From Cymodocea nodosa (taxonomy: Eukaryota > Streptophyta > Magnoliopsida > Alismatales > Cymodoceaceae), in contig CM072336.1 in the NCBI GenBank assembly GCA_036874045.1, positions 7,716,501-7,780,500 on the forward strand: a DNA stretch of 64,000 nt, given 5' to 3'. Position numbers and translations under genes: made by a program. Position 1 is the stretch's first letter; every line of letters begins with the position of its first letter. This document shows positions 1-64,000 of the stretch, piece by piece. Under the pieces are notes generated by a model that worked only from the letters and a program-made list of their open reading frames with translations, searched no databases and was not told the DNA's origin.

Positions 1-85
1 ATTAGGATTTGATCTGCACCATTCTTCAATAAGTTTAGGATGATCTGCACCATTCTTCAATAAGTTTAGGATTTGATCTGCACCG
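1..85. repeat. Short tandem repeat, about 31-33 bp unit, upstream of the first visible VPS33 exon
   Basis: The phrase GATCTGCACC recurs at 11, 42 and 75, each time in the same surrounding unit (…ATTCTTCAATAAGTTTAGGA). This gives two and a half copies at the window edge. It lies in what should be a VPS33 intron, and no coding frame runs through it. Confidence 0.85.
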
Positions 86-191
86 TATCTTAGAATCTAG
101 GGGGGAGCTTTCCAACTTTCAATATATAATTTCATCGTTGTTTTATATTTAATAAACATAAAATTTCTTGATTTGTGTTTCTGACGTTCAG

Positions 192-3100
192 GAGAGAACT
201 GCTGCATAGCTATGGTTTTGAGCACATGCCTACTTTGTATTATCTTGAGAAGGCTGGGTTGTTCAAAAAACAGGTAGTTTTCTATAGTTTGTCTAATTGG
301 CTATATTTCATGATACGCTGAAAAGTGTTATTACTCTGTTGGGATTGGATCTTATTTACTCCTTTGATTTCCATTCTCATATTTTATTGCCTCATTTTGT
401 GCTGTGATTTTCAATGATTTTTTATTAGGAATTCAAAAGCACTTGGCCAACAATTCTTCGCTCCTTGAAACTTATTGTGCAAGATGCTATCTCTACTAGG
501 TGATGTAAATCTCTTGTTATGCTCTTTAAGTGCTTGGCTTCCATGATGTTTCATGTACATATTGTTAGAGTTTATTTTTGCATTTGAGTTCCATATGGAT
601 TAGTAGGTTAATGGATATCCATTTGTCTTAGAGTTTCTTAATCCATTATATATTTGTACCTAGTCCCTCGTTAGTGACAGCACACCATTTTTTCCTCTTC
701 TTGCATTATATCAGACCACCATGCTGAACTCTGAAAAATGAGAGAGAGAGTTCTCCACTGCCCACTACCGCCACACAGTCCTCCACCCACTGCTGCCAGT
801 TCTACTGGCGCCTTCCAGCACTACCACCACTGTAGCCTGGCCCTACAGCCCTCTTTCCTGTTGACAGGGCTGTTGGCATCCACCATTTAGCCCTCTGCCC
901 CTCTCCATTCCATCCCTCCACAGCCACTGGCCTTTTGTGCCTTCCCAACCATCATTCAGTGGTTAAACAGTGGCATAGGCTACTATGCTTTTGATTACCC
1001 TATGACGTTGGCTGCCAGACACCATATTTTCACCCTTCTTGTGTGTGGGCCTCACTTTGTGCACATTTTGTGCTGCCAATAGTCGAGTCTTGTGTTCAAG
1101 AGGTTTTGAGTAGCATGTTTACTGTGGTTGTTTATTGAATTGATTCTGGATGTGCAATTTTTGGATCTAGTCAGCACCTTTTCTGGTTTTGTAATGGTAT
1201 CTGATGAATCCTTTGTCATGAAATCTCACTTGGAGCAATAAGAAATAGAATGTGATATCCAGATCTAGTGTAGAAGTAAAATATTGGCCTATAGCTTATA
1301 TGATGTGTAAAATAATGTAGCTTAGGTTCTTCATTGAGCTTGAGTACTAAGTGCAATTTCCAATTACCATGCATTGTGACAATAAATTGATAATCTTCAT
1401 AATTAACAATCTCACATTTTATGAGAAGTATATTAAGGTGGATTGTCACTATGTTGGAAATATGGTGATGAGTAGAATTATCTCTACCCTTTACACAGTC
1501 CTTTGAGCAGTTAACTGATGTCTTCATAAAAGGACTAGATGTTAAGACACTAGGGCTCTTTATAATAAATTGGGTATGGTTGCCATATATGCTTTAGCTT
1601 GAATTGCAGTGTTAGAGTTTATGTTTGTATTAGAATCTCTGTTATATGGGTTAGTGGGTTAATGGACATCTACTTATCTTAGGATTTCTTAATCTACTAT
1701 ATATTTGCACCCAATTTCTCACACATATCATCCATTCAAAAGTCTTAGGATGATCCCTTCTATGAGATTCTTGATTGATAATAGTCAGTCTTGCGCAAAT
1801 GTGTTTCATTATTTCAATATAGATAAATTTCTTTCTTTTTCTATATGAAATTTATTTCTTAATTTTTAGGAAAAGAGATCTCTATCTTCTCATATCATTC
1901 AAAGTTTAATATTTGCCAGCTGCATTGTTTCTGTGCTGATTGAGCTCAATTTCATGCAAGCCATAACCAATTTATGATGTTTGGTGTTCCTTTGCAGTCC
2001 TACTGACATATCTTACATTTATTCTGGATATGCACCTCTAAGCATTCGGCTTGTACAACATGCAATTAGATCTGGTTGGTAAGGTCATTTTAAACACCAA
2101 ATATGTTTCTATGCAAAGAATAAGCTGCACTGTGTATAATGTATGGAGCTTCCTTTTTTGAGTTGTGATTGAACTCATATGAAGCCAGAATACAACATGA
2201 TCCATTCCTTCATGAATTTGATTTTTAAGCATTTCTTTGACTACTCAAAATTTCATAATTCAATTAGCATATGGTAACAATGTTAAAATATTTTTCTTGT
2301 ACAAGAATTATAAACTATGAATCCCTCTTTTTCAATCCATATTCTAGATGCAGATATGAAAGTTGTTGCCCATTTGCATGGATCACCGTGGTTATTTTTT
2401 GTTTACATAGCACAAATGTGAACTATCATAGTGAGTTTACTAATGGTTATGGGTTGGGTGTGTTGAGGAGGTGAGGGATCCAAGTGGTGGGAGATAGAGG
2501 TGACTGGATAGCTGGGAAGCTATTGTGGTTAAGGGTAGAGGGGGGGGGGGGTGTGTGGGTGGTTAGGGTTCTGGGAGGAATAGAAGAAAAGAAAGGTTTT
2601 TACGTCTATGAGAATCATCTTATGGTCACCTACATCAACAAGAAACATTTTTTGATAATTTTCAATGAAATTGCATGATTGACATCTTATATAACATATA
2701 TCTCACATAGTTGATAAAGAAGATATCACATTTTTTCCCTAGGTTGGAAGTAAGTAGGCTGTATATGGTCTATTCTTAGCCTCATAATATGTGTTGATAA
2801 ATGGGTATATGGATATTCATGTAAGGAGGTAACTCATATATATAATAACCCCATGGTAACCAACTATTATCATTTTGCCTCCTAATTTCACACCTATCGC
2901 TACTAATTCACCCTCTCCAAGTTAGATTGGTGCTTGCTGTTGCAGTAGCTGCTGTCATACCATCTTTTAAAGTTTGAATGTTTTGTATCAATTTGGTCAA
3001 GATGGATTTTAACTGTATGGCAGTATTTGAATACATATCTTGTGGATGTCTTAAAGCATTCATAGCCTCATTATGAATGTACAAGCTGAAACTGTGAGAT

Positions 3101-6100
3101 GCCATGATTGCATTGCATACCTAAGAACAAGATCTAGTAAATCATTGTTTTTAGTAATTGGATCATAGTTTCTTACCATAAAAATTTTGCTTGTGCTACA
3201 GCACCATTAGGAATTCACCAAACCACATGTCATGTATAAACAAGTTCTGCATCATGGTCAATACCAAGGTACAAACAAGGGGGTGTGGCATATACATGGT
3301 GAGCTACAGCAATGGTTAAAGAACATAGCATAGCCAAGTTCCAAGTTAAAAGATAAATAAATATGGCATGTGATTGATAGAATTTCATAGACCCTTGTTA
3401 CCCTGAACTATCATGTGCACTAGTGAGCCTCTAAAATATGTTTCAGGCGATGACCAGCATCCCAGATGGTCCTGCACACGACCATCTTTTAGCAAAAGAG
3501 TTGCAATAATCTGAGTTATGATCCCAATAAGTGGGATTTGCTACACGAATTCTTTTCTTCTAAGTATTTCTATCTACTATCAAATTTTTCAAGTTGCAAT
3601 AGCTAAATAATGATGATCAATTTCTTTCAACCATAGACCTGTTTTAGATCTAACCATCCACAAAAAGTAAGAAAATCTGCATATTTGACTAATTCAGGGT
3701 AACAGATATGGTTGGTCTCTTGGAAGAACTGTAATAAAGTTGATTTGAGCTTGAGCTGAAAGAAAGATCCTGAATCTAAAAGATAAATTCATGAGGAAGG
3801 GGTATTTCTTTCAGGTCCTCTGCCAGTGTTGAGAAATTCAGTTATAATTGGTAAAGATATGTAAATTTGGTGTCCCCAACCAAAGAGAGTCCAAGTCCTA
3901 GTAACCCCACTAAATGATAATTCAACATGGATCCCACAACTTAGAATCAGGCCAAATTTAGTGTGGTTTTTTGATAATGGTACCAAGCAAAAGGCATTAA
4001 TGATGAATAATATAATATGTTGTAGAAATCAATAATAATTGTCCAAATAATAAAATTTTATAATTTTTGGATTCAATTAATTCTTATTTACAAGCATTCA
4101 TCAAATTTTGATTGGATGGTAGTTTCTAAAATTCAAACAAATTGGATCTGCAATTTAATTCATTTCATTTCCATCCCTTTAATTATGTTTCACTCCATTC
4201 CATTTATATTCTACCTTTTTGTTCCGATAGTCTGTAGTCTCCATGCTATATCAGTGATTATAAATTGTTTTTAAGAAAATATCAGTGTAATGTAAGCTTG
4301 TGATTATGCAAGCGGTAGCTTGTTTTCTCCAATAATTGTGATTTAGATTGACTTGTCTTTCGCTGAAATTACTTTGTATTCATATCTGGTAATGTATGTT
4401 ATTTCAGGCGTCCAATTGAAGAAGTGTTGAAGTTCTTACCTGGACCACATTTGGAAATGAAGAGGGTGAGCTTGCATTTGGTTCTTATATTCACTAATAT
4501 GATTTACAAAAAGTTCTGAATATATCTATTTCATGTTCCGTGCTTTCAGGGTAATTACTCCATTTCTTCATCCAATACAGTGCGGAATATTCCTACTAAC
4601 CTTGAAAGGTAACAACCTGCATTGTCAAATTCGTGATCTATATTTATTTAGATTTTGAATAGTGTAGTTCTCAATTTTTTTTCTTTTTCTTTAATCAAAT
4701 TGTGGGTTCATTTGATCCCAACTCTGTGATGTCTGCAATGCATAAGTTTTTAAGGTTCCCAAGTGATGCCTAGGTGCCTATACAAATATAAATATTTATT
4801 TTTTAAGTATATATTTTTGTGGATTAGGGAAAAAATGACGATTATTATTCACTGTTAATTGAGGGTTTAGTAGATATATATATTGATATATGGTAATGGA
4901 TCCCTCAAATGGATACCCGTTTAACCACATATAACAACAATACAACTACACTTCTCACATATTTTATATATTTATACACGTGTATTAATAATTATGTATA
5001 GTTTTAGCTTTATTGTTTCCCAAATAACATACAAAAACATAAATAAGCCTAAGATAACATTAAAATATGAGGTGTAATAATACTATGTTTATTTCATTAA
5101 TTTGTATATTATATATTTCAATAATTATTAATATTTTAGTAGTGCTCCATCAAAAAATTTATATTTAAATTCTTTTGCTATAAAACATAACTAGATGGAT
5201 GAGTGGTAATACTATAAGGGATAAGTAAAAAATAATTTTATTAAGAATAGAGCATTTATATCAATTGATGAAAAGAGAAAATCGACTTAGGTGATTTAAT
5301 TATACTTTTAGGAAATCAAAATATACACCACTTAGACAAAGAGAATTAATTAATGTGGAAAAAATTAAAAGTATAGAAATGTCTAAGACTACTTGGTTAA
5401 TAATTATGAGAAAAGATTTAAATTTATGTAATGTAAACTGATTTTTACAGTCTTTATTACAAGGCAGTCTCTGCTATGATTTTTAAGACATGAACTGCCC
5501 AAAAGTTTTACTATTTCTGTAGCCATTGGTTTTCATCTGGTGGACGATGTAGATAACATAACAAAACAGTATTAGATATTCCTTAAAGGCTTAAACACAT
5601 TGGATATGGGAGAAATTATTGTATGACTACTTGGGATTAATCTAATCTTTCTGGTTAGGCATTGTTTACTCTGGTATGGTTCTTAATAATATGGGTTTCA
5701 TCCCTTTATATCCAAAATACATGTGAGATGATATGGATCTACAAATTCTATATCCAAGAGAAGCATTATTAAAATGTTGTGGAACATCATAGGTGGATAT
5801 TTGAAGCATATCATAGGGTAGCACACTTAGTTGGGTGGATGAAAGAGAAGAAAAACGTTAAGAAACAGATCAGTTAGGACTAAAAGGCCAACTTAGACAC
5901 TCAGATAGCCTATATAAGCACTATGGATGGCTATGTCATAGTACTGGTTCAATCTTTTGCAGCTGTATATATAAGAAGTTAAATAAAAAATTGCATTCTG
6001 CATGTAGGCCTATTTACTGGAATGTTCAGTTCTTGATGAAGTTGTAAATGTTTTGTGCTAGCATATTGGAAGGTGTCGTGTGACAATCATCTATGTTTGA

Positions 6101-7062
6101 AAATGTTTTTCATTAATAGGAGTTGGAAATATGTTTGAAAATATATTTTTGCTAGTAATAAATGTTTCAAAATATATTTTTTTACAACTTTTTAATCATC
6201 TATGGAAACATCATTCCTAATCATGCATTAGTATGATTGTTGGGAATAATAGCAGGCCAGCATATGGACGTCGTTCAGTTGTACTTGTTGTCTTTATTGG
6301 AGGGGTGACATTTGGGGAAATTGCTTCCCTCCGCTTTCTCAGTTCTCAGGTGAACCTTATCTTCTATGTATTATGCTTAGACCTAAGAAGTTTTTACAGT
6401 ATTACAGAGAGTGAAGATACATAACAGTAAGGATCATCAACAATAATTATGGATATGTGGTTGTCATTTATATGAAAAGATAAATGGAAAAGAAGAAACA
6501 TATGTAAAAGAACGAATACCATAAAGTAGAGGTCTGATTTTTTAACGTTGTTAATTAGAGGGTGAACCTTGCTCCTTTATGATCTAGATGTTAGATTTGA
6601 ATCCTAGCAAACAGTTCTTCACTTGTAGAGGTGACATTGCACACTTAAATCATCTCTAATTCTTATATCTATGGGAGCTTTTTTTGCTATGTTTGTCTAT
6701 TATTTAAGAGATTGAAACTTGTCAATTTCACTATGGATGTCGAACCTCATTGAGGTAATACTGTTAAATTATTAGTGGATGTTGGATCAATGCTCTTTAG
6801 AAGTGAGTAGGATATCACTAGCCAATGATAGAAACTACCTTATGCATTGAGGATATCTGAGTACATGATCACGTAGATTATAGTTTCAAGTTGAAGTTAA
6901 AATGAGCTAAGATAGACTTATAGTTATTGTAAGACCTAAAAAAGGGTTTTTATCATCTCATTGCAGGAAGGAATGGGCTATGACTTCATGGTCGCAACCA
7001 CAAAGGTTGTGAATGGCGACACATTGCTTGAAACACTCTTGAGCACCACCGCAAAAAATTGA
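192..7062 (+). CDS. VPS33: VPS33, 3' part of the gene (last seven exons; 5' part lies outside the window)
   Basis: VPS33 is the Sec1/Munc18 subunit of the HOPS and CORVET tethers, where it chaperones SNARE pairing on late endosomes and the vacuole. Seven exons with GT-AG borders join in one frame: 192-273, 429-499, 1998-2078, 4408-4465, 4550-4608, 6232-6349 and 6967-7062 (TGA). They total 565 nt, which is one base of a split codon plus 187 residues and a stop. The peptide reads [23 protein letters not shown], then [59 protein letters not shown] and [20 protein letters not shown]. This is the conserved C-terminal third of plant VPS33, whose usual length is near 600 residues. No stop or frameshift interrupts it, so the gene looks functional. 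Intron sizes run from about 84 nt to 2.3 kb. The family assignment comes from memory of the VPS33 sequence, not from a search. Confidence 0.93.
563..1723 (+). mobile_element. Internally deleted Ty1/copia retrotransposon in a VPS33 intron
   Basis: Two direct repeats begin TGTTAGAGTTTAT at 563 and 1610 and share about 110 bp (…GGTTAATGGA…, …TTTCTTAATC…ATATATTTG…). The 5' LTR probably ends at 705 (TGCA), followed by a weak primer-binding site (TATATCAGACC). Just upstream of the 3' LTR, 1390-1600 encodes the end of copia RNase [20 protein letters not shown], then after a frameshift [14 protein letters not shown] and [11 protein letters not shown] 5-bp target-site duplication CATAT flanks it at 558-562 and 1724-1728. 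Most of gag-pol is missing. The C-rich stretch at 720-1020 lies in its interior and is unassigned. Confidence 0.75.
2079..4407. other. Long VPS33 intron with unassigned repeat-like DNA
   Basis: This is the 2.3 kb intron between the exons ending SGW and starting RPIEE. It holds a G-run near 2540-2550. At 2820-3110 the minus strand looks LTR-like (TATA-rich, short open frame), but no ends could be fixed. At 3420-3570 a segment containing GGGATTTGCTACACGAATTC resembles dispersed plant retroelement tails. No gene was recognised. Confidence 0.4.
4609..6231. other. VPS33 intron, AT-rich, nothing recognised
   Basis: This 1.6 kb intron is AT-rich throughout. I saw no coding frame, terminal repeat or RNA motif that I could name. 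Confidence 0.5.
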
Positions 7063-10000
7063 TCACATTCTGGCATTTGCATGTTGCTAAGGTTTCAGGC
7101 TTGGAAGTCGTGACCAGGGATTTTATTGCCTTTCACCAATCATATTACCAAATACGGGTTTCTTGTATTACTTTCCAGCTAGATGCTTAGTGTCTGATGC
7201 GACTGCCATTTACTTAAAACTACCCTGTACACATGTTACTCTGTTTTAATAGAGAATATGCACTAGGCTTTTTGCAAGTTGAGGTAGTTTGTGGTTGCTT
7301 TTTGAAATAGAGAAAAGCACGCTATTATTATTCCTCCATAGGGGTCGCCGTCTTCCGTCCAATCAAATTTTTTTTTTTTGGATAACGATAATATCTCCTG
7401 TCAATTCTACAGTCCATTATTTGTAAACTTTTTCCTGTAGACTGTTGTTTCCTTGCATATATAAATACCTCTGTTTTTATTTGTCCTTTTCTCTAGACAA
7501 ATCTATTATTTTACAGAATTTAGATTATTATTGTTCTTTCCACTGTAGTAATCATATTATAATATTAAAAGTACTTCCGACTCACTTTTATATTTTGTCG
7601 CAATAGATTGCTTTCAATGATTTTGCATCACGATTTTTAGATTGCAAGACACAATATTATAGGTTTAGAACATTGCGACTATAATTTAAATCAAATTGTA
7701 TTAATGATGGATTGTGTTTAGAATTGATGAGATTATCAATGGTAATTACATGAGAGGTGCAATAATCTATGTAATATATTTTTTTCTGTATATGGAATTA
7801 TGTTGTCAGAATATGGATTAAAATAGGCCGTAGAAACTTGAGACTCCAATCTCAATGGCCCAAACCATACACGAAAATGAAATTATGGAGTCAATAAATT
7901 GGCAGGAATTGAATAGAGAATATCATCAAATAAAGTTCATAGTTGTACTTATGTTGAGATGCAGAGATGATGAGGGATGTTCCTTACAAGACACACTGAA
8001 GGTGTTACACTAAGTAAATGGTAAATGATGACTTTAGGTGGGATGGGCTGTGGGTGTGTAATCTGCATAAAGTTCTCTCTTTATTGGAATCTAATACAAT
8101 GGATGGCAATTATATGTTGAGTTCTTCGAATGGTTATCTAAACCGACAGAACCATATAGCTGAAGTGGACGATTTGTGAGTGAGTTTAAGGTAGCAGGGA
8201 TTTGAGGATTCAAATGAGATACATAAATTATGCTTTTGCGCCACCTCATTTATGATTCAAGGACAAAACAAATTCAGTTCCTTGCCCAACGTAGAATATG
8301 ATAAGACTAAACATTCAGGAGATGGGTAGGCTACTCTATCCAACAACCCATTTTAAACGATCCTTTCGCCCATGGTGATGTTTGGATAAACTACCCCTGA
8401 GGATTCTAAATGGAATCTTATTTTTGACCTAAATTTGAGAAAAAACTATGGCTTTTTAGATTCTTGTTGAAATTTATTAACTCTCAAATTTGATTCCTTT
8501 TCGTTGAACCTTTGAATTCAAAAGCCAGTAATTGAGGAATAATGTATAAAAGTAATTTTCATCTTCTTTTTAATAAAAAATATCATAGTAACATTCATAA
8601 TATTTGAAATGCTGTGAAAAATCTCATTAAATATTATGGAATAATTTGTACTTGTATGACCTTTTCTCTTTAGCTTCTCACACAAGTTAGAATTTTAGGA
8701 ATCCTTATGATCCACAAGGTCACCGAACTACACGAACAATTGTAACACAACAAAAGAATGAATTCATATTTATTTTGAAAGAACGATTGGAATGGTTGAA
8801 TTTTCTAATGGGATTGATTGGCTTGGTAAAACTATCTTTTTACTTTGAAGATTGATAATCTAGAGAATAAATCAGCGTTAGTTTGATAATTAACTACCCA
8901 AAAGTCATTGAGACTTGACCCTCCTTTAGCACATCGTTAATAAAATCATTTTGAGAACCATCCAAATTTCTCTCGCTGTCATTAGTGTAACTCTTTCATG
9001 TATTTATAAGAGAGCATTTCTAGGAAGTTGGTTAGAGGTGCCTCTTTGAAAAACAATTCCTTTCAATTATTGTATTTGACTTGCTTGTAATATTTGTACA
9101 ATATTAATTAAATTGTTTTTTATTTGGTCATATTACATTTTAATTACTACTAGATAATGCATAAGAGATGTGGATATCCATTTTTTATAACAGAGTGGCT
9201 TTTTCCATCTAGGTATAACCTTAACATGAATTATTGTAGATTTCTTAGAATATATGATGATCTTATTTGTCGTGCACAACATTTGATTGAATATTACATT
9301 TTTTTTACTCCTTTCTTTGTGGTGTATTATATAATGATTACACCAATCACAAAAAAATCATTAAGTCAAATTACTAATAAGCAATTAGGAGAAAATAATT
9401 TCAGCTTACATCTCTTCTACTTAAGAAAGAACTCTACATCTCTAAATTTGGACAAATGGATTGGAAGGCTAGTGTTCTTCAATTAAAAATTCACAAAATG
9501 CATGAATGAATATGAAACATGGTGTTCTTTTATTAAAAATTTCCTTTAGTGCTTTTGTCAATCAATAAATTAACTATTTGAAACTAACACATTTCCTTAG
9601 TTTAAAATAAGGAAACATTTGGTAAACATTATTTTGATCCAATGCATGTGAATAACTCGGCATTTTCTAAAAAGTAGAACTAAAATTAACATTATTACAC
9701 AAACCAGCTAATAAAATACTCTACTGTCAGTCAAAATTGGAGGAGAACAAAATACGTTTTTCCTCAGTTAGTTCTATACAATATATTTAAATAATTATCA
9801 TCAAGTGACTCTTAGGCTTTTACTTTTAACAACGTTAATTTCCAGTAGATCATTCTATACTTGCATATGTATATACATAGACACATGCATTGCCTATGAA
9901 ACGTACATAAATTTGCTCACATTCCAAGTGACGGCCATAAGCCGCGGGAACATTCTGTCCTCTTAACTGATAGTTGATTGATTAAAAGATATAGGAACAT

Positions 10001-10505
10001 ATGAATTCGATTCTGTCTTTTCTTAGTTTTAGTATGCTTCACTTTTTATAATCACAGGGTTTTTATCAAAATTTAAATCTAGAACCTCACCTCTTTCTTC
10101 GTAAGAAAGTAGAATACCAACTATAACTATAACAACATAACACAGTTGACCACCCACTCTATTGAGTAAGATGAGATTCTAAATTTGCAAAAACATTACC
10201 ATTATCAGAAAAACCATGCTGTATCATTATTTGTGTTATGGCTTGCTTGTCAAAAACTGGGTGATGTAAATTTCAAAAATCTCTGCCAAGACTTCCATTT
10301 AACAACCAAGGAGTACAACCATCGCTTGCAGACTTAACCTATATTGCCAACTTACCACATACGTCAGATGGATAAGTTAAGCTTGAACCTTATCTATCAT
10401 ATGTGCAACAATAATAAACTACAAGCCCACAACACGTACCAGCAAAAAGGATGGAGGGCTAATTTCCTTTGCGGCATTGGCACAAGCATTTGGTGCGCGT
10501 CGCGA
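7063..10505. other. Intergenic DNA between VPS33 and the uL18-like gene
   Basis: The first few hundred bases should hold the VPS33 3' UTR, but I could not fix a polyadenylation site. The rest is AT-rich. An open frame at 9157-9486 has the residue bias of random AT-rich DNA and is not called a gene. Confidence 0.5.
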
Positions 10506-10961
10506 TTATCGTCTGTAGCTTCTCTCTGTGTCCGTGGGTGAGCCAGGTGGGAGAGGCGGAGGCGAGGAAGGAGGACGAAGGTAGCGATCGGACACCTCTG
10601 GGTCCCGAAAGATGAGGTTCACGCCGTGGGTGCGGAGGGCGTTGATGATGGCCCAGACCTTGGTGCGGTTCTTGAACCCTTTCTTCTCCACCTCCTTGGC
10701 GACGTCGGCGTAGATGGGCTCGCGGGCGAGGCCGTCGACCTTAAGCCTCATGGCCAGGACCTCACCCACAGCGGCGGCGGCCTTGGCGTTGCAGGTCCGT
10801 CCTCTCTCGACGCCTTCCTTTAGTGCCTTCTCGACGGAGCTGGCGGTGACGGCAACCTTGCCGTGCTTACGGTCGACGACGTTGGCGGTGACGTACTTGA
10901 GGGATATGAATAGACGGAGCACGTACCTCTTCGCCTCCTGCGCCGGGAATGGAACAATCAT
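10506..10961 (-). CDS. uL18 (ribosomal L18p/L5e) family protein, intronless
   Basis: The frame encodes 151 residues. Residues 10-120 match the small plant proteins of the L18p/L5e family: RYVLRLFISLKYVTANVVD, then TASSVEKALKEG, CNAKAAAAVGEVLAMRLKV, GFKNRTKVWAIINALRTHG and VNLIF. This is the uL18 beta/alpha fold known from bacterial L18 and eukaryotic L5. In plants such proteins are thought to act in an organellar or cytosolic ribosome, or as 5S rRNA-associated factors; which one applies here cannot be told. No clear targeting peptide is visible. The C-terminus carries a proline/serine tail (residues 130-151, PPSSPPPLPPGSPTD) that may be lineage-specific. The start is the first ATG of the frame. 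The gene is much more GC-rich than its surroundings, a codon bias typical of many monocot genes. Antisense open frames across it are shadows. Confidence 0.78.
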   Translation of the reverse strand: MIVPFPAQEAKRYVLRLFISLKYVTANVVDRKHGKVAVTASSVEKALKEGVERGRTCNAKAAAAVGEVLAMRLKVDGLAREPIYADVAKEVEKKGFKNRTKVWAIINALRTHGVNLIFRDPEVSDRYLRPPSSPPPLPPGSPTDTERSYRR

Positions 10962-10992
10962 CCTGCCCCCGCTTCTTCCCTTGATGCGGTGA

Positions 10993-12400
10993 AGTCAAGA
11001 AGATCCGATGATGTTCGACCTTCCTGGTATGGTTAGACCTCGTCACTCGTCAGTTGCAAATATTAATCTCTTTTTTTTGATAAAAAGAATATATATCATT
11101 AAAATAAAATCTTCATAAAGAAGAGAACGTTGAATTTGCTTTAAAAAAAATCCAGAAGAGAGGGCAAAAAACCTCACATGGTTCAGAGGCAAAAAGCATC
11201 CTCATGACAACACCAACAACTTAATTATCGAAGGGATGGTCAACACAACTACTTAATTATCCCTCTCGACCATATATATATATATATATATCAACCCAAT
11301 TCCTAAATCCAGATTGATCAGGGTCGGAGTTTGATGAATCTACGCCCAAATTATTGGGTTTGGAAAAGTTGAAGACCATACCTAATCCAACTTCACTTTA
11401 GTCCCAAACCAACCCAACCCACACATTCAAGTTGGATTGGACTGGTTTTTTATTTTCGGCATGCATGCACTTGGTAGATTGACCATAATGTTATCATTTA
11501 TTACAACCCTGTACAGTAATGTCTAAAGTAAATGATATTTTAATATAAATATAATGTATGGTTATAATATATCAACATAGATGCTAATACCTAGAATCTT
11601 GTTAAGGTTACCATATCAAATTCGATACCTAGTGATAGACAATTTTATCATATTAGATAGATAAAATTGTCATTATAAACTTTTTATGACAATTTTTCAT
11701 CTATCCCAATAAATGTTATTACAATACCTAGAATGTAATTATTGTGATAGTTTTGATTGTCATTACATCTATATTTTTTGAAAGATTGTTATTGTGACAG
11801 TTTATATTATTTCAAAAGATGTAGGTGTAGTGACAATTTTGACTATCATAATATATTAAGAAATATTTATAAATGTGTTGACGATAATATTTTTATGGTT
11901 CGAACAAAGAGGATAACCATTGTAGAAATAATCATACTAAAAATTAAAATTATGAAAGATATATATATGTGTTATGATCGTTTAAAAATATAAGTCACCT
12001 TCGCAAATGTTTTATAAAACATATGTATAAAATTTAAAAATATATATATAATCAGCGAATGTGCTTTTTCATGAGCCGATGCATCTTGTTATCATCATGG
12101 AAGGATGCATTGGTAGAAAGGTGACGTCGATTTGCATCTATAAGTAGAAGGCTCGATTTCAACGTTTTCCTCCTCTCTGCTCGATTACATTGATAACACC
12201 CTATTCAAACTCATGAAGACTGGTCCAAACTTTACAAAATACTTTCGATTAATAGAATCTCCATTCTTCAAAGAAGGTAAAGAATCAAGAAAAGACGGAG
12301 ATCTTGTTAGAAAAGGAGACATGAAGATAACATTTTTCTCTTCTTCTCTCTTTTCCTTTGGTTCTTCTTTACTTTTGTTCGTTTCCTTTCAGTTTGTGCA
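10993..12400. other. Intergenic DNA with a possible DNA-transposon remnant
   Basis: There is an (AT)n run near 11273-11290. The stretch 11320-11460 contains repeated CCAACCC-type words. At 11640-11860 the motif GTGACAATTTTGACTATCA and its relatives recur in both orientations, as in the sub-terminal repeats of CACTA-type elements. No coding region was found. Confidence 0.35.
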
Positions 12401-12404
12401 AGTG

Positions 12405-12725
12405 AAAGAGGGAAGATGGACATCGATGAAATTACTATCTCCCGATCTTTTATCTTCCTTCTATATATATATTTATATTTTGTAAAATAGAGGAGAGATG
12501 AGTACTGATGGACTTACTATCTTTCAATATTTTATCTTTTTTTATAATCATTTTTCTATAAAATATAGGAAAAATGGACACCAATGGAATTACTATCTCT
12601 GATGTTTTACTTTTCCTCTATATAATATAGGAAAAATGGCCACTGATGAAGTTGTTATTTCCTAAAACTTCTAAGAGAAATGTTACGAGGAAGGTAGGCA
12701 TCGATGGAGTCGTCATCTTCTCCTT
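12405..12725 (+). repeat. Five imperfect tandem units, 58-86 bp period
   Basis: A unit built on ATGGACACCAATGGAATTAC plus a T-rich tail (TATCTCTGATGTTTTAC) recurs near 12413, 12499, 12573, 12635 and 12693, getting shorter along the array. The array directly precedes the TRIM-like element at 12783. Confidence 0.7.
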
Positions 12726-12782
12726 TTTTTTTTTAAATCTTGGAAAGAATTACAAAAAAAAAAAATAATATAAGGAAGGTGG

Positions 12783-13243
12783 TGTTGGGTGCCTAGCACT
12801 TGTTGGTCGTTCACATGTCCCAACTAAGTTACCCATGCTAAAGGAGGTATCTCACACTTTACCATGACAAGGGAGTATGACTGAAAGTTGAGAACCTAAT
12901 ACTCAAGGTCACACTCAAATTTGTAGACTTGATACTACTAGCTCTTTAAGAAGAGTTGAAGAGTCTTTACTATCACCACAAGATTTTGACAATGTGGTAG
13001 CACTCAATCCTAATAAGTGGTATCAAAGTTAAGGGTTGTAGGTTTGAATCCTAGCAAGGGCATTTGTGTGTACATGTATTGGGGGGGATTGTTGGGTACT
13101 CAGCATGTGTTGGTTGTTTGTGTGTCTCAACTAAATTGCCTGTACTAGAGGAGATATCTCGTGTTTTATTGTGATAAAGGAGCATGACCAAAAGTTGGGG
13201 ATCAAATGTCTAGGATCACACTTGAACTCATAAACTTAGCGTT
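12783..13243 (+). mobile_element. TRIM-like miniature LTR retroelement (putative)
   Basis: Two direct repeats begin TGTTGGGT at 12783 and 13090 and stay alignable for about 150 bp (AGGAGATATCTCGTGTTTTA type words, then GATCACACTTGAACTCATAA). The first can be read as a roughly 224-bp LTR ending CA at 13006. The 83-bp interior holds TGGTATCAAAGTT at 13018, close to the initiator-Met tRNA primer-binding site, and a seven-G run (13081-13087) just before the second repeat, where a polypurine tract belongs. There is no coding capacity. The second LTR is cut short near 13243. Related copies occur at about 15921 and 20187. The boundaries are uncertain, and the primer-site match is only about 10 of 12 bases. 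Confidence 0.5.
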
Positions 13244-14200
13244 GGTTGAGGACATAAAGTTGTCACCTTATTTTTAAGGGAAAATAAGGAAATCAGAAAA
13301 CGACAAGGGGGAGAGAGTATGTGTCTCAATCTCCCAAAAACTCAAAACAAGAAAATAAATGTCATATGGTTTGTGTACACAAGAGGTTTGGATAAATAAT
13401 TTTGGGTACTGGTGGAGAAGGTGTTAGGCACCCTTAGCCAACCTAAGCGAAGCCCAACCTCTTTACAACATGGTGTAGGAATGATTGATAGGTCCAAGGT
13501 CTATTATGGCCTTCTAGCTATGAGAGATGGAAGTCAAGTGACCACGTGGAATGGATAGTAGAAGATGTCATTGCATAGGTAGAATTTCAAATCTCACTAT
13601 CGAGAGAAGTAAGGAGCATTGAAAAAATTGCAAACATTGAGCTAGGCTTAAAAACTTCAACAAAAATGCAAGAAAACTAAAAGGTGGATGGTAGTCCCAT
13701 CTCAATGCAAATGACTAGGTTAGATAAGGAAAGCCAAACAACAAATGGAGAAGAGCAGCTATGTCTCATCTTGGCACAAACAACTAGGTCAAATGAGGAA
13801 AGCAATCCTATAACCTAAGGGATTAAACACTAGGTGTTGGCGACAGTCTGCCATCCAAGTAGAAGGGAGTGTTAGGTTAGATGTAGGAACATCAGACAAC
13901 AAGGGGAGGGTGACTATGCTACACCTTGGCATGAACAACCAGGTCGGATGAGGAAAGTCACTCCTAGCATTGACGTGAGCGATAACAAGCATTGACTCTC
14001 CCTTTGGAAAATTCATCAAAGGGGAGGAGCTATCAAGCCAAAAAAACGTAGTGAACATCGACTTTCTCTTCAAAATAACCTCAAAGGGGAGGAGCTATCA
14101 AGCCAACAAAAATGGACAACCATGCAAAAATAGGGGGCATCTCTACTCGACTTGATGGTTGGGTCGGGTCGTCAAGAAGGAGATGAAGGGTGTAGTTAGG
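13244..14200 (+). mobile_element. Gypsy (TAT/Ogre-like) LTR fragment with degenerate tandem repeats
   Basis: The sequence GGTGTTAGGCACCC near 13420 lies in a context typical of LTRs from the TAT/Ogre branch of gypsy elements (GGAGAAGGTGTTAGGCACCC). Further on, a unit containing ACTAGGTCAAATGAGGAAAG recurs near 13720, 13785 and 13945, and GGGGAGGAGCTATCAAGCCA occurs twice (14015-14105). The ends are not visible. A solo LTR interrupts it on its right side, and similar sequence may resume after 15264. Confidence 0.45.
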
Positions 14201-15258
14201 TGTTGAGTATTTTGTTTTGATGATATGTGATAAACGGATATAATCATATTTACTCAATTACTGTTATTTGTGAAAGTAAATTAAGAACATCAATTAATAT
14301 AAAAAAAGTTTACTAATATAAATACTTGTCTATAATAGATCTGAGATTATGCTAAGTTGAATAACTAGTCGTTAAGTTATACTAATTTTTCATTTAACTA
14401 AACGTTAAGTTAACATGTGTTTCTATTGTAAAGCATGATATGTTTTAAAGTTATATTTTCTGTATCATGTACAGTGCACATTAAAGACAACTTGTTAAGT
14501 TAGTGAGTTATTTGTATAAAGGTCACGTGAGAACTCGTTGAGTTATAGGCTTAAAGTTTAAAATAGTTCACGTGAGAATTCGTTAAGTTAGTGAGTAAAA
14601 GAGTAATAGGAAGAGACGAACTCGTTAAGTTAGTATTGTACACATGGTGAAATAAACGTTTATGAATGTTATATTGTATCACGTGAGTTGTACATGTTTA
14701 ACTCGTTAAGTTAACATAACTGCATGCATTGAATTGCTATATTGAACACTAAGGCAACACGTTAGGTTAGTGTTATAAACTTAAAGTTAGTATTATTGCA
14801 TGTGGTAAAATTCTTATTATAAAAACATTTGTTTATTTCTGTTTCATTGAGTTATCTGTAACACAACAGAGTTGGTTCGTTGAGTTAGTGTAACACCACG
14901 AAGCTGGTTCGTTGAGTTAGCATAACACCACAGACTTAGTTCGTTGAGTTAGCTACAATACTTATCACGTGGTTTGGCACATGATGAACTCGTTGAGTTA
15001 AATATGTTAAGTTATAAATATACTTGTTTTACTCGTTTAGTTAACTTTAACACAACGACTTGTTATTACACTTGATGAAAAATTTTGGACGAGAAAATTT
15101 TGGATGAATTGAATTGTATATTGTAATTGAAACATTGAATAAAATGTTTTGATTAAAATAGTGTCTCGACTTGTTTTTAATTTTGAAGTTTCAATTATTT
15201 GTTGAAAATATTGAAAAATGCAATTCACCCCTCTCTTGTGTAGCCATTTGATCCTACA
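14201..15258 (+). mobile_element. Solo LTR of a copia-type element
   Basis: It starts TGTTGAGTATTTTGTTTTGA, ends TTTGATCCTACA, and just before the end carries ATTCACCCCTCTCTTGTGTA, the usual 3' terminus of copia LTRs. The flanks are TTAGG (14196-14200) and CTAGG (15259-15263), a 4-of-5 target-site duplication. No gag-pol or primer site follows, so it is a 1,058-bp solo LTR. The interior is packed with variants of CTCGTTGAGTTAG, at least twelve of them between 14340 and 15060. Confidence 0.75.
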
Positions 15259-15263
15259 CTAGG

Positions 15264-15892
15264 GGAATTACTCCCCTAATGCACAACCTATGTGGCAAGC
15301 ATGACAAAGAAATTGAACTAGCAGGGGTTGCTAGAGGCTTACCTATGAAGAGGGGTCACAAGTGAGAGTCCCAAGCTGCTAGTTACCATGAAAGAGGTCA
15401 TCCAATGAAGGTCACATGCCAATGAGCTAAAGTTGCTTCAATCGAAAATGCATTGAGAGAGCTTCGATTAGAGAAATAGCCAGAAGATCGAAAAGGCAAG
15501 CCCCCCAACCGTTAAAGCTTATTGCTCCATTTATAGGTGGGTGACAAACAGTTTGCTCCTTTGTAATTTCAGGCCTGAAATTCTTAACATAGGTCTAACA
15601 AATTCCTCGATTATGTCGTCACATAGAAAAGTAGGGGGGTACAATAATTTAGGATGAACCCTTGGTGCATGAGTGATAATTCATCCTAGAGCCAGATGGG
15701 GGAAGCCAAGTGAGTACCTAGACATCTAGGCCCATTGTCTAGTTTTCGATGCTCTAACTGGTATAGCTGGGCTGGAATCCAAAGGTATCCTGCCTTTGCA
15801 CATGCCTAGCCATGTTCTCTCGAAAGGCATATCTAGAGACTAGGTCAAGGATCCTCTAAGCCCAAGTGTCAACAGAGTCCCAACAAGTGTGT
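15264..15892. other. Retroelement-derived flank
   Basis: It has the same base composition as 13244-14200 and is probably the other side of the DNA split by the solo LTR. No gene is visible. Confidence 0.35.
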
Positions 15893-16491
15893 TCGTGTGT
15901 ACGCATGCTATGGGAGGGATTATTAGGTGCCCAACATGCGTTGACTATCTGTGTGTCCCAACTAAGCTACTTGCATTAGAAGAGGTATCATGTATTTTAC
16001 CGTGACAAGGGAGCATGACCAAAAGTTAGGGATCAAATACCCAAGGTCACGCTCGAACTCGTAGACTTAGGTATTGCTGACTCTTTAAGAGGAGTTGAGG
16101 AGTTTTTACTATCATCTCAGAGTTTTGGTAATGTGGCAGCACTTGATTTGGGCACTGACAGAGTTGTCCTCTTCCAAATATTTTCTTGCCTTTGTGAATT
16201 ATGAAAGAGCGACGCTGATGGAGTTTTTTTCCTAGTATTTGACCATAACAAGAGAATATTGAAATATAAAAAGGAGAAGAGAAATGTTGTAATAACATTA
16301 AAATAGTAAAAATTACTTGACATTTACAAAATGTTAGATGTCATTCAACATAAATATACATCTATTCTATAAGTGAAAAATATTATAACTAATAATAATT
16401 ATATATATGGAGTTCGATCATATCGTAAAGTTTGGCTGAAAAGATTTGTTTTGAAGACATATGTATATATATAAAAATAATAAAGTATATA

Positions 16492-19400
16492 TGTTAGGAA
16501 TTTTATTTTGATGATGAATATTTTATTAAAATTTATAAATAAGTCCAAATAATATTTTCTAAGTATAATAGTCACGTAATTAAATGTTAACAAGTTATCG
16601 AAAAGTTTCATTTAAAATTTCGGATAGTTAACTTTTGGATAGTTAAAGTTTTCGAATAGTTAAGTTTTGAATGGTTAAACTTTCGGATAGTTAACGTTTC
16701 GATTTAGTCGAAGAGTTATGTTAAAAACTCGTATAGTTAAGTTATTTGTACGTGTGTTTTTAATGTTTTAAGTTTTTACGTGTTTTCTATGTACATTTAG
16801 TAATAAAAATCGAAGAGTTAGATAACTGTTCAAGTTTTTATATGCATGGATGGATAATTGTTCAAGTTTTATAAAGTGACTAACGAACATATAGGTTTTC
16901 TTGTTTCAGTCATGTGCTTTGTAAGTACAAAAACTCAAAGAGTTATAGATAAGTATTCGAGTTTCTACAAGACTTAAAGGATAAATATTCGACTAAAGTG
17001 GTGACTTAAAAGATATTCTATAAATCTCCAAGAAGATAAAGTTTTGATAGATCTACGATATGAAATCATGGATATTCAAAATGATAATAGAGATAGTAGA
17101 AATTCAAAATAAGAAGTGGACATAGTGGAAATTCAAAAAGACAGTGGAAATTGTGGATAATTTGAATTTGAAATTAGTACGTGAGATTTTGGATTAAGTA
17201 GATGAACATGTTGAACATGAAGTCATAGTTCGACTACTATAAATAGAGGGTACGAGCTGCATTACAATTATCTCAATTTCAAATACCAAGTCTGAGTATT
17301 CAATCTCATTCCAATCCTAAGTTAGAATATTAAACTTAGAATATTCAAATCTAGAAAATTCTCGAACATTAGAAGAAGTTCGAATTCCAAGTAATTTCAG
17401 AAAAGGAACTGCAATCCAAGAAGTCTAGGAAATTCAACAATTGGAGAAGAAGAAATACAGAAGCTGAGCAAAAGGAAAGAAAATGAGTGTTTAGAATGAA
17501 AAAGTGCATAATAGTAACGGTTAAATGATGGTTAATTGCATAATATTTAGCTTATCATATGAGAATTAAGCCATTATGTTATAATTGTACTATTATATGC
17601 TTTAATGAAAGAATCTGCATAATTTCAGGGAATTAATGTTAATTAAGTACATTTCTGAACTATTAGTGAATTACAGGCTTTTTAATTCCTAAGTCTCTAA
17701 ATTTTCTATTATTTCAAAGAGTTATATTGCATGTACCGGATAGTTATGTTTTAAACACTTAAAGAATATTTTATTATTTCCTGGAGGACACATGTTGTAA
17801 CCTTAATATACGACTTAAGTGGATTTTCGGTAAGTTATCTACTAACTATTCAAAATGTGTCTGAGCATCAGATAGTTAGGTTTGCAAGTATCCGTAATAT
17901 ATTTTTATCATAAAACTGCCTAACACGTGTCATGATTTGGAAAGTTGACTTAAGTTATCTTTTAGAAAGCTAGGTGCTAACTATCCGAAATGCATGTAAG
18001 TTTCAGATACTTATAGTTGTAACTATCCAAAACATATGAACTCGTTAATTCTTATTTGCACGTGTTTTATAGTTAAATCAATGAAGTAAGTCCGTTGAGT
18101 TACACTAACTCTATGTACCATTTATTTTCTAACATGCCACTATACCAGTTGCAGAAACAAGAAATTCGAAGAAAAACCACGATTGCATGTATCACGTAGG
18201 AATTCACTCATGGAATGAAGAAGAAATCACCATCGTTGATATGAATGAAGTAAATCCAACTGATCATTTAAGCAGAAGTAGTTACTACTGAAAGAAACAT
18301 AAAAGACAAAAAAAAAGACTATGTAAAGAGAGGTGGAGAATCGCGCTAACTACAGGAAACGTCAGAAGTTCCCTGAAGCTCCACCATACCACCAAAATCA
18401 CCAACCATTGGAGGTCTGTGAGGATACTTTTTAGATGTTGGATTGATTCCGAGCCAAACACGATGATTGACAACCATTGTGAGGAGTGATCGTGTTGCAA
18501 GAATGGAAGCTATTTTCACCAAACATCGACTCATATCTCAGGAGATTGTAAAGCTTCTAGCCTTGGTTTCAGGTTGAAGCCAATATGCTGAAGAGGAGAT
18601 CATCTTACTATTCTTGGTTCGCGATTCTATAGGGAGATGAGGCAATATTGTAAGTGATTAAATTTTCAATGGTCTAATTGCGTCGCATGTAGTGACAGAA
18701 GTTTTTACTATCAATAGAGATTTTTACATTTCACCCTTCGCTCATCTTCAGGAATATATCAAAACAAAAATACCAAAAATAACTCATTATCTGTGTTTAC
18801 AGTTAGTATTAAAGTGTTGTATTGTTTCTTTTGTATCGTGATTAATGTTATCATTGTCAATATTGTGAATGTTTTATGTTTGTTTGATTCAGAAAATAGA
18901 AAATAGTTTTACAGTTTACTGAAATTGAATCGTCCCAGATACTTAAAGATTTTAATGATTACTATTTGAAATATCAAAATGTTAGTGTTGCTTAATGACA
19001 AATCTAATATTAACTAACATTAAAGAGCTTAATTGATGTTATTTACATTCTATGGAATCACTTAATGGTTGGTCAAATTCCTCTGTAAATAGTAGTATTT
19101 AACTAAAAAGATAGGCTCGTGGAGTTAACTTAAGTCCACGAGGTTAATCCGTTGAGTTAACCATAACTCTACGAACTAAGTATGTTGAGTTAATTGTAAC
19201 TCAACGAATTGCTTAACTGAACACACATAAACTTCAATATAAAAATCGAAATAGTACACAATTCTTACTTAATTTCTGTGGGATCGACCTGTACTTGCAC
19301 ACAAATACAATATATACTGTGCACTTGCAGTTAAAAATAAATTGGACTTAATATCTAATTTGTGTGAAAGGTTGTTTGTTTACTTCTAAAAGAATTTATT

Positions 19401-19749
19401 AATATAAGCATAAAAACAAACTAAAGAAGTTTTTCATAAACCGAACAAGTTTCTAATTTAACTTAATAACCCAAACAATGAGCTATGTGCATAAAGATCA
19501 AGTTTTGTTATACAATTCAAGCTAGTTTAGAATAAAGATTTTATTTTCTCTTTGAATTGTATCTCAAACTTTATTGTATCAAAACCGATAAGTAGGGAAT
19601 TGTACTAAAAGGTAATTGTAAATTCTTTCTTTAAGTTAATAAAGATTAGAATTTCATTTATGAGTGTTTTGTGCTCTTATTTTATCTGTTAATAATTTTT
19701 AATTGCTAAAGACACAATTCACCTCTCCCTTTTGTGATATGATCTTAAA
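16492..19749 (+). mobile_element. 3.26 kb LTR-type insertion within copy A
   Basis: It starts TGTTAGGAATTTTATTTTGA and ends with ACCTCTCCCTTTTGTGATAT followed by GATCTTAAA, the same terminus as the solo LTR at 15258 but with the final CA mutated to AA. A perfect 5-bp duplication ATATA flanks it (16487-16491 and 19750-19754). No gag-pol reading frame was found. It is either an unusually long solo LTR or a non-autonomous (LARD-like) element. Short words GGATAGTTA and CGTTGAGTTA recur throughout. The words GGATCGACCTGTACTTGC near 19285 resemble the ends of some plant LTRs, so a nested structure is possible. Confidence 0.7.
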
Positions 19750-19960
19750 ATATATAAATACTTGTTCGAACAAAAAATCTAGTGAAGAGACATTTGTTTA
19801 GGAAATAATTATAAATAAATAAATAAGTGAATAAAATAATAGTAATTTATGTATAAAATTCGATTGAACTAAAACTATCACTCAATTTGACCAAAGGTTA
19901 AAAAAGGTATTTTAAAAAAATTAAAAAATTATTATTATTATCAAGTTGAATTGAAATATT

Positions 19961-21150
19961 CCTTCGATTCGATCGAAGGTTTTACTAAAGGTTTTAAAAT
20001 ATATGCATAATAAAAAAGAAAATGCTGTTAAACCAAAATGTCCCTTTAATTCAACTAAAGTTATAAAATATATTTTTAAAAAAGAAAAGAAGAGAGAGAA
20101 TTTAGTCAAACCAAAAATTTTATTTATCTGACTAAAAGTAAAAAATATATTTATAAAAAAAGAGAATGAAAATTCTTTTTCATTTTCCTATATTAGAGGA
20201 GGACCTTGTGCTTTATTATGATAAATGAGCATTGCCAAAAGTTAAGGACCGGATGTCCAATGTCACACTTGAACTTATGGATTTAAGTGCTGTTGACTCT
20301 TTAAGAGGAATTGAAGAGCATTTGTTCTTACCTTGGGATTTTGGCAAGGTGGCAATACCTAATCTGAGTACCGACAGAGTTGTCCTCTTTGAATATTTTC
20401 TTACCTTCATAAATCATGAAGGAGCAAACGTTGATGAAGTTGTTTTTCTTTTAGTATTTGACCATAACAAGAGAATATTGAAATATGAAAAGTAGAAGAG
20501 AAATGTCGCGATAACATTTAAATAATAAAAATCACTTGACATTTGCAAAATGTCGGATGACGTTCAATGTAAATGTACATCTAGGCTGTAAGTGAAAAAT
20601 ATTATAACTAATAATAATTATATATATGGAATTTGATTGAGCCGTAAAGTTTGACTAAAATGATTTATTTCAAAGACATATGTATATATATATATATAAT
20701 AAAGTATATATAAAGACTTGGGTTGAACCAAAAATCCAATCGAGGGACCTTTGTTAAGGAAATAATTATAAATAAATAAATAAATAAGTGAATAAAATAA
20801 TTGTAATTTATGTATAAAATTCAATTGAATTGAAATTGTCACCTGATTTGATAGAAGGTTAAAAAGGGTATTTTTTAAAAAGTATTATTATTATTAGGTC
20901 AAACTGAAATATTCCTTTAGTTTGACTGAAGGTTTTACTGGAGGTTTTAAAATATATGTATAAAAAAAAGAAATTGTTGTTAAACCAAAATGTTCCTTCA
21001 GTCCAACCAAAGGTATAAAATGTATTTAAAAAAAGAAAAGAAGAGAGAGAATTCTGTCAAACCACAATTTTTATTTAGTTCGACTGAAAGTATACTTATA
21101 CTTATTAAAAATTCGGTCGAATCTAAATTTTCTTTTGGTTTAACCAAAGG
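19961..21150. repeat. Array of 18-19 bp imperfect palindromes
   Basis: Palindromes of form CCTTYRGTTYRACYRAAGG lie at 19961-19979, 20043-20060 (partial), 20914-20932, 20995-21013 and 21132-21150. The spacing is near 80 bp within a copy. They belong to the right halves of copies A and B. Confidence 0.7.
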
Positions 21151-21822
21151 TTAGAAATAATAAAAAAAACTGACTTGATTTGACCGAAAGTTGTAAAGCT
21201 GAATTTGGAAATTCAAGAGATAATTAAAAGAGGATTTAACTACATAAAACATAACTATCTAAAACATTAGGAATCAAAAATATTTTCCAAGTTAAGATTA
21301 AATATTAAAAGAAAATAAGATATAAAAATAAGTAGTAAAAGCATATATAAAAAAAGAATTAAGATATTTTAGATGCAAAAAATGAGTGTCTAAAATAAAA
21401 TTAAAGATCTTAAGTATAAAAAAAATATAAATATCTAATTAAAAATATTTTAGTAGCAAAATGAAGTACTTAGAATGAAATCCAACATTTTAAATATAAA
21501 ATATAGATATCCAAGAAATTAAAAATTACATTGCTTTAGATACAAATATGTATTTTAAAATAAAAGTAAAGTATTGAAATAAACTATTTTATAAAGAAAT
21601 CTTGATTATGTGCTAACGGATCTTCTTGTACAAGAAGTCCATCAGGAAGCATGCATTGTCTAGATGACATATTGGTGGAAATATTTTCTTGATTGCTAGC
21701 GAAGGAGGCATGTCGATTTCATTGCCTTTGCAAATTAGTGAATGCTTTTACGAGTGATTTCTTCTTCAACGCTTTACAATCGTTTCCATTCATTGATGAC
21801 AATAGAGTTTTAATTAAGTACC

Positions 21823-22389
21823 AATCTTGAAAACTTGATTTCTCATGCTTCGACATTTATTCTAGCAAACTCTTTAGATGGTGTGATGACTAATATATTA
21901 AACTGCAGTAAGGGTTTAGTTTTATGTGAGGATAATTTGGTCATTAATGATTCCTCATTTTTGATAATATGTGTTTGAAATCCTATAACTATGGAAGAGT
22001 TTCAAATTCCCTAGCCAAGAAATGAGAAACATTGTTTCAAAAAGACTAGTGCCATTATAATATTTCATTCAAAGATTCACCAAGATCAATTAAGTTATAA
22101 ACTCTTCTATTGGGAACCCATAGAAGAGTGCAATGACAAGGTTTTTCTCTATATTTATTGCTTTGGAAATAAAAGTTGGAAGCCCATGAAGATAGTGATG
22201 TTTGGTTCTAGAGAAATTAGGGATGAAAGTCCAATCGTCATAGGCAACACAATTTATCTTGTATTAGATTATGGTTCACACATCCATTTAGATTTATACG
22301 TTGTTGCCATTGACACAGAAAAAGGGATTGCTAGAACACTTCCATTACTACCTCTTGTCGAAAGAATGGAGAGAGTGTCATCTCTTTAG
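21823..22389 (+). pseudogene. F-box associated domain protein, pseudogene (C-terminal part)
   Basis: One frame, broken by two stops, reads NCSKGLVLCEDNLVINDSSF, then CV*NPITMEEFQIP*PRNEKH, LSYKLFYWEPIEECNDKVFL, YIYCFGNKSWKPMKIVMFGS, SPIVIGNTIYLVLDYG and LDLYVVAIDTEKGIARTLPL. This is the order of the plant F-box associated (FBA) domain: the CNGL-like strand, the WNP motif, a W-K/R strand, then the SPxxxNGxxxW and hVAFDLxxExFRxIPLP strands. In active genes such proteins are the substrate-binding subunits of SCF ubiquitin ligases. The stops are TGA at 21976 (probably from the Trp of WNP) and TAG at 22012 (probably from Gln). No N-terminal F-box was found upstream, and a frame change lies before 21823. 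It sits in repeat DNA, so it is a dead fragment. Confidence 0.7.
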
Positions 22390-22609
22390 ATGATATTATA
22401 GAGATCATAGTATGGAAAGGTAGGAGGAGGTCATCATTGCCATCCTTATGTTTAATTTGATGGTGCACAATAGATGCAATGGTTCACATATGAATGATGG
22501 AAGATCACAATAGGTAGCATTGGAGCACGAATTATGTAGAAGTAAAGATGAGTCATTAACTAATGACAACATTTATTAGAAGCTTCACATTAATTAATGA
22601 TGACATTCT

Positions 22610-24081
22610 TGTTAGGACCAAAAGGAGGGTGAATGGTAATTTTCTATGTTTTTAGAGAATTTATACTATCTTATAATAATATGATTTTAACTATTTGAAA
22701 CTTAATTGAATATTTAACAAACCAATAAACTTAGGCATGATAAAGTAGAAGGAATAAAACACACTGAGAATTTTAGGTAGTTTATCTCTAACAACTAATC
22801 TACCTTTAAAGATTACTTGAGCTTTACTAAGTGTTTCAATACTTACATACACTTACTTTAAGGTCAAAGCAAGAACCAATAATTTACTTGAGCTTTTTGG
22901 TCGTAGCTTTAACTAACCATTTTTAGAAGTTTTCAGGAGGAAATTTCAGTAAACCAACAATATTGCTTCAATCAAATATTTAAGCATAAAGAGTTTTTTC
23001 ACTTATATTAGCTTGAGAGATTTCTGCACTTGAACTAGTTGTATCAGTAAGGATTCTAGTTTCTACTCTATAGTTCTCACTTTATGTATTTATATATGTG
23101 ATCTCTATATTTTTCTCCAACTCTAGGTTTCTTTTTATTCCCATGGAGTGTAACTATCATAACTAGTTCTAACATTACTTAGTCTGTTGTACTTAGCAAA
23201 CTATCAAACCTGAATTTAAAAGGTTATCGTTGAGTGTATAATATTTCTGAAACCCTCTGAAATTTCTTGTTCTTCGGAATGTTTCGTCTGAAACCTTTCA
23301 ATAATTCTCTCAAAACCTTCTAAAGATTTGAGAAGTCTTTTTGTCCTTGTCACATGAATATTTAAGTTTATCACGTGAGATTTCTTTAAATTCAGATTGC
23401 TTGTATTGAAACCTTCCGAAACTATTTAACTTTCAAATAGTTTAATTTGAAATCTTTTGAAAATTTCATTCAAAGTATCTGACTTCTTTGAACAATTATA
23501 CCTTTCTGCTTGTCACGCGAGTCTTTAAGTTAGACACGCGAGATATTTTAACTATAGATTGTTCAACATGAAACCTTCTGGTATTAACTAACTTTCAGAC
23601 TATTTCATTTGAAACCTTCTTAAAATATCTTGAAACCATTCGAAGGCTTGATACTCCCTCCTTTCGTTCTTCTCACATGATTCTCTAAGTTTTACATGTA
23701 AGATCTTCTTGGTTTTGGTTTATTATTTTGAAACTTTTTGAAAATACTTATCTTTCAGATAATTTCACTTGAAACCTTCCAAACCCTTCCTCTTTGACTT
23801 GCAACTATTTTAATTCAACTTTTGGATAGTTTAACTTGAAACCTTCCAAAAATCCTTACCTTTCAGACTGTTTCACCTGAAACCTTTCGAGATACCTATG
23901 AAACCTTTCGACTAAGTGTAGAACCTTCTGATAATAATTTTGACTCAATGACTGCCTTTAGTATTTTTCTAAATGAGTGTTCAGCTACTTGTTTGATTTT
24001 TGGTACTTCATTTGAACTTGTGAAATACAATTTAAGTCCTTACATAGATTTTTACATTATCAAAATTCAGAGGTTATTTCA
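22610..24081 (-). mobile_element. Solo LTR, copia-type, minus strand
   Basis: On the minus strand it begins TGAAATAACCTCTGAATTTT and ends CATTCACCCTCCTTTTGGTC followed by CTAACA, a typical copia LTR terminus. The 5-bp flanks ATTCT at 22605-22609 and 24082-24086 are identical. The 1,472 bp in between hold many copies of the word GAAACCTTCCGAAA (plus strand) and TTTCAGATAATTTCA, and no coding frame. It is the third LTR of this style in the cluster. Confidence 0.82.
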
Positions 24082-24429
24082 ATTCTTGTAGTTATTGTTC
24101 AGGATGTCCTCTTAGTTTATAAGCTGATTTATAAGGAAGAAAGGATAAGATTGATCAAGAGTAAAAACTATAAGAATTCTATTCCACATTTTTCTATTAC
24201 TCAAATACGTTATGTCATTGTTGATTACTTTGAATAAGTTGTCACAAGCTTTCCTTTAAATTGATTTATATATATGAAAATTATTATTATTATTTAAAAA
24301 TATATAAGGTAATAATAATAAAAATAATAAATAAATAATATAATGATAACCATAAATATAATGAATATATATGTAGAATGGTCAAAACAATAAAATTACA
24401 TATATAATTGTAATTATTGTATTAGTATA

Positions 24430-26450
24430 AATAAGGGTCCATGTATTTTACTCAAATCTAATGAAGTTAGTTTATTAGGTTTACGTAAACTCAACGAACT
24501 AAGTAAACTCAGTTAGGTTTGTATAAACTCAAAGAACTTAGTCTGTAAGATTTAATTAAGCTTAATGTACTTAATTTAAGAATATTGTTGATGGTATTTT
24601 AAATACAAAATAAAAAAGTGTTTAAAATAAAAATTAAAGAAACCTTCAACATAAAAAATATAAATATGTCTAAGAAATTTTAAAATCCAAAATTGTTAAA
24701 TACTAAATAAAAGTATCCAAAATTAAAATTAAATAGCTTAAATATAAAATATAGGTATCTAAGACCCAAAATACATATGAAAATTAAATAAAGATAAATA
24801 TCCTAGATATGAGATATGAATATCTAAGTTTCAAAGTTAGAAGTATTTTAGATATAAAATATAAATATCTAAAATGTGTGAAAATTAGATTAAATTAAAT
24901 GCATTAGATATAAACCATAAATATCTAGATATTTAATATATATATATAAGAAATCAAAATCCAAATATTTTAGATACAAAATAGAAATGTCTAAAATGAA
25001 ATCACACATCTCAAAAACGAAACTATAATATGAAAATATAAAAATGCCTAGGAGATTAAAATCAAAATATTTTAGATATAAATGTAACTATCTAAAATGA
25101 AATCAAGTATCTTAGATATAAAAATTATAAAGTATCTAAGAAGTTAGAAATAATTTGTGGACTTTATCTTAAAATATACTAAGTTTAGTTTGTAAAGTTT
25201 ATCTAAACTTTATGAATTAGTATGTTAGGTTTGCGTAAACCCAACAGATTTAGTCAGTTGGGTTTGGTTGAATTCAACAAAATTAGTCTATTAGGTTTGG
25301 CTGAACTCAATGAATTTAGTTTATTTATTTAGGCTAAATCCAATGGTTTTGGTCGAACCGAAATCATCCTATGGTCTAATCGAAGAATAAAAAGATACAT
25401 ATATATGAACTTCGATTGAACTAAAGTCATCCTTCTATCAGAAACCTCAATTGAATCAGAGTCATCCTTCTATCAGAAACCTCAATTGAATCAGAGTCAT
25501 CCTTCTATCAGAAACCTCAATTGAATCAGAGTCATCCTTGAGTCCAATCAAAAGATAATATCTATATATAATAAAGTATATGTATATTTCAATCAGTCTC
25601 AAACTACGTTGCGATTTGACCAAGAGTTTAAATTTAAATTGATATTAATATATTAAATGTGAGTATCTAAAAATGATGACGATAATAATAAGATTAAATC
25701 CTTAAGATATAAATGTAAGAGAAAGGAATTGTGATTAATAAATAACATGAAATACTTTGAACATGATATAAAAAATAAATAAATATAAATCTATTAAATA
25801 CTCCTAAATAATAGTATAAATTGTTTACATATATAAAAACATATATATATAATATATTAAATACTCTTAAACAAAAGTATAAATTGTTTACATATATATA
25901 TATATATAATATATTAAATACTCCTAGATAAGAGTATAAACTATCTATAAAATTTATATTTTGGTTTAAATAGAATTAAAATAATAATGCTGAAATATAT
26001 AAAAGATATTTATTACTCCTAGATATGAGTATAAGCTATTTATAAAAATTTATATTTCAATACAAACAAAATATAAGATGTTAAAATATATAAATATATT
26101 AAATACTCTTAAACAAGAGTATAAATTGTTTACATACAATAAAAAATATATAAAATATATTAAATACGCCTAAACAAGAGTACAAATTGTTTACATATAT
26201 AAAAACATATATATATAATATATTAAATATTCCTAAACAAGAGTATAAATTTTTTACATATAAAAAATGTGTATAATAAAAAAACATTAAATACTCCTAG
26301 ATAAGAATAGAAATTATCTATAAAATTTATTTTTTAGTACAAATAGAACATGATATTGCCAAAATATATAGAAAATATTAAATGATATTTTATAAACTGT
26401 CTCATATATGAATTTAAATCATCTAAGTTATCTTGGATATGAAAATGCCT
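24430..26450. repeat. AT-rich array of short TATCTAAAAT-type words
   Basis: The array alternates TTTTAGATATAAAATATAAA and TATCTAAAATGAAATC words. From 25790 to 26310 it becomes units of about 65-75 bp with ATTAAATACTCCTAAACAAG and AGTATAAATTGTTTACATAT. Between 24450 and 25330 there are also AACTCAACGAACTAAG-type words. It looks like the non-coding part of a large LTR element; no ends were found. The same words occur inverted at 59340-61560. Confidence 0.65.
25428..25545. repeat. Perfect 35-bp tandem repeat, three copies
   Basis: The unit beginning CATCCTTCTATCAGAAACCT recurs at 25428, 25463 and 25498 without a mismatch, and a fourth copy starts at 25533 and diverges. The identity points to recent expansion. 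Confidence 0.92.
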
Positions 26451-26942
26451 AGAATATATATGTTACATTTGATGTTTTCTATTATTTATTTTGTAAGCTA
26501 TGTAACAACATTTTATGTAATCTTATTTCATGAATAATAAAATTATGTTTAATATGTCTTATGATGTATATTGTGTTGTAATGTATGTGATGCATATAAG
26601 GTATTCTTTGGAAGATGATGTGAAGCATGAAGTTTGTTATTAACTCTTGAGAGATCCCCTTAATTAATCAATAAATAATCATTGAGATAAAAAACTCACA
26701 TTAACAAAATGATATAAAATAAGATGAATATTGTTATAGCACCTTTATATAATACTTGAAGAAATATAGAAAATTTTCTTGCTATTTTATTTCAATAAAA
26801 TTGAAATGTCTAATACTCGATATATTATATTGATCAAATTGAAAGTTTTTACAATCAAAATATTTTTACATAGATAAGTTTTTGATAAAAGGAAAATTCT
26901 AAAATGTTTTTTGCAAGCAATATATCAAGAAATTATGACACT

Positions 26943-27070
26943 AAGAAAAACTTCAATATCCTCCTCTTTTGTCAATGCAATATGTCCAAGAACAACTTCA
27001 TCTCCCTTCAATTTTCCAAAGCAAAGATCCTCTTCATTTAATATTCCTTCAATTAGCTAGGGATTTCCAC
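26943..27070 (-). other. Possible exon or gene fragment, not recognised
   Basis: After an acceptor-like GTAG on the minus strand, the frame reads GNP*LIEGILNEEDLCFGKL, then KGDEVVLGHIALTKEEDIEV FL. Apart from one TAG it stays open for 42 codons of normal composition. It may belong to the same decayed locus as the CACTA transposase to its right or to a host gene. I do not recognise the family. Confidence 0.3.
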
Positions 27071-27349
27071 CTACATAAATAAGAAAAAAAATTCATAGTT
27101 AGGAAGGATAATATGATGTATTAGAAGGAAAAGATATTACAACATTCTTAAACATTAAATGGAAAATTATAGAAATAACATAAATACTTATCAAAAGATG
27201 AGGCCAGACAACATTACTTCTAATTGTATCTCCCCTTTCAATTAATCTTCCATATAGTTTTGGATAAAAGAATATTGTTGTTTGCACCAACCTTGATAAG
27301 TACTTCACATCATCCTAATCCTAAAGGACGTCCTCACAAATTTTTATTA

Positions 27350-28330
27350 GTATCTTTACTTAATAACATTTTTTGCCGGTCTCTTGTCAAATGGATTAAA
27401 ACTCACTTATTAGTCTAAGTTAAACATTGTAAGGTTCAATACTAAATGATTCATGAGTGCTATAAAAGATTTGCTAGGATGAAGAATCAATAAGATGCCT
27501 CAATACTTTGTTATTAGTGTAAACTTTATGATATCATCACATCAAAGTAGTTGTCTTAGAAGACATAAATAGTCTTTGAAGTCTAGGTATAATAGGAAAA
27601 TAAGGAAAAACTTTTATTAGACTTTTTTTTACTACTTTAGACTTATTATCATCATTAACTATCTTGTTATTTTTATTTATCCACCTTGATTTTCTACACT
27701 TAGAACATGAATCTAAGTTCTCATTTTCTTTCTAAAACAAAATATAGTCATTTAGACATACATCAATTTTCTTATAATGAAAATCAATATTTTTAATCAT
27801 TTTTTTCAAATCATACATGTTAGTGGGTAATTTTGCCATTGGAAAGACATTTCTTATTGATTATAGTACCATGACAAACATCTTGTCGCTTCACTAATCT
27901 AAACATTTTATATAAAACAATTGATCTATAAAATTCAATTTAGTAAAATTTTCACACCTGAGCTATAATTCTTGGTTAACATCATTCAGGGTATTATAAA
28001 AGGCCTTAGCATGTTCATTATCATTCCTATGACTTTCCTCTTCCTTGGGTTAAATTCCTTTAACCATGTCACTCAAATCATTATGAAGGTTACATCTCTC
28101 ACTAATCTCATCATTGTCATTAATATTATTGAATGTTTAGTGAGACTACTCCACTTCCTCATGCGATTTATAGGTTGTGTAATTTTTAAGATTACTTTCC
28201 CACAATAGACTTTACGACTTTAACATCTTACAAAAGTCTATTAGTACACTTAGACACTTATCCTTCCATCAAGAAATCTGTGGATCCTAGGAAATTCAAT
28301 GAACTCTTTGACTCCTGTATATATTCTCCT
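27350..28330 (-). pseudogene. CACTA (En/Spm) transposase, pseudogene
   Basis: Read on the minus strand, three recognisable pieces appear in the right order. First comes the transposase-associated domain (GVKEFIEFPRIHRFLDGRIS, 28240-28315). Next is the linker with LRCENFTKLNFIDQLFYIKC and MAKLPTNMYDLKKMIKNIDF (27790-27980). Last is the zinc-ligand region and core, CSKCRKSRWINKNNK, then VFPYFPIIPRLQRLFMSSKT (27530-27710) and NPFDKRPAKN (27360-27400). These match the TNP2-type proteins of CACTA elements, which cut and paste the transposon. Many stops and frame changes (for example after GRISV and after NQEL) show that it is inactive. No paired CACTA termini were found. Frames on the plus strand here are shadows. 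Confidence 0.75.
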
Positions 28331-31148
28331 AAATGCTTATATAACAAAAAATATAAATGCTAATGAGTTACCAAAAGTAGAATCCCGTAAAATTGTAATT
28401 ATGAGAAAAATTTTCTACCTTGCATTTTAGCCCATCTTTCCATGGTCTTTACAATGAATAATACCTCCTTAATTATTTTTGAATTAAGGGGGGGGGGGAA
28501 AGTTAGGTGAAACATGAGCATAAGATTTTAGTTAAATGTAAAATACAACTTCATTGAAAATAATAGTTAAATAATTTTACTACCTACAGTGAGCCCATTC
28601 CAAAAAGAATGGATAACATTAACAGTAAATGCTAGAATTCACCAAACATTTATTCCATAACATTTTTGTACACCTTAAATTGTAATAATAGTTTCTACTT
28701 AGAAACTGGGTATTCTAGTTTCAGAATTTTTACTGCAATCAATGATTTTATTAGATCTTATCCAACTCGGCCCGAGTTAGATATTAGTTGGGTTTGGGTT
28801 TGAGTTTTGACCCATGTGCTGGTGATAGACCCATTTATTTTTTAGATTTGTTTGAGAAAGAATTTTCTATTCCACTACACCAACATTCCATTTGTTCCCT
28901 CTATACTTGAATATTCTATGAAGGGATGGTCTTAACCCATTTGTCACACTTATCCAACCCAAACTGATTTGACCTGTTTATGGTTGGATCAAACTTGACC
29001 TTTTACAGATGGGTTCAGGTTCAAGTTAATGGACCCATTTAGTAAATGGGATGGGTCTAAACAAACCAACCCATTTGACAGGCTTAATGTATAGATTGCT
29101 TAACATTTGACGTTACAAATTCAATGAACTGAAAATTAGATGATCAAGCTTTTGTGGTTAATATATTATTACTGCTGATAAAAATGATCATATAACATAA
29201 GCATGAACATATATAACAACCTGAGACTTTTCATCAGTAGATATCTAATCGTATATCTACTAGAAGCACCAAATCACTAGCAGCCACTTGCAAAGCAGGA
29301 ACAAATGATCAACTAAAACATATCACCTGCAGCTACTTTCAGTCGATCTACATATCAATATTTACTAACTTGATTAATCAGTTTTAGTAAGTTTCAGAAA
29401 ATATTGGTTCAAATCTATCATTCCGAAAGTATGGAAAATAAAAGAGAGGAAGAAGTTACCTCTACCAGTTCCTTATCTCGTGACATAGAGCACACTATGG
29501 AATTCGATTTACCAGTTTGTCAAACACCTGTAGAACACACTAAGGTTAACAGAAAATGGTGAGGACGGAAATAAAGAAAAGAGAAAGCGGACAGCAGAAA
29601 TATTGGCGAGAAGACAGGAAGAGAGAACGGAGAGGAGGAGCATTCTCACCTCACTTTACCTTTGTTGTGGTCAAGGAGCATGCTCACCTCACTTCACCTC
29701 ACTTGCGACGGACGTACGAGTCCCCGGTTCATGTCGTTGGTAATCGCTGAGAGGTTAATGCGAAGGCCTGACTTGCAACGTCAACGGATATGCGAAAGGT
29801 AACAAACGTATTTGTCTATCAATAAAATATAAAGTTATTATAAAAATTTTCTTACGTACAGATTATACGTAATGATAAGCATAAATATGTGTCTATAATT
29901 ATATAACGAATTTAATATAGTGTGATATGAGGAAAAAGAGTAAATTTAATAAAAATATCAAAGCAAATTATCCTTGACCCATCATGATCGAACTATTAAT
30001 ATTGAAGCAAAATTAACCTCTTAAATCTTGGGCACTGGTTTGGATGTTTTTTTCCTTCCCTAACATTCACCAAAGAAAAAAAAGGGCTGTGTCGACATTA
30101 GAATAGATATCTATGATGGTGGCAAGTCAACCAAAACAAGAAGAGAAGAAGTAGAAAGCTATCGCCAATTAGAACATGTATGGTGATGGTAAGTAACCCA
30201 TCATATAATATGATGACATAAATTGTCATGCATGATTCAAATTCAAAATATGAAGAAGTTAATTTTATTGCCTATCTTTCAATTCATGGGATTAATTTTA
30301 TGAACGTAGGAAAACAAAACAAGGGGCAAATCAAAACCTAAAAACCTAGTTGGAAGAACTCTACCACCCAACAAAAACTATGTTAGCAATAAAAAAAATG
30401 GTGCGCAAGGAAGAGGAGACGAATACGTTAAGGAGCTTAGTGCTTAAAGGGGTCCTTCATGTTTGCTAGATTAATGTGGATAGCACCCATATGGACTTGC
30501 CTTCTGTTAGTGAAGTTGGTCGTCATGTATACTAACAAACAGGCCCAATGGAGTACTACGCAAACACCACGAATTAATATACGAACAAGATCTCCACCCA
30601 ATGTATTCGTTGGCTTTTTAGGGTACCTGTTGGAGATGGTCTTTGCTGTCATCAGTTCTTCACCTTCTTTGACTTTGCAAAGTACTAGTTAAGCAATTCG
30701 TGGAGAACACGAAGCAAGACGGAAGAGGAATTTATGGAGATTAATGTGCAAGAGAGATGATTACTGCGTGACAAAAATGTGAGAAGAATCTGATCGGCCC
30801 ATATGATTGGGTTGGGTTTGTTAATTATTTTCTCTGTTACCAGAAACATCTTAACTAATATTAACGTAAACGACAACTTTACAAAATAAATTTGTATGAT
30901 AGTCGTATTACAAAGGTATCTAGAACAAAAGCTTGGTCCATTGATGCTTCGTGTGATTCATTTATTTATGAAACATGTACGTTGATAACATATTGGTAAG
31001 ATTCACAGATAATTAACCTATTGGTTGTAGATTATTGAAATAAAGATAGATGAATATATAGTTCTCGACCAATTCTATGATTAATGTGGTCGAATATATT
31101 GTTTTACAAAATAGAATGTAGGGGAGATAAATAAACAATCCACTTTAA
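28331..31148. other. Intergenic region with a possible minus-strand first exon
   Basis: At 29470-29495 the minus strand reads ATG then SRDKELVE followed by the donor GTAACTTC. The DNA to its right (29560-29720) is CT-rich on that strand and comparatively GC-rich, as plant transcription starts often are. A short open piece with MERWAKMQ lies near 28410-28450. No further exon could be linked with confidence. At 28745-29085 words like GACCCATTT repeat in both orientations. An open frame at 30459-30692 (+) overlaps one on the other strand, and neither is convincing. Confidence 0.3.
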
Positions 31149-31329
31149 TTAGGGGGGATTAGTGCTTGACGGAATTCAACTGACGGAAAGGAAAATTGTT
31201 GAATTCCGTTAGAATGTCATTAGTGTGCACAATATCGAAGGAAAATGAAAGTGTAAATTTACCGACATATAAATATGTAATTTTACCTTTACCCTTCCCT
31301 CATTTCTGACCTTCCATGTTCGGAAAATT

Positions 31330-32125
31330 TTTCACCCATACATCCATCGCGACCACTCGCATCCGTCGGTGCCGCAACATCCACCGCTGCATCCGAAGCT
31401 CGCAGCCCTCACATCTGTCGCGATCGCTCGCAACCATTGCAGTCGTTGCTCACGGTCGCTACTGCCGCATCTGTCGCTACCGCTACCGCTGCATCCGAAG
31501 CTCGTAGCCCTCACATCCGTCGGTGCCGCAACATCCGTCGCTGCATCCGAAGCTCGCAGCCCTCACATCTGTCGCGATCGCTCGCAACCGTTGCAGTCGT
31601 TGCTCACAGTCGCTACTGCCGCATCTGTCACTGTCGCTACCGCTGCATCCGAAGCTCGTAGCCCTCGCATCCGTCGGTGCCGCAACATTCGCCGCTGCAT
31701 CTAAAGCTCGCAGCCATCACATCTGTCGCGATCGCTCGCAACCGTTGCAGTCGTTGCTCACGGTCGCTGCTGCCGCATCTGTCGCTGCCGCTACCGCTAC
31801 ATCCGAAGCTCGTAGCCCCCGCATCCATCGCGACCACTCACAACCGTTGCAGTCGTCACTCACAGTCGTTCCTGCCGCATCGGTTGCTACCACTACATCC
31901 ACCGCTGTTGCCGCATCCGAAGCTCGCAGCCCCTGCATTAGTCGCAACTGCTCGCAACCGTTGTAGTTGTCGCTCACGGTCGCTGTTGCCGCATCCATCG
32001 ATGTCACTGCATCCGCTGCTGCCGCCGCATCCGAAGCTCTCAGCCCCTGCATCCGTCGCGACCACTCACAGTCGCTGCATCCACTACTGCTGCTGCCGCC
32101 GCATCCGCTGTGATTGCTACCATTG
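31330..32125. repeat. GC-rich tandem array, 154-bp period, inside Harbinger copy 1
   Basis: ATCCGAAGCTCG-type words recur at 31391, 31545 and 31699 and, in an offset half-unit, at 31493, 31647 and 31801; both series step by exactly 154 bp. After 31850 the units become irregular. The array is rich in CpG and GCATCCG/GTCGCT words, in sharp contrast to the AT-rich element around it. All six frames are partly open, which explains the overlapping open frames; none is taken as a gene. Confidence 0.9.
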
Positions 32126-32582
32126 CTGACGCTCGGTTTGTGCCTTTGTAAATTCTGTTTGAAATTCTATTTTCATCGTATGTATTTGTTTGTTAGTATA
32201 ATGTAATGTATGTTTTCATCATATGTATTTGTTTGTTAGTATAATGTTTGTAAGTATAATGTCGTTGATATTGAATACTTTGTTCAATCTGTCGTTGATA
32301 GCTCTTTGTCTTGATACTAAATGTTTTGATCAATCTGCCGTTGATATTGAAATTATGTATTTGTTTTGATCAGTTGGTATGTTTTGATCCACGAAAATGT
32401 GGTTATTGTAATTTAAGCAAATGTACTGAAATTATGTATTTGTTTGTTAGTATGTTTTGATCCACGAAAATGTGCTTAGTATGTTTTCAAATATTGAGTA
32501 GATTGACAAAAGATATTATGTTTTTGCAAATCTCATAATCTTCTATCGGAGCAGTTAATTAATATTTGATCTTATGTAGTAA

Positions 32583-33657
32583 ATGAGTACTCCTGATAGA
32601 GGACGAGGTAATGGAGGACGAACTTATATGACTTGGAATGCTGATGCAGATGCATTCTTTTTAGATATTTTGTCAGAAGTATTAAATGAGGGAAACAAAA
32701 AAACCCAAGATGGAAAGATAAAAGGGAGCACTTGGGATGAAGTAGTTGAAAAATACAATAATAGAAGAAATGCATGTATTACAAAGAAGAATGTGGAAAG
32801 TCGCTTAAAGACATGGAGACAAATTTATCGTAACTACTCAAAAATTGCAAATCAGAGTGGATGAGGATGGAATTTCATACAAGGGTATACTGATATAGAT
32901 GAAGAGATATGGAAGGAGTTTATTAAGGTAAGATTTTTATTTACATACTTTAAGATTATCCCAATTGTATTGAATTTTTCTTAATATATATTGTAATTTT
33001 ATGTAGGCACATCCAAAGTGTGAAAGCTGCAAGGGAAAACCATGTTTGATTTATGAACAATTACAACTCATTTTTGAAGGTACTATGGCTAGTGGAAATA
33101 TATCTAGACAGGCAGAAGAAGTAGACATTGTACCAAACACTCAAGTTCCAAATACATTTACTCCAGACATTACACAAGATGGAATGGACCTCGATTCTGA
33201 CATACCTCCTAGTTCAGGAGGAAGTGCACATGTTCCATTGGAGCAGAGGAAAAAGGGGAAGCGAGCACGCCCTCATGCAGAATCTCAACAAATGATAGCA
33301 GAAAGTTTGAAAGATACGTCACGAGCTTTTCTTACTTTGTGTGAACAAGATACTGTTAATGGTGAGGTACGTAATGAACAAATGAGAGAGATGGTTCAGA
33401 TACAAAAGGAGATGTTTGTATGTAAGAAGGAAATGTTTGCATGGAAGAAGGAAATGTTTGCATGGCAAAAGAAGTCTAAGTCTTTTTTAGATGAAGCTAT
33501 TGCTTCAATATTTGAGATTGAAGATCTATCTATGACTGATCGATATAAAGCTACTCAATTATTCCAAAAGCAAGAAATCAGTAAAATATTTCTATCAATT
33601 CCAAAAGAAATGCGACAAGGATGGTTGAAGTTTCACTTAGAAAAGATGGAAGACTAA
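32583..33657 (+). pseudogene. Harbinger-associated SANT/Myb-like DNA-binding protein (one stop)
   Basis: Exon 1 is 32583-32927 (donor AAG|GTAAGA) and exon 2 is 33007-33657 (acceptor ATGTAG). Residues 15-115 form the Myb/SANT-like domain: MTWNADADAFFLDILSEV, DGKIKGSTWDEVV, KKNVESRLKTWRQIYRNYSK, then EEIWKEF. After the intron, AHPKCESCKGKPCLIYEQLQ continues the usual family pattern, and the C-terminus holds a basic patch (KKGKRARPHAES) and a triple KKEMFAWKKEMF repeat of coiled-coil type. In PIF/Pong elements this protein binds DNA and helps the transposase into the nucleus. A TGA at 32862 replaces the second Trp of the GWGW motif intact in copy 2. The exon 1 start is the first ATG. Confidence 0.82.
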
Positions 33658-33863
33658 AGATGATTTACATGTTTTTTTTTTTTGTATTAGATGTATGATG
33701 TAACTACTTTTTGTTTGGACAAGGAAATGTGGAATGATATTATTATTGATGTTTGTTTATCATATTTTATTATGTTCTATTAATTGTGGAATGATTTCAT
33801 GTAATATGTTTATTTGTATTACAACCTTGTAATATGTTTGGACATGAAATTTTGTAGGTGACG

Positions 33864-35173
33864 ATGAATTTTGAAGAGGATTTTGACGAACTAGTAAATA
33901 ACACATTGATGTTATTTGAAGAAGAGGAAGAACATGCTAGAAGAAGGCGAAGACGTTTACTTGCTTTTTGGAATATTTTAGCAGAGATTGCAAGTACCTC
34001 AACTTTGTTTTCAAGTACAAGTCGTATTTATAGTAAAGAAGGTGCAGATTATATAAGAAGATTACTAGATCCTTCTTTACCACATCAAGTTTACAATTGC
34101 CGAAAGATTTATAGAATGAGTTAAAGTGTTTTCAAGGGTTTTTGTGAATTAATGAGGAGGGAAGAAGTGCTGAAAGATACCAACAATATCAGTGTAGAAG
34201 AGAAGTTTGCCATGTTCCTTGTGACAGTTGGGCAAAATCAAAGGTATGGAGTAACTACAGAATGATTTAGTCGATCAAGTTGGACAGTTAGTAAATACTT
34301 TAATGAAGTGTTGAATGCCATATTACGACTAAATCATGTTCTTCTAGCAAGACCTTCATCTGAAACACCAAGTTGAATTCGTCAAGACTCAAATGTGTAC
34401 CCATATTTTAAGGTACATTTTCACACCTTTGGTGTTTCCTTATCTTTAATGTTATTTTAGTCAATATCAAAATAAAAGTGCATGTTTATAGGATTGTATT
34501 GGAGCTATTGATGGTACACATATCAAAGCAACTATTTATGGACAAGAAACAGCAAGATTTAGGAACATGAAAGGTGAATTATCTCAAAATGTAATGGCAG
34601 CATGTAATTTTGATATGGAATTTACATATATTTTAGCTGGTTGGGAAGGATCAGCTGCTGATGCTCGTATTCTCCAAGATGCAGTTACTAGACCTAATGG
34701 TTTACAAGTTCCACCAGGTAAATGTGTTTTCCACTTCTAGAAGTTATGAAGACATCACCATACTAATATTTTTTTATACAGGTAAGTTTTACTTAGTTGA
34801 TGTTGGATATCCAAATCGACCAGAATATATTTGTCCATATCGAGGTGTAAGATACCATCTATCTGATTATGTTAATGATAGAGTTCCTCGTAATGCTGTA
34901 GAAAATTTCAAATACAGACATTCACAATTGAGAACAGTCATTGAGCGTACATTTAGAGTTGTGAAACATCGATTTTCAATATTACGTGGTCAAATGCCAT
35001 ATCCATATGAAACACAAGTAAAGATTGTCATCGCAAGTTTTTTGCTTCATAATTTTATTCGTAAGACTGATAAAGAAAATTTACTTGAGGAACTGCTAGA
35101 TGAGTTGGAAGAGTTAAATATTATTGATGACATACAACCAATGGGAGAGATACATATAGAAAGCAATGCCTAA
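33864..35173 (+). pseudogene. PIF/Harbinger DDE transposase (three stops)
   Basis: There are three exons: 33864-34412, 34492-34717 and 34782-35173. Exon 1 carries the N-terminal region with SSTSRIYSKEGADYIRRLLD and EEKFAMFLVTVGQNQRYGV. Exon 2 starts DCIGAIDGTHIKATIYGQET, with the first catalytic Asp in DGTH. Exon 3 has YLVDVGYPNRPEYICPYRGV (second Asp) and HSQLRTVIERTFRVVKHRF (catalytic Glu). This is the DDE_Tnp_4 (HARBI1-type) catalytic core, complete in its acidic residues. In-frame stops occur at TAA 34122, TGA near 34262 and TGA near 34373, all in exon 1, so the gene is inactive as read. It lies about 200 bp after the SANT gene, as in other Pong-like elements. Confidence 0.88.
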
Positions 35174-35483
35174 GTTCGAATGACTCAAGAACAAAGAAAA
35201 TAAATAACAGATAAGATGCGAGAAGATATGATGATGGCAATGTGAGATGGAATAACTAGATAATATTATTTCGTATTGTAATATTTCAATTAAGATGTAT
35301 TTGTATTTTTTGAATATTAGTTGTAATAAACTTTTGTCAGAATTTCCATCAGAATTTTTCGTCCTACACTAAACCCCTCTTAGAATTTTCCTTTTCATTT
35401 TCGTTACAAATTTTTCATTTTATTTCCGTCAGAATTTTTATTTTACTTTACATCAGAATTTTCCATCATGCACTAACACGCAC

Positions 35484-38180
35484 TTAAGGAAACTTGTGAA
35501 TATTGCTCGACCAACGAGTTCTGTCTTCCCAATTAGAGTCACAGCTGTACGCTTCTTCCAGGAATGGTCCTCGTAAAATGGCCATGAGAGTCAAGGATTG
35601 CCTTCATTCACTACTGTCGAATAGCTTCGACGCTATTTCTTTTAATAATAATCCACCGAAGGGATCGATCAAGATCTGCGATTTGACAGGTGCGCGACAA
35701 ACTTGTATCTATCCTTCTTTCAGGTGTAAGTGGCAACGCAATCAATCCACTGTTTCCCGGCCCCGGCGGATGCCTGAACAAGAAAGAACGGGGACCAAAG
35801 TAGCAAACCGATCAAGGGGCGGTGTGCCGATCGACAGCAGCACTGGGTGTCATGTCGTACACCCAGCTTCCATAATTGACGATGAACATGTCCAGGCACA
35901 TGCAATAGCACTACCAATCTGGCAAGCTAGTGATCCAGAGAATTACAACCAGTCGTGGAGGCCACACCCAAGGTATATATTGTGAGATGAACATTAATAT
36001 GCGAGAAACATTGTTAGTACAGTGCAAATGAGTGACATGCATGGAGATGGTAACGATCGATTTTGTCACGATCATGAATGAACCGGTGATGATATATACT
36101 TTTAAACCGTTTGACTTGTCATGAACAGCAAAGTTGTAGACGTCCCTCCCTCCGTGCATACCAACAAACGGGAATGTACAGGCCAGCTTGCGGCCACGTC
36201 TTTGTTCGCAGTACTTCCCTGCAAGAGACGAAGGAAGGAATTGTCACCATGTACATGTACACCTGCAAGATGCAGGCTAGCCAGACGAACAAGCATATTC
36301 CACTTGCAAATTAAAGGTGTATATAAATATGAACTGCATGAGGAAAATAACAAAAATGACAGTGCTTATCAGATCTTATTCTTATTCTTGCCCTCTTTAC
36401 GCGGATAAGTGTCAAAGAAATTTGAAAGGGGAGAATGATGAACACATTACTTGGAACTGAATAGAAAGCATCAATGCAAATGATTGTGGTTCTAGCTAGC
36501 CTAGAATATTAGTTTTTTCAACTTTCCTCCTGAATATTAATAGGAGAATTGTAAGAACAGTTACAGAGAAGAAGGAAAGCTATAGAAGACAAAGTGAGCA
36601 TTTAAGTCCCCTGACCCCTTTTGGGTGCAACAGCCTGTACAGAAGGTGTTTAAAATAATAACATACATGAAAAAGATTTATACAAAATATATTGACCCAA
36701 TGTAATCTATTAACCATTGGTATTTTCAAGGGTACTCGTTTCACCGTGGCCCCTACAATATCGTACGTACTTTAGTGAATACTGGGAAAGAACTTAAAAG
36801 TTAGAATGTCAGCCATAGATGTATGGATTGTGTGGTCGGGATTGCATGGAACTATGGATCAGATCCACGATCGCTTCTGGATAAACAATGAGGGATGGGT
36901 TGCATGAATCCTTGATGTATGTATTTCAAAAGCCGCAATATGTATGCTACGCTACCCAGTCTACACAAGTTACTTATCCTGACATTCATCATGTATGCTT
37001 GGAATTAAGGAGGTACGGTGTTGTTGCTACATTCGTTTGCATGAGAATCGATCTGCATCCAGAGAACCCAAGATCATATCTATTAATTGAAGAACTTTGT
37101 CTTCTGCTTCGACCTGCACAACCATCATGGACGTCAAGCAAGAGAGATGTTAGAGGTGAAGAAGAAAAGGGTGAAATGGACGTAGCGGCGAGGAAAAATT
37201 GAGGTAGGGTTTTTTCCTGCTCTCGCCCGTTTTCAAAGAGTAAAATATATACAAGGAAAGTAAAGTGAGTTTAATGAAGAAATAAAACATGAAAAAATAA
37301 AAAATGAAAAATGAAAGAATAAAACAAAAAAGGAAAGAAAGAAGAACAAAACAAAACCAAAAAAAATTATGGTAATTGAAGTTTAATATTATGACATGCA
37401 AGTTAATTAACGGAATTAATATTAGATTAATGAAAATGTTAAATTTTAATTATTAATATTAAAGTTGAAGTTAATCATATTAACATACAAGTTAACATTT
37501 AGATTTATTCTTTTACTTTACTTTCCATTACATTTCTGTAACATTTATTGATTTAGAATTCCATTTTTGCCAATTCTTCGAGGATCATGCATACATGCGG
37601 TTTAATAACAACAGGATTGAAACATATTTAATCACCAAAAGCAAACCCATGGTGTGCGTATTAACAATATATAACTTGTACAAGTGATCAAGAATTAGTA
37701 ACGGCTAAAGTCGAGATGCGCTACCTAAGCCAAGAAAATATTTAGGTAGACGGAACTAGTACATCACTTCGATTTTGCTCGGATAATGGATGAATGTGAT
37801 TGATCGATCTGCAAGTTCAAGTTGATCTGAGAGATTTGTCGATTATTAACGGTATGAACTGGTGATTAATATTCCAATACAAATAACAAATACAGGTAGA
37901 AGAAGTTCAAATTAAGGAAGACTACAAGTTCTCACATAAAACAAATTAAATCTTGGGAGCTGCAAGGATGAGAAGCTTTTACCATCTGTGAGTAGATCGA
38001 AACACTTACAATGAAGACCATTTCAGTGGTGTATATATTATCGAATCTTTTAGTGGTTTGGTAATCTAGAAAAGCCCAAATTAAGTAAGCAATTAAAAAG
38101 TGAAGAGTATTGAAAGTCAATCATGATTTACTCACCAGGCGTTTGAGAAAGGGTGTCATGATTTTCATATATTAAAAGAA
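35484..38180. other. Intergenic DNA left of MIR172
   Basis: The DNA here is less AT-rich than in the repeat clusters. The open frames 35503-35985 and 36888-37202 (+) have no motif I recognise, and other frames overlap them. A CT-rich stretch on the minus strand at 37130-37200 could be a promoter edge. From 37260 to 37560 it is A-rich. No gene is called. Confidence 0.35.
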
Positions 38181-38212
38181 ATCCAGAAAGGCGTTGACGC
38201 ACCCGTGTGAAT

Positions 38213-38228
38213 ATGTGTGTGTGTGTGT
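38213..38228. repeat. (GT)n microsatellite
   Basis: There are about eight GT repeats directly left of the MIR172 hairpin. Confidence 0.8.
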
Positions 38229-38239
38229 ACATATATAGT

Positions 38240-38345
38240 CGTCGATTGCCGATGCAGCATCATCAAGATTCTCATCCGAGGACTAGACCGTGGGTGGCTA
38301 AGCCAAGACCCATGTGAATCTTGATGATGCTACACCCGCAAGCAC
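38240..38345 (-). ncRNA. MIR172: MIR172 precursor hairpin
   Basis: miR172 guides cleavage and translational repression of AP2/TOE-type transcription factors, which controls phase change, flowering and floral organ identity. Read on the minus strand, the 3' arm 38272-38252 gives AGAATCTTGATGATGCTGCA plus a final T, the canonical 21-nt miR172a, followed by the conserved flank CGGC. The 5' arm 38333-38313 gives GTAGCATCATCAAGATTCAC plus A, the canonical star strand. The two arms pair with the usual mismatches around a loop of about 40 nt. The minus strand is chosen because both mature and star then have their canonical sequence and the mature sits in the 3' arm, as in all known MIR172 genes. On the plus strand the 3' arm would give the known variant ending GCTACAC, so antisense processing is not excluded. 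Confidence 0.95.
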
Positions 38346-39320
38346 CGACTGTTTGATAGGATCAATCACAGGCAGCGCTCATTCAAACATCCTACTGCAT
38401 AGAAATAGCGCTGAAACATACATTAGAAATGGAAAGAGAGGGGGGAGGAGAGACAGAGAGGAGTGAGATGTGCGTCGCTGAAGAGAAGGGAAAGTAGCAG
38501 TGGGCATGGAGAAAGGACATGGAATGGATTGTGGGATTCATGCACCACCTGCCCTTTCATAAGCGCGCAAGCAAGTGGTGGCAGGCGGCACTGCCATCAT
38601 CCCATGGTTAAGGCGCAAAAGAAAACCATGGCAGTGTTTCTGGGTCCCCAGACCAAGGGAATCTAATACTACTCTCATCACTACTCCTTATGTGAAACGT
38701 CTTCCTTCCATCCAAATCAAACCAGATCCTTTCAGAAATATGCCACACAATGTGAAAACCTAAAGAAAAGGAGGTCGAGAAAATTATACCAGACGGGGAA
38801 GGGAAGGGAGAACTGAGGAACCCTTGAAAACACCTACAGATTGTGTTGATTCCATCTCCACCTTTCTGTCTCCCAGCAGGGAAGACAAAGAAAAACGGTG
38901 AGCGAGTGAAGGTGGTGGTTTCACTATGAATTTGTGGCGCTGGTCTGTGTTAATCCCATATGCGACAGATCCTTGATAGAACCAAGGAGGAGATGGATTA
39001 CGCGCGACAGATGGGTTACACTAGCTACCTGAAGATGTCAGTTGATTTCTACTGATCAAAAACGGGCATAAGCCTTTAGTCTTCTTCTTTCCAAAGATGA
39101 TCGAAAAAGAGCATAACATAAGTGACCGCAACAAAAGCTAGACAGATGAGTACTACAGATCAAGGCAAACGATTAAGAAGCAAAGAGAAACCCTACTCAC
39201 AGGCCTGATATATAGCAATAGACTGATCCAATCACAGACTTCTGTGGGTGGCATAAATGCACAAGAGGACGACGCTGGGAGGAGGAGCGCATAAGGAGGA
39301 GTTTGGGTTTAGAAGAATGG
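38346..39320 (-). ncRNA. MIR172: Probable 5' part of the MIR172 primary transcript
   Basis: This is the stretch between the hairpin and the likely start near 39315-39320. On the minus strand the first 80 bases are C/T-rich (39240-39320), as plant 5' leaders often are. There is no long reading frame. Pri-miR172 transcripts in other plants are often about 1 kb and may be spliced; no splice sites were assigned here. The extent is inferred from the TATA box. Confidence 0.5.
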
Positions 39321-39345
39321 GGGAGGGAAGGGGGTGTGCGTGCGC

Positions 39346-39352
39346 TTATATA
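39346..39352 (-). promoter_or_regulatory. TATA box of MIR172
   Basis: The minus strand reads TTTGCTATATAAGCGCACGC, a good plant TATA box, with a pyrimidine-rich initiator zone about 30 bases downstream. It is the only strong TATA box placed suitably for the hairpin. Confidence 0.6.
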
Positions 39353-39399
39353 GCAAACTAAATTACATATCTAGGGTTGGTAATAGAGATAAATAACGA

Positions 39400-41669
39400 A
39401 TTTTCAGAAATATAGCAATGCTTAGCTGTAGTGTGGTGGCACTGTACCTTTTGTTTTTATACTAATTATTCTACTTTTCTAACGCTCGCGGTTTTGGGTT
39501 TTTACCGTCGTAATCCAGGCCCCTCCAAGACTATACTGTCCATGTGCCCCTCAAATGCTAGGGGGCTTCTTTTGCCTTGTAGTGGTGTGCTTGCTGCCAA
39601 GAATGTTCTATCAGTCACAAACGCTAGTGTACTACAAGATTCCTGCCGTTTGGTCTGGGTATTTCTTAATCTATGACGCCGAAAGACATCATCGATCAAC
39701 AGAGTGAAATAACATAAATTCCATAACATAAAAAAGAAAATCATTACTTGAAGCTTTACGTTATACGAGTATATATCCAAATTAAATGTGACCATGGTAA
39801 TTTAATTACTGGTTTGATGGGTTCAGTTTCTTCAGAAATCTTTATCCTTGCGGTAAGGGACTGGAGTTCGATCTTGGGTAATTAATTTTGATGGGGGAAC
39901 TATAAACCCTAAAAATTGAGTTCGTCGGTGTTTTTTTGCCCCAGTCCCCGCCAAGACGCAGGGAAATTAATCACAAGAGCATGGAGATTTCTTCTGAACT
40001 TTGCTTCTGCCTAAAGAAATAACGTAATTATCGATGCTATGGGAAGTATGGGACCATCCAATTAAGCTTTCGGTCTCTATTACAACTACATCAACCAATT
40101 AATGCTTTAATCTCGATCCTTACGTACGTGTCTAATTATTTATTTCTATATATCCATTACTAGCTGATTAAATATCTTATGTTTTAATCTCTATTATTGC
40201 GAATGTTTAATTACTTTGCTCTCTGTTGTTTTCTCCTTCTCTGAACATTTCAGCGCCACATTGCGGGACATGACGCGCGCGAAACGGAGAACCAGTAAAA
40301 AAAAAAAAAAAATTTCTGGATCATTTCCCATCCGTAATCGTCTTCCACGCATGTTAATAGTTTAACTAGGAACTTAATTTCCAAGTTGTGCCTTAGGAAT
40401 AATTAATTATATCATGCATAATTAATGTTAAGCCCCATCGATCGATCTCCTCCATCGGCAGCTAGCAAAATATTATTATCATGGCAACATGTTCGCTTGC
40501 TTTGGTTAACGTGGGTGTCCTTACTTATAACATTAATAATCTGCTCTGACTGACCTGTCCTCCCATGTTTCACGTACTTGAATATCTGAGATACCGTACG
40601 ATGTACATTAGAAACACTTAACAAAAGCAAGATCGATCTGATAAATCTGGCTACCCAAAACCTCTGGTTAATGACCTTGGCCCTGGTTTCTAGTTGCAGA
40701 TCGAGGCTGCTCTTGTGTAGGGTTAGCTAGTGTCCGCCGGTTCATCAGAGTAGAGCTCGAGCTGGAACCGACGGCCGAGAATCGCCGGAAGTCCGAGCGG
40801 TGCAGGAGTAGAAGGCAGCGAAAGTTAAACATTACTATTAGTGATCGATAAACATGTAATTAAGTAATCACAAACATGTTCCTTCGCGGCTGCCATTTTT
40901 TTCGGGAAAACGGAACGGGCGGTGGCGGTGGACTGACAACTGCGGTCGCGTGGTGGACGGTCGACGCCACTCAATTAACGCCGGACCCCACGTCCGTACG
41001 AACAGGACGACCGACGCCACTCAAGGCAGCGCCTTTCGCTTTCGTCTTTCGCAGACGTTTTGGTCAGACAGAAGAATTTCTACGGCATTATTGATACGAA
41101 TTCGAATCTTTATATTTACATTTATAATTAACTTTTTTTTGTAAAAAAAAACTGACACGTGGTCCCATACCCCCACCCTTCCGACTCAAATCGCGGACGT
41201 TTTATTAGTTTCAATGGACCGACAAAAGTGGTCAGAAGAAGGATAAGCGGTGATTACCAAGGTTATGAATCTATTTTTTCTCGTGAAACTGACAAGAGAA
41301 AATAAAAAACGTTTGATCCGCATTAAAATAAACTTAATAAAGCTTCTTCTTTTTTCCTATTTATGCCTTCTTATGGGGCATTGTCGTAAGGATGATGTAA
41401 GTGACAAAATGTATATCACATCATGCATGTCCCACCGATTGCGTTTTTCTTTTTTTCCCAGTGTGTGTGTTTGTTTTTTTCTTTTGTAACGAAGTAGGAT
41501 CAATGTGTGTGTTTTAGAATGCTAGGAATCTTAATATTCAAATACATATCAATAGGTTATATTACATAGGACCGTATTTTGCTGAGGAAGGGTAAGGTGA
41601 CAACTCATGCACAAGTTATAGTTTGTAGTTTAGTCATATTATATTATACATAATTTAGTCGTGTAATGT

Positions 41670-41709
<40 letters not shown>

Positions 41710-42700
41710 TATAAAATCTATATGTAGAATCTGTAAAACTTTAAATTTTGTAATAAAATTAGTATATTATTCACATTTATGATATGTTAAAAATCAAATA
41801 AAGTTTTTGTCTAAATTGATTTAAAGATTTTACAATTAGTATAACAAAATCGATAAAGACAAAAACTTTGTCTTATTTTAATTATCATTGTTGTAAACGA
41901 TACATCAATTGATTTTTTAAAAAAAAAATTGTGTAATGCCAAGATAGGTTTCAAACTAGTCCATGCTGATGTAACCAGGTTTTACTAAATGATGGTCTAA
42001 CATGATTTAAAAAAAATTACGTTACGTCGAACAACAACATGATTTGATTAAATCGGATCGTACTAATACAACTGAATTTGACCCAATTGATATCTCTACA
42101 TATTAACGAAAGCTACGAATACAAATGGTGGAAATCTAGCATTGCGTGTCGGATCATCAACAAATTCTTCTTTTTTTGCCCCTAATTGTCTTTGTATTCA
42201 CCTAAATTTAAACTTCAATGTACAGGTTGGAGTCAAAATGAAATGGGTAAAGCATGCATATGCATGGGCTCAGCTGGTAAATATAATATTTCTTATTGAT
42301 GATTGTGTAGAGGCAAGGATGTTGGCACAGCACAACACATCCTGGAAAGGTACGTAGATTTGAAGCCGACAGAGGAGAGGAGAGACGTAGAAAGAGCCAG
42401 CCATTCATGGAAAAAAAAGAAGAAAAAAAAACCCTAGACAGAAAGTCTTAAATATTTTGTAGCCAGTAAAGATTCTCTAATTTTTTCATTGAACATTATT
42501 CATATCATGTTTAATATCTTCTTTTGCATCACTATTATTATTTATTTTTATTTTCGAATGTGTAAAATACAATTTTGGTGTATAATATTTCATGTCTCAG
42601 TGTAGCATGTGGAACTCTTTCTCCTTCTTCTTCTCCATCTTCTTGTTCCTTAATTTATACAAAAAATATATTTATTTAAATTTTCAATGAAATTTATCTT
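39400..42700. other. Intergenic DNA right of MIR172
   Basis: This is likely to include MIR172 upstream control sequence. A GC-rich patch at 40700-41090 contains overlapping open frames on both strands, none recognised. A G-box-like ACACGTGG lies at 41155-41162. From 41500 the DNA turns AT-rich. No gene is called. Confidence 0.35.
41674..41705. repeat. (TA)n microsatellite
   Basis: This is a run of about 15 TA repeats. Confidence 0.9.
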
Positions 42701-42709
42701 ATTTTCTAT

Positions 42710-45700
42710 TACTTACTAACTTTGTGCACACTTGAATGTGACTTTTTGAACAACTAGTAGACTGTATTTCCTATTTCTACTAGTACACAGTGAGATTCAT
42801 CTTTCCTACTTAAGATCAAAAATATATGAAATTCTATATTTGAAGCAAAAATATCACATAATGCACTCCACCTAAGTTCAAAGAAAAAGCTACAATTACA
42901 TCATTCTTAATAAACCAATTGAAATTTAAAAGAATAAAAATACCTCTTAGGTAAAAACCAACTTGGATGGAATTGGTACCATATATAGTTCATTCTCCTT
43001 TAGGGCATCAAGGAAAGTACAAAAAGGAAATTAGTTTCACATCAATTCAATTATTAATAACTAGTAACTCCATAAAAAGAATCATACTAAAACTTGATCA
43101 AACATCCTCTCCCACTCAATTGGATGCAAATGGTCCCACCAATGCTATATTGCTCGAAAATTTGTGTTATTTCCATTGATATCTAATGGCTTCAATTGAA
43201 GTTCCTATTTAAAATAAATATTATTTTCAAAATCTTAATGCATCGAAAACAAATTTGGAAAACATATAACTCACCTGTTTAGCAATAATTCCAACAATGG
43301 CTTTGCGCCTTCTAAGAGAAGGATCATGAGCTTCTACTCCTTTATCTAAAATCCCAGTGAGTACTTATGGTAATATCGTTCTCTTTTATAAAATACATTA
43401 TAAAAAATTTTCATTCCCCTGTGTAATTGTCGAAATATTTTATATGATTGATGTGGTATGTGTTGCATATCATTCAGGAAATAGCGCCAAAGGTACCCTG
43501 CAAATAATAACAAATTAACTGCCAACATTTAAAAAATATTTAGGCTTGTTGCCATTATAAATTGCATGATGCATATTTATATTTCTTTTTCCTATATCAA
43601 AATTATATGCTACTTATTCCTTTCAATCACATGATAGCGGTCAGTTTCATTTGTAATAATGTATGAAAACAATACTATAACCACTTTGTTTTTTGACGAA
43701 GATACCATAACCACTTGATTAATTTGGTCATTTGTCACTACAAAAAGAAAAAGAACTACACTTATGTTGTATCTGAAATGTGTTATGTATGGTTGGCACA
43801 AGCTTGAAAATTTAGTACATGTGACAACCCATCAATTCTCTTCCCAATGATGACTCTCTACCTTTCTACAGGCTCCTCTTTACTAATTCGAATGACTAAA
43901 CAAAGTTCCATGTTAATATAGTTATCGAGATTGTTAATATTTGAACAAAATTACCAACACGCATAATGCATTTACTTTACATGATTTAACTACAAGGTTT
44001 GCAAAATCATATAAGCAATCTCCAATGTATGCTGAGTAAATTTTTTTCTTGTCATGCACCTTTTAAATTGTATGACTCTTTTATTACAAAAAAGAAAAAA
44101 CATTGTATGACTGTCTGCCCTTTTCCAGCGCAAGGACAAGTTCACATGCAGCAACTGATATGACTGCAAGTTCTATTTTGGACACAATAATAACATTTCT
44201 TTTGAAACCTAATGCCACGATGTTACAAATTCCTTTCAAAAACAAACCATGTCTGCTGTTAGGTCATCACTCATCAATGGTAATGCTATTACACCGATCA
44301 ACTACGGACCCCCACCCTAGAACAGTTTCATGTTCTAGAAAGTTCCTACATGCTCATAGAGCGAAACTTACTTATTTTGTCTATCATGCATCTGTAGAAA
44401 ACCACTGCTGAAAAGGATAATATTGGTGGAGTTAAAAAAATTGTCCCTTATTTTACTTAAAACTACTGCACATCCGCCCCCCCCCCCACAAATATCTGCA
44501 AATCTGGAATTCCTCTTGTTTCTTGACCTAATAGTTTGAGACGATCGCTCAGTATGACATACCAGCTACTATAATATGGAATGGTGTACATGCTTAGATT
44601 TTAGATATCGATCACAGTCCACTACGCTTGATGGAAGCTTTTTCTGGTCTCAGAATATCAGCACTACATAAATATAGAATCCATGCCTTCACTATCCCTC
44701 CCCCCTTATCATCGAACTCCTCACCAGTTGCATCTTTTCGAGATCAGTTAATCTTGCGATCTCACTTCTTTAGACCCATCACCACCACAACGATGGCCTG
44801 GCAAAATTGGTACCTCAATTTCGAATTCTACATATGCCACAACCAAGTTGTGACTTACATGCATGTTATTTTTAACTTTAGACTAGTTCTAATTTCATTA
44901 CAAGAAATAGATCTTCTGAGAACTACACGGTCCTACATCTCTGTAACCTAAACAGCATTGGTCAATAAGCATTGGTAGCTGGATATCAGGATTTTATGAA
45001 TATCGATCATCATTGAACCAAAACCGTGGCGATGGCAGAAAAAACAGCATGCTAACCGTGATAATGCATGCACTTGGCATCCACAACTAGATAATATATA
45101 TGGCTCTATTTTTATCTTGTGAAGATCGTAGGAGATGTAAGCAAAGGTTGCACAACTTATTTCAAAGTGAGAGAGCGCCCACCATTCATTGAAAACAAGG
45201 GTTACGAATGGTGGTAACCACAAATAGGGGGGTATTCTATTCAAAAAGGAGTGCCTGGCCCATTTTTATGAAAACAAATTAATTAAACTACGAATGAAAC
45301 TTTTTTGCCATTGCAGATGAAATATTTCCACTGAAGCATGACCAAAAAATTAGAATGAATGTCACATACAAGTACGTATGCAAAACCAGTAACTAGCAAA
45401 ATTTGAAAAGTAAAATCTCGCTAAAAGTCTACCATGCAATTGGCCATCACTTTATTGTGCGAGAGATAAATCCTAAAAATATTTCCGTCATCCAAAACGA
45501 AATCTCTGAACGTGGAACAATTGATATGATCTCACATTTTTTGGAAAATGATGATTTGATTGAAATAAAAGAGGTGCGAAGGCCCGGCTGTGCTAACATC
45601 CATTGCTGAGTCAGAGTACAGCACATACAAATCATATAAATTGTGGGTTCAAACATATATAAACCACAAGAAAATTAAAACAGTAGGTGGTGAGACAGGT

Positions 45701-45850
45701 CCTACAGCAGCACCCTCTCTTGCAGCAAGAAGACTTGACACGTTGCGGTTGAGATCATCCCATTGATTCCATATTTCATTGACAAGCATCTTGCTCAGAG
45801 TTGAACACCCATGATACAAATCTGAATGCTTAAGCCACGGAATAGTGAGA
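42710..45850 (-). other. Exon-like pieces of an unrecognised minus-strand gene
   Basis: Several minus-strand segments look coding and lie in one orientation. 45654-45830 reads TDGLTIPWLKHSDLYHGCST, LSKMLVNEIWNQWDDLNRNV and SSLLAAREGAAVGPVSPP. 44120-44240 reads NIVALGFKRNVIIVSKIELA and VISVAACELVLALEKG. 43278-43350 reads ILDKGVEAHDPSLRRRKAIV GIIAKQ and is followed by a GTGAGT donor. 42713-42880 reads WSALCDIFASNIEFH, then, after an in-frame TAG, LFKKSHSSVHK. Each is longer and better composed than chance in this AT content, and one ends at a clean donor. The stop in the last piece, and my failure to join all the pieces, suggest a decayed or partly missed gene. I do not recognise the family. 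Confidence 0.4.
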
Positions 45851-45899
45851 CCATCTGTTCTTGGTTAATATTCCAACAAACATATATATTTAAAAATCA

Positions 45900-47746
45900 A
45901 CTACTTTTTGTTTGTTTTGGTTTGATAGATCCTATCTTAAAAGATCGATTGGATAGGAAGCGATCTCATTTCATTTCAAATACAATTTAAACCGATGTCT
46001 CGTACAATTGATGGAGGACTATTGATATCATACTCAATAGCATATAACAATTCCGTCATGTTTCTTATGCTGACATTTTCGTTATGCGTCAGTTTAATTT
46101 TCAGGTTGGCCTCCTTTGATGAATGGGCTCTCATAGGCCTACGTTAAGTGTTTTAAGTGCTATTTCGACCTTCAAGTTATTCTTTTTGACGTCCATTTTA
46201 AATCGTATTGAGTCTGATACTATTTAACATGAGTCAGAAAAATCTACTTCTAAAGATCAACCTAATAAAATGAAAGCCTATTTTATTTCAAGTTCACAAC
46301 AATATCTCATATATCTTATACCAGGTAACTCGTAACAGCCGCTTAACCAGAGACAATAATTGATGACATTAATTATTAGACCTGGTCTATGATTAATTGG
46401 ACCAAAACCAAAGAAACTTTTCTCTCACATTGATAGAAAAGGGTTGTATTGTGGTCCAGTGTCTCTACCCACGGGATCAGCGGTCCACACTAATCCATTC
46501 TGACACACACTAATGATCAACTCTTAATCTCGGAAGCATCCGGTACAGACAGCTGGGAAATGAAAGAGATCACATGATTTACTTGGAATCAGCGCTTTGT
46601 GACAGATTTCTTTATCCGCCGTCCAGCTTAGCGCCGCTTAATCATGGCTTTTGAAATTAATTAAGCACTGTTCGATTACGGAAGCTAACGAGGGATTAGG
46701 CGGTAAAGCACTATGTGGAATGGACGAGGAAAAGTACTTGTACTTACCCGTGGTTTCTTCCTTAAAGCAAGTGTTCACGTTTCGAAGCGCCTTAAATCAA
46801 AGAAAGTGTTGGGTAAATAATAATAATATATGTCCCTCCCAGGCTACTTCCATGCTTAACGATATGATAAGATATAACTAAATAATTGCATGAGTTAATT
46901 AAAATAAAAAAAGTTTTAAGCTTTTTATAAAGTTTTAAATTTGATAATACACCTAAAAGGTTGATCTTCTCATCATCCACGATCACATGCTTGAATCTAC
47001 GTAGATACAAATTGGGTGGAATACACCTAAAAAAATTTAAATTTGATAATAACACCAATTTTAAAAAAAAAGGAGGAAGGACACTTAACCAACAGAAAAG
47101 GAAAATTCAAAACATTAACAATGTTTATCTTATATTTGGTAATATAGATCTTAAATATTCCTTTTCTTATTAGTTTCCTATCACCAAGATGCATTTACAT
47201 GTTAATTTCTTCCAAATTGGCTGTTACGTATATTTAAGATAAAATTTTCGTTTTAGTTTTAAGGAATGACTATTTTTGAAAGATGATTTTAAGGCACATT
47301 AAAATTTGTATTTGAATATTTTTAATAAAATCGTACTTGTTGAATGTTATTACTTTTTTCACAAATTAGTTTAACTGTTCTTCAATATCATGTCATGAAA
47401 TGATTTTTAAAAAATATTGTTTTCATTGAAATTTTAATTAATTTTGTATTCATGTGCAAAATCTTAACAAAATAATATTTAAAAAAGTTTAGTGTTACTG
47501 CATCATTTGAATTACTAGAACTTTCATAATTATGTAAATATGATATCAAAACACAAAATTGTATATAAAAATATTTAATATTAATTTTTTATTAGTGTTA
47601 AATTTTCAGAATAAGTAAAATCTTGATGACAAAATTTGAATTCAGCATTTCAGTTTAGTATTATATATAAAAACATATCAAACTTTTTTAGGGTTTGACA
47701 ATGGAAAAGAACTAGATGATACTTTTTAGTGAAATTTAACACAGAT
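45900..47746. other. Intergenic DNA before Harbinger copy 2
   Basis: A minus-strand frame at 45975-46140 (MRAHSSKEANLKIKLTHNEN…) is open for some 50 codons without known motifs. The rest becomes very AT-rich after 46880. No gene is called. Confidence 0.35.
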
Positions 47747-48082
47747 TTAGGGGGTGTTTGTGCACCCACAAAACGACGGAAAGAAAATGACGAAAAACTA
47801 CGGAAAACATCGGAAAGGAAAATAACAAAAAGTAACGGAAAATTTATAGAAAATCAGAGTATTTGTGCACGTAACAGAAAATGACGGAATTTGAAAAACG
47901 TATGTTTGTGCATGTAATAGAAAATGACAGAAAATTATAGAATGTAAATTATATATGCTTGTTCACAGATTAGAAAATATTGAAGACTAACTCAATTCAA
48001 TATTTATTATTCATGTTTGGAAGATAGAGAATAAGAAAATTTGTCATAAATAATATAAGATAGTTACAACATAAAATACATA

Positions 48083-49498
48083 TCACATCTCTCTATTGTT
48101 CCACATATCTCTCATAATATTGGCACGTATTGTATCAACAATTTGCTTTCTATAATCCTGACTTGATTCAATAGTAGCAAATGTAGCTTCTTCTGTAAAA
48201 GTTTGTTGAACATTATCATCTGACATTCCTTGTAATTCTTCTTGCTCATCTTCAAGTAAATCTGTTTTGTTTGCTTTTCGAATAAAATTGTGAACTAAAA
48301 AACATGCCAATACAATCTTTCCTTGTGTTTCAAAAGGAAATGGCATATAAACTCGTAAAATTGAGAATCGATATTTGATTATTCCAAATGTACGTTCAAT
48401 TACTGTCCTTAACTATAAATGCCTATAATTGAAAATTTCAATTGCATTCATTGGAAGTCTATTAGCATTATAATCATTCAAGTGATATCTTGCACCTCAA
48501 AATGGTACAATAAATTCTGGCTTATTAGGAAAACCAACATCTCCCAAGTAATATTTAACTGTAATTTATATAGAAGTTTAGAATATAATGTTAGAAACAT
48601 TAATTCTACAATTTCTACTATACATAAGTATTCACATTATTTTTATTAGTATCATACCTGATAGAATCTTAAAAGCATTACGTCGAGAAAATGCATCATA
48701 AAGAATACGAGCATCAGCTACTGATCCTTCCCATCCACTAAGAACATAAACAATTTCTATATCAAAATTACATGCTGCTAATACATTTTGTGATAATTCA
48801 CCTTTTCTATTCCTCCAACGTGCAGTTTCTTCACCATAAATTGTAGCTTTGACATGAGTACCATCAATTGCTCCAATGCAATCCTAAAAGAAAAAAGAGT
48901 ATACATAATAAAGACCACTACATAGTAAAGAAGACATTGAAATATAACATTAACTCACCTTGAAATAAGGATAAACATGCCGATCATTTTGAATTCGTGC
49001 TGGTGTTGATGATTCTTGCTTAGCTAATAGTTTATATCCTACTTTTAAAATTCCATTCAACATTTCATTGAAGTATGTACTAATTGTCCAACCAGATCGA
49101 CGAAAGCGTTCATTACTTACACCATATCTTTGATTTTGTCCAATTGTAACTAAAAATATTGCCACCTTTTCTTCCACATTCATACATCTAATATCTTGCA
49201 CTACCCCTTCACGTCTCAAAAAACTACAAAAGTGGAAGAATACATGTTGATTCATTCTATAAATTTTCCTACAATTATATACTTGATTAGGTAAAGATAG
49301 ATTTAATAACGTAGTAATATATTATTGTCCTTCTTTGCTGTATATTCTAGAAGTACTCCTTGCAACATAATTCGCACCACTTGCAAAACTATTTATGAAT
49401 TTCCATGATTTCATAAGATATAAGAGTATTTGTTCTTGTTCTACCTCTTCCTCTTCCATAAGCACTTTCAGAAGTTTCATGTTTGCATTTGTGTCCAT
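48083..49498 (-). pseudogene. PIF/Harbinger DDE transposase, copy 2 (three stops)
   Basis: The exons are 49498-48959, 48883-48658 and 48558-48083. Exon 1: MKLLKVLMEEEEVEQEQ, SRIYSKEGQ, then NQRYGVSNERFRRSGWTIST. Exon 2: DCIGAIDGTHVKATIYGEET (first Asp), then GELSQNVLAACNFDIE. Exon 3: YYLGDVGFPNKPEF (second Asp), LRTVIERTFGIIKYRFSILR (Glu), ending DNVQQTFTEEATFA…MWNNREM. The DDE acidic residues are all present. Stops are TAA at 49324-49322, one TGA in VPF*GARYH, and one TAG in YRHL*LRTVIERT. The exon borders are in the same places as in copy 1, which supports both models. Confidence 0.88.
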
Positions 49499-49831
49499 TT
49501 GTAGTAAGTAAAAATACCTACAAAAAAAAAACCAGATAGACAATAATATTTACATCAGATGATGACAATAACAATCTACATTAGAACATAATAAAAATAT
49601 CTGGTACATCATCAACATACATAACATTAAATAACATGAAACATTATCTTGTACATCATCAATATCAACAACATACATAACATTCAACAACATAATACCA
49701 CCAACAACATTCATAATAATAGCAAGGCCTTAATAACAATGTTTACTGCCTAACATCAACAACATTCTTCATTTCATATTATGTCTTAACCAAGTTAGTC
49801 TCATGTCCTGCGGTAAACCTAAAAATATTCT

Positions 49832-50810
49832 TCATTTTTGATGGTTTTCTAATAACGTCATTGCATTATATACTTCATCTTCATTTAGCTCACTTAGTTC
49901 AAGCAATGATGGAATAATGTCTAATTCATTTCTTTCTTCATTGTGTTGGAGTCTTAAGAATCCATTTCTTTCTTCTTCAACTTTGGCTATATGCTCCATT
50001 ATCTGCATTCTAGTTCTATTACACTCTTTATATTCCTGTAAAAATTCTTTCATGTCTATTTCCATATCCCTAACTAATGCTGCCATCTTCTCAGATGATT
50101 CTGCATGAGGACGAGCTCGCGAGCGCTTCTTTTTAGAATCCAGTTTTTGTGAAGATGGTGTTGGCATATCATCACTAGATGGTATTGGACACATGATGTT
50201 ATTGAAGTTACTGAATAGAGATATGTCATCATTTAAATTAACATCTTTAGACTCATAGAAGTCCATAGGTATTGCGCTTGTTCCTCCTCCAGCAACACTT
50301 GTCTGAAAAATTAACTTCAACTGCTCATATATTGTACATGACTTTCCTTTCAAGGTGGCACATTTAGGATGACTCTACAAATGAAGAAGAAATATAATGA
50401 GTACAAAATAAAGTATATATAAAATAAGAGAGAAACATATGCATCATAATAATTAAAGTCACCTTCACAAATTCTTCCCAGATTTCATCAGGTACAGATG
50501 TATGACCACTTATATAGTCCCATCCCCATCCACTTTGATTGGCAATCTTGCTATAATTTTTATACATTTGCCGCCAGGTCTTCAAACGACTATCAATATT
50601 TTTTTTCTCTAACCCAGCATTTGTTTTCAAATTGTAAGCTTTGATTACTTCAATCCATGTGTCCGCTCTAATCTTGCCATCAGGTGTTTTGGCATTTCCT
50701 TGATTAATAGTATCACAAAGAAGATTTAAGATCATTTCATCATCTTTCTAACTCTATGTGAAATTTTTCCTTGATGTAGTCTTCTTTCTATGACCATTGC
50801 TTTTTGTCAT
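49832..50810 (-). pseudogene. Harbinger-associated SANT/Myb-like protein, copy 2 (two stops)
   Basis: Exon 1 is 50810-50463 and exon 2 is 50374-49832. The SANT region reads DDEMILNLLCDTINQGNAKT, DGKIRADTWIEVI, NIDSRLKTWRQMYKNYSKIA, NQSGWGWDYISGHTSVPDEI, WEEFVK. Exon 2 starts SHPKCATLKGKSCTIYEQLK, followed by a basic segment (KKKRSRARPHAES) and a Glu-rich helical C-terminus (EHIAKVEEERNGFLRLQHNE). Two TAG codons sit just before DDEMIL, one where a Trp would be expected. If translation began at the Met in DDEMIL, most of the domain would still be made, but the first helix would be short. Confidence 0.82.
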
Positions 50811-51639
50811 TGTCTACAAATGTATTATTTGCATAATTAAAATACCTCACAAGTAATTAAGATTGATAGAGAAACATAATGTCAAGCATTCAAGTGAAGT
50901 AGATTAACAGAAAAGAACAAGTACCAATTGATTCTAGGGTTGTAATATTAACATGCAAAAGCAAATATTTAGCAACTCCAATATTAACAATGCACGAACA
51001 TGTAAAAACAACATTCTACTCTATTCCTGGAATGACCAAAAACAACACCATAGTCAATAAGATAATTAGTTTTCAACATTACCATCATAAAAAACTAAAT
51101 ATAATTACATGAACATGTAAAAATATTGAATTACTTGCATGTCTAATATTGAAAAATCACTTTTATGTGGTGTATAAGGATGCAGACAAAATGATATGTG
51201 ATAAATTGTAAATGTTGAAAGATATATAAGTAAAAGAATCCATTGGAAATAAGTACTGATTACCTGTGCAAGGTAGCTTTCAGAAAATAGGAGAACTGGA
51301 ATATTTCAAATTCACAAGAAAACAGCACCATCAATTGCTCATGCATTATCAGTATTTTGTCATGAACATGATATCGATACTTTACTGGATATTATGATGT
51401 CCATAAGTTGTATTATTATCCTGGATTTGTCAAGCAGTAAGAGTACAAGTACAATAGGAATTATAATGTCTATAGCATGTGCATCAATTGTTCACACCTA
51501 CCACAAATTCAACATTGCAAATTCAACATTACTGAACAATGGTGCAAATGGAAGCAAAGTCTTAATCACCACTACAGAAGATAATATTGTTGATCAGATG
51601 TCTGCTTCTGATCGCCATAAACATACATAAATTACAGGA

Positions 51640-52398
51640 AAAATAGAGCAGTGAATGTAAAAAGATTACATAAATATCATACATAAATTATCAGTATTTC
51701 ATAATCAGTATGCGGCCATCTTACTTTAGCAATACTTGCTATTGCTGGGATAAACATAACAAAGGATAAAGAGAGCAGTGAATGTAAAAAGATTACATAA
51801 ATTACATACATAAATTATTAGTATTTGATTATCAGTATTTCATAATCAATATGCAGCCAACTTCCTTTAGTAGTACTTGCTATTGTTGGGATAAACATAA
51901 CAAAGGATAAAGAGAGCAGTGAATGTAAAAAGATTATTTCCAATGATGTATGGACCCAAAATATATTCGAAAATGATAATAATGTGATGAAAGTCCTATA
52001 TCTCAGTTAATTCATCTAGCAATATTTGTTTATTGTTCATCTAGCAAATTAACTAAAGCAATGCTTCGTTTATTGTTCATTAATCCCTGAAGATTATATT
52101 TTTCAAACAGTTAAGAACTAGTGTCATTGTGGATTGTGCACCCAGAAAATGATGCATACTGTCATTGTTTATCACTGCACCATCCCAGCAATATACACCA
52201 CTTAAGTGATTAGAGTAGTTCTTAAACAATTCATTGTCCTATACTGTCATTTTTGCTTTCTCTGTGACTATTTAAGAGCATTAATATTTGTTTATTGTTC
52301 ATCTAGCAAATCAACTAAAGCAATGCTTCATTTATTGTTCATTATTCCCTGAAGATTATATTTCTCAAACAGTTAAGAACTACTATCATTGTGGATTG
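51640..52398. repeat. Local duplications in the 5' region of Harbinger copy 2
   Basis: GAGCAGTGAATGTAAAAAGA recurs at 51646, 51773 and 51914 in units of 127 and 141 bp. Separately, about 116 bp at 52021-52137 is repeated at 52283-52398 (TTTGTTTATTGTTCATCTAG, then CCCTGAAGATTATATTT). The stretch has no reading frame of note and would form the long 5' leader or an intron of the SANT transcript. Confidence 0.85.
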
Positions 52399-52719
52399 CT
52401 AATTTTGAACTACTGTCATCAAGGGTTTTGTGGGAGATAACGTAACTGCCAATCATTGCAGATATTTTTGATGCACTAGTCAATAGGAAAGCATTACAAC
52501 CAGATGGACATTAACATCGTAACTACTGTCATGCAGATTAACATTACAGGAAGATGCCATAAATCACCATTAACATCATCAACATACATAAAACTGTATG
52601 ACAGTAGGGTATAATGTCATGATGGGGGTAAATCAAATTACAGTAAGATTGTTTGAAAACTAAATCAATTGAAGAATAAAAAGAATTAGCATTACTTGAA
52701 ATTTTACCGATTACTTGAA

Positions 52720-53260
52720 GACGGCGCTTCCCTAGTTGCGACGAGGAGGACGACGGCGATTCTGCGTGATAAATGAGGGTGAAGATGTGCAAGGATGCGA
52801 CGAGGAGATGACGGTGCAAGAAGGACGACAACACTTCCCTAGTTGCGACGAGGAGGACGACGGTGCAAGAAGGACGACAACGCTTTTCTAGATGTGACGA
52901 GGAGACGACGATGCAAGAAGATGCGCAAGAAATAAGTACAGAGACGACGGTGCAAAAAGATGCGCAAGAAGGATGACACCACAAGAAGATGCGACGAGGA
53001 GGAAAACGACAAGGAGACGACGGCGCAAGAAGATGCGCAACAAATAAGTACAGAGACGACAGCGGAAGAAGATGTGCTTCGGATGTCGGACGACGACGCT
53101 TTTTGGATGCGACGAGGAGATGACGGCGCAAGAAGATGTGACGAGGAGGATGACGACGACGAGACGACGGCGGAAGAAGATGCGACGAGGCAGCCGACAG
53201 TGAGGAGACGACAGCGGGCGAAGATGCGCAAGGGCGAGGATGCGCGAGGAGGGTTCGTTC
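52720..53260. repeat. GC-rich tandem array inside Harbinger copy 2
   Basis: Words such as GCAAGAAGATGCG and CGACGAGGAGGACGACG recur about ten times in units of some 30-60 bp. The array is purine-biased on the plus strand, rich in CpG, and lies next to the right terminus, which is the 5' end relative to the genes. Open frames on both strands (52544-53523) result from the repeat and are not called. Confidence 0.85.
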
Positions 53261-53689
53261 GAGGGGTGTTTTCCGTCATTTTCACCCTTGGATGTGGTTG
53301 GAAAACGACGGAAAAATTTTCAGGGTGTTTGCCGGTTTCGCTAGAAAATGGCGGAAAATCTCAGGGGTGCACAGACACCCAAAAAATGATGGAAAATTTT
53401 CCGTCATTTTCCTTTCCGACGTTTTCCGTCGTTTTCTGGGTACACAAACACCCCCTTATGAGTCAAATTGCTGATCTTCAACCTAAAAAGAAGGAGAGTA
53501 GTTTGAGAGCATTTGAGTGGTAACCAAACTTCGATGGTAACTTTGACTTACTGATCAATTGATTTGATACATACATAGTTCGTTCTTACCATGCGACTAT
53601 GTGTTCTTGATCATGAACTTTCACATTTTGCTTTCATGGTTGATTGAGAACTATTGTTGGAATTTTGATTAGTTGCGATTGTTTTGATG

Positions 53690-53985
53690 ATAACTATTTA
53701 TAGTTGAGGCCACAAATCCGTCACTACAGGAGAGTCAATATCCGTTACTATAACTACAATCACTATATGTTTATAAAGTTTGTCACAAAAAAAATAAATT
53801 GGTGACAACATGTCTATTGTTATAACATCCATCATAATAAGTAAGTTTTAGTGACGATCAAATTTGTCACAACAGGTATATTCAATCCGTTACTATTAAT
53901 TATTAAAACATTAAAAAATACCTATAGTGACAGATTTAATCTGTTATAGGTATAGAATCTGTCACTATAGATCTGTGAAATATAA
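53690..53985. mobile_element. Possible non-autonomous CACTA-like element
   Basis: AATCCGTCACTACAGGAGAG near 53710 and CTGTCACTATAGATCTGTGA near 53960 face inward and outward, and variants (TAGTGACAGATT, TTGTCACAACAGG, CCGTTACTAT) lie between them in both orientations. This looks like the sub-terminal repeat pattern of CACTA elements. No clear target-site duplication was found. Confidence 0.4.
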
Positions 53986-53989
53986 AAAA

Positions 53990-54841
53990 AAATAGTGGTA
54001 ATTCACATTGAAACCTATATTGAATTCTAATAAATATTCTTATTTTGGGAAAAAATATTACAACAAAAATTGAAAATGAATTTAACATTGATCAAACAAA
54101 CTTATCATAATGTTTAAATATCATACAAACTTGTCACAATGTTTAAACATTAAAATTTAATAGCATATACATAAAAATATATGTTTGTAAATTCCTTGAT
54201 CTTCAATTGATCTTCCTAGTAATCCATAAACATCTTCATGCCTGTCATTGATCTAAATATTTAGTCTTCTATGGCATCCACTTATAGTTAGTTGAGGAAT
54301 ATAAAATATAAATATGCTTATGATAAAATGCAAAAAATGTCACATACAATACAAGTACCAAAAATACAAAGTTAGATTCCATATACATCAATTATGTTGT
54401 TGTGGAAAAAAAAATTCCACTAATTTAGACCAAACAATATTGGTTCGATCTAATTTAGTTTGTATTTGGTCAGACCGAGCAGTTCAGTTTGATAAATCGA
54501 ACAATTGTTCAGCTAAGATTGTGCCCCTCCATGACCTTGTCTTGTTTCTTTACGTTTACTTATGGCCTATCCACATCATGTCCTCCACCTTTGTAGTTAA
54601 AGAATGCTTTACCATCAATGACGTCGCCTTTACCAGCTGTCTTGGGCTCCTTGTTGTCAAGTACTTCGACGCCAACCTAATTTAGTCTTCGAACGTACAA
54701 CCTCTACTGCATCTTCACCTTGGAAATATTTTCCTCCCATTGCATCTAAGGCTTCTCCCACTGGGATTGATCATGAGCCCTTTATTGAGAAAGACTAGAG
54801 GCAATCTTCCCATAAATAATAGTTAATCATCTCAACACGAT

Positions 54842-54880
<39 letters not shown>

Positions 54881-55840
54881 ACATGAGATGAACCTTTAAA
54901 GACCTTAGTTGGTGTTTTGACATATCTATCAATAATCCCATCCCTTAGGGTACCCTCCTTTGACAACTCTATGAACTTGAGCTAATGCTTAAAGTTGCTT
55001 ATGGGGAGAAGAGCCTCTTAGATGCCAGTACCCTAGTTGTACTCCTTCACTGTGTTCAGTAAAACATCCGCACATGCTTTCTTCATAGAAGTAATTTTCT
55101 GAAAAAAGGGAAATGAAAGGCTAAATCAACCCAAGCAATCAAGTAAGCAACCACCAAATGTAAATGACGGCCACCGAAGAGATGAGAAAGAACATGGAAA
55201 ATAGAGGTATGAATGAAGAGGATGAGATCGAGAAAGGAGAGGGTTTAATTGATGCCCTCACCTCTACACAATAGTGGGAAGGGAGGGAGATCTATCAATG
55301 CACACAAAAAGTGATGACAAAAGGTTTTAGGGCACGTGAGGAAAGGCGAAATTACTTGATTTATTTAAGTCTAATGAGTGAAGTAAAATTTTAAAAAATA
55401 TATTTAAATAGTACGTGCAAAATGAAAATTTTGTTGTGCACGAATGTCCTTTTGTTTTTTTTTTATGTATTTAGTTCAACCAAACTTGGGGTTTAGTTGA
55501 ATCGATCATAGTGTTAGTAAAACCAATCTTGTATTTCGGTTAAACCAAGCATATATTGATCGTACCATGTCATGCCATGACAAAATATTTATAATAAATA
55601 TATGATAAAATGTAGATATATTATGATATTATGATGATTTTGATGGGATTTGAACTTATGATCTTTTAAAAACCGCAAAATCAATATATTACTGATTTAC
55701 ATTCAAATTATTATTAAAAAATATAAAAAGTATTAATCATTACTCATTAAATTAAATAAGAAATAATAATTACATTTATTGATTTTATGAATCAAAGAAA
55801 AAGTTCATGATTTATAAAAAAAAATACATAAGATAAATAA
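53990..55840. other. AT-rich intergenic DNA with LTR-like words
   Basis: The words TTTGGTCAGACCGAGCAGTT (54470) and TTCGGTTAAACCAAGC (55535) resemble the palindromic words at 19961-21150. A (GA)n run lies at 54846-54875. The frame at 54314-54685 is not convincing. No gene is called. Confidence 0.4.
54846..54875. repeat. (GA)n microsatellite
   Basis: There are about 15 GA repeats. Confidence 0.9.
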
Positions 55841-55879
55841 AAATTACAACTAATATTTTTTATATTTAAAAATTTTCCT

Positions 55880-57591
55880 TTAGCCACTAAAACATTTTCA
55901 TTGCTAAAATAAGGTTTTCTATGGGAGAGGATACCTTTGTTGCCTGTAATGTGATCACTAACACCTAAATCAACATACCATTTTTCACCCTATTTTCTAG
56001 TAATATTTTGATTAATAGAAAGTAAACCTCACCCTTCAGAATTGTAATTCACATTACTTTCTCTATTTTCATTGAATCTTCCTGAATTATTTCTTCCTCT
56101 CCCATGACTTTTTTTATTATTACTATAGTAGGCAATTTCAACATTTTTTCCTTATTCATTTATGCCTGATTTGGTTTCAAAACTTCTCAATAGCTAAACA
56201 ATAATGGAAAAACTAGGAACATGTCCTCTTCAAACCCAAGTGATATACCAGAACCGTTAACTAGAAAATATACCTTATTCTTTTCTTGAACCGAATAATC
56301 AATGGTAACTAAATTATCATAGATACTAGTAAAATTCTTCAAATATTTATTTAAAGTAACAACGTTAAGACTTCCAAGGATCCAAACCTTTGCAAGTTTA
56401 TGAGATTGTTTCCATGAATTATAGCTCGGATTAGGAATCTTTTTAACAATACCTCGTTTTTTAGTTAACAAAAAATCATCTAGTGCTTCTAAAGATCCAT
56501 CAATAAAACCATACATACCATGTAATTTAACCAACCTTAGTAGTTGTATTACCTAGACCAAGTAGTTGTTGTGATTGAGTTTCACAGAGGTAAAGTTCGA
56601 TGTATTTACTGATATGGGAAAATGATAGTCGAATTTATTTAAATCAGTCTCAATTTCCTCATGATCACCTCCTTGAATGTTGTCATCCTCCCATCTTCTC
56701 CACTTGCTCTGATATCAAATTGAATGCTTTGCCTTGTTCTATGTGATTCCAAGGCTCAACAATCTTTTTGGTTTGGCTAGGGGAGGAGCACGAGTGATGG
56801 TACTAGTAGAACCCTAAGACATGAAAAACAATTGAGAATGTGAAGAAGGAAGGACGACTTGAAAACGAGCCGAATACAATATATTTATATGTGGACCTCA
56901 AGGCCTGAAAAGAGTTGGTTACAATTTTGTTACAACCAAATTAATATTAACAGAAAAATGTATTTATACAATTGACATTATAACAAACGTGAACAGGATG
57001 GACTTTAAAAAATAATGAAATGGGCTTTTACTTAATAAATGGCTTCCTGTGTATTTTTATTAGGAAGAGTCTCTAAGCTTAACCTAGCTTCTTGATCCCA
57101 TAGAATTCCCCATAACCAATTGGTGGTCACTAAAAAAACTTCTCTTCTTTAGCTTTCCTTCATGTCTCCTTGGCCCAAGCATGACGTTTCAATCTTCCCC
57201 TTCTTCCTTGGCTTGGAGATAAGCTTTCCTTCTAAAGAAACTTATAGATTTGTAGCTAGGAACCCTAGCCAATGTTCTCGTATGTCAATGAGTATGGTGG
57301 TGACATGAGGAAGTGAAGTTTGTGGTGAAAGAAACAAGAGGAGCTTCTGATTTCATGCACCTAACCCACATTTATAGTTGGGCTATGCCCTACATCGATT
57401 GACTATCTAGTTGATTGACAAATAATTACTATGGCGGTAAATCTTTCATGCTCAAAATCATTGGCCACCTGGGTGACTCGATGGTAGCCTCTTCCGTTAT
57501 CTCTCTTTTTCTTCTCTCTTTTGGGTGTTAGGGTTCCTACTTTCCTTTCTTTTTCTTAGTTAATCATCTTTTAAAGTTTAGGGTTATAACA
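55880..57591 (-). mobile_element. 5' half of a Ty1/copia retrotransposon, minus strand
   Basis: Read on the minus strand, an LTR runs from 57591 (TGTTATAACCCTAAAC) to 56721 (…AAGCATTCA), 871 bp, with a TATA zone near 56880. It is followed directly by ATTTGATATCAGAGCAAG, a near-perfect initiator-Met tRNA primer-binding site. Then comes gag at 56630-56187: NHNNYLV*VIQLLRLVKLHG, MYGFIDGS, NPSYNSWKQSHKLAKVWILG, SLNVVTLNKYLKNFTSIYDN. The zone of the aspartic protease follows at 55925-55981: KWYVDLGVSDHITGNK, where the catalytic DSG has become DLG. Integrase, reverse transcriptase and the 3' LTR are missing. Stops and the lost DSG show it is dead. Confidence 0.8.
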
Positions 57592-57599
57592 AGAAGCTA

Positions 57600-58198
57600 T
57601 ACTCTCCATATTGATAAATATTATATAGCCATGTTGCAAACTTTTTTTTTGATAACCTCTTACAATGGTGAACAATCACTTGTACATGTGATTGCTCATC
57701 GATCCATTGCTACATAAAATATGTATCCAATATTTTGATAGATTTTCAACAATAATAAGTGTTTCTTCAAAATATCACGACCTTGTAGCTTAACTTGAAA
57801 TTTGATTAAATAAAATTAATTATTGCGATAGATTATCATAAAATAGAACTTCATTCATAAACAATGTAAGCCGACTAATAAGAAACCCATGGTACGAAGA
57901 TTGCTGTGTCTAGATAATTGGTCCTTAACGCATAGGAGAGTGAGTAAATAAATAAAATTATTTAGGTATACAACTATACTAAAGGAAGGGTTTGCACACA
58001 TAGAATTGAACTGAAAGGAGAAAATTTTCCTTCTAATTTTGCAAGAAGGTTATTTGTGCATCTATAAATTCTGACAAAAAGTAAATTTTGTCTTTTTAGT
58101 AAATCTTAAAATTTATTTTTTGAATCTAAAAGATCAAAAATTAAATTTTGTCCTACTCGTTATCCCTCCTATATCTCTCACTCATATGCTTTGATTCT
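57600..58198. other. AT-rich spacer, nothing recognised
   Basis: I saw no coding frame or repeat signature in this stretch. Confidence 0.5.
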
Positions 58199-58228
58199 AT
58201 GAAAAGCTATGGTGAGATTGTTGAAAAG

Positions 58229-58838
58229 AGAGAGAGAGGAAGAGAAGGGGGAGAGGGAGAGAGAGAAAGAGAGGGAGAGAGAGAGAGAGAGGGAGTGAGA
58301 GAGGGAGAGAGAGGGAGGGAGAGAGAGGGAGAGAGAGAGAAGGGGAGAGAGGGAGAGGGAGAGAGAGAGAGAGAGGGAGAGAGATAGAGAGAGGGAGAGA
58401 GGAGAGAGAGAGGGGGAGAGAGAGAGAGGGAGAGAGAGAGTGAGAGAGAGAAAGAGAGGGAGAGAGATAGAGAGAGGGAGAGAGGAGAGAGAGAGTGGGA
58501 GAGAGAGAGAGGGAGAGAGAGGGAGGGAGAGAGAGGGAGAGAGAGAGAGAGGGAGGGAGAGAGAGGGAGAGAGAGAGAAAGAAAGGGAGAGAGAGAGAGG
58601 GAGAGAGAGAGTGAGAGAGAGAAAGAGAGGGAGAGAGATAGAGAGAGGGAGAGAGGAGAGAGAGAGTGGGAGAGAGAGAGAGGGAGAGAGAGGGAGGGAG
58701 AGAGAGGGAGAGAGAGGGAGAGAGAGAGAGAGGGAGGGAGGGAGAGGGAGAGAGAGAGAAAGAAAGGGAGAGAGAGAGAGGGAGAGAGGGAGGGAGAGAG
58801 AGAGAGAGGAAGAGAGAGAAAGAGAGGGAGAGAGAGAG
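58229..58838. repeat. Long polypurine (GA/GGA) tract with a 171-bp higher-order repeat
   Basis: Over about 610 bp the plus strand is almost entirely A and G (GAGAGAGGGAGAGAG words, a few T). TGAGAGAGAGAAAGAGAGGG occurs at 58441 and again at 58612, and the pattern between them repeats with a 171-bp step. The Glu/Arg frames across it result from the repeat. Confidence 0.93.
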
Positions 58839-59339
58839 CTCTCTAATTACTTTAATTTATTACTTAAAAATTTCATTAAAAATCAATTCTATCATATACA
58901 CAAAAATTTTAATTTTAATTTTCATCAAATTCTTAAATATATACAAATACTTGAATTTTAAATTTTTTTCATTAAATTTTACAAAATTCAAATTCCATCA
59001 AAATTCAAATTTTAATTTTAATTACACAAACCTTCCTTAATGTTCTTATTTAACATAGATTTTTCTTGATGATATCTTTTCAAAATGAAATGCATATTTT
59101 ATTTTTGCATCTTGGGACATGTACTTCATATATATGCATTAAGGAATCTCTTAATGATTAATAACTAATCATGTCTTAACACCTTCTCGTAAAAAGAATA
59201 TCTCAACGAAGGTAGAAGTTGATGTTGTATGATGTAATTCTTGTAAATAAAGAAAAATGATAATAAATATTTTAAATCTCTCGTTAAACCTCTCATGTCA
59301 TTACGAGGAGAACCTACATGACTTAGACTTCTATTAGAG

Positions 59340-61560
59340 AACATTTAATATTTTAAGTATTTGTTAGTATTTTTTATTGATTTTGATAATTAATGTATCA
59401 TTAGTATTTTGATATATATATATATATATTATATCAAAATATATCATATAGATAGTTCAGACTCTTATTTAGGAGTATTTGATATTCTACAAATATATAT
59501 ATATATTTTAAAAGTTTATACTCTTGTTTTGGAGTATTTAGTACTTTTATATATTTTGACATCTTATATTTTATTTGAGTCAAAATATAAATTTTGTAAA
59601 TAGTTTATACTCATATCTAGAAGTATTTAATCCTTTTTTTATCCTAGATATTTATATGTTATATCTAAAGAATTTGATTTTTTCTTTAATTTTAATTTTA
59701 GATATTTATATTTCATATCCAAAATCTATTATTTATTTTATTTTATTTTAGATGTTATATTTTCTCATCTAAAACATTTCAATCGCCTTAGATGCTTGTA
59801 TGTCATAAAAAAAAATTGTTTAGATTTGTTATAATCCTTTTATTTTTAAAAGGTTTAATTTCATCTCAAAAGATTTCTTTTAATACATCTTGAGATATTC
59901 CATTATTTTTCATCATCATTGTTTATTTATTTATCATTTCATTACTTTATTTATTTTATTATATATTTTTATATATATATATATATTTCTTTCAGATCAA
60001 AACATAACTTCAATACGATCAAAGTTCCCATTTTTTTATTTTGTTTTTATTTTAGGTCAAATTGAAGCCTGACTTTGATACAACCTAAACTTTCCCTTTT
60101 TATTTTTAGACCGAAGCATGACTTTAGTACAGTCAGATCTTCTCCTATTTTTTATATATTTTTTAATTTTTAAATTGAAATTATATATATTTTTAATTTT
60201 TTTTTGCACTTGATATCTAGAGTGTCAAGATTTTGTTTTAGACACTTGATTTAAATTTTTATATGAACACCCAAAATGTTTGATCAATTTTTTCTTTTTT
60301 TAATCCTAGATATTTATATTTTATATTTAAATAACCTTAACTTTCATTTCAAACATTTCTAAGATTTTGTCTGACATTTGTATATTATATTTAAAAATCT
60401 ATTTTGATTTCATTTTTAGATACTTATATTTTATATCTAAAGTATCCTAACTTCTCTCTTTTTTATATTTTGACATTTATATACTTTTGTCAAAATACAT
60501 TTTCCATGTAATTTAGGCTCATATTTAAGAGCAAATTAATATTTACTATATATATTTATATGTAAACAATTTATACTCTTGTTTAAAATATTTAATATTT
60601 TGAATATAAGTAATGGTATTTTAATAACTTTGCCTATGCATAAGGGTAATTTAAGATTTTTATCCTTGCAATCAAAATATTTTGACATTTTGTATGTTTT
60701 TTATGTCAAAACATGTTTTTAGACTCTTATCCAAGAGTATTTTTATATTTTAGATGATTTATACTCCCATTTAGATATCCTTTCTATTTATTTTAGTCAT
60801 TTAATTTTTTTTTCTAAAATAATTTTATCTTGCTGTGGATATTTTATATGTGATACCCAAAGTATTTGATTTTTTTATTTTAGGTATCTATATATTATAT
60901 CTAAAATATTTTAATTTTAATTTCTTATTTTAAAATTTTAATTTCATCTTGGATGTTTATATTTTAATTCATTTCCTTAGATATTAGATTCTACATCTAA
61001 AATATTTGATTTTATTGTAGATATTTATATTCAATATAAAAAATATTAGAATTTCATTTTAGATGCTCGTATTTAGTAGCTAAAATGTTTAGTTTTATTT
61101 TAGATATCTATATTTGATATCTAAAATATTATAACTTTATTTTAGATATTTATATTTTTACATCTAAAATATTTTACTACATTTAGATATTTATATCCTT
61201 TATCTAAAATGTTTACTTGTTATTTAGATATTTATAATTGATGTCTTAAAATATTTTAAATATTTGTATCTCATATCTAAAATGTATAATTTTATTTTAG
61301 ACATTCATATTTCTTACCTAAAACATCTTAATTTTTATATTTGATGCCCAATATATATATATTCTTATTCATCTTTTTTGTCTTATTTTGGGTATTTATA
61401 TTTGGCACCCTATACAAAATGTTTAATTTACCTTTTTCCTCATATTTTAGACATTATATTTCCATATCTAAAATATTTAATTTAATTTCAATTCGGACAT
61501 TCATATCTTATTTTACATTCTATTATATTTTATTATCATTACCTTTTTTTGTCTTATTAT
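59340..61560. repeat. AT-rich array, inverted relative of 24430-26450
   Basis: Words such as TTTTAGATATTTATATTTTA and CTCTTGTTTTGGAGTATTTA are reverse complements of the words in the 24.4-26.4 kb array (TAAATATCTAAAAT, TAAATACTCCTAAACAAGAG). It is probably a second copy of the same LTR-element family in the other orientation. No ends were found. Confidence 0.6.
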
Positions 61561-64000
61561 ATATATCCCCTCTTTTTTTTAGGAGGGATGATCGTTCCGA
61601 AAAAACATGCGCACCGATAGGATTAATTCACTCACTGGTATAACCATTTCTACGTTGGTTCCTTTTTTGTGTGGCTCTCTTCCCCTTTTGTTGTTTAATT
61701 TGAAATATTATTTAATTGAGACATTATGTTTTTTATCTTTGGGATTCTATTTGAATATTCCCATATTTTTTAAAGGCATTTTGAACTTTATCTTAAATGC
61801 TTATGTTCTATAAAGTTCCCTTCTCCCTCCTTTTTTATAATATTATATATATTTTTATCTAGAATATTTGGTTCTATTTAGGTACTATATTTATTTCTCT
61901 TGTTAAAATGTTTTTATGTTTCTTCAATTTTCATCTCCTTTATTTTATTTTATTTATTTACTTGTTTGTTGATTTATTTCTCTTCTTTTTCTTCTCTTGC
62001 TCTCTTTTTTTTAAAAAGAAAAAAAGAAAAATGATAAAATGGAAGTTCGGTCTCATCGTACTTACGTCAGTTGAAGAAGGAGAAAGAAAAAAGGACTAAA
62101 CCCATCTTCCTTCCTTCTTTCTTTTTTTTTTAAAGGTGAACATCAGTTCTTATAGAACATAGGCATTAGTTAGGCTGTTTTTTTTTTTTAACATTTGATT
62201 TGACTGAAATAGCTTATACACTTTTCCTTCGAGCTTTTCGGTGGACTTTTTCACTTCCTTATGTGCTTGAAATAGCTTAGACACTTGATACAAATGTTGC
62301 GACTTTTCTTGTTCATCTTCCAATTCAAGCAATTGTTATTATGAATTAAGGACTATTGCCATGTTTGTCCTCCGAGAAAGATTACTAAAACCTTTTCCTG
62401 TTTGTTCTCGATTCATGTGGTTCTATTCAGTTGTAAATAAATACGGCATTCTTATAATGCTTACCTTGTTTTTCAAATTCATTGAGAATCAATACAATAT
62501 TAATGGTGGAGGGGAATTTTGTAGCACCTCTTTTCTGCAATTTACTTCAACTAAAGGGAATTCGTCATCATCAGTTTACTTATCTCCATACTTCTGAGCA
62601 GAATAGAGTTGTTGAACAATGACAAAATTGATTTATCTACTACACCAGTTTATCTTTCTCAAAATGTTCTTTTTTAATGAATCGTCTTACCCAAATGTTG
62701 CTTCTGGAACTTCTTCAACTTTGCCTGTCTGCAACTTGGCATGAAGAGCTATTAGGTGGTTGAATTCATACCGTCCTCATCCTAATATCCCTTTATTGAG
62801 TTCATGAAGCAAATTATGAGGTGGTTGAATTCTACGTCCAACAGGCATACACTGTAGTATACAAGTCAAAGCCTGATAGGATGTTTACTGGGTTTATCGT
62901 TCGCTGTTTGTATTCAGAAAGATTCTTGAGCCACCATCAAAGCCTTAGACGAGAGATCTGCATCCACCATAATTCAGCTGTAGAATTTCACCCTACGAAC
63001 ATGCAGTTATCTTTTAAATGTTTGCAGCAAACTGAAGCATTTCTTCACGCTTTACCTGATGCAAATACGAATGACAGTCCCATAAATATATATCAAGTAT
63101 ATTTCTCGTTGATAGATTTCATGGACTAAACAAACAACCTGTCATTTTAGAGAGTAATGCAATCTATGCCAGAAATGAAGGTAGAGTAAAACATACACAA
63201 ACCTTGTAATAACTGAAATTAAGAAACAACCAATACGTGACTTGTATATGCATCACATAGGCACTTCTAAGTAGCCATCCCTAAATCTCTACTACAGACC
63301 TGAATCCAGCATGGAAATCTATCCTTTATCTTTAGGAAATATTACATCTATTCTTTAGGAAATATAGTTATTGCAAGATGGTTACTTTCCATCTCCTACA
63401 GAGGATGAAATTTTTGTAGCTTAGATTTTTGCATGAAATTTTTGTAGTATGTTGTTAATTGTTCTCATGTGGTAGCTAAACTCTTCTGATGATATTGATG
63501 GCCAACAAATGATAATGTAGAAGGAAATGAATTTTATCATTGAGACTGATGATTAAATGAGGTGATCATTTTCTTTTCCATTTATTATATCCCATTTGAA
63601 ATTTCAAATGCAGCTACATATGGATTTGCATGAGATCATTACTGTATTTTACAGTGAAATAACATATATTTATGTGAATTTAAAACATTTTTTTTTGTTG
63701 ATGTCTAACCTTTGTCATGTTGTATTATTTGTGTATACTTTGATAGTAGTGATATATAGATTCATGTTATATATAATGCTTTGTTATCTTGTTGTTTATT
63801 GTAGGATTTTATTGTATAATGTTTTCATAGATTTATGATATATATGTTGATTTTATTGTTTAATGTTTTCATAGATTTATGATATATATGTTGTTTTGAA
63901 ATATGTATTTTATTATTTTTGTATGGTATTAGAATAAGTTTTTAGTCAACCATGTCTATCATAATTTTTTTTTTTTTTGTGATCCTCCTTAGACATTCAA
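61561..64000. other. Unassigned DNA at the right edge
   Basis: At 62150-62332 the minus strand encodes a Lys/Glu-rich helical frame (ELEDEQEKSQHLYQVSKLFQ). At 62690-62760 the minus strand reads HLIALHAKLQTGKVEEVPEA followed by TFG and a GTAAG donor, which looks like an exon. At 62821-63129 the plus strand has a 102-codon frame (VEFYVQQAYTVVYKSKPD…) that overlaps it in context. I cannot decide between the strands or name a family. The last kilobase is AT-rich. Confidence 0.3.

Follow-up and report, generated by a model that had tools for sequence, protein, structure and literature searches.

Two PIF/Harbinger elements (E1 and E2) in the analysed window, a 64,000-nucleotide stretch of Cymodocea nodosa DNA, carry GC-rich, CpG-dense tandem arrays, which are tentatively interpreted as promoter-proximal leaders of the respective SANT genes, grown via tandem duplication. 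The interpretation is based on the position of both arrays, ~200 bp in from the 5′ end and ahead of the SANT gene, and on their common polarity, both being pyrimidine-rich in the element sense (61% and 68%); the sample is n = 2 elements, both broken. Coordinates are given in Table 1.

The span 31152–53455, to which the preliminary description assigned two Harbinger elements, holds both of them together with ~12 kb of intervening DNA. A MIR172 precursor sits in this intervening part. Each element encodes a DDE_Tnp_4 transposase (PF13359) and a Myb/SANT-like second protein (PF12776), both over the Pfam cut-off, and the 3-bp TTA/TAA target duplication is represented by TTA on the flanks of E1 (with either right end) and of E2 (flanks only). 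At the left boundary of E1, TTA is followed by GGGGGGATTAGTG, and the right end is ambiguous, being either CACTAAACCCCTC plus TTA at 35379 or CACTAACACGCAC plus TTA at 35483. The terminal inverted repeats match at 31 of 33 positions in E2 and are imperfect in E1. The order terminus, array, SANT gene (PF12776) and DDE_Tnp_4 gene (PF13359) was confirmed for both elements.

Neither element has the uninterrupted ORF1 and transposase of an autonomous copy, stops being present in each. The E1 SANT gene is broken by a stop within 32583–32867, and its first piece matches PF12776 with an E value of 2.2e-10. In E2, the PF12776 match (E 4.2e-12) lies in 50364–50747, and a stop is located between the ATG at 50810 and the piece bearing the domain. 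The transposase pieces match PF13359 with E values of 4e-6 (34492–34737) and 4.5e-12 (34637–35170) in E1, and of 1.6e-6 (48632–48883) and 4.6e-5 (48083–48412, under the Pfam cut-off) in E2. Pieces 33858–34121 of E1 and 48950–49321 of E2 are without a Pfam family match, yet each matches the other element in tblastn. When ten protein pieces were searched against the window by tblastn (E ≤ 0.01), E1 and E2 were detected and no third Harbinger copy, and one E1 transposase piece had no relatives in the viral contig or bacterial/archaeal contig collections.

Table 1. Features of the two elements. GACGGAAA-like words were compared with 1000 dinucleotide shuffles.
Feature	Coordinates	Strand	Description
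E1	31152..35379 (alternative right end 35483)	+	old degenerate PIF/Harbinger copy
E1 5′ subterminal region	31152..31340	+	3 GACGGAAA-like words; 0.227 expected, p 0.001
TATAAATA, candidate TATA box	31268..31275	+	~70 bp upstream of array 1
Array 1	31340..32120	+	GC 62%; CpG o/e 1.35; pyrimidine 61% (element sense); one sense ATG (32001)
AT-rich stretch, array 1 to SANT start	32121..32579	+	possible intron; 18 sense ATGs up to 32582
E1 SANT/Myb-like gene	32583..33657	+	stop-interrupted; ORF pieces; PF12776
E1 transposase gene	33858..35173	+	in pieces; PF13359, tblastn
E1 3′ subterminal region	35330..35483	-	4 GACGGAAA-like words; 0.276 expected, reached by 0/1000 shuffles; two TIR-like ends
E2	47750..53455	-	old degenerate PIF/Harbinger copy; TTA-flanked TIRs
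E2 3′ subterminal region	47750..47960	+	6 GACGGAAA-like words; 0.497 expected, reached by 0/1000 shuffles
E2 transposase gene	48083..49510	-	in pieces; approximate start; PF13359, tblastn
E2 SANT/Myb-like gene	49832..50810	-	ORF pieces; PF12776
AT-rich stretch, array 2 to SANT start	50814..52699	-	possible intron; 67 sense ATGs (50811-52699)
Array 2	52700..53260	-	GC 54%; CpG o/e 1.66; pyrimidine 68% (element sense); zero sense ATG
E2 5′ subterminal region	53250..53455	-	7 GACGGAAA-like words (3 on +, 4 on -); 0.581 expected, reached by 0/1000 shuffles

The 154-bp unit described for array 1 was recovered as a tandem call at 31356–32070 (154 bp × 3.1, 93% matches), and periods of 102 and 114 bp follow the 154-bp units. 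Array 2 was called as two pieces, 52794–52920 (49 bp, 87%) and 53112–53228 (44 bp, 79%), with an additional 16-bp period at 53216–53249, and blastn self-matches bridge the gap between the two pieces. In both elements the GC-rich arrays are confined to the SANT-side end, and the other ends carry AT-rich tandem repeats, at 35382–35466 in E1 and at 47770–47942 in E2, where the 3′ subterminal periods are 34 and 43 bp. Other GC-rich, CpG-dense places in the window are 10301–11100, 35551–36050 and 40651–41200, at none of which TRF reported an array; a ribosomal L18p-like ORF was observed in the first of them. Structured RNA in the arrays was rejected, as folding was no stronger than that of shuffles (z −0.51 with 20 shuffles and 0.01 with 100 shuffles).

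The preliminary description presented the two arrays as unrelated and the unit of the second as purine-biased. The purine bias exists on the + strand only, because E2 is inverted; in the element sense both arrays are pyrimidine-rich, with C exceeding G. By shared words the arrays are indeed unrelated, as no words of k = 6 to 10 are shared in excess of shuffles (for 8-mers, 12 vs 8.8 expected, p 0.23, 300 shuffles). The elements themselves, however, give long blastn alignments only across the genes, the short ones being at the ends. Therefore, although the common position of the unlike repeats was verified, it is weak evidence for the selected role that it was taken to suggest.

The arrays, the tandem structure of which was confirmed, probably did originate in a region prone to repeat growth. 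Whether anything beyond such growth is needed is a separate matter: it is plausible, though short of probable, that GC-rich low-complexity DNA by the element end expanded via slippage or gap repair without serving any function, the two cases being a coincidence or an inherited repeat-prone stretch. Tandem growth at PIF/Harbinger ends is linked to abortive gap repair in a published study (PMC2213677), and neutral growth is also consistent with array units without shared words beyond shuffles, with the AT-rich repeats at the other ends and with the broken state of both elements. It is at odds with the agreement of the elements in polarity, side and high CpG density, and with the restriction of GC-rich arrays to the SANT-side end.

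If the arrays are leaders, transcription would start in the ~200 bp behind the 5′ terminus, and the transcript would cross a GC-rich, pyrimidine-rich, ATG-poor leader, after which an AT-rich, ATG-dense stretch might be removed by splicing ahead of the SANT start codon. The leader would grow by tandem duplication, whether from slippage, from unequal exchange or from gap repair following excision, and through fast turnover of its units related elements would end up with dissimilar repeats that still agree in composition and polarity; some benefit to the element might follow. The promoter or CpG island proposed earlier gains partial support in the form of a promoter-proximal leader, on the grounds of position, common polarity, an ATG-poor sense strand and the candidate TATA box in one of the two elements, and is not supported as a CpG island escaping silencing. 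A TATAWAWR match is present in 4% of 2000 shuffles of 31152–31340, and no TATA match was found in the initial 1500 bp of E2, which counts against the leader interpretation.

Sense and antisense ATGs number 1 vs 35 in array 1 and 0 vs 20 in array 2. The ATG-free runs 31316–32001 and 53279–52692 both rank second in length for their own strand of the window, behind the run at an AG-rich repeat near 58–59 kb. As repeat copies are not independent, the shortage is weak evidence: the P value is 0.06 for a single 154-bp unit and 0.08 for 31788–32070, and in array 2 it is 0.52 and 0.55 for two stretches and 0.018 for the array as a whole. Given the many sense ATGs behind both arrays (Table 1), a SANT protein made from the ATG at 32583 or 50810 would depend either on an intron in the stretch they occupy or on transcription that begins downstream of the array. 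The leader interpretation is supported by candidate splice sites located at the edge of each array and 3 nt ahead of the two SANT ATGs, all within the best-scoring 13% of their type. In E1 these are a donor at 32136 (rank 4 of 221) and an acceptor preceding 32580 (rank 5 of 44); in E2 they are a donor at 52707 (rank 15 of 263) and an acceptor preceding 50813 (rank 11 of 87). The ranks come from a weight matrix, and higher-scoring sites are present in both elements, which counts against the interpretation.

A 5′ untranslated leader exon joined to the SANT start by splicing is favoured by the location and polarity of the arrays, by the distribution of ATGs and by the candidate splice sites, and ATG-led frames entering the arrays speak against it. 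The ATGs just ahead of the arrays (31316 and 53279) open sense frames that run into them, 63 aa long in E1 and 146 aa long in E2; were these ATGs part of the transcript, the leader would code or contain an upstream ORF. It is nonetheless very unlikely that the arrays lie within an ORF for a repeat-built N-terminal or upstream peptide. Stops over three frames are fewer in sense (7 and 5) than in antisense (28 and 17), and stop-free sense frames across the arrays reach 153 aa (array 1) and 187 aa (array 2), but C-rich composition by itself reduces sense stops and favours such frames. The E1 frame closes after 63 aa, where the first 154-bp copy ends, units of 154, 44 and 49 bp do not preserve the reading frame (the 102- and 114-bp periods, being divisible by three, do), and the two peptides differ in make-up, that of E2 being serine-rich.

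A transposase or SANT binding platform, in which the array would supply repeated sites for either protein, appears very improbable. Two Ping papers (PMC4055405, PMC2836001) state that subterminal regions or TIRs are bound by the Myb-like protein in related elements, and this would suit a platform. However, GACGGAAA-like words (with at most 1 mismatch; motif chosen by eye ahead of counting) recur at all four ends (Table 1) and number 0 in arrays 1 and 2; because the words cluster at the ends and not in the arrays, the platform fits poorly. Moreover, each element has its GC-rich array at just one end, and the two arrays are made of different words.

The high CpG o/e of the arrays compared with that of the element bodies (0.48 for 32580–35390 of E1 and 0.39 for 47750–52690 of E2) would suit a spacer kept methylation-free as a CpG island, as would a cruder test of CpG transitions alone, which gave 79 of 179 in array 1 with about 41% expected and hence no excess. 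Escape from silencing is nevertheless highly improbable. Among the three 154-bp copies, the 14 variable columns comprise 7 CG transitions, 6 CHG transitions and 1 transversion, and no CHH column varies (CG plus CHG 13/74 vs CHH 0/26, Fisher p 0.019, the CG/CHG/CHH split having been chosen after the CpG-only result was known). Pooled pairs, which overlap and are therefore not independent, gave CG 34/144, CHG 27/95, CHH 10/102 and 10 transversions in array 1, and CG 34/132, CHG 6/21, CHH 16/144 and 39 transversions in array 2. The array copies differ chiefly by CG and CHG transitions, as methylated plant DNA would, which is an indirect sign against an unmethylated CpG island, and the suggested escape is not supported.

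Wider application of the leader interpretation is doubtful at present: plant PIF/Harbinger elements of this lineage might retain, before the SANT gene, a tandem leader that is CpG-dense, ATG-poor and strand-polar and turns over fast, its sequence being replaced between subfamilies and its composition, polarity and place being kept, as for a selected 5′ leader. Should this be general in intact relatives, a transposon can retain the make-up of a leader while tandem duplication rewrites its sequence, and arrays that are polar and ATG-poor yet unrelated would provide a simple function test for unalignable repeats. Should the pattern fail in relatives, the arrays would be ordinary repeat growth in dying elements.

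GC-rich, CpG-dense subterminal arrays in PIF/Harbinger elements were not found in the titles and abstract openings of the open-licence papers listed in literature searches. A CpG-rich pyrimidine stretch occurs in mPing near the corresponding place. Rice Ping/Pong elements resemble E1 and E2 in having a Myb-like ORF1 and a transposase as separate genes, and mPing has a TAA duplication comparable to their TTA/TAA; unlike E1 and E2, no array is mentioned in the portions available (PMC4055405, PMC2836001). PePIF1 of Phalaenopsis is likewise PIF-like, with a TTA duplication and ORF1 and TPase head to tail, and the words tandem, subterminal and GC-rich are all absent from the main text of its report (PMC6327408).

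The earlier statement that nothing of the kind had been described for PIF/Harbinger elements is incorrect for subterminal tandem repeats as such, which are described for the PIF/Harbinger-like MtPH-A6-4 subfamily of Medicago truncatula in PMC2213677. The MtPH-A6-4 unit is 60 bp with a triplicated AAACNNCTTATT, whereas the GC-rich units are 154/102/114 bp in E1 and 44–49 bp in E2, neither of which has a 60-bp unit with AAACNNCTTATT. This motif has 4 matches in the window (up to 1 mismatch) vs 14.8 expected, 0/4 being in E1 or E2. Ogre retrotransposons have hypervariable 3′ UTR tandem repeats (Macas 2009, as summarized in a review, PMC9659126). Like the arrays of E1 and E2, which may also be untranslated, these are fast-changing tandem repeats kept at a single site within a plant transposable element, on the 3′ side of a retrotransposon in Ogre and on the 5′ side of a DNA transposon here.

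Tandem Repeats Finder confirmed tandem arrays in both degenerate PIF/Harbinger copies, E1 and E2. The GC content was 62% in array 1 of E1 (31340-32120) and 54% in array 2 of E2 (52700-53260), against 33% window-wide, and the observed/expected CpG ratio was 1.35 and 1.66, respectively, against 0.62. When 300-bp steps exceeding 48% GC were compared, ratios over 1.3 occurred only in the two arrays and at 40701-41200. With two elements as the whole sample, the analysis establishes the appearance of the arrays and the roles to which they are poorly suited.

Features of the two elements and of the surrounding window
Feature	Position	Strand	Details
E1	31152 to 35379 or 35483	+	TTA on both sides
E2	53455 down to 47750	-	TTA on both sides
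Array 1, main repeat	31356-31830		154 bp x 3.1, 93% matches (Tandem Repeats Finder)
Array 1, remainder	to 32070		periods 102 and 114 bp (Tandem Repeats Finder)
Array 2 piece	52794-52920		49 bp (Tandem Repeats Finder)
Array 2 piece	53112-53228		44 bp (Tandem Repeats Finder)
Array 2 piece	53216-53249		16 bp (Tandem Repeats Finder)
ATG-led sense frame into array 1	31316-31507	+	63 aa
ATG-led sense frame into array 2	52839-53279	-	146 aa
MIR172 precursor	38242-38345	-	RF00452, 85 bits
GC-rich ORF, ribosomal L18p match	10509-10961	-	PF00861, E 7.5e-8
AT-rich tandem arrays outside E1/E2	25777-26315 and 60977-61258		periods about 61-95 bp and 41/83 bp

In both elements, a Myb/SANT-like gene (PF12776, E 2.2e-10 in E1 and 4.2e-12 in E2) accompanies a DDE_Tnp_4 transposase gene (PF13359; for the best pieces, E 4.5e-12 in E1 and 1.6e-6 in E2), and the genes are interrupted by stops; two transposase pieces among the ten pieces scanned matched no family. 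The terminal inverted repeats (TIRs) of E2 agree at 31 of 33 positions and those of E1 are imperfect. On its right side, E1 has two TIR-like ends, each followed by TTA, and the second (35380-35483) is the true terminus or, alternatively, a duplicate of one. A 43-bp tandem period lies inside the 3′ end of E2 (47823-47942). The protein pieces of E1 and E2 share 27-72% identity (tblastn), and the top DNA alignment, spanning the transposase gene, reaches 69% over 1108 columns (blastn).

Read in element sense, from the terminus through the array to the SANT gene and transposase, the arrays are 61% (array 1) and 68% (array 2) pyrimidine, with C exceeding G in each (40% versus 22% and 36% versus 19%). 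The purine bias ascribed to the copy 2 unit in the preliminary description thus holds on the + strand only, as E2 is inverted. In the same sense, the arrays have 12 8-mers in common (8.8 expected from dinucleotide shuffles, p 0.23), which is chance level, and 46 6-mers (57.6 expected); in opposite orientation the common words are few (7 at k=6, 0 at k=8). The arrays, described as unrelated, are indeed so at the word level: they agree in composition and polarity and differ in words. Selection had been proposed from the occurrence of unlike repeats at one place. Since long blastn alignments between E1 and E2 are confined to the genes, with short ones at the element ends, the dissimilarity of non-coding parts is by itself no argument for it.

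A binding platform for the transposase or SANT protein is not supported as a role. The four subterminal regions contain 3, 4, 6 and 7 matches to GACGGAAA (at most 1 mismatch), where 0.2-0.6 would be expected by chance, and neither array contains any. The excess gave p 0.001 for the first region and was reached in 0 of 1000 shuffles for the other three; the motif was spotted by eye before counting, which makes these p-values optimistic, yet ends and arrays plainly differ. Elsewhere, the E1 body has 4 matches to the motif, the E2 body none, and the first 31 kb of the window 15. For related elements, passages in two papers say that a Myb-like protein binds subterminal regions or TIRs (PMC4055405, PMC2836001).

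The three 154-bp copies differ at 14 columns, comprising 7 CG transitions, 6 CHG transitions and 1 transversion; 13 of 74 CG and CHG columns are variable versus 0 of 26 CHH columns (Fisher p 0.019). Pooled over overlapping copy pairs, the changes at CG, CHG and CHH were 24%, 28% and 10% in array 1 (10 transversions) and 26%, 29% and 11% in array 2 (39 transversions); a cruder CpG-only transition test showed no excess. In plants, methylated CG and CHG cytosines decay. The high CpG ratio therefore reads as that of a young or CpG-rich starting sequence, decaying now, and the suggested spacer that escapes silencing is not supported.

In the favoured reading, the arrays would form a promoter-proximal 5′ leader of the SANT gene, with the AT-rich stretch behind as a possible intron. 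Sense ATG occurs once in array 1 and never in array 2, versus 35 and 20 times in antisense, and 18 (E1) and 67 (E2) ATGs lie between array and SANT start. The ATG-free runs at 31316-32001 (E1) and 53279-52692 (E2) each rank second in length on their own strand window-wide; the longest on either strand falls at an AG-rich repeat near 58-59 kb, where an AG-rich microsatellite of ~600 bp (58227-58838) consists almost entirely of purines on the + strand. Candidate splice sites fall at the edges of the arrays and 3 nt ahead of both SANT ATGs, with donor and acceptor ranks of 4/221 and 5/44 (E1) and 15/263 and 11/87 (E2) by a weight matrix. TATAAATA occurs at 31268 in E1, where 2000 shuffles yield such a site in 4% of cases, and no site of this type lies within the first 1500 bp of E2.

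Against a leader, the ATG shortage is not significant when units are judged singly: P is 0.06 in the 154-bp unit, 0.08 over 31788-32070, and 0.52 and 0.55 in two stretches of array 2; array 2 as a whole gives 0.018. An ATG stands immediately ahead of each array (31316 and 53279); if these are transcribed, an upstream reading frame makes up at least part of the array. Stop-free sense frames within the arrays reach 153 and 187 aa, and raw counts of stops summed over three frames are 7 and 5 in sense versus 28 and 17 in antisense; C-rich sequence favours such a pattern. The sense RNA of the arrays folds no more strongly than shuffles.

Subterminal tandem repeats are on record for the PIF/Harbinger-like MtPH-A6-4 elements of Medicago truncatula (PMC2213677); their motif AAACNNCTTATT shows no enrichment in the window. 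Among the open-licence papers matched in searches on repeats in Harbinger elements, none describes a GC-rich array there in its title or abstract opening. Hypervariable tandem repeats in the 3′ UTR of Ogre retrotransposons are reported in a review (PMC9659126).

Outside the elements, the L18p-matching ORF is likely a host gene. The precursor of MIR172, a plant family, marks the window as plant DNA and lies between E1 and E2, ~2.8 kb from E1. On its strand, a CpG-dense stretch (40651-41200) lies 2.3 kb upstream and could be the MIR172 promoter.
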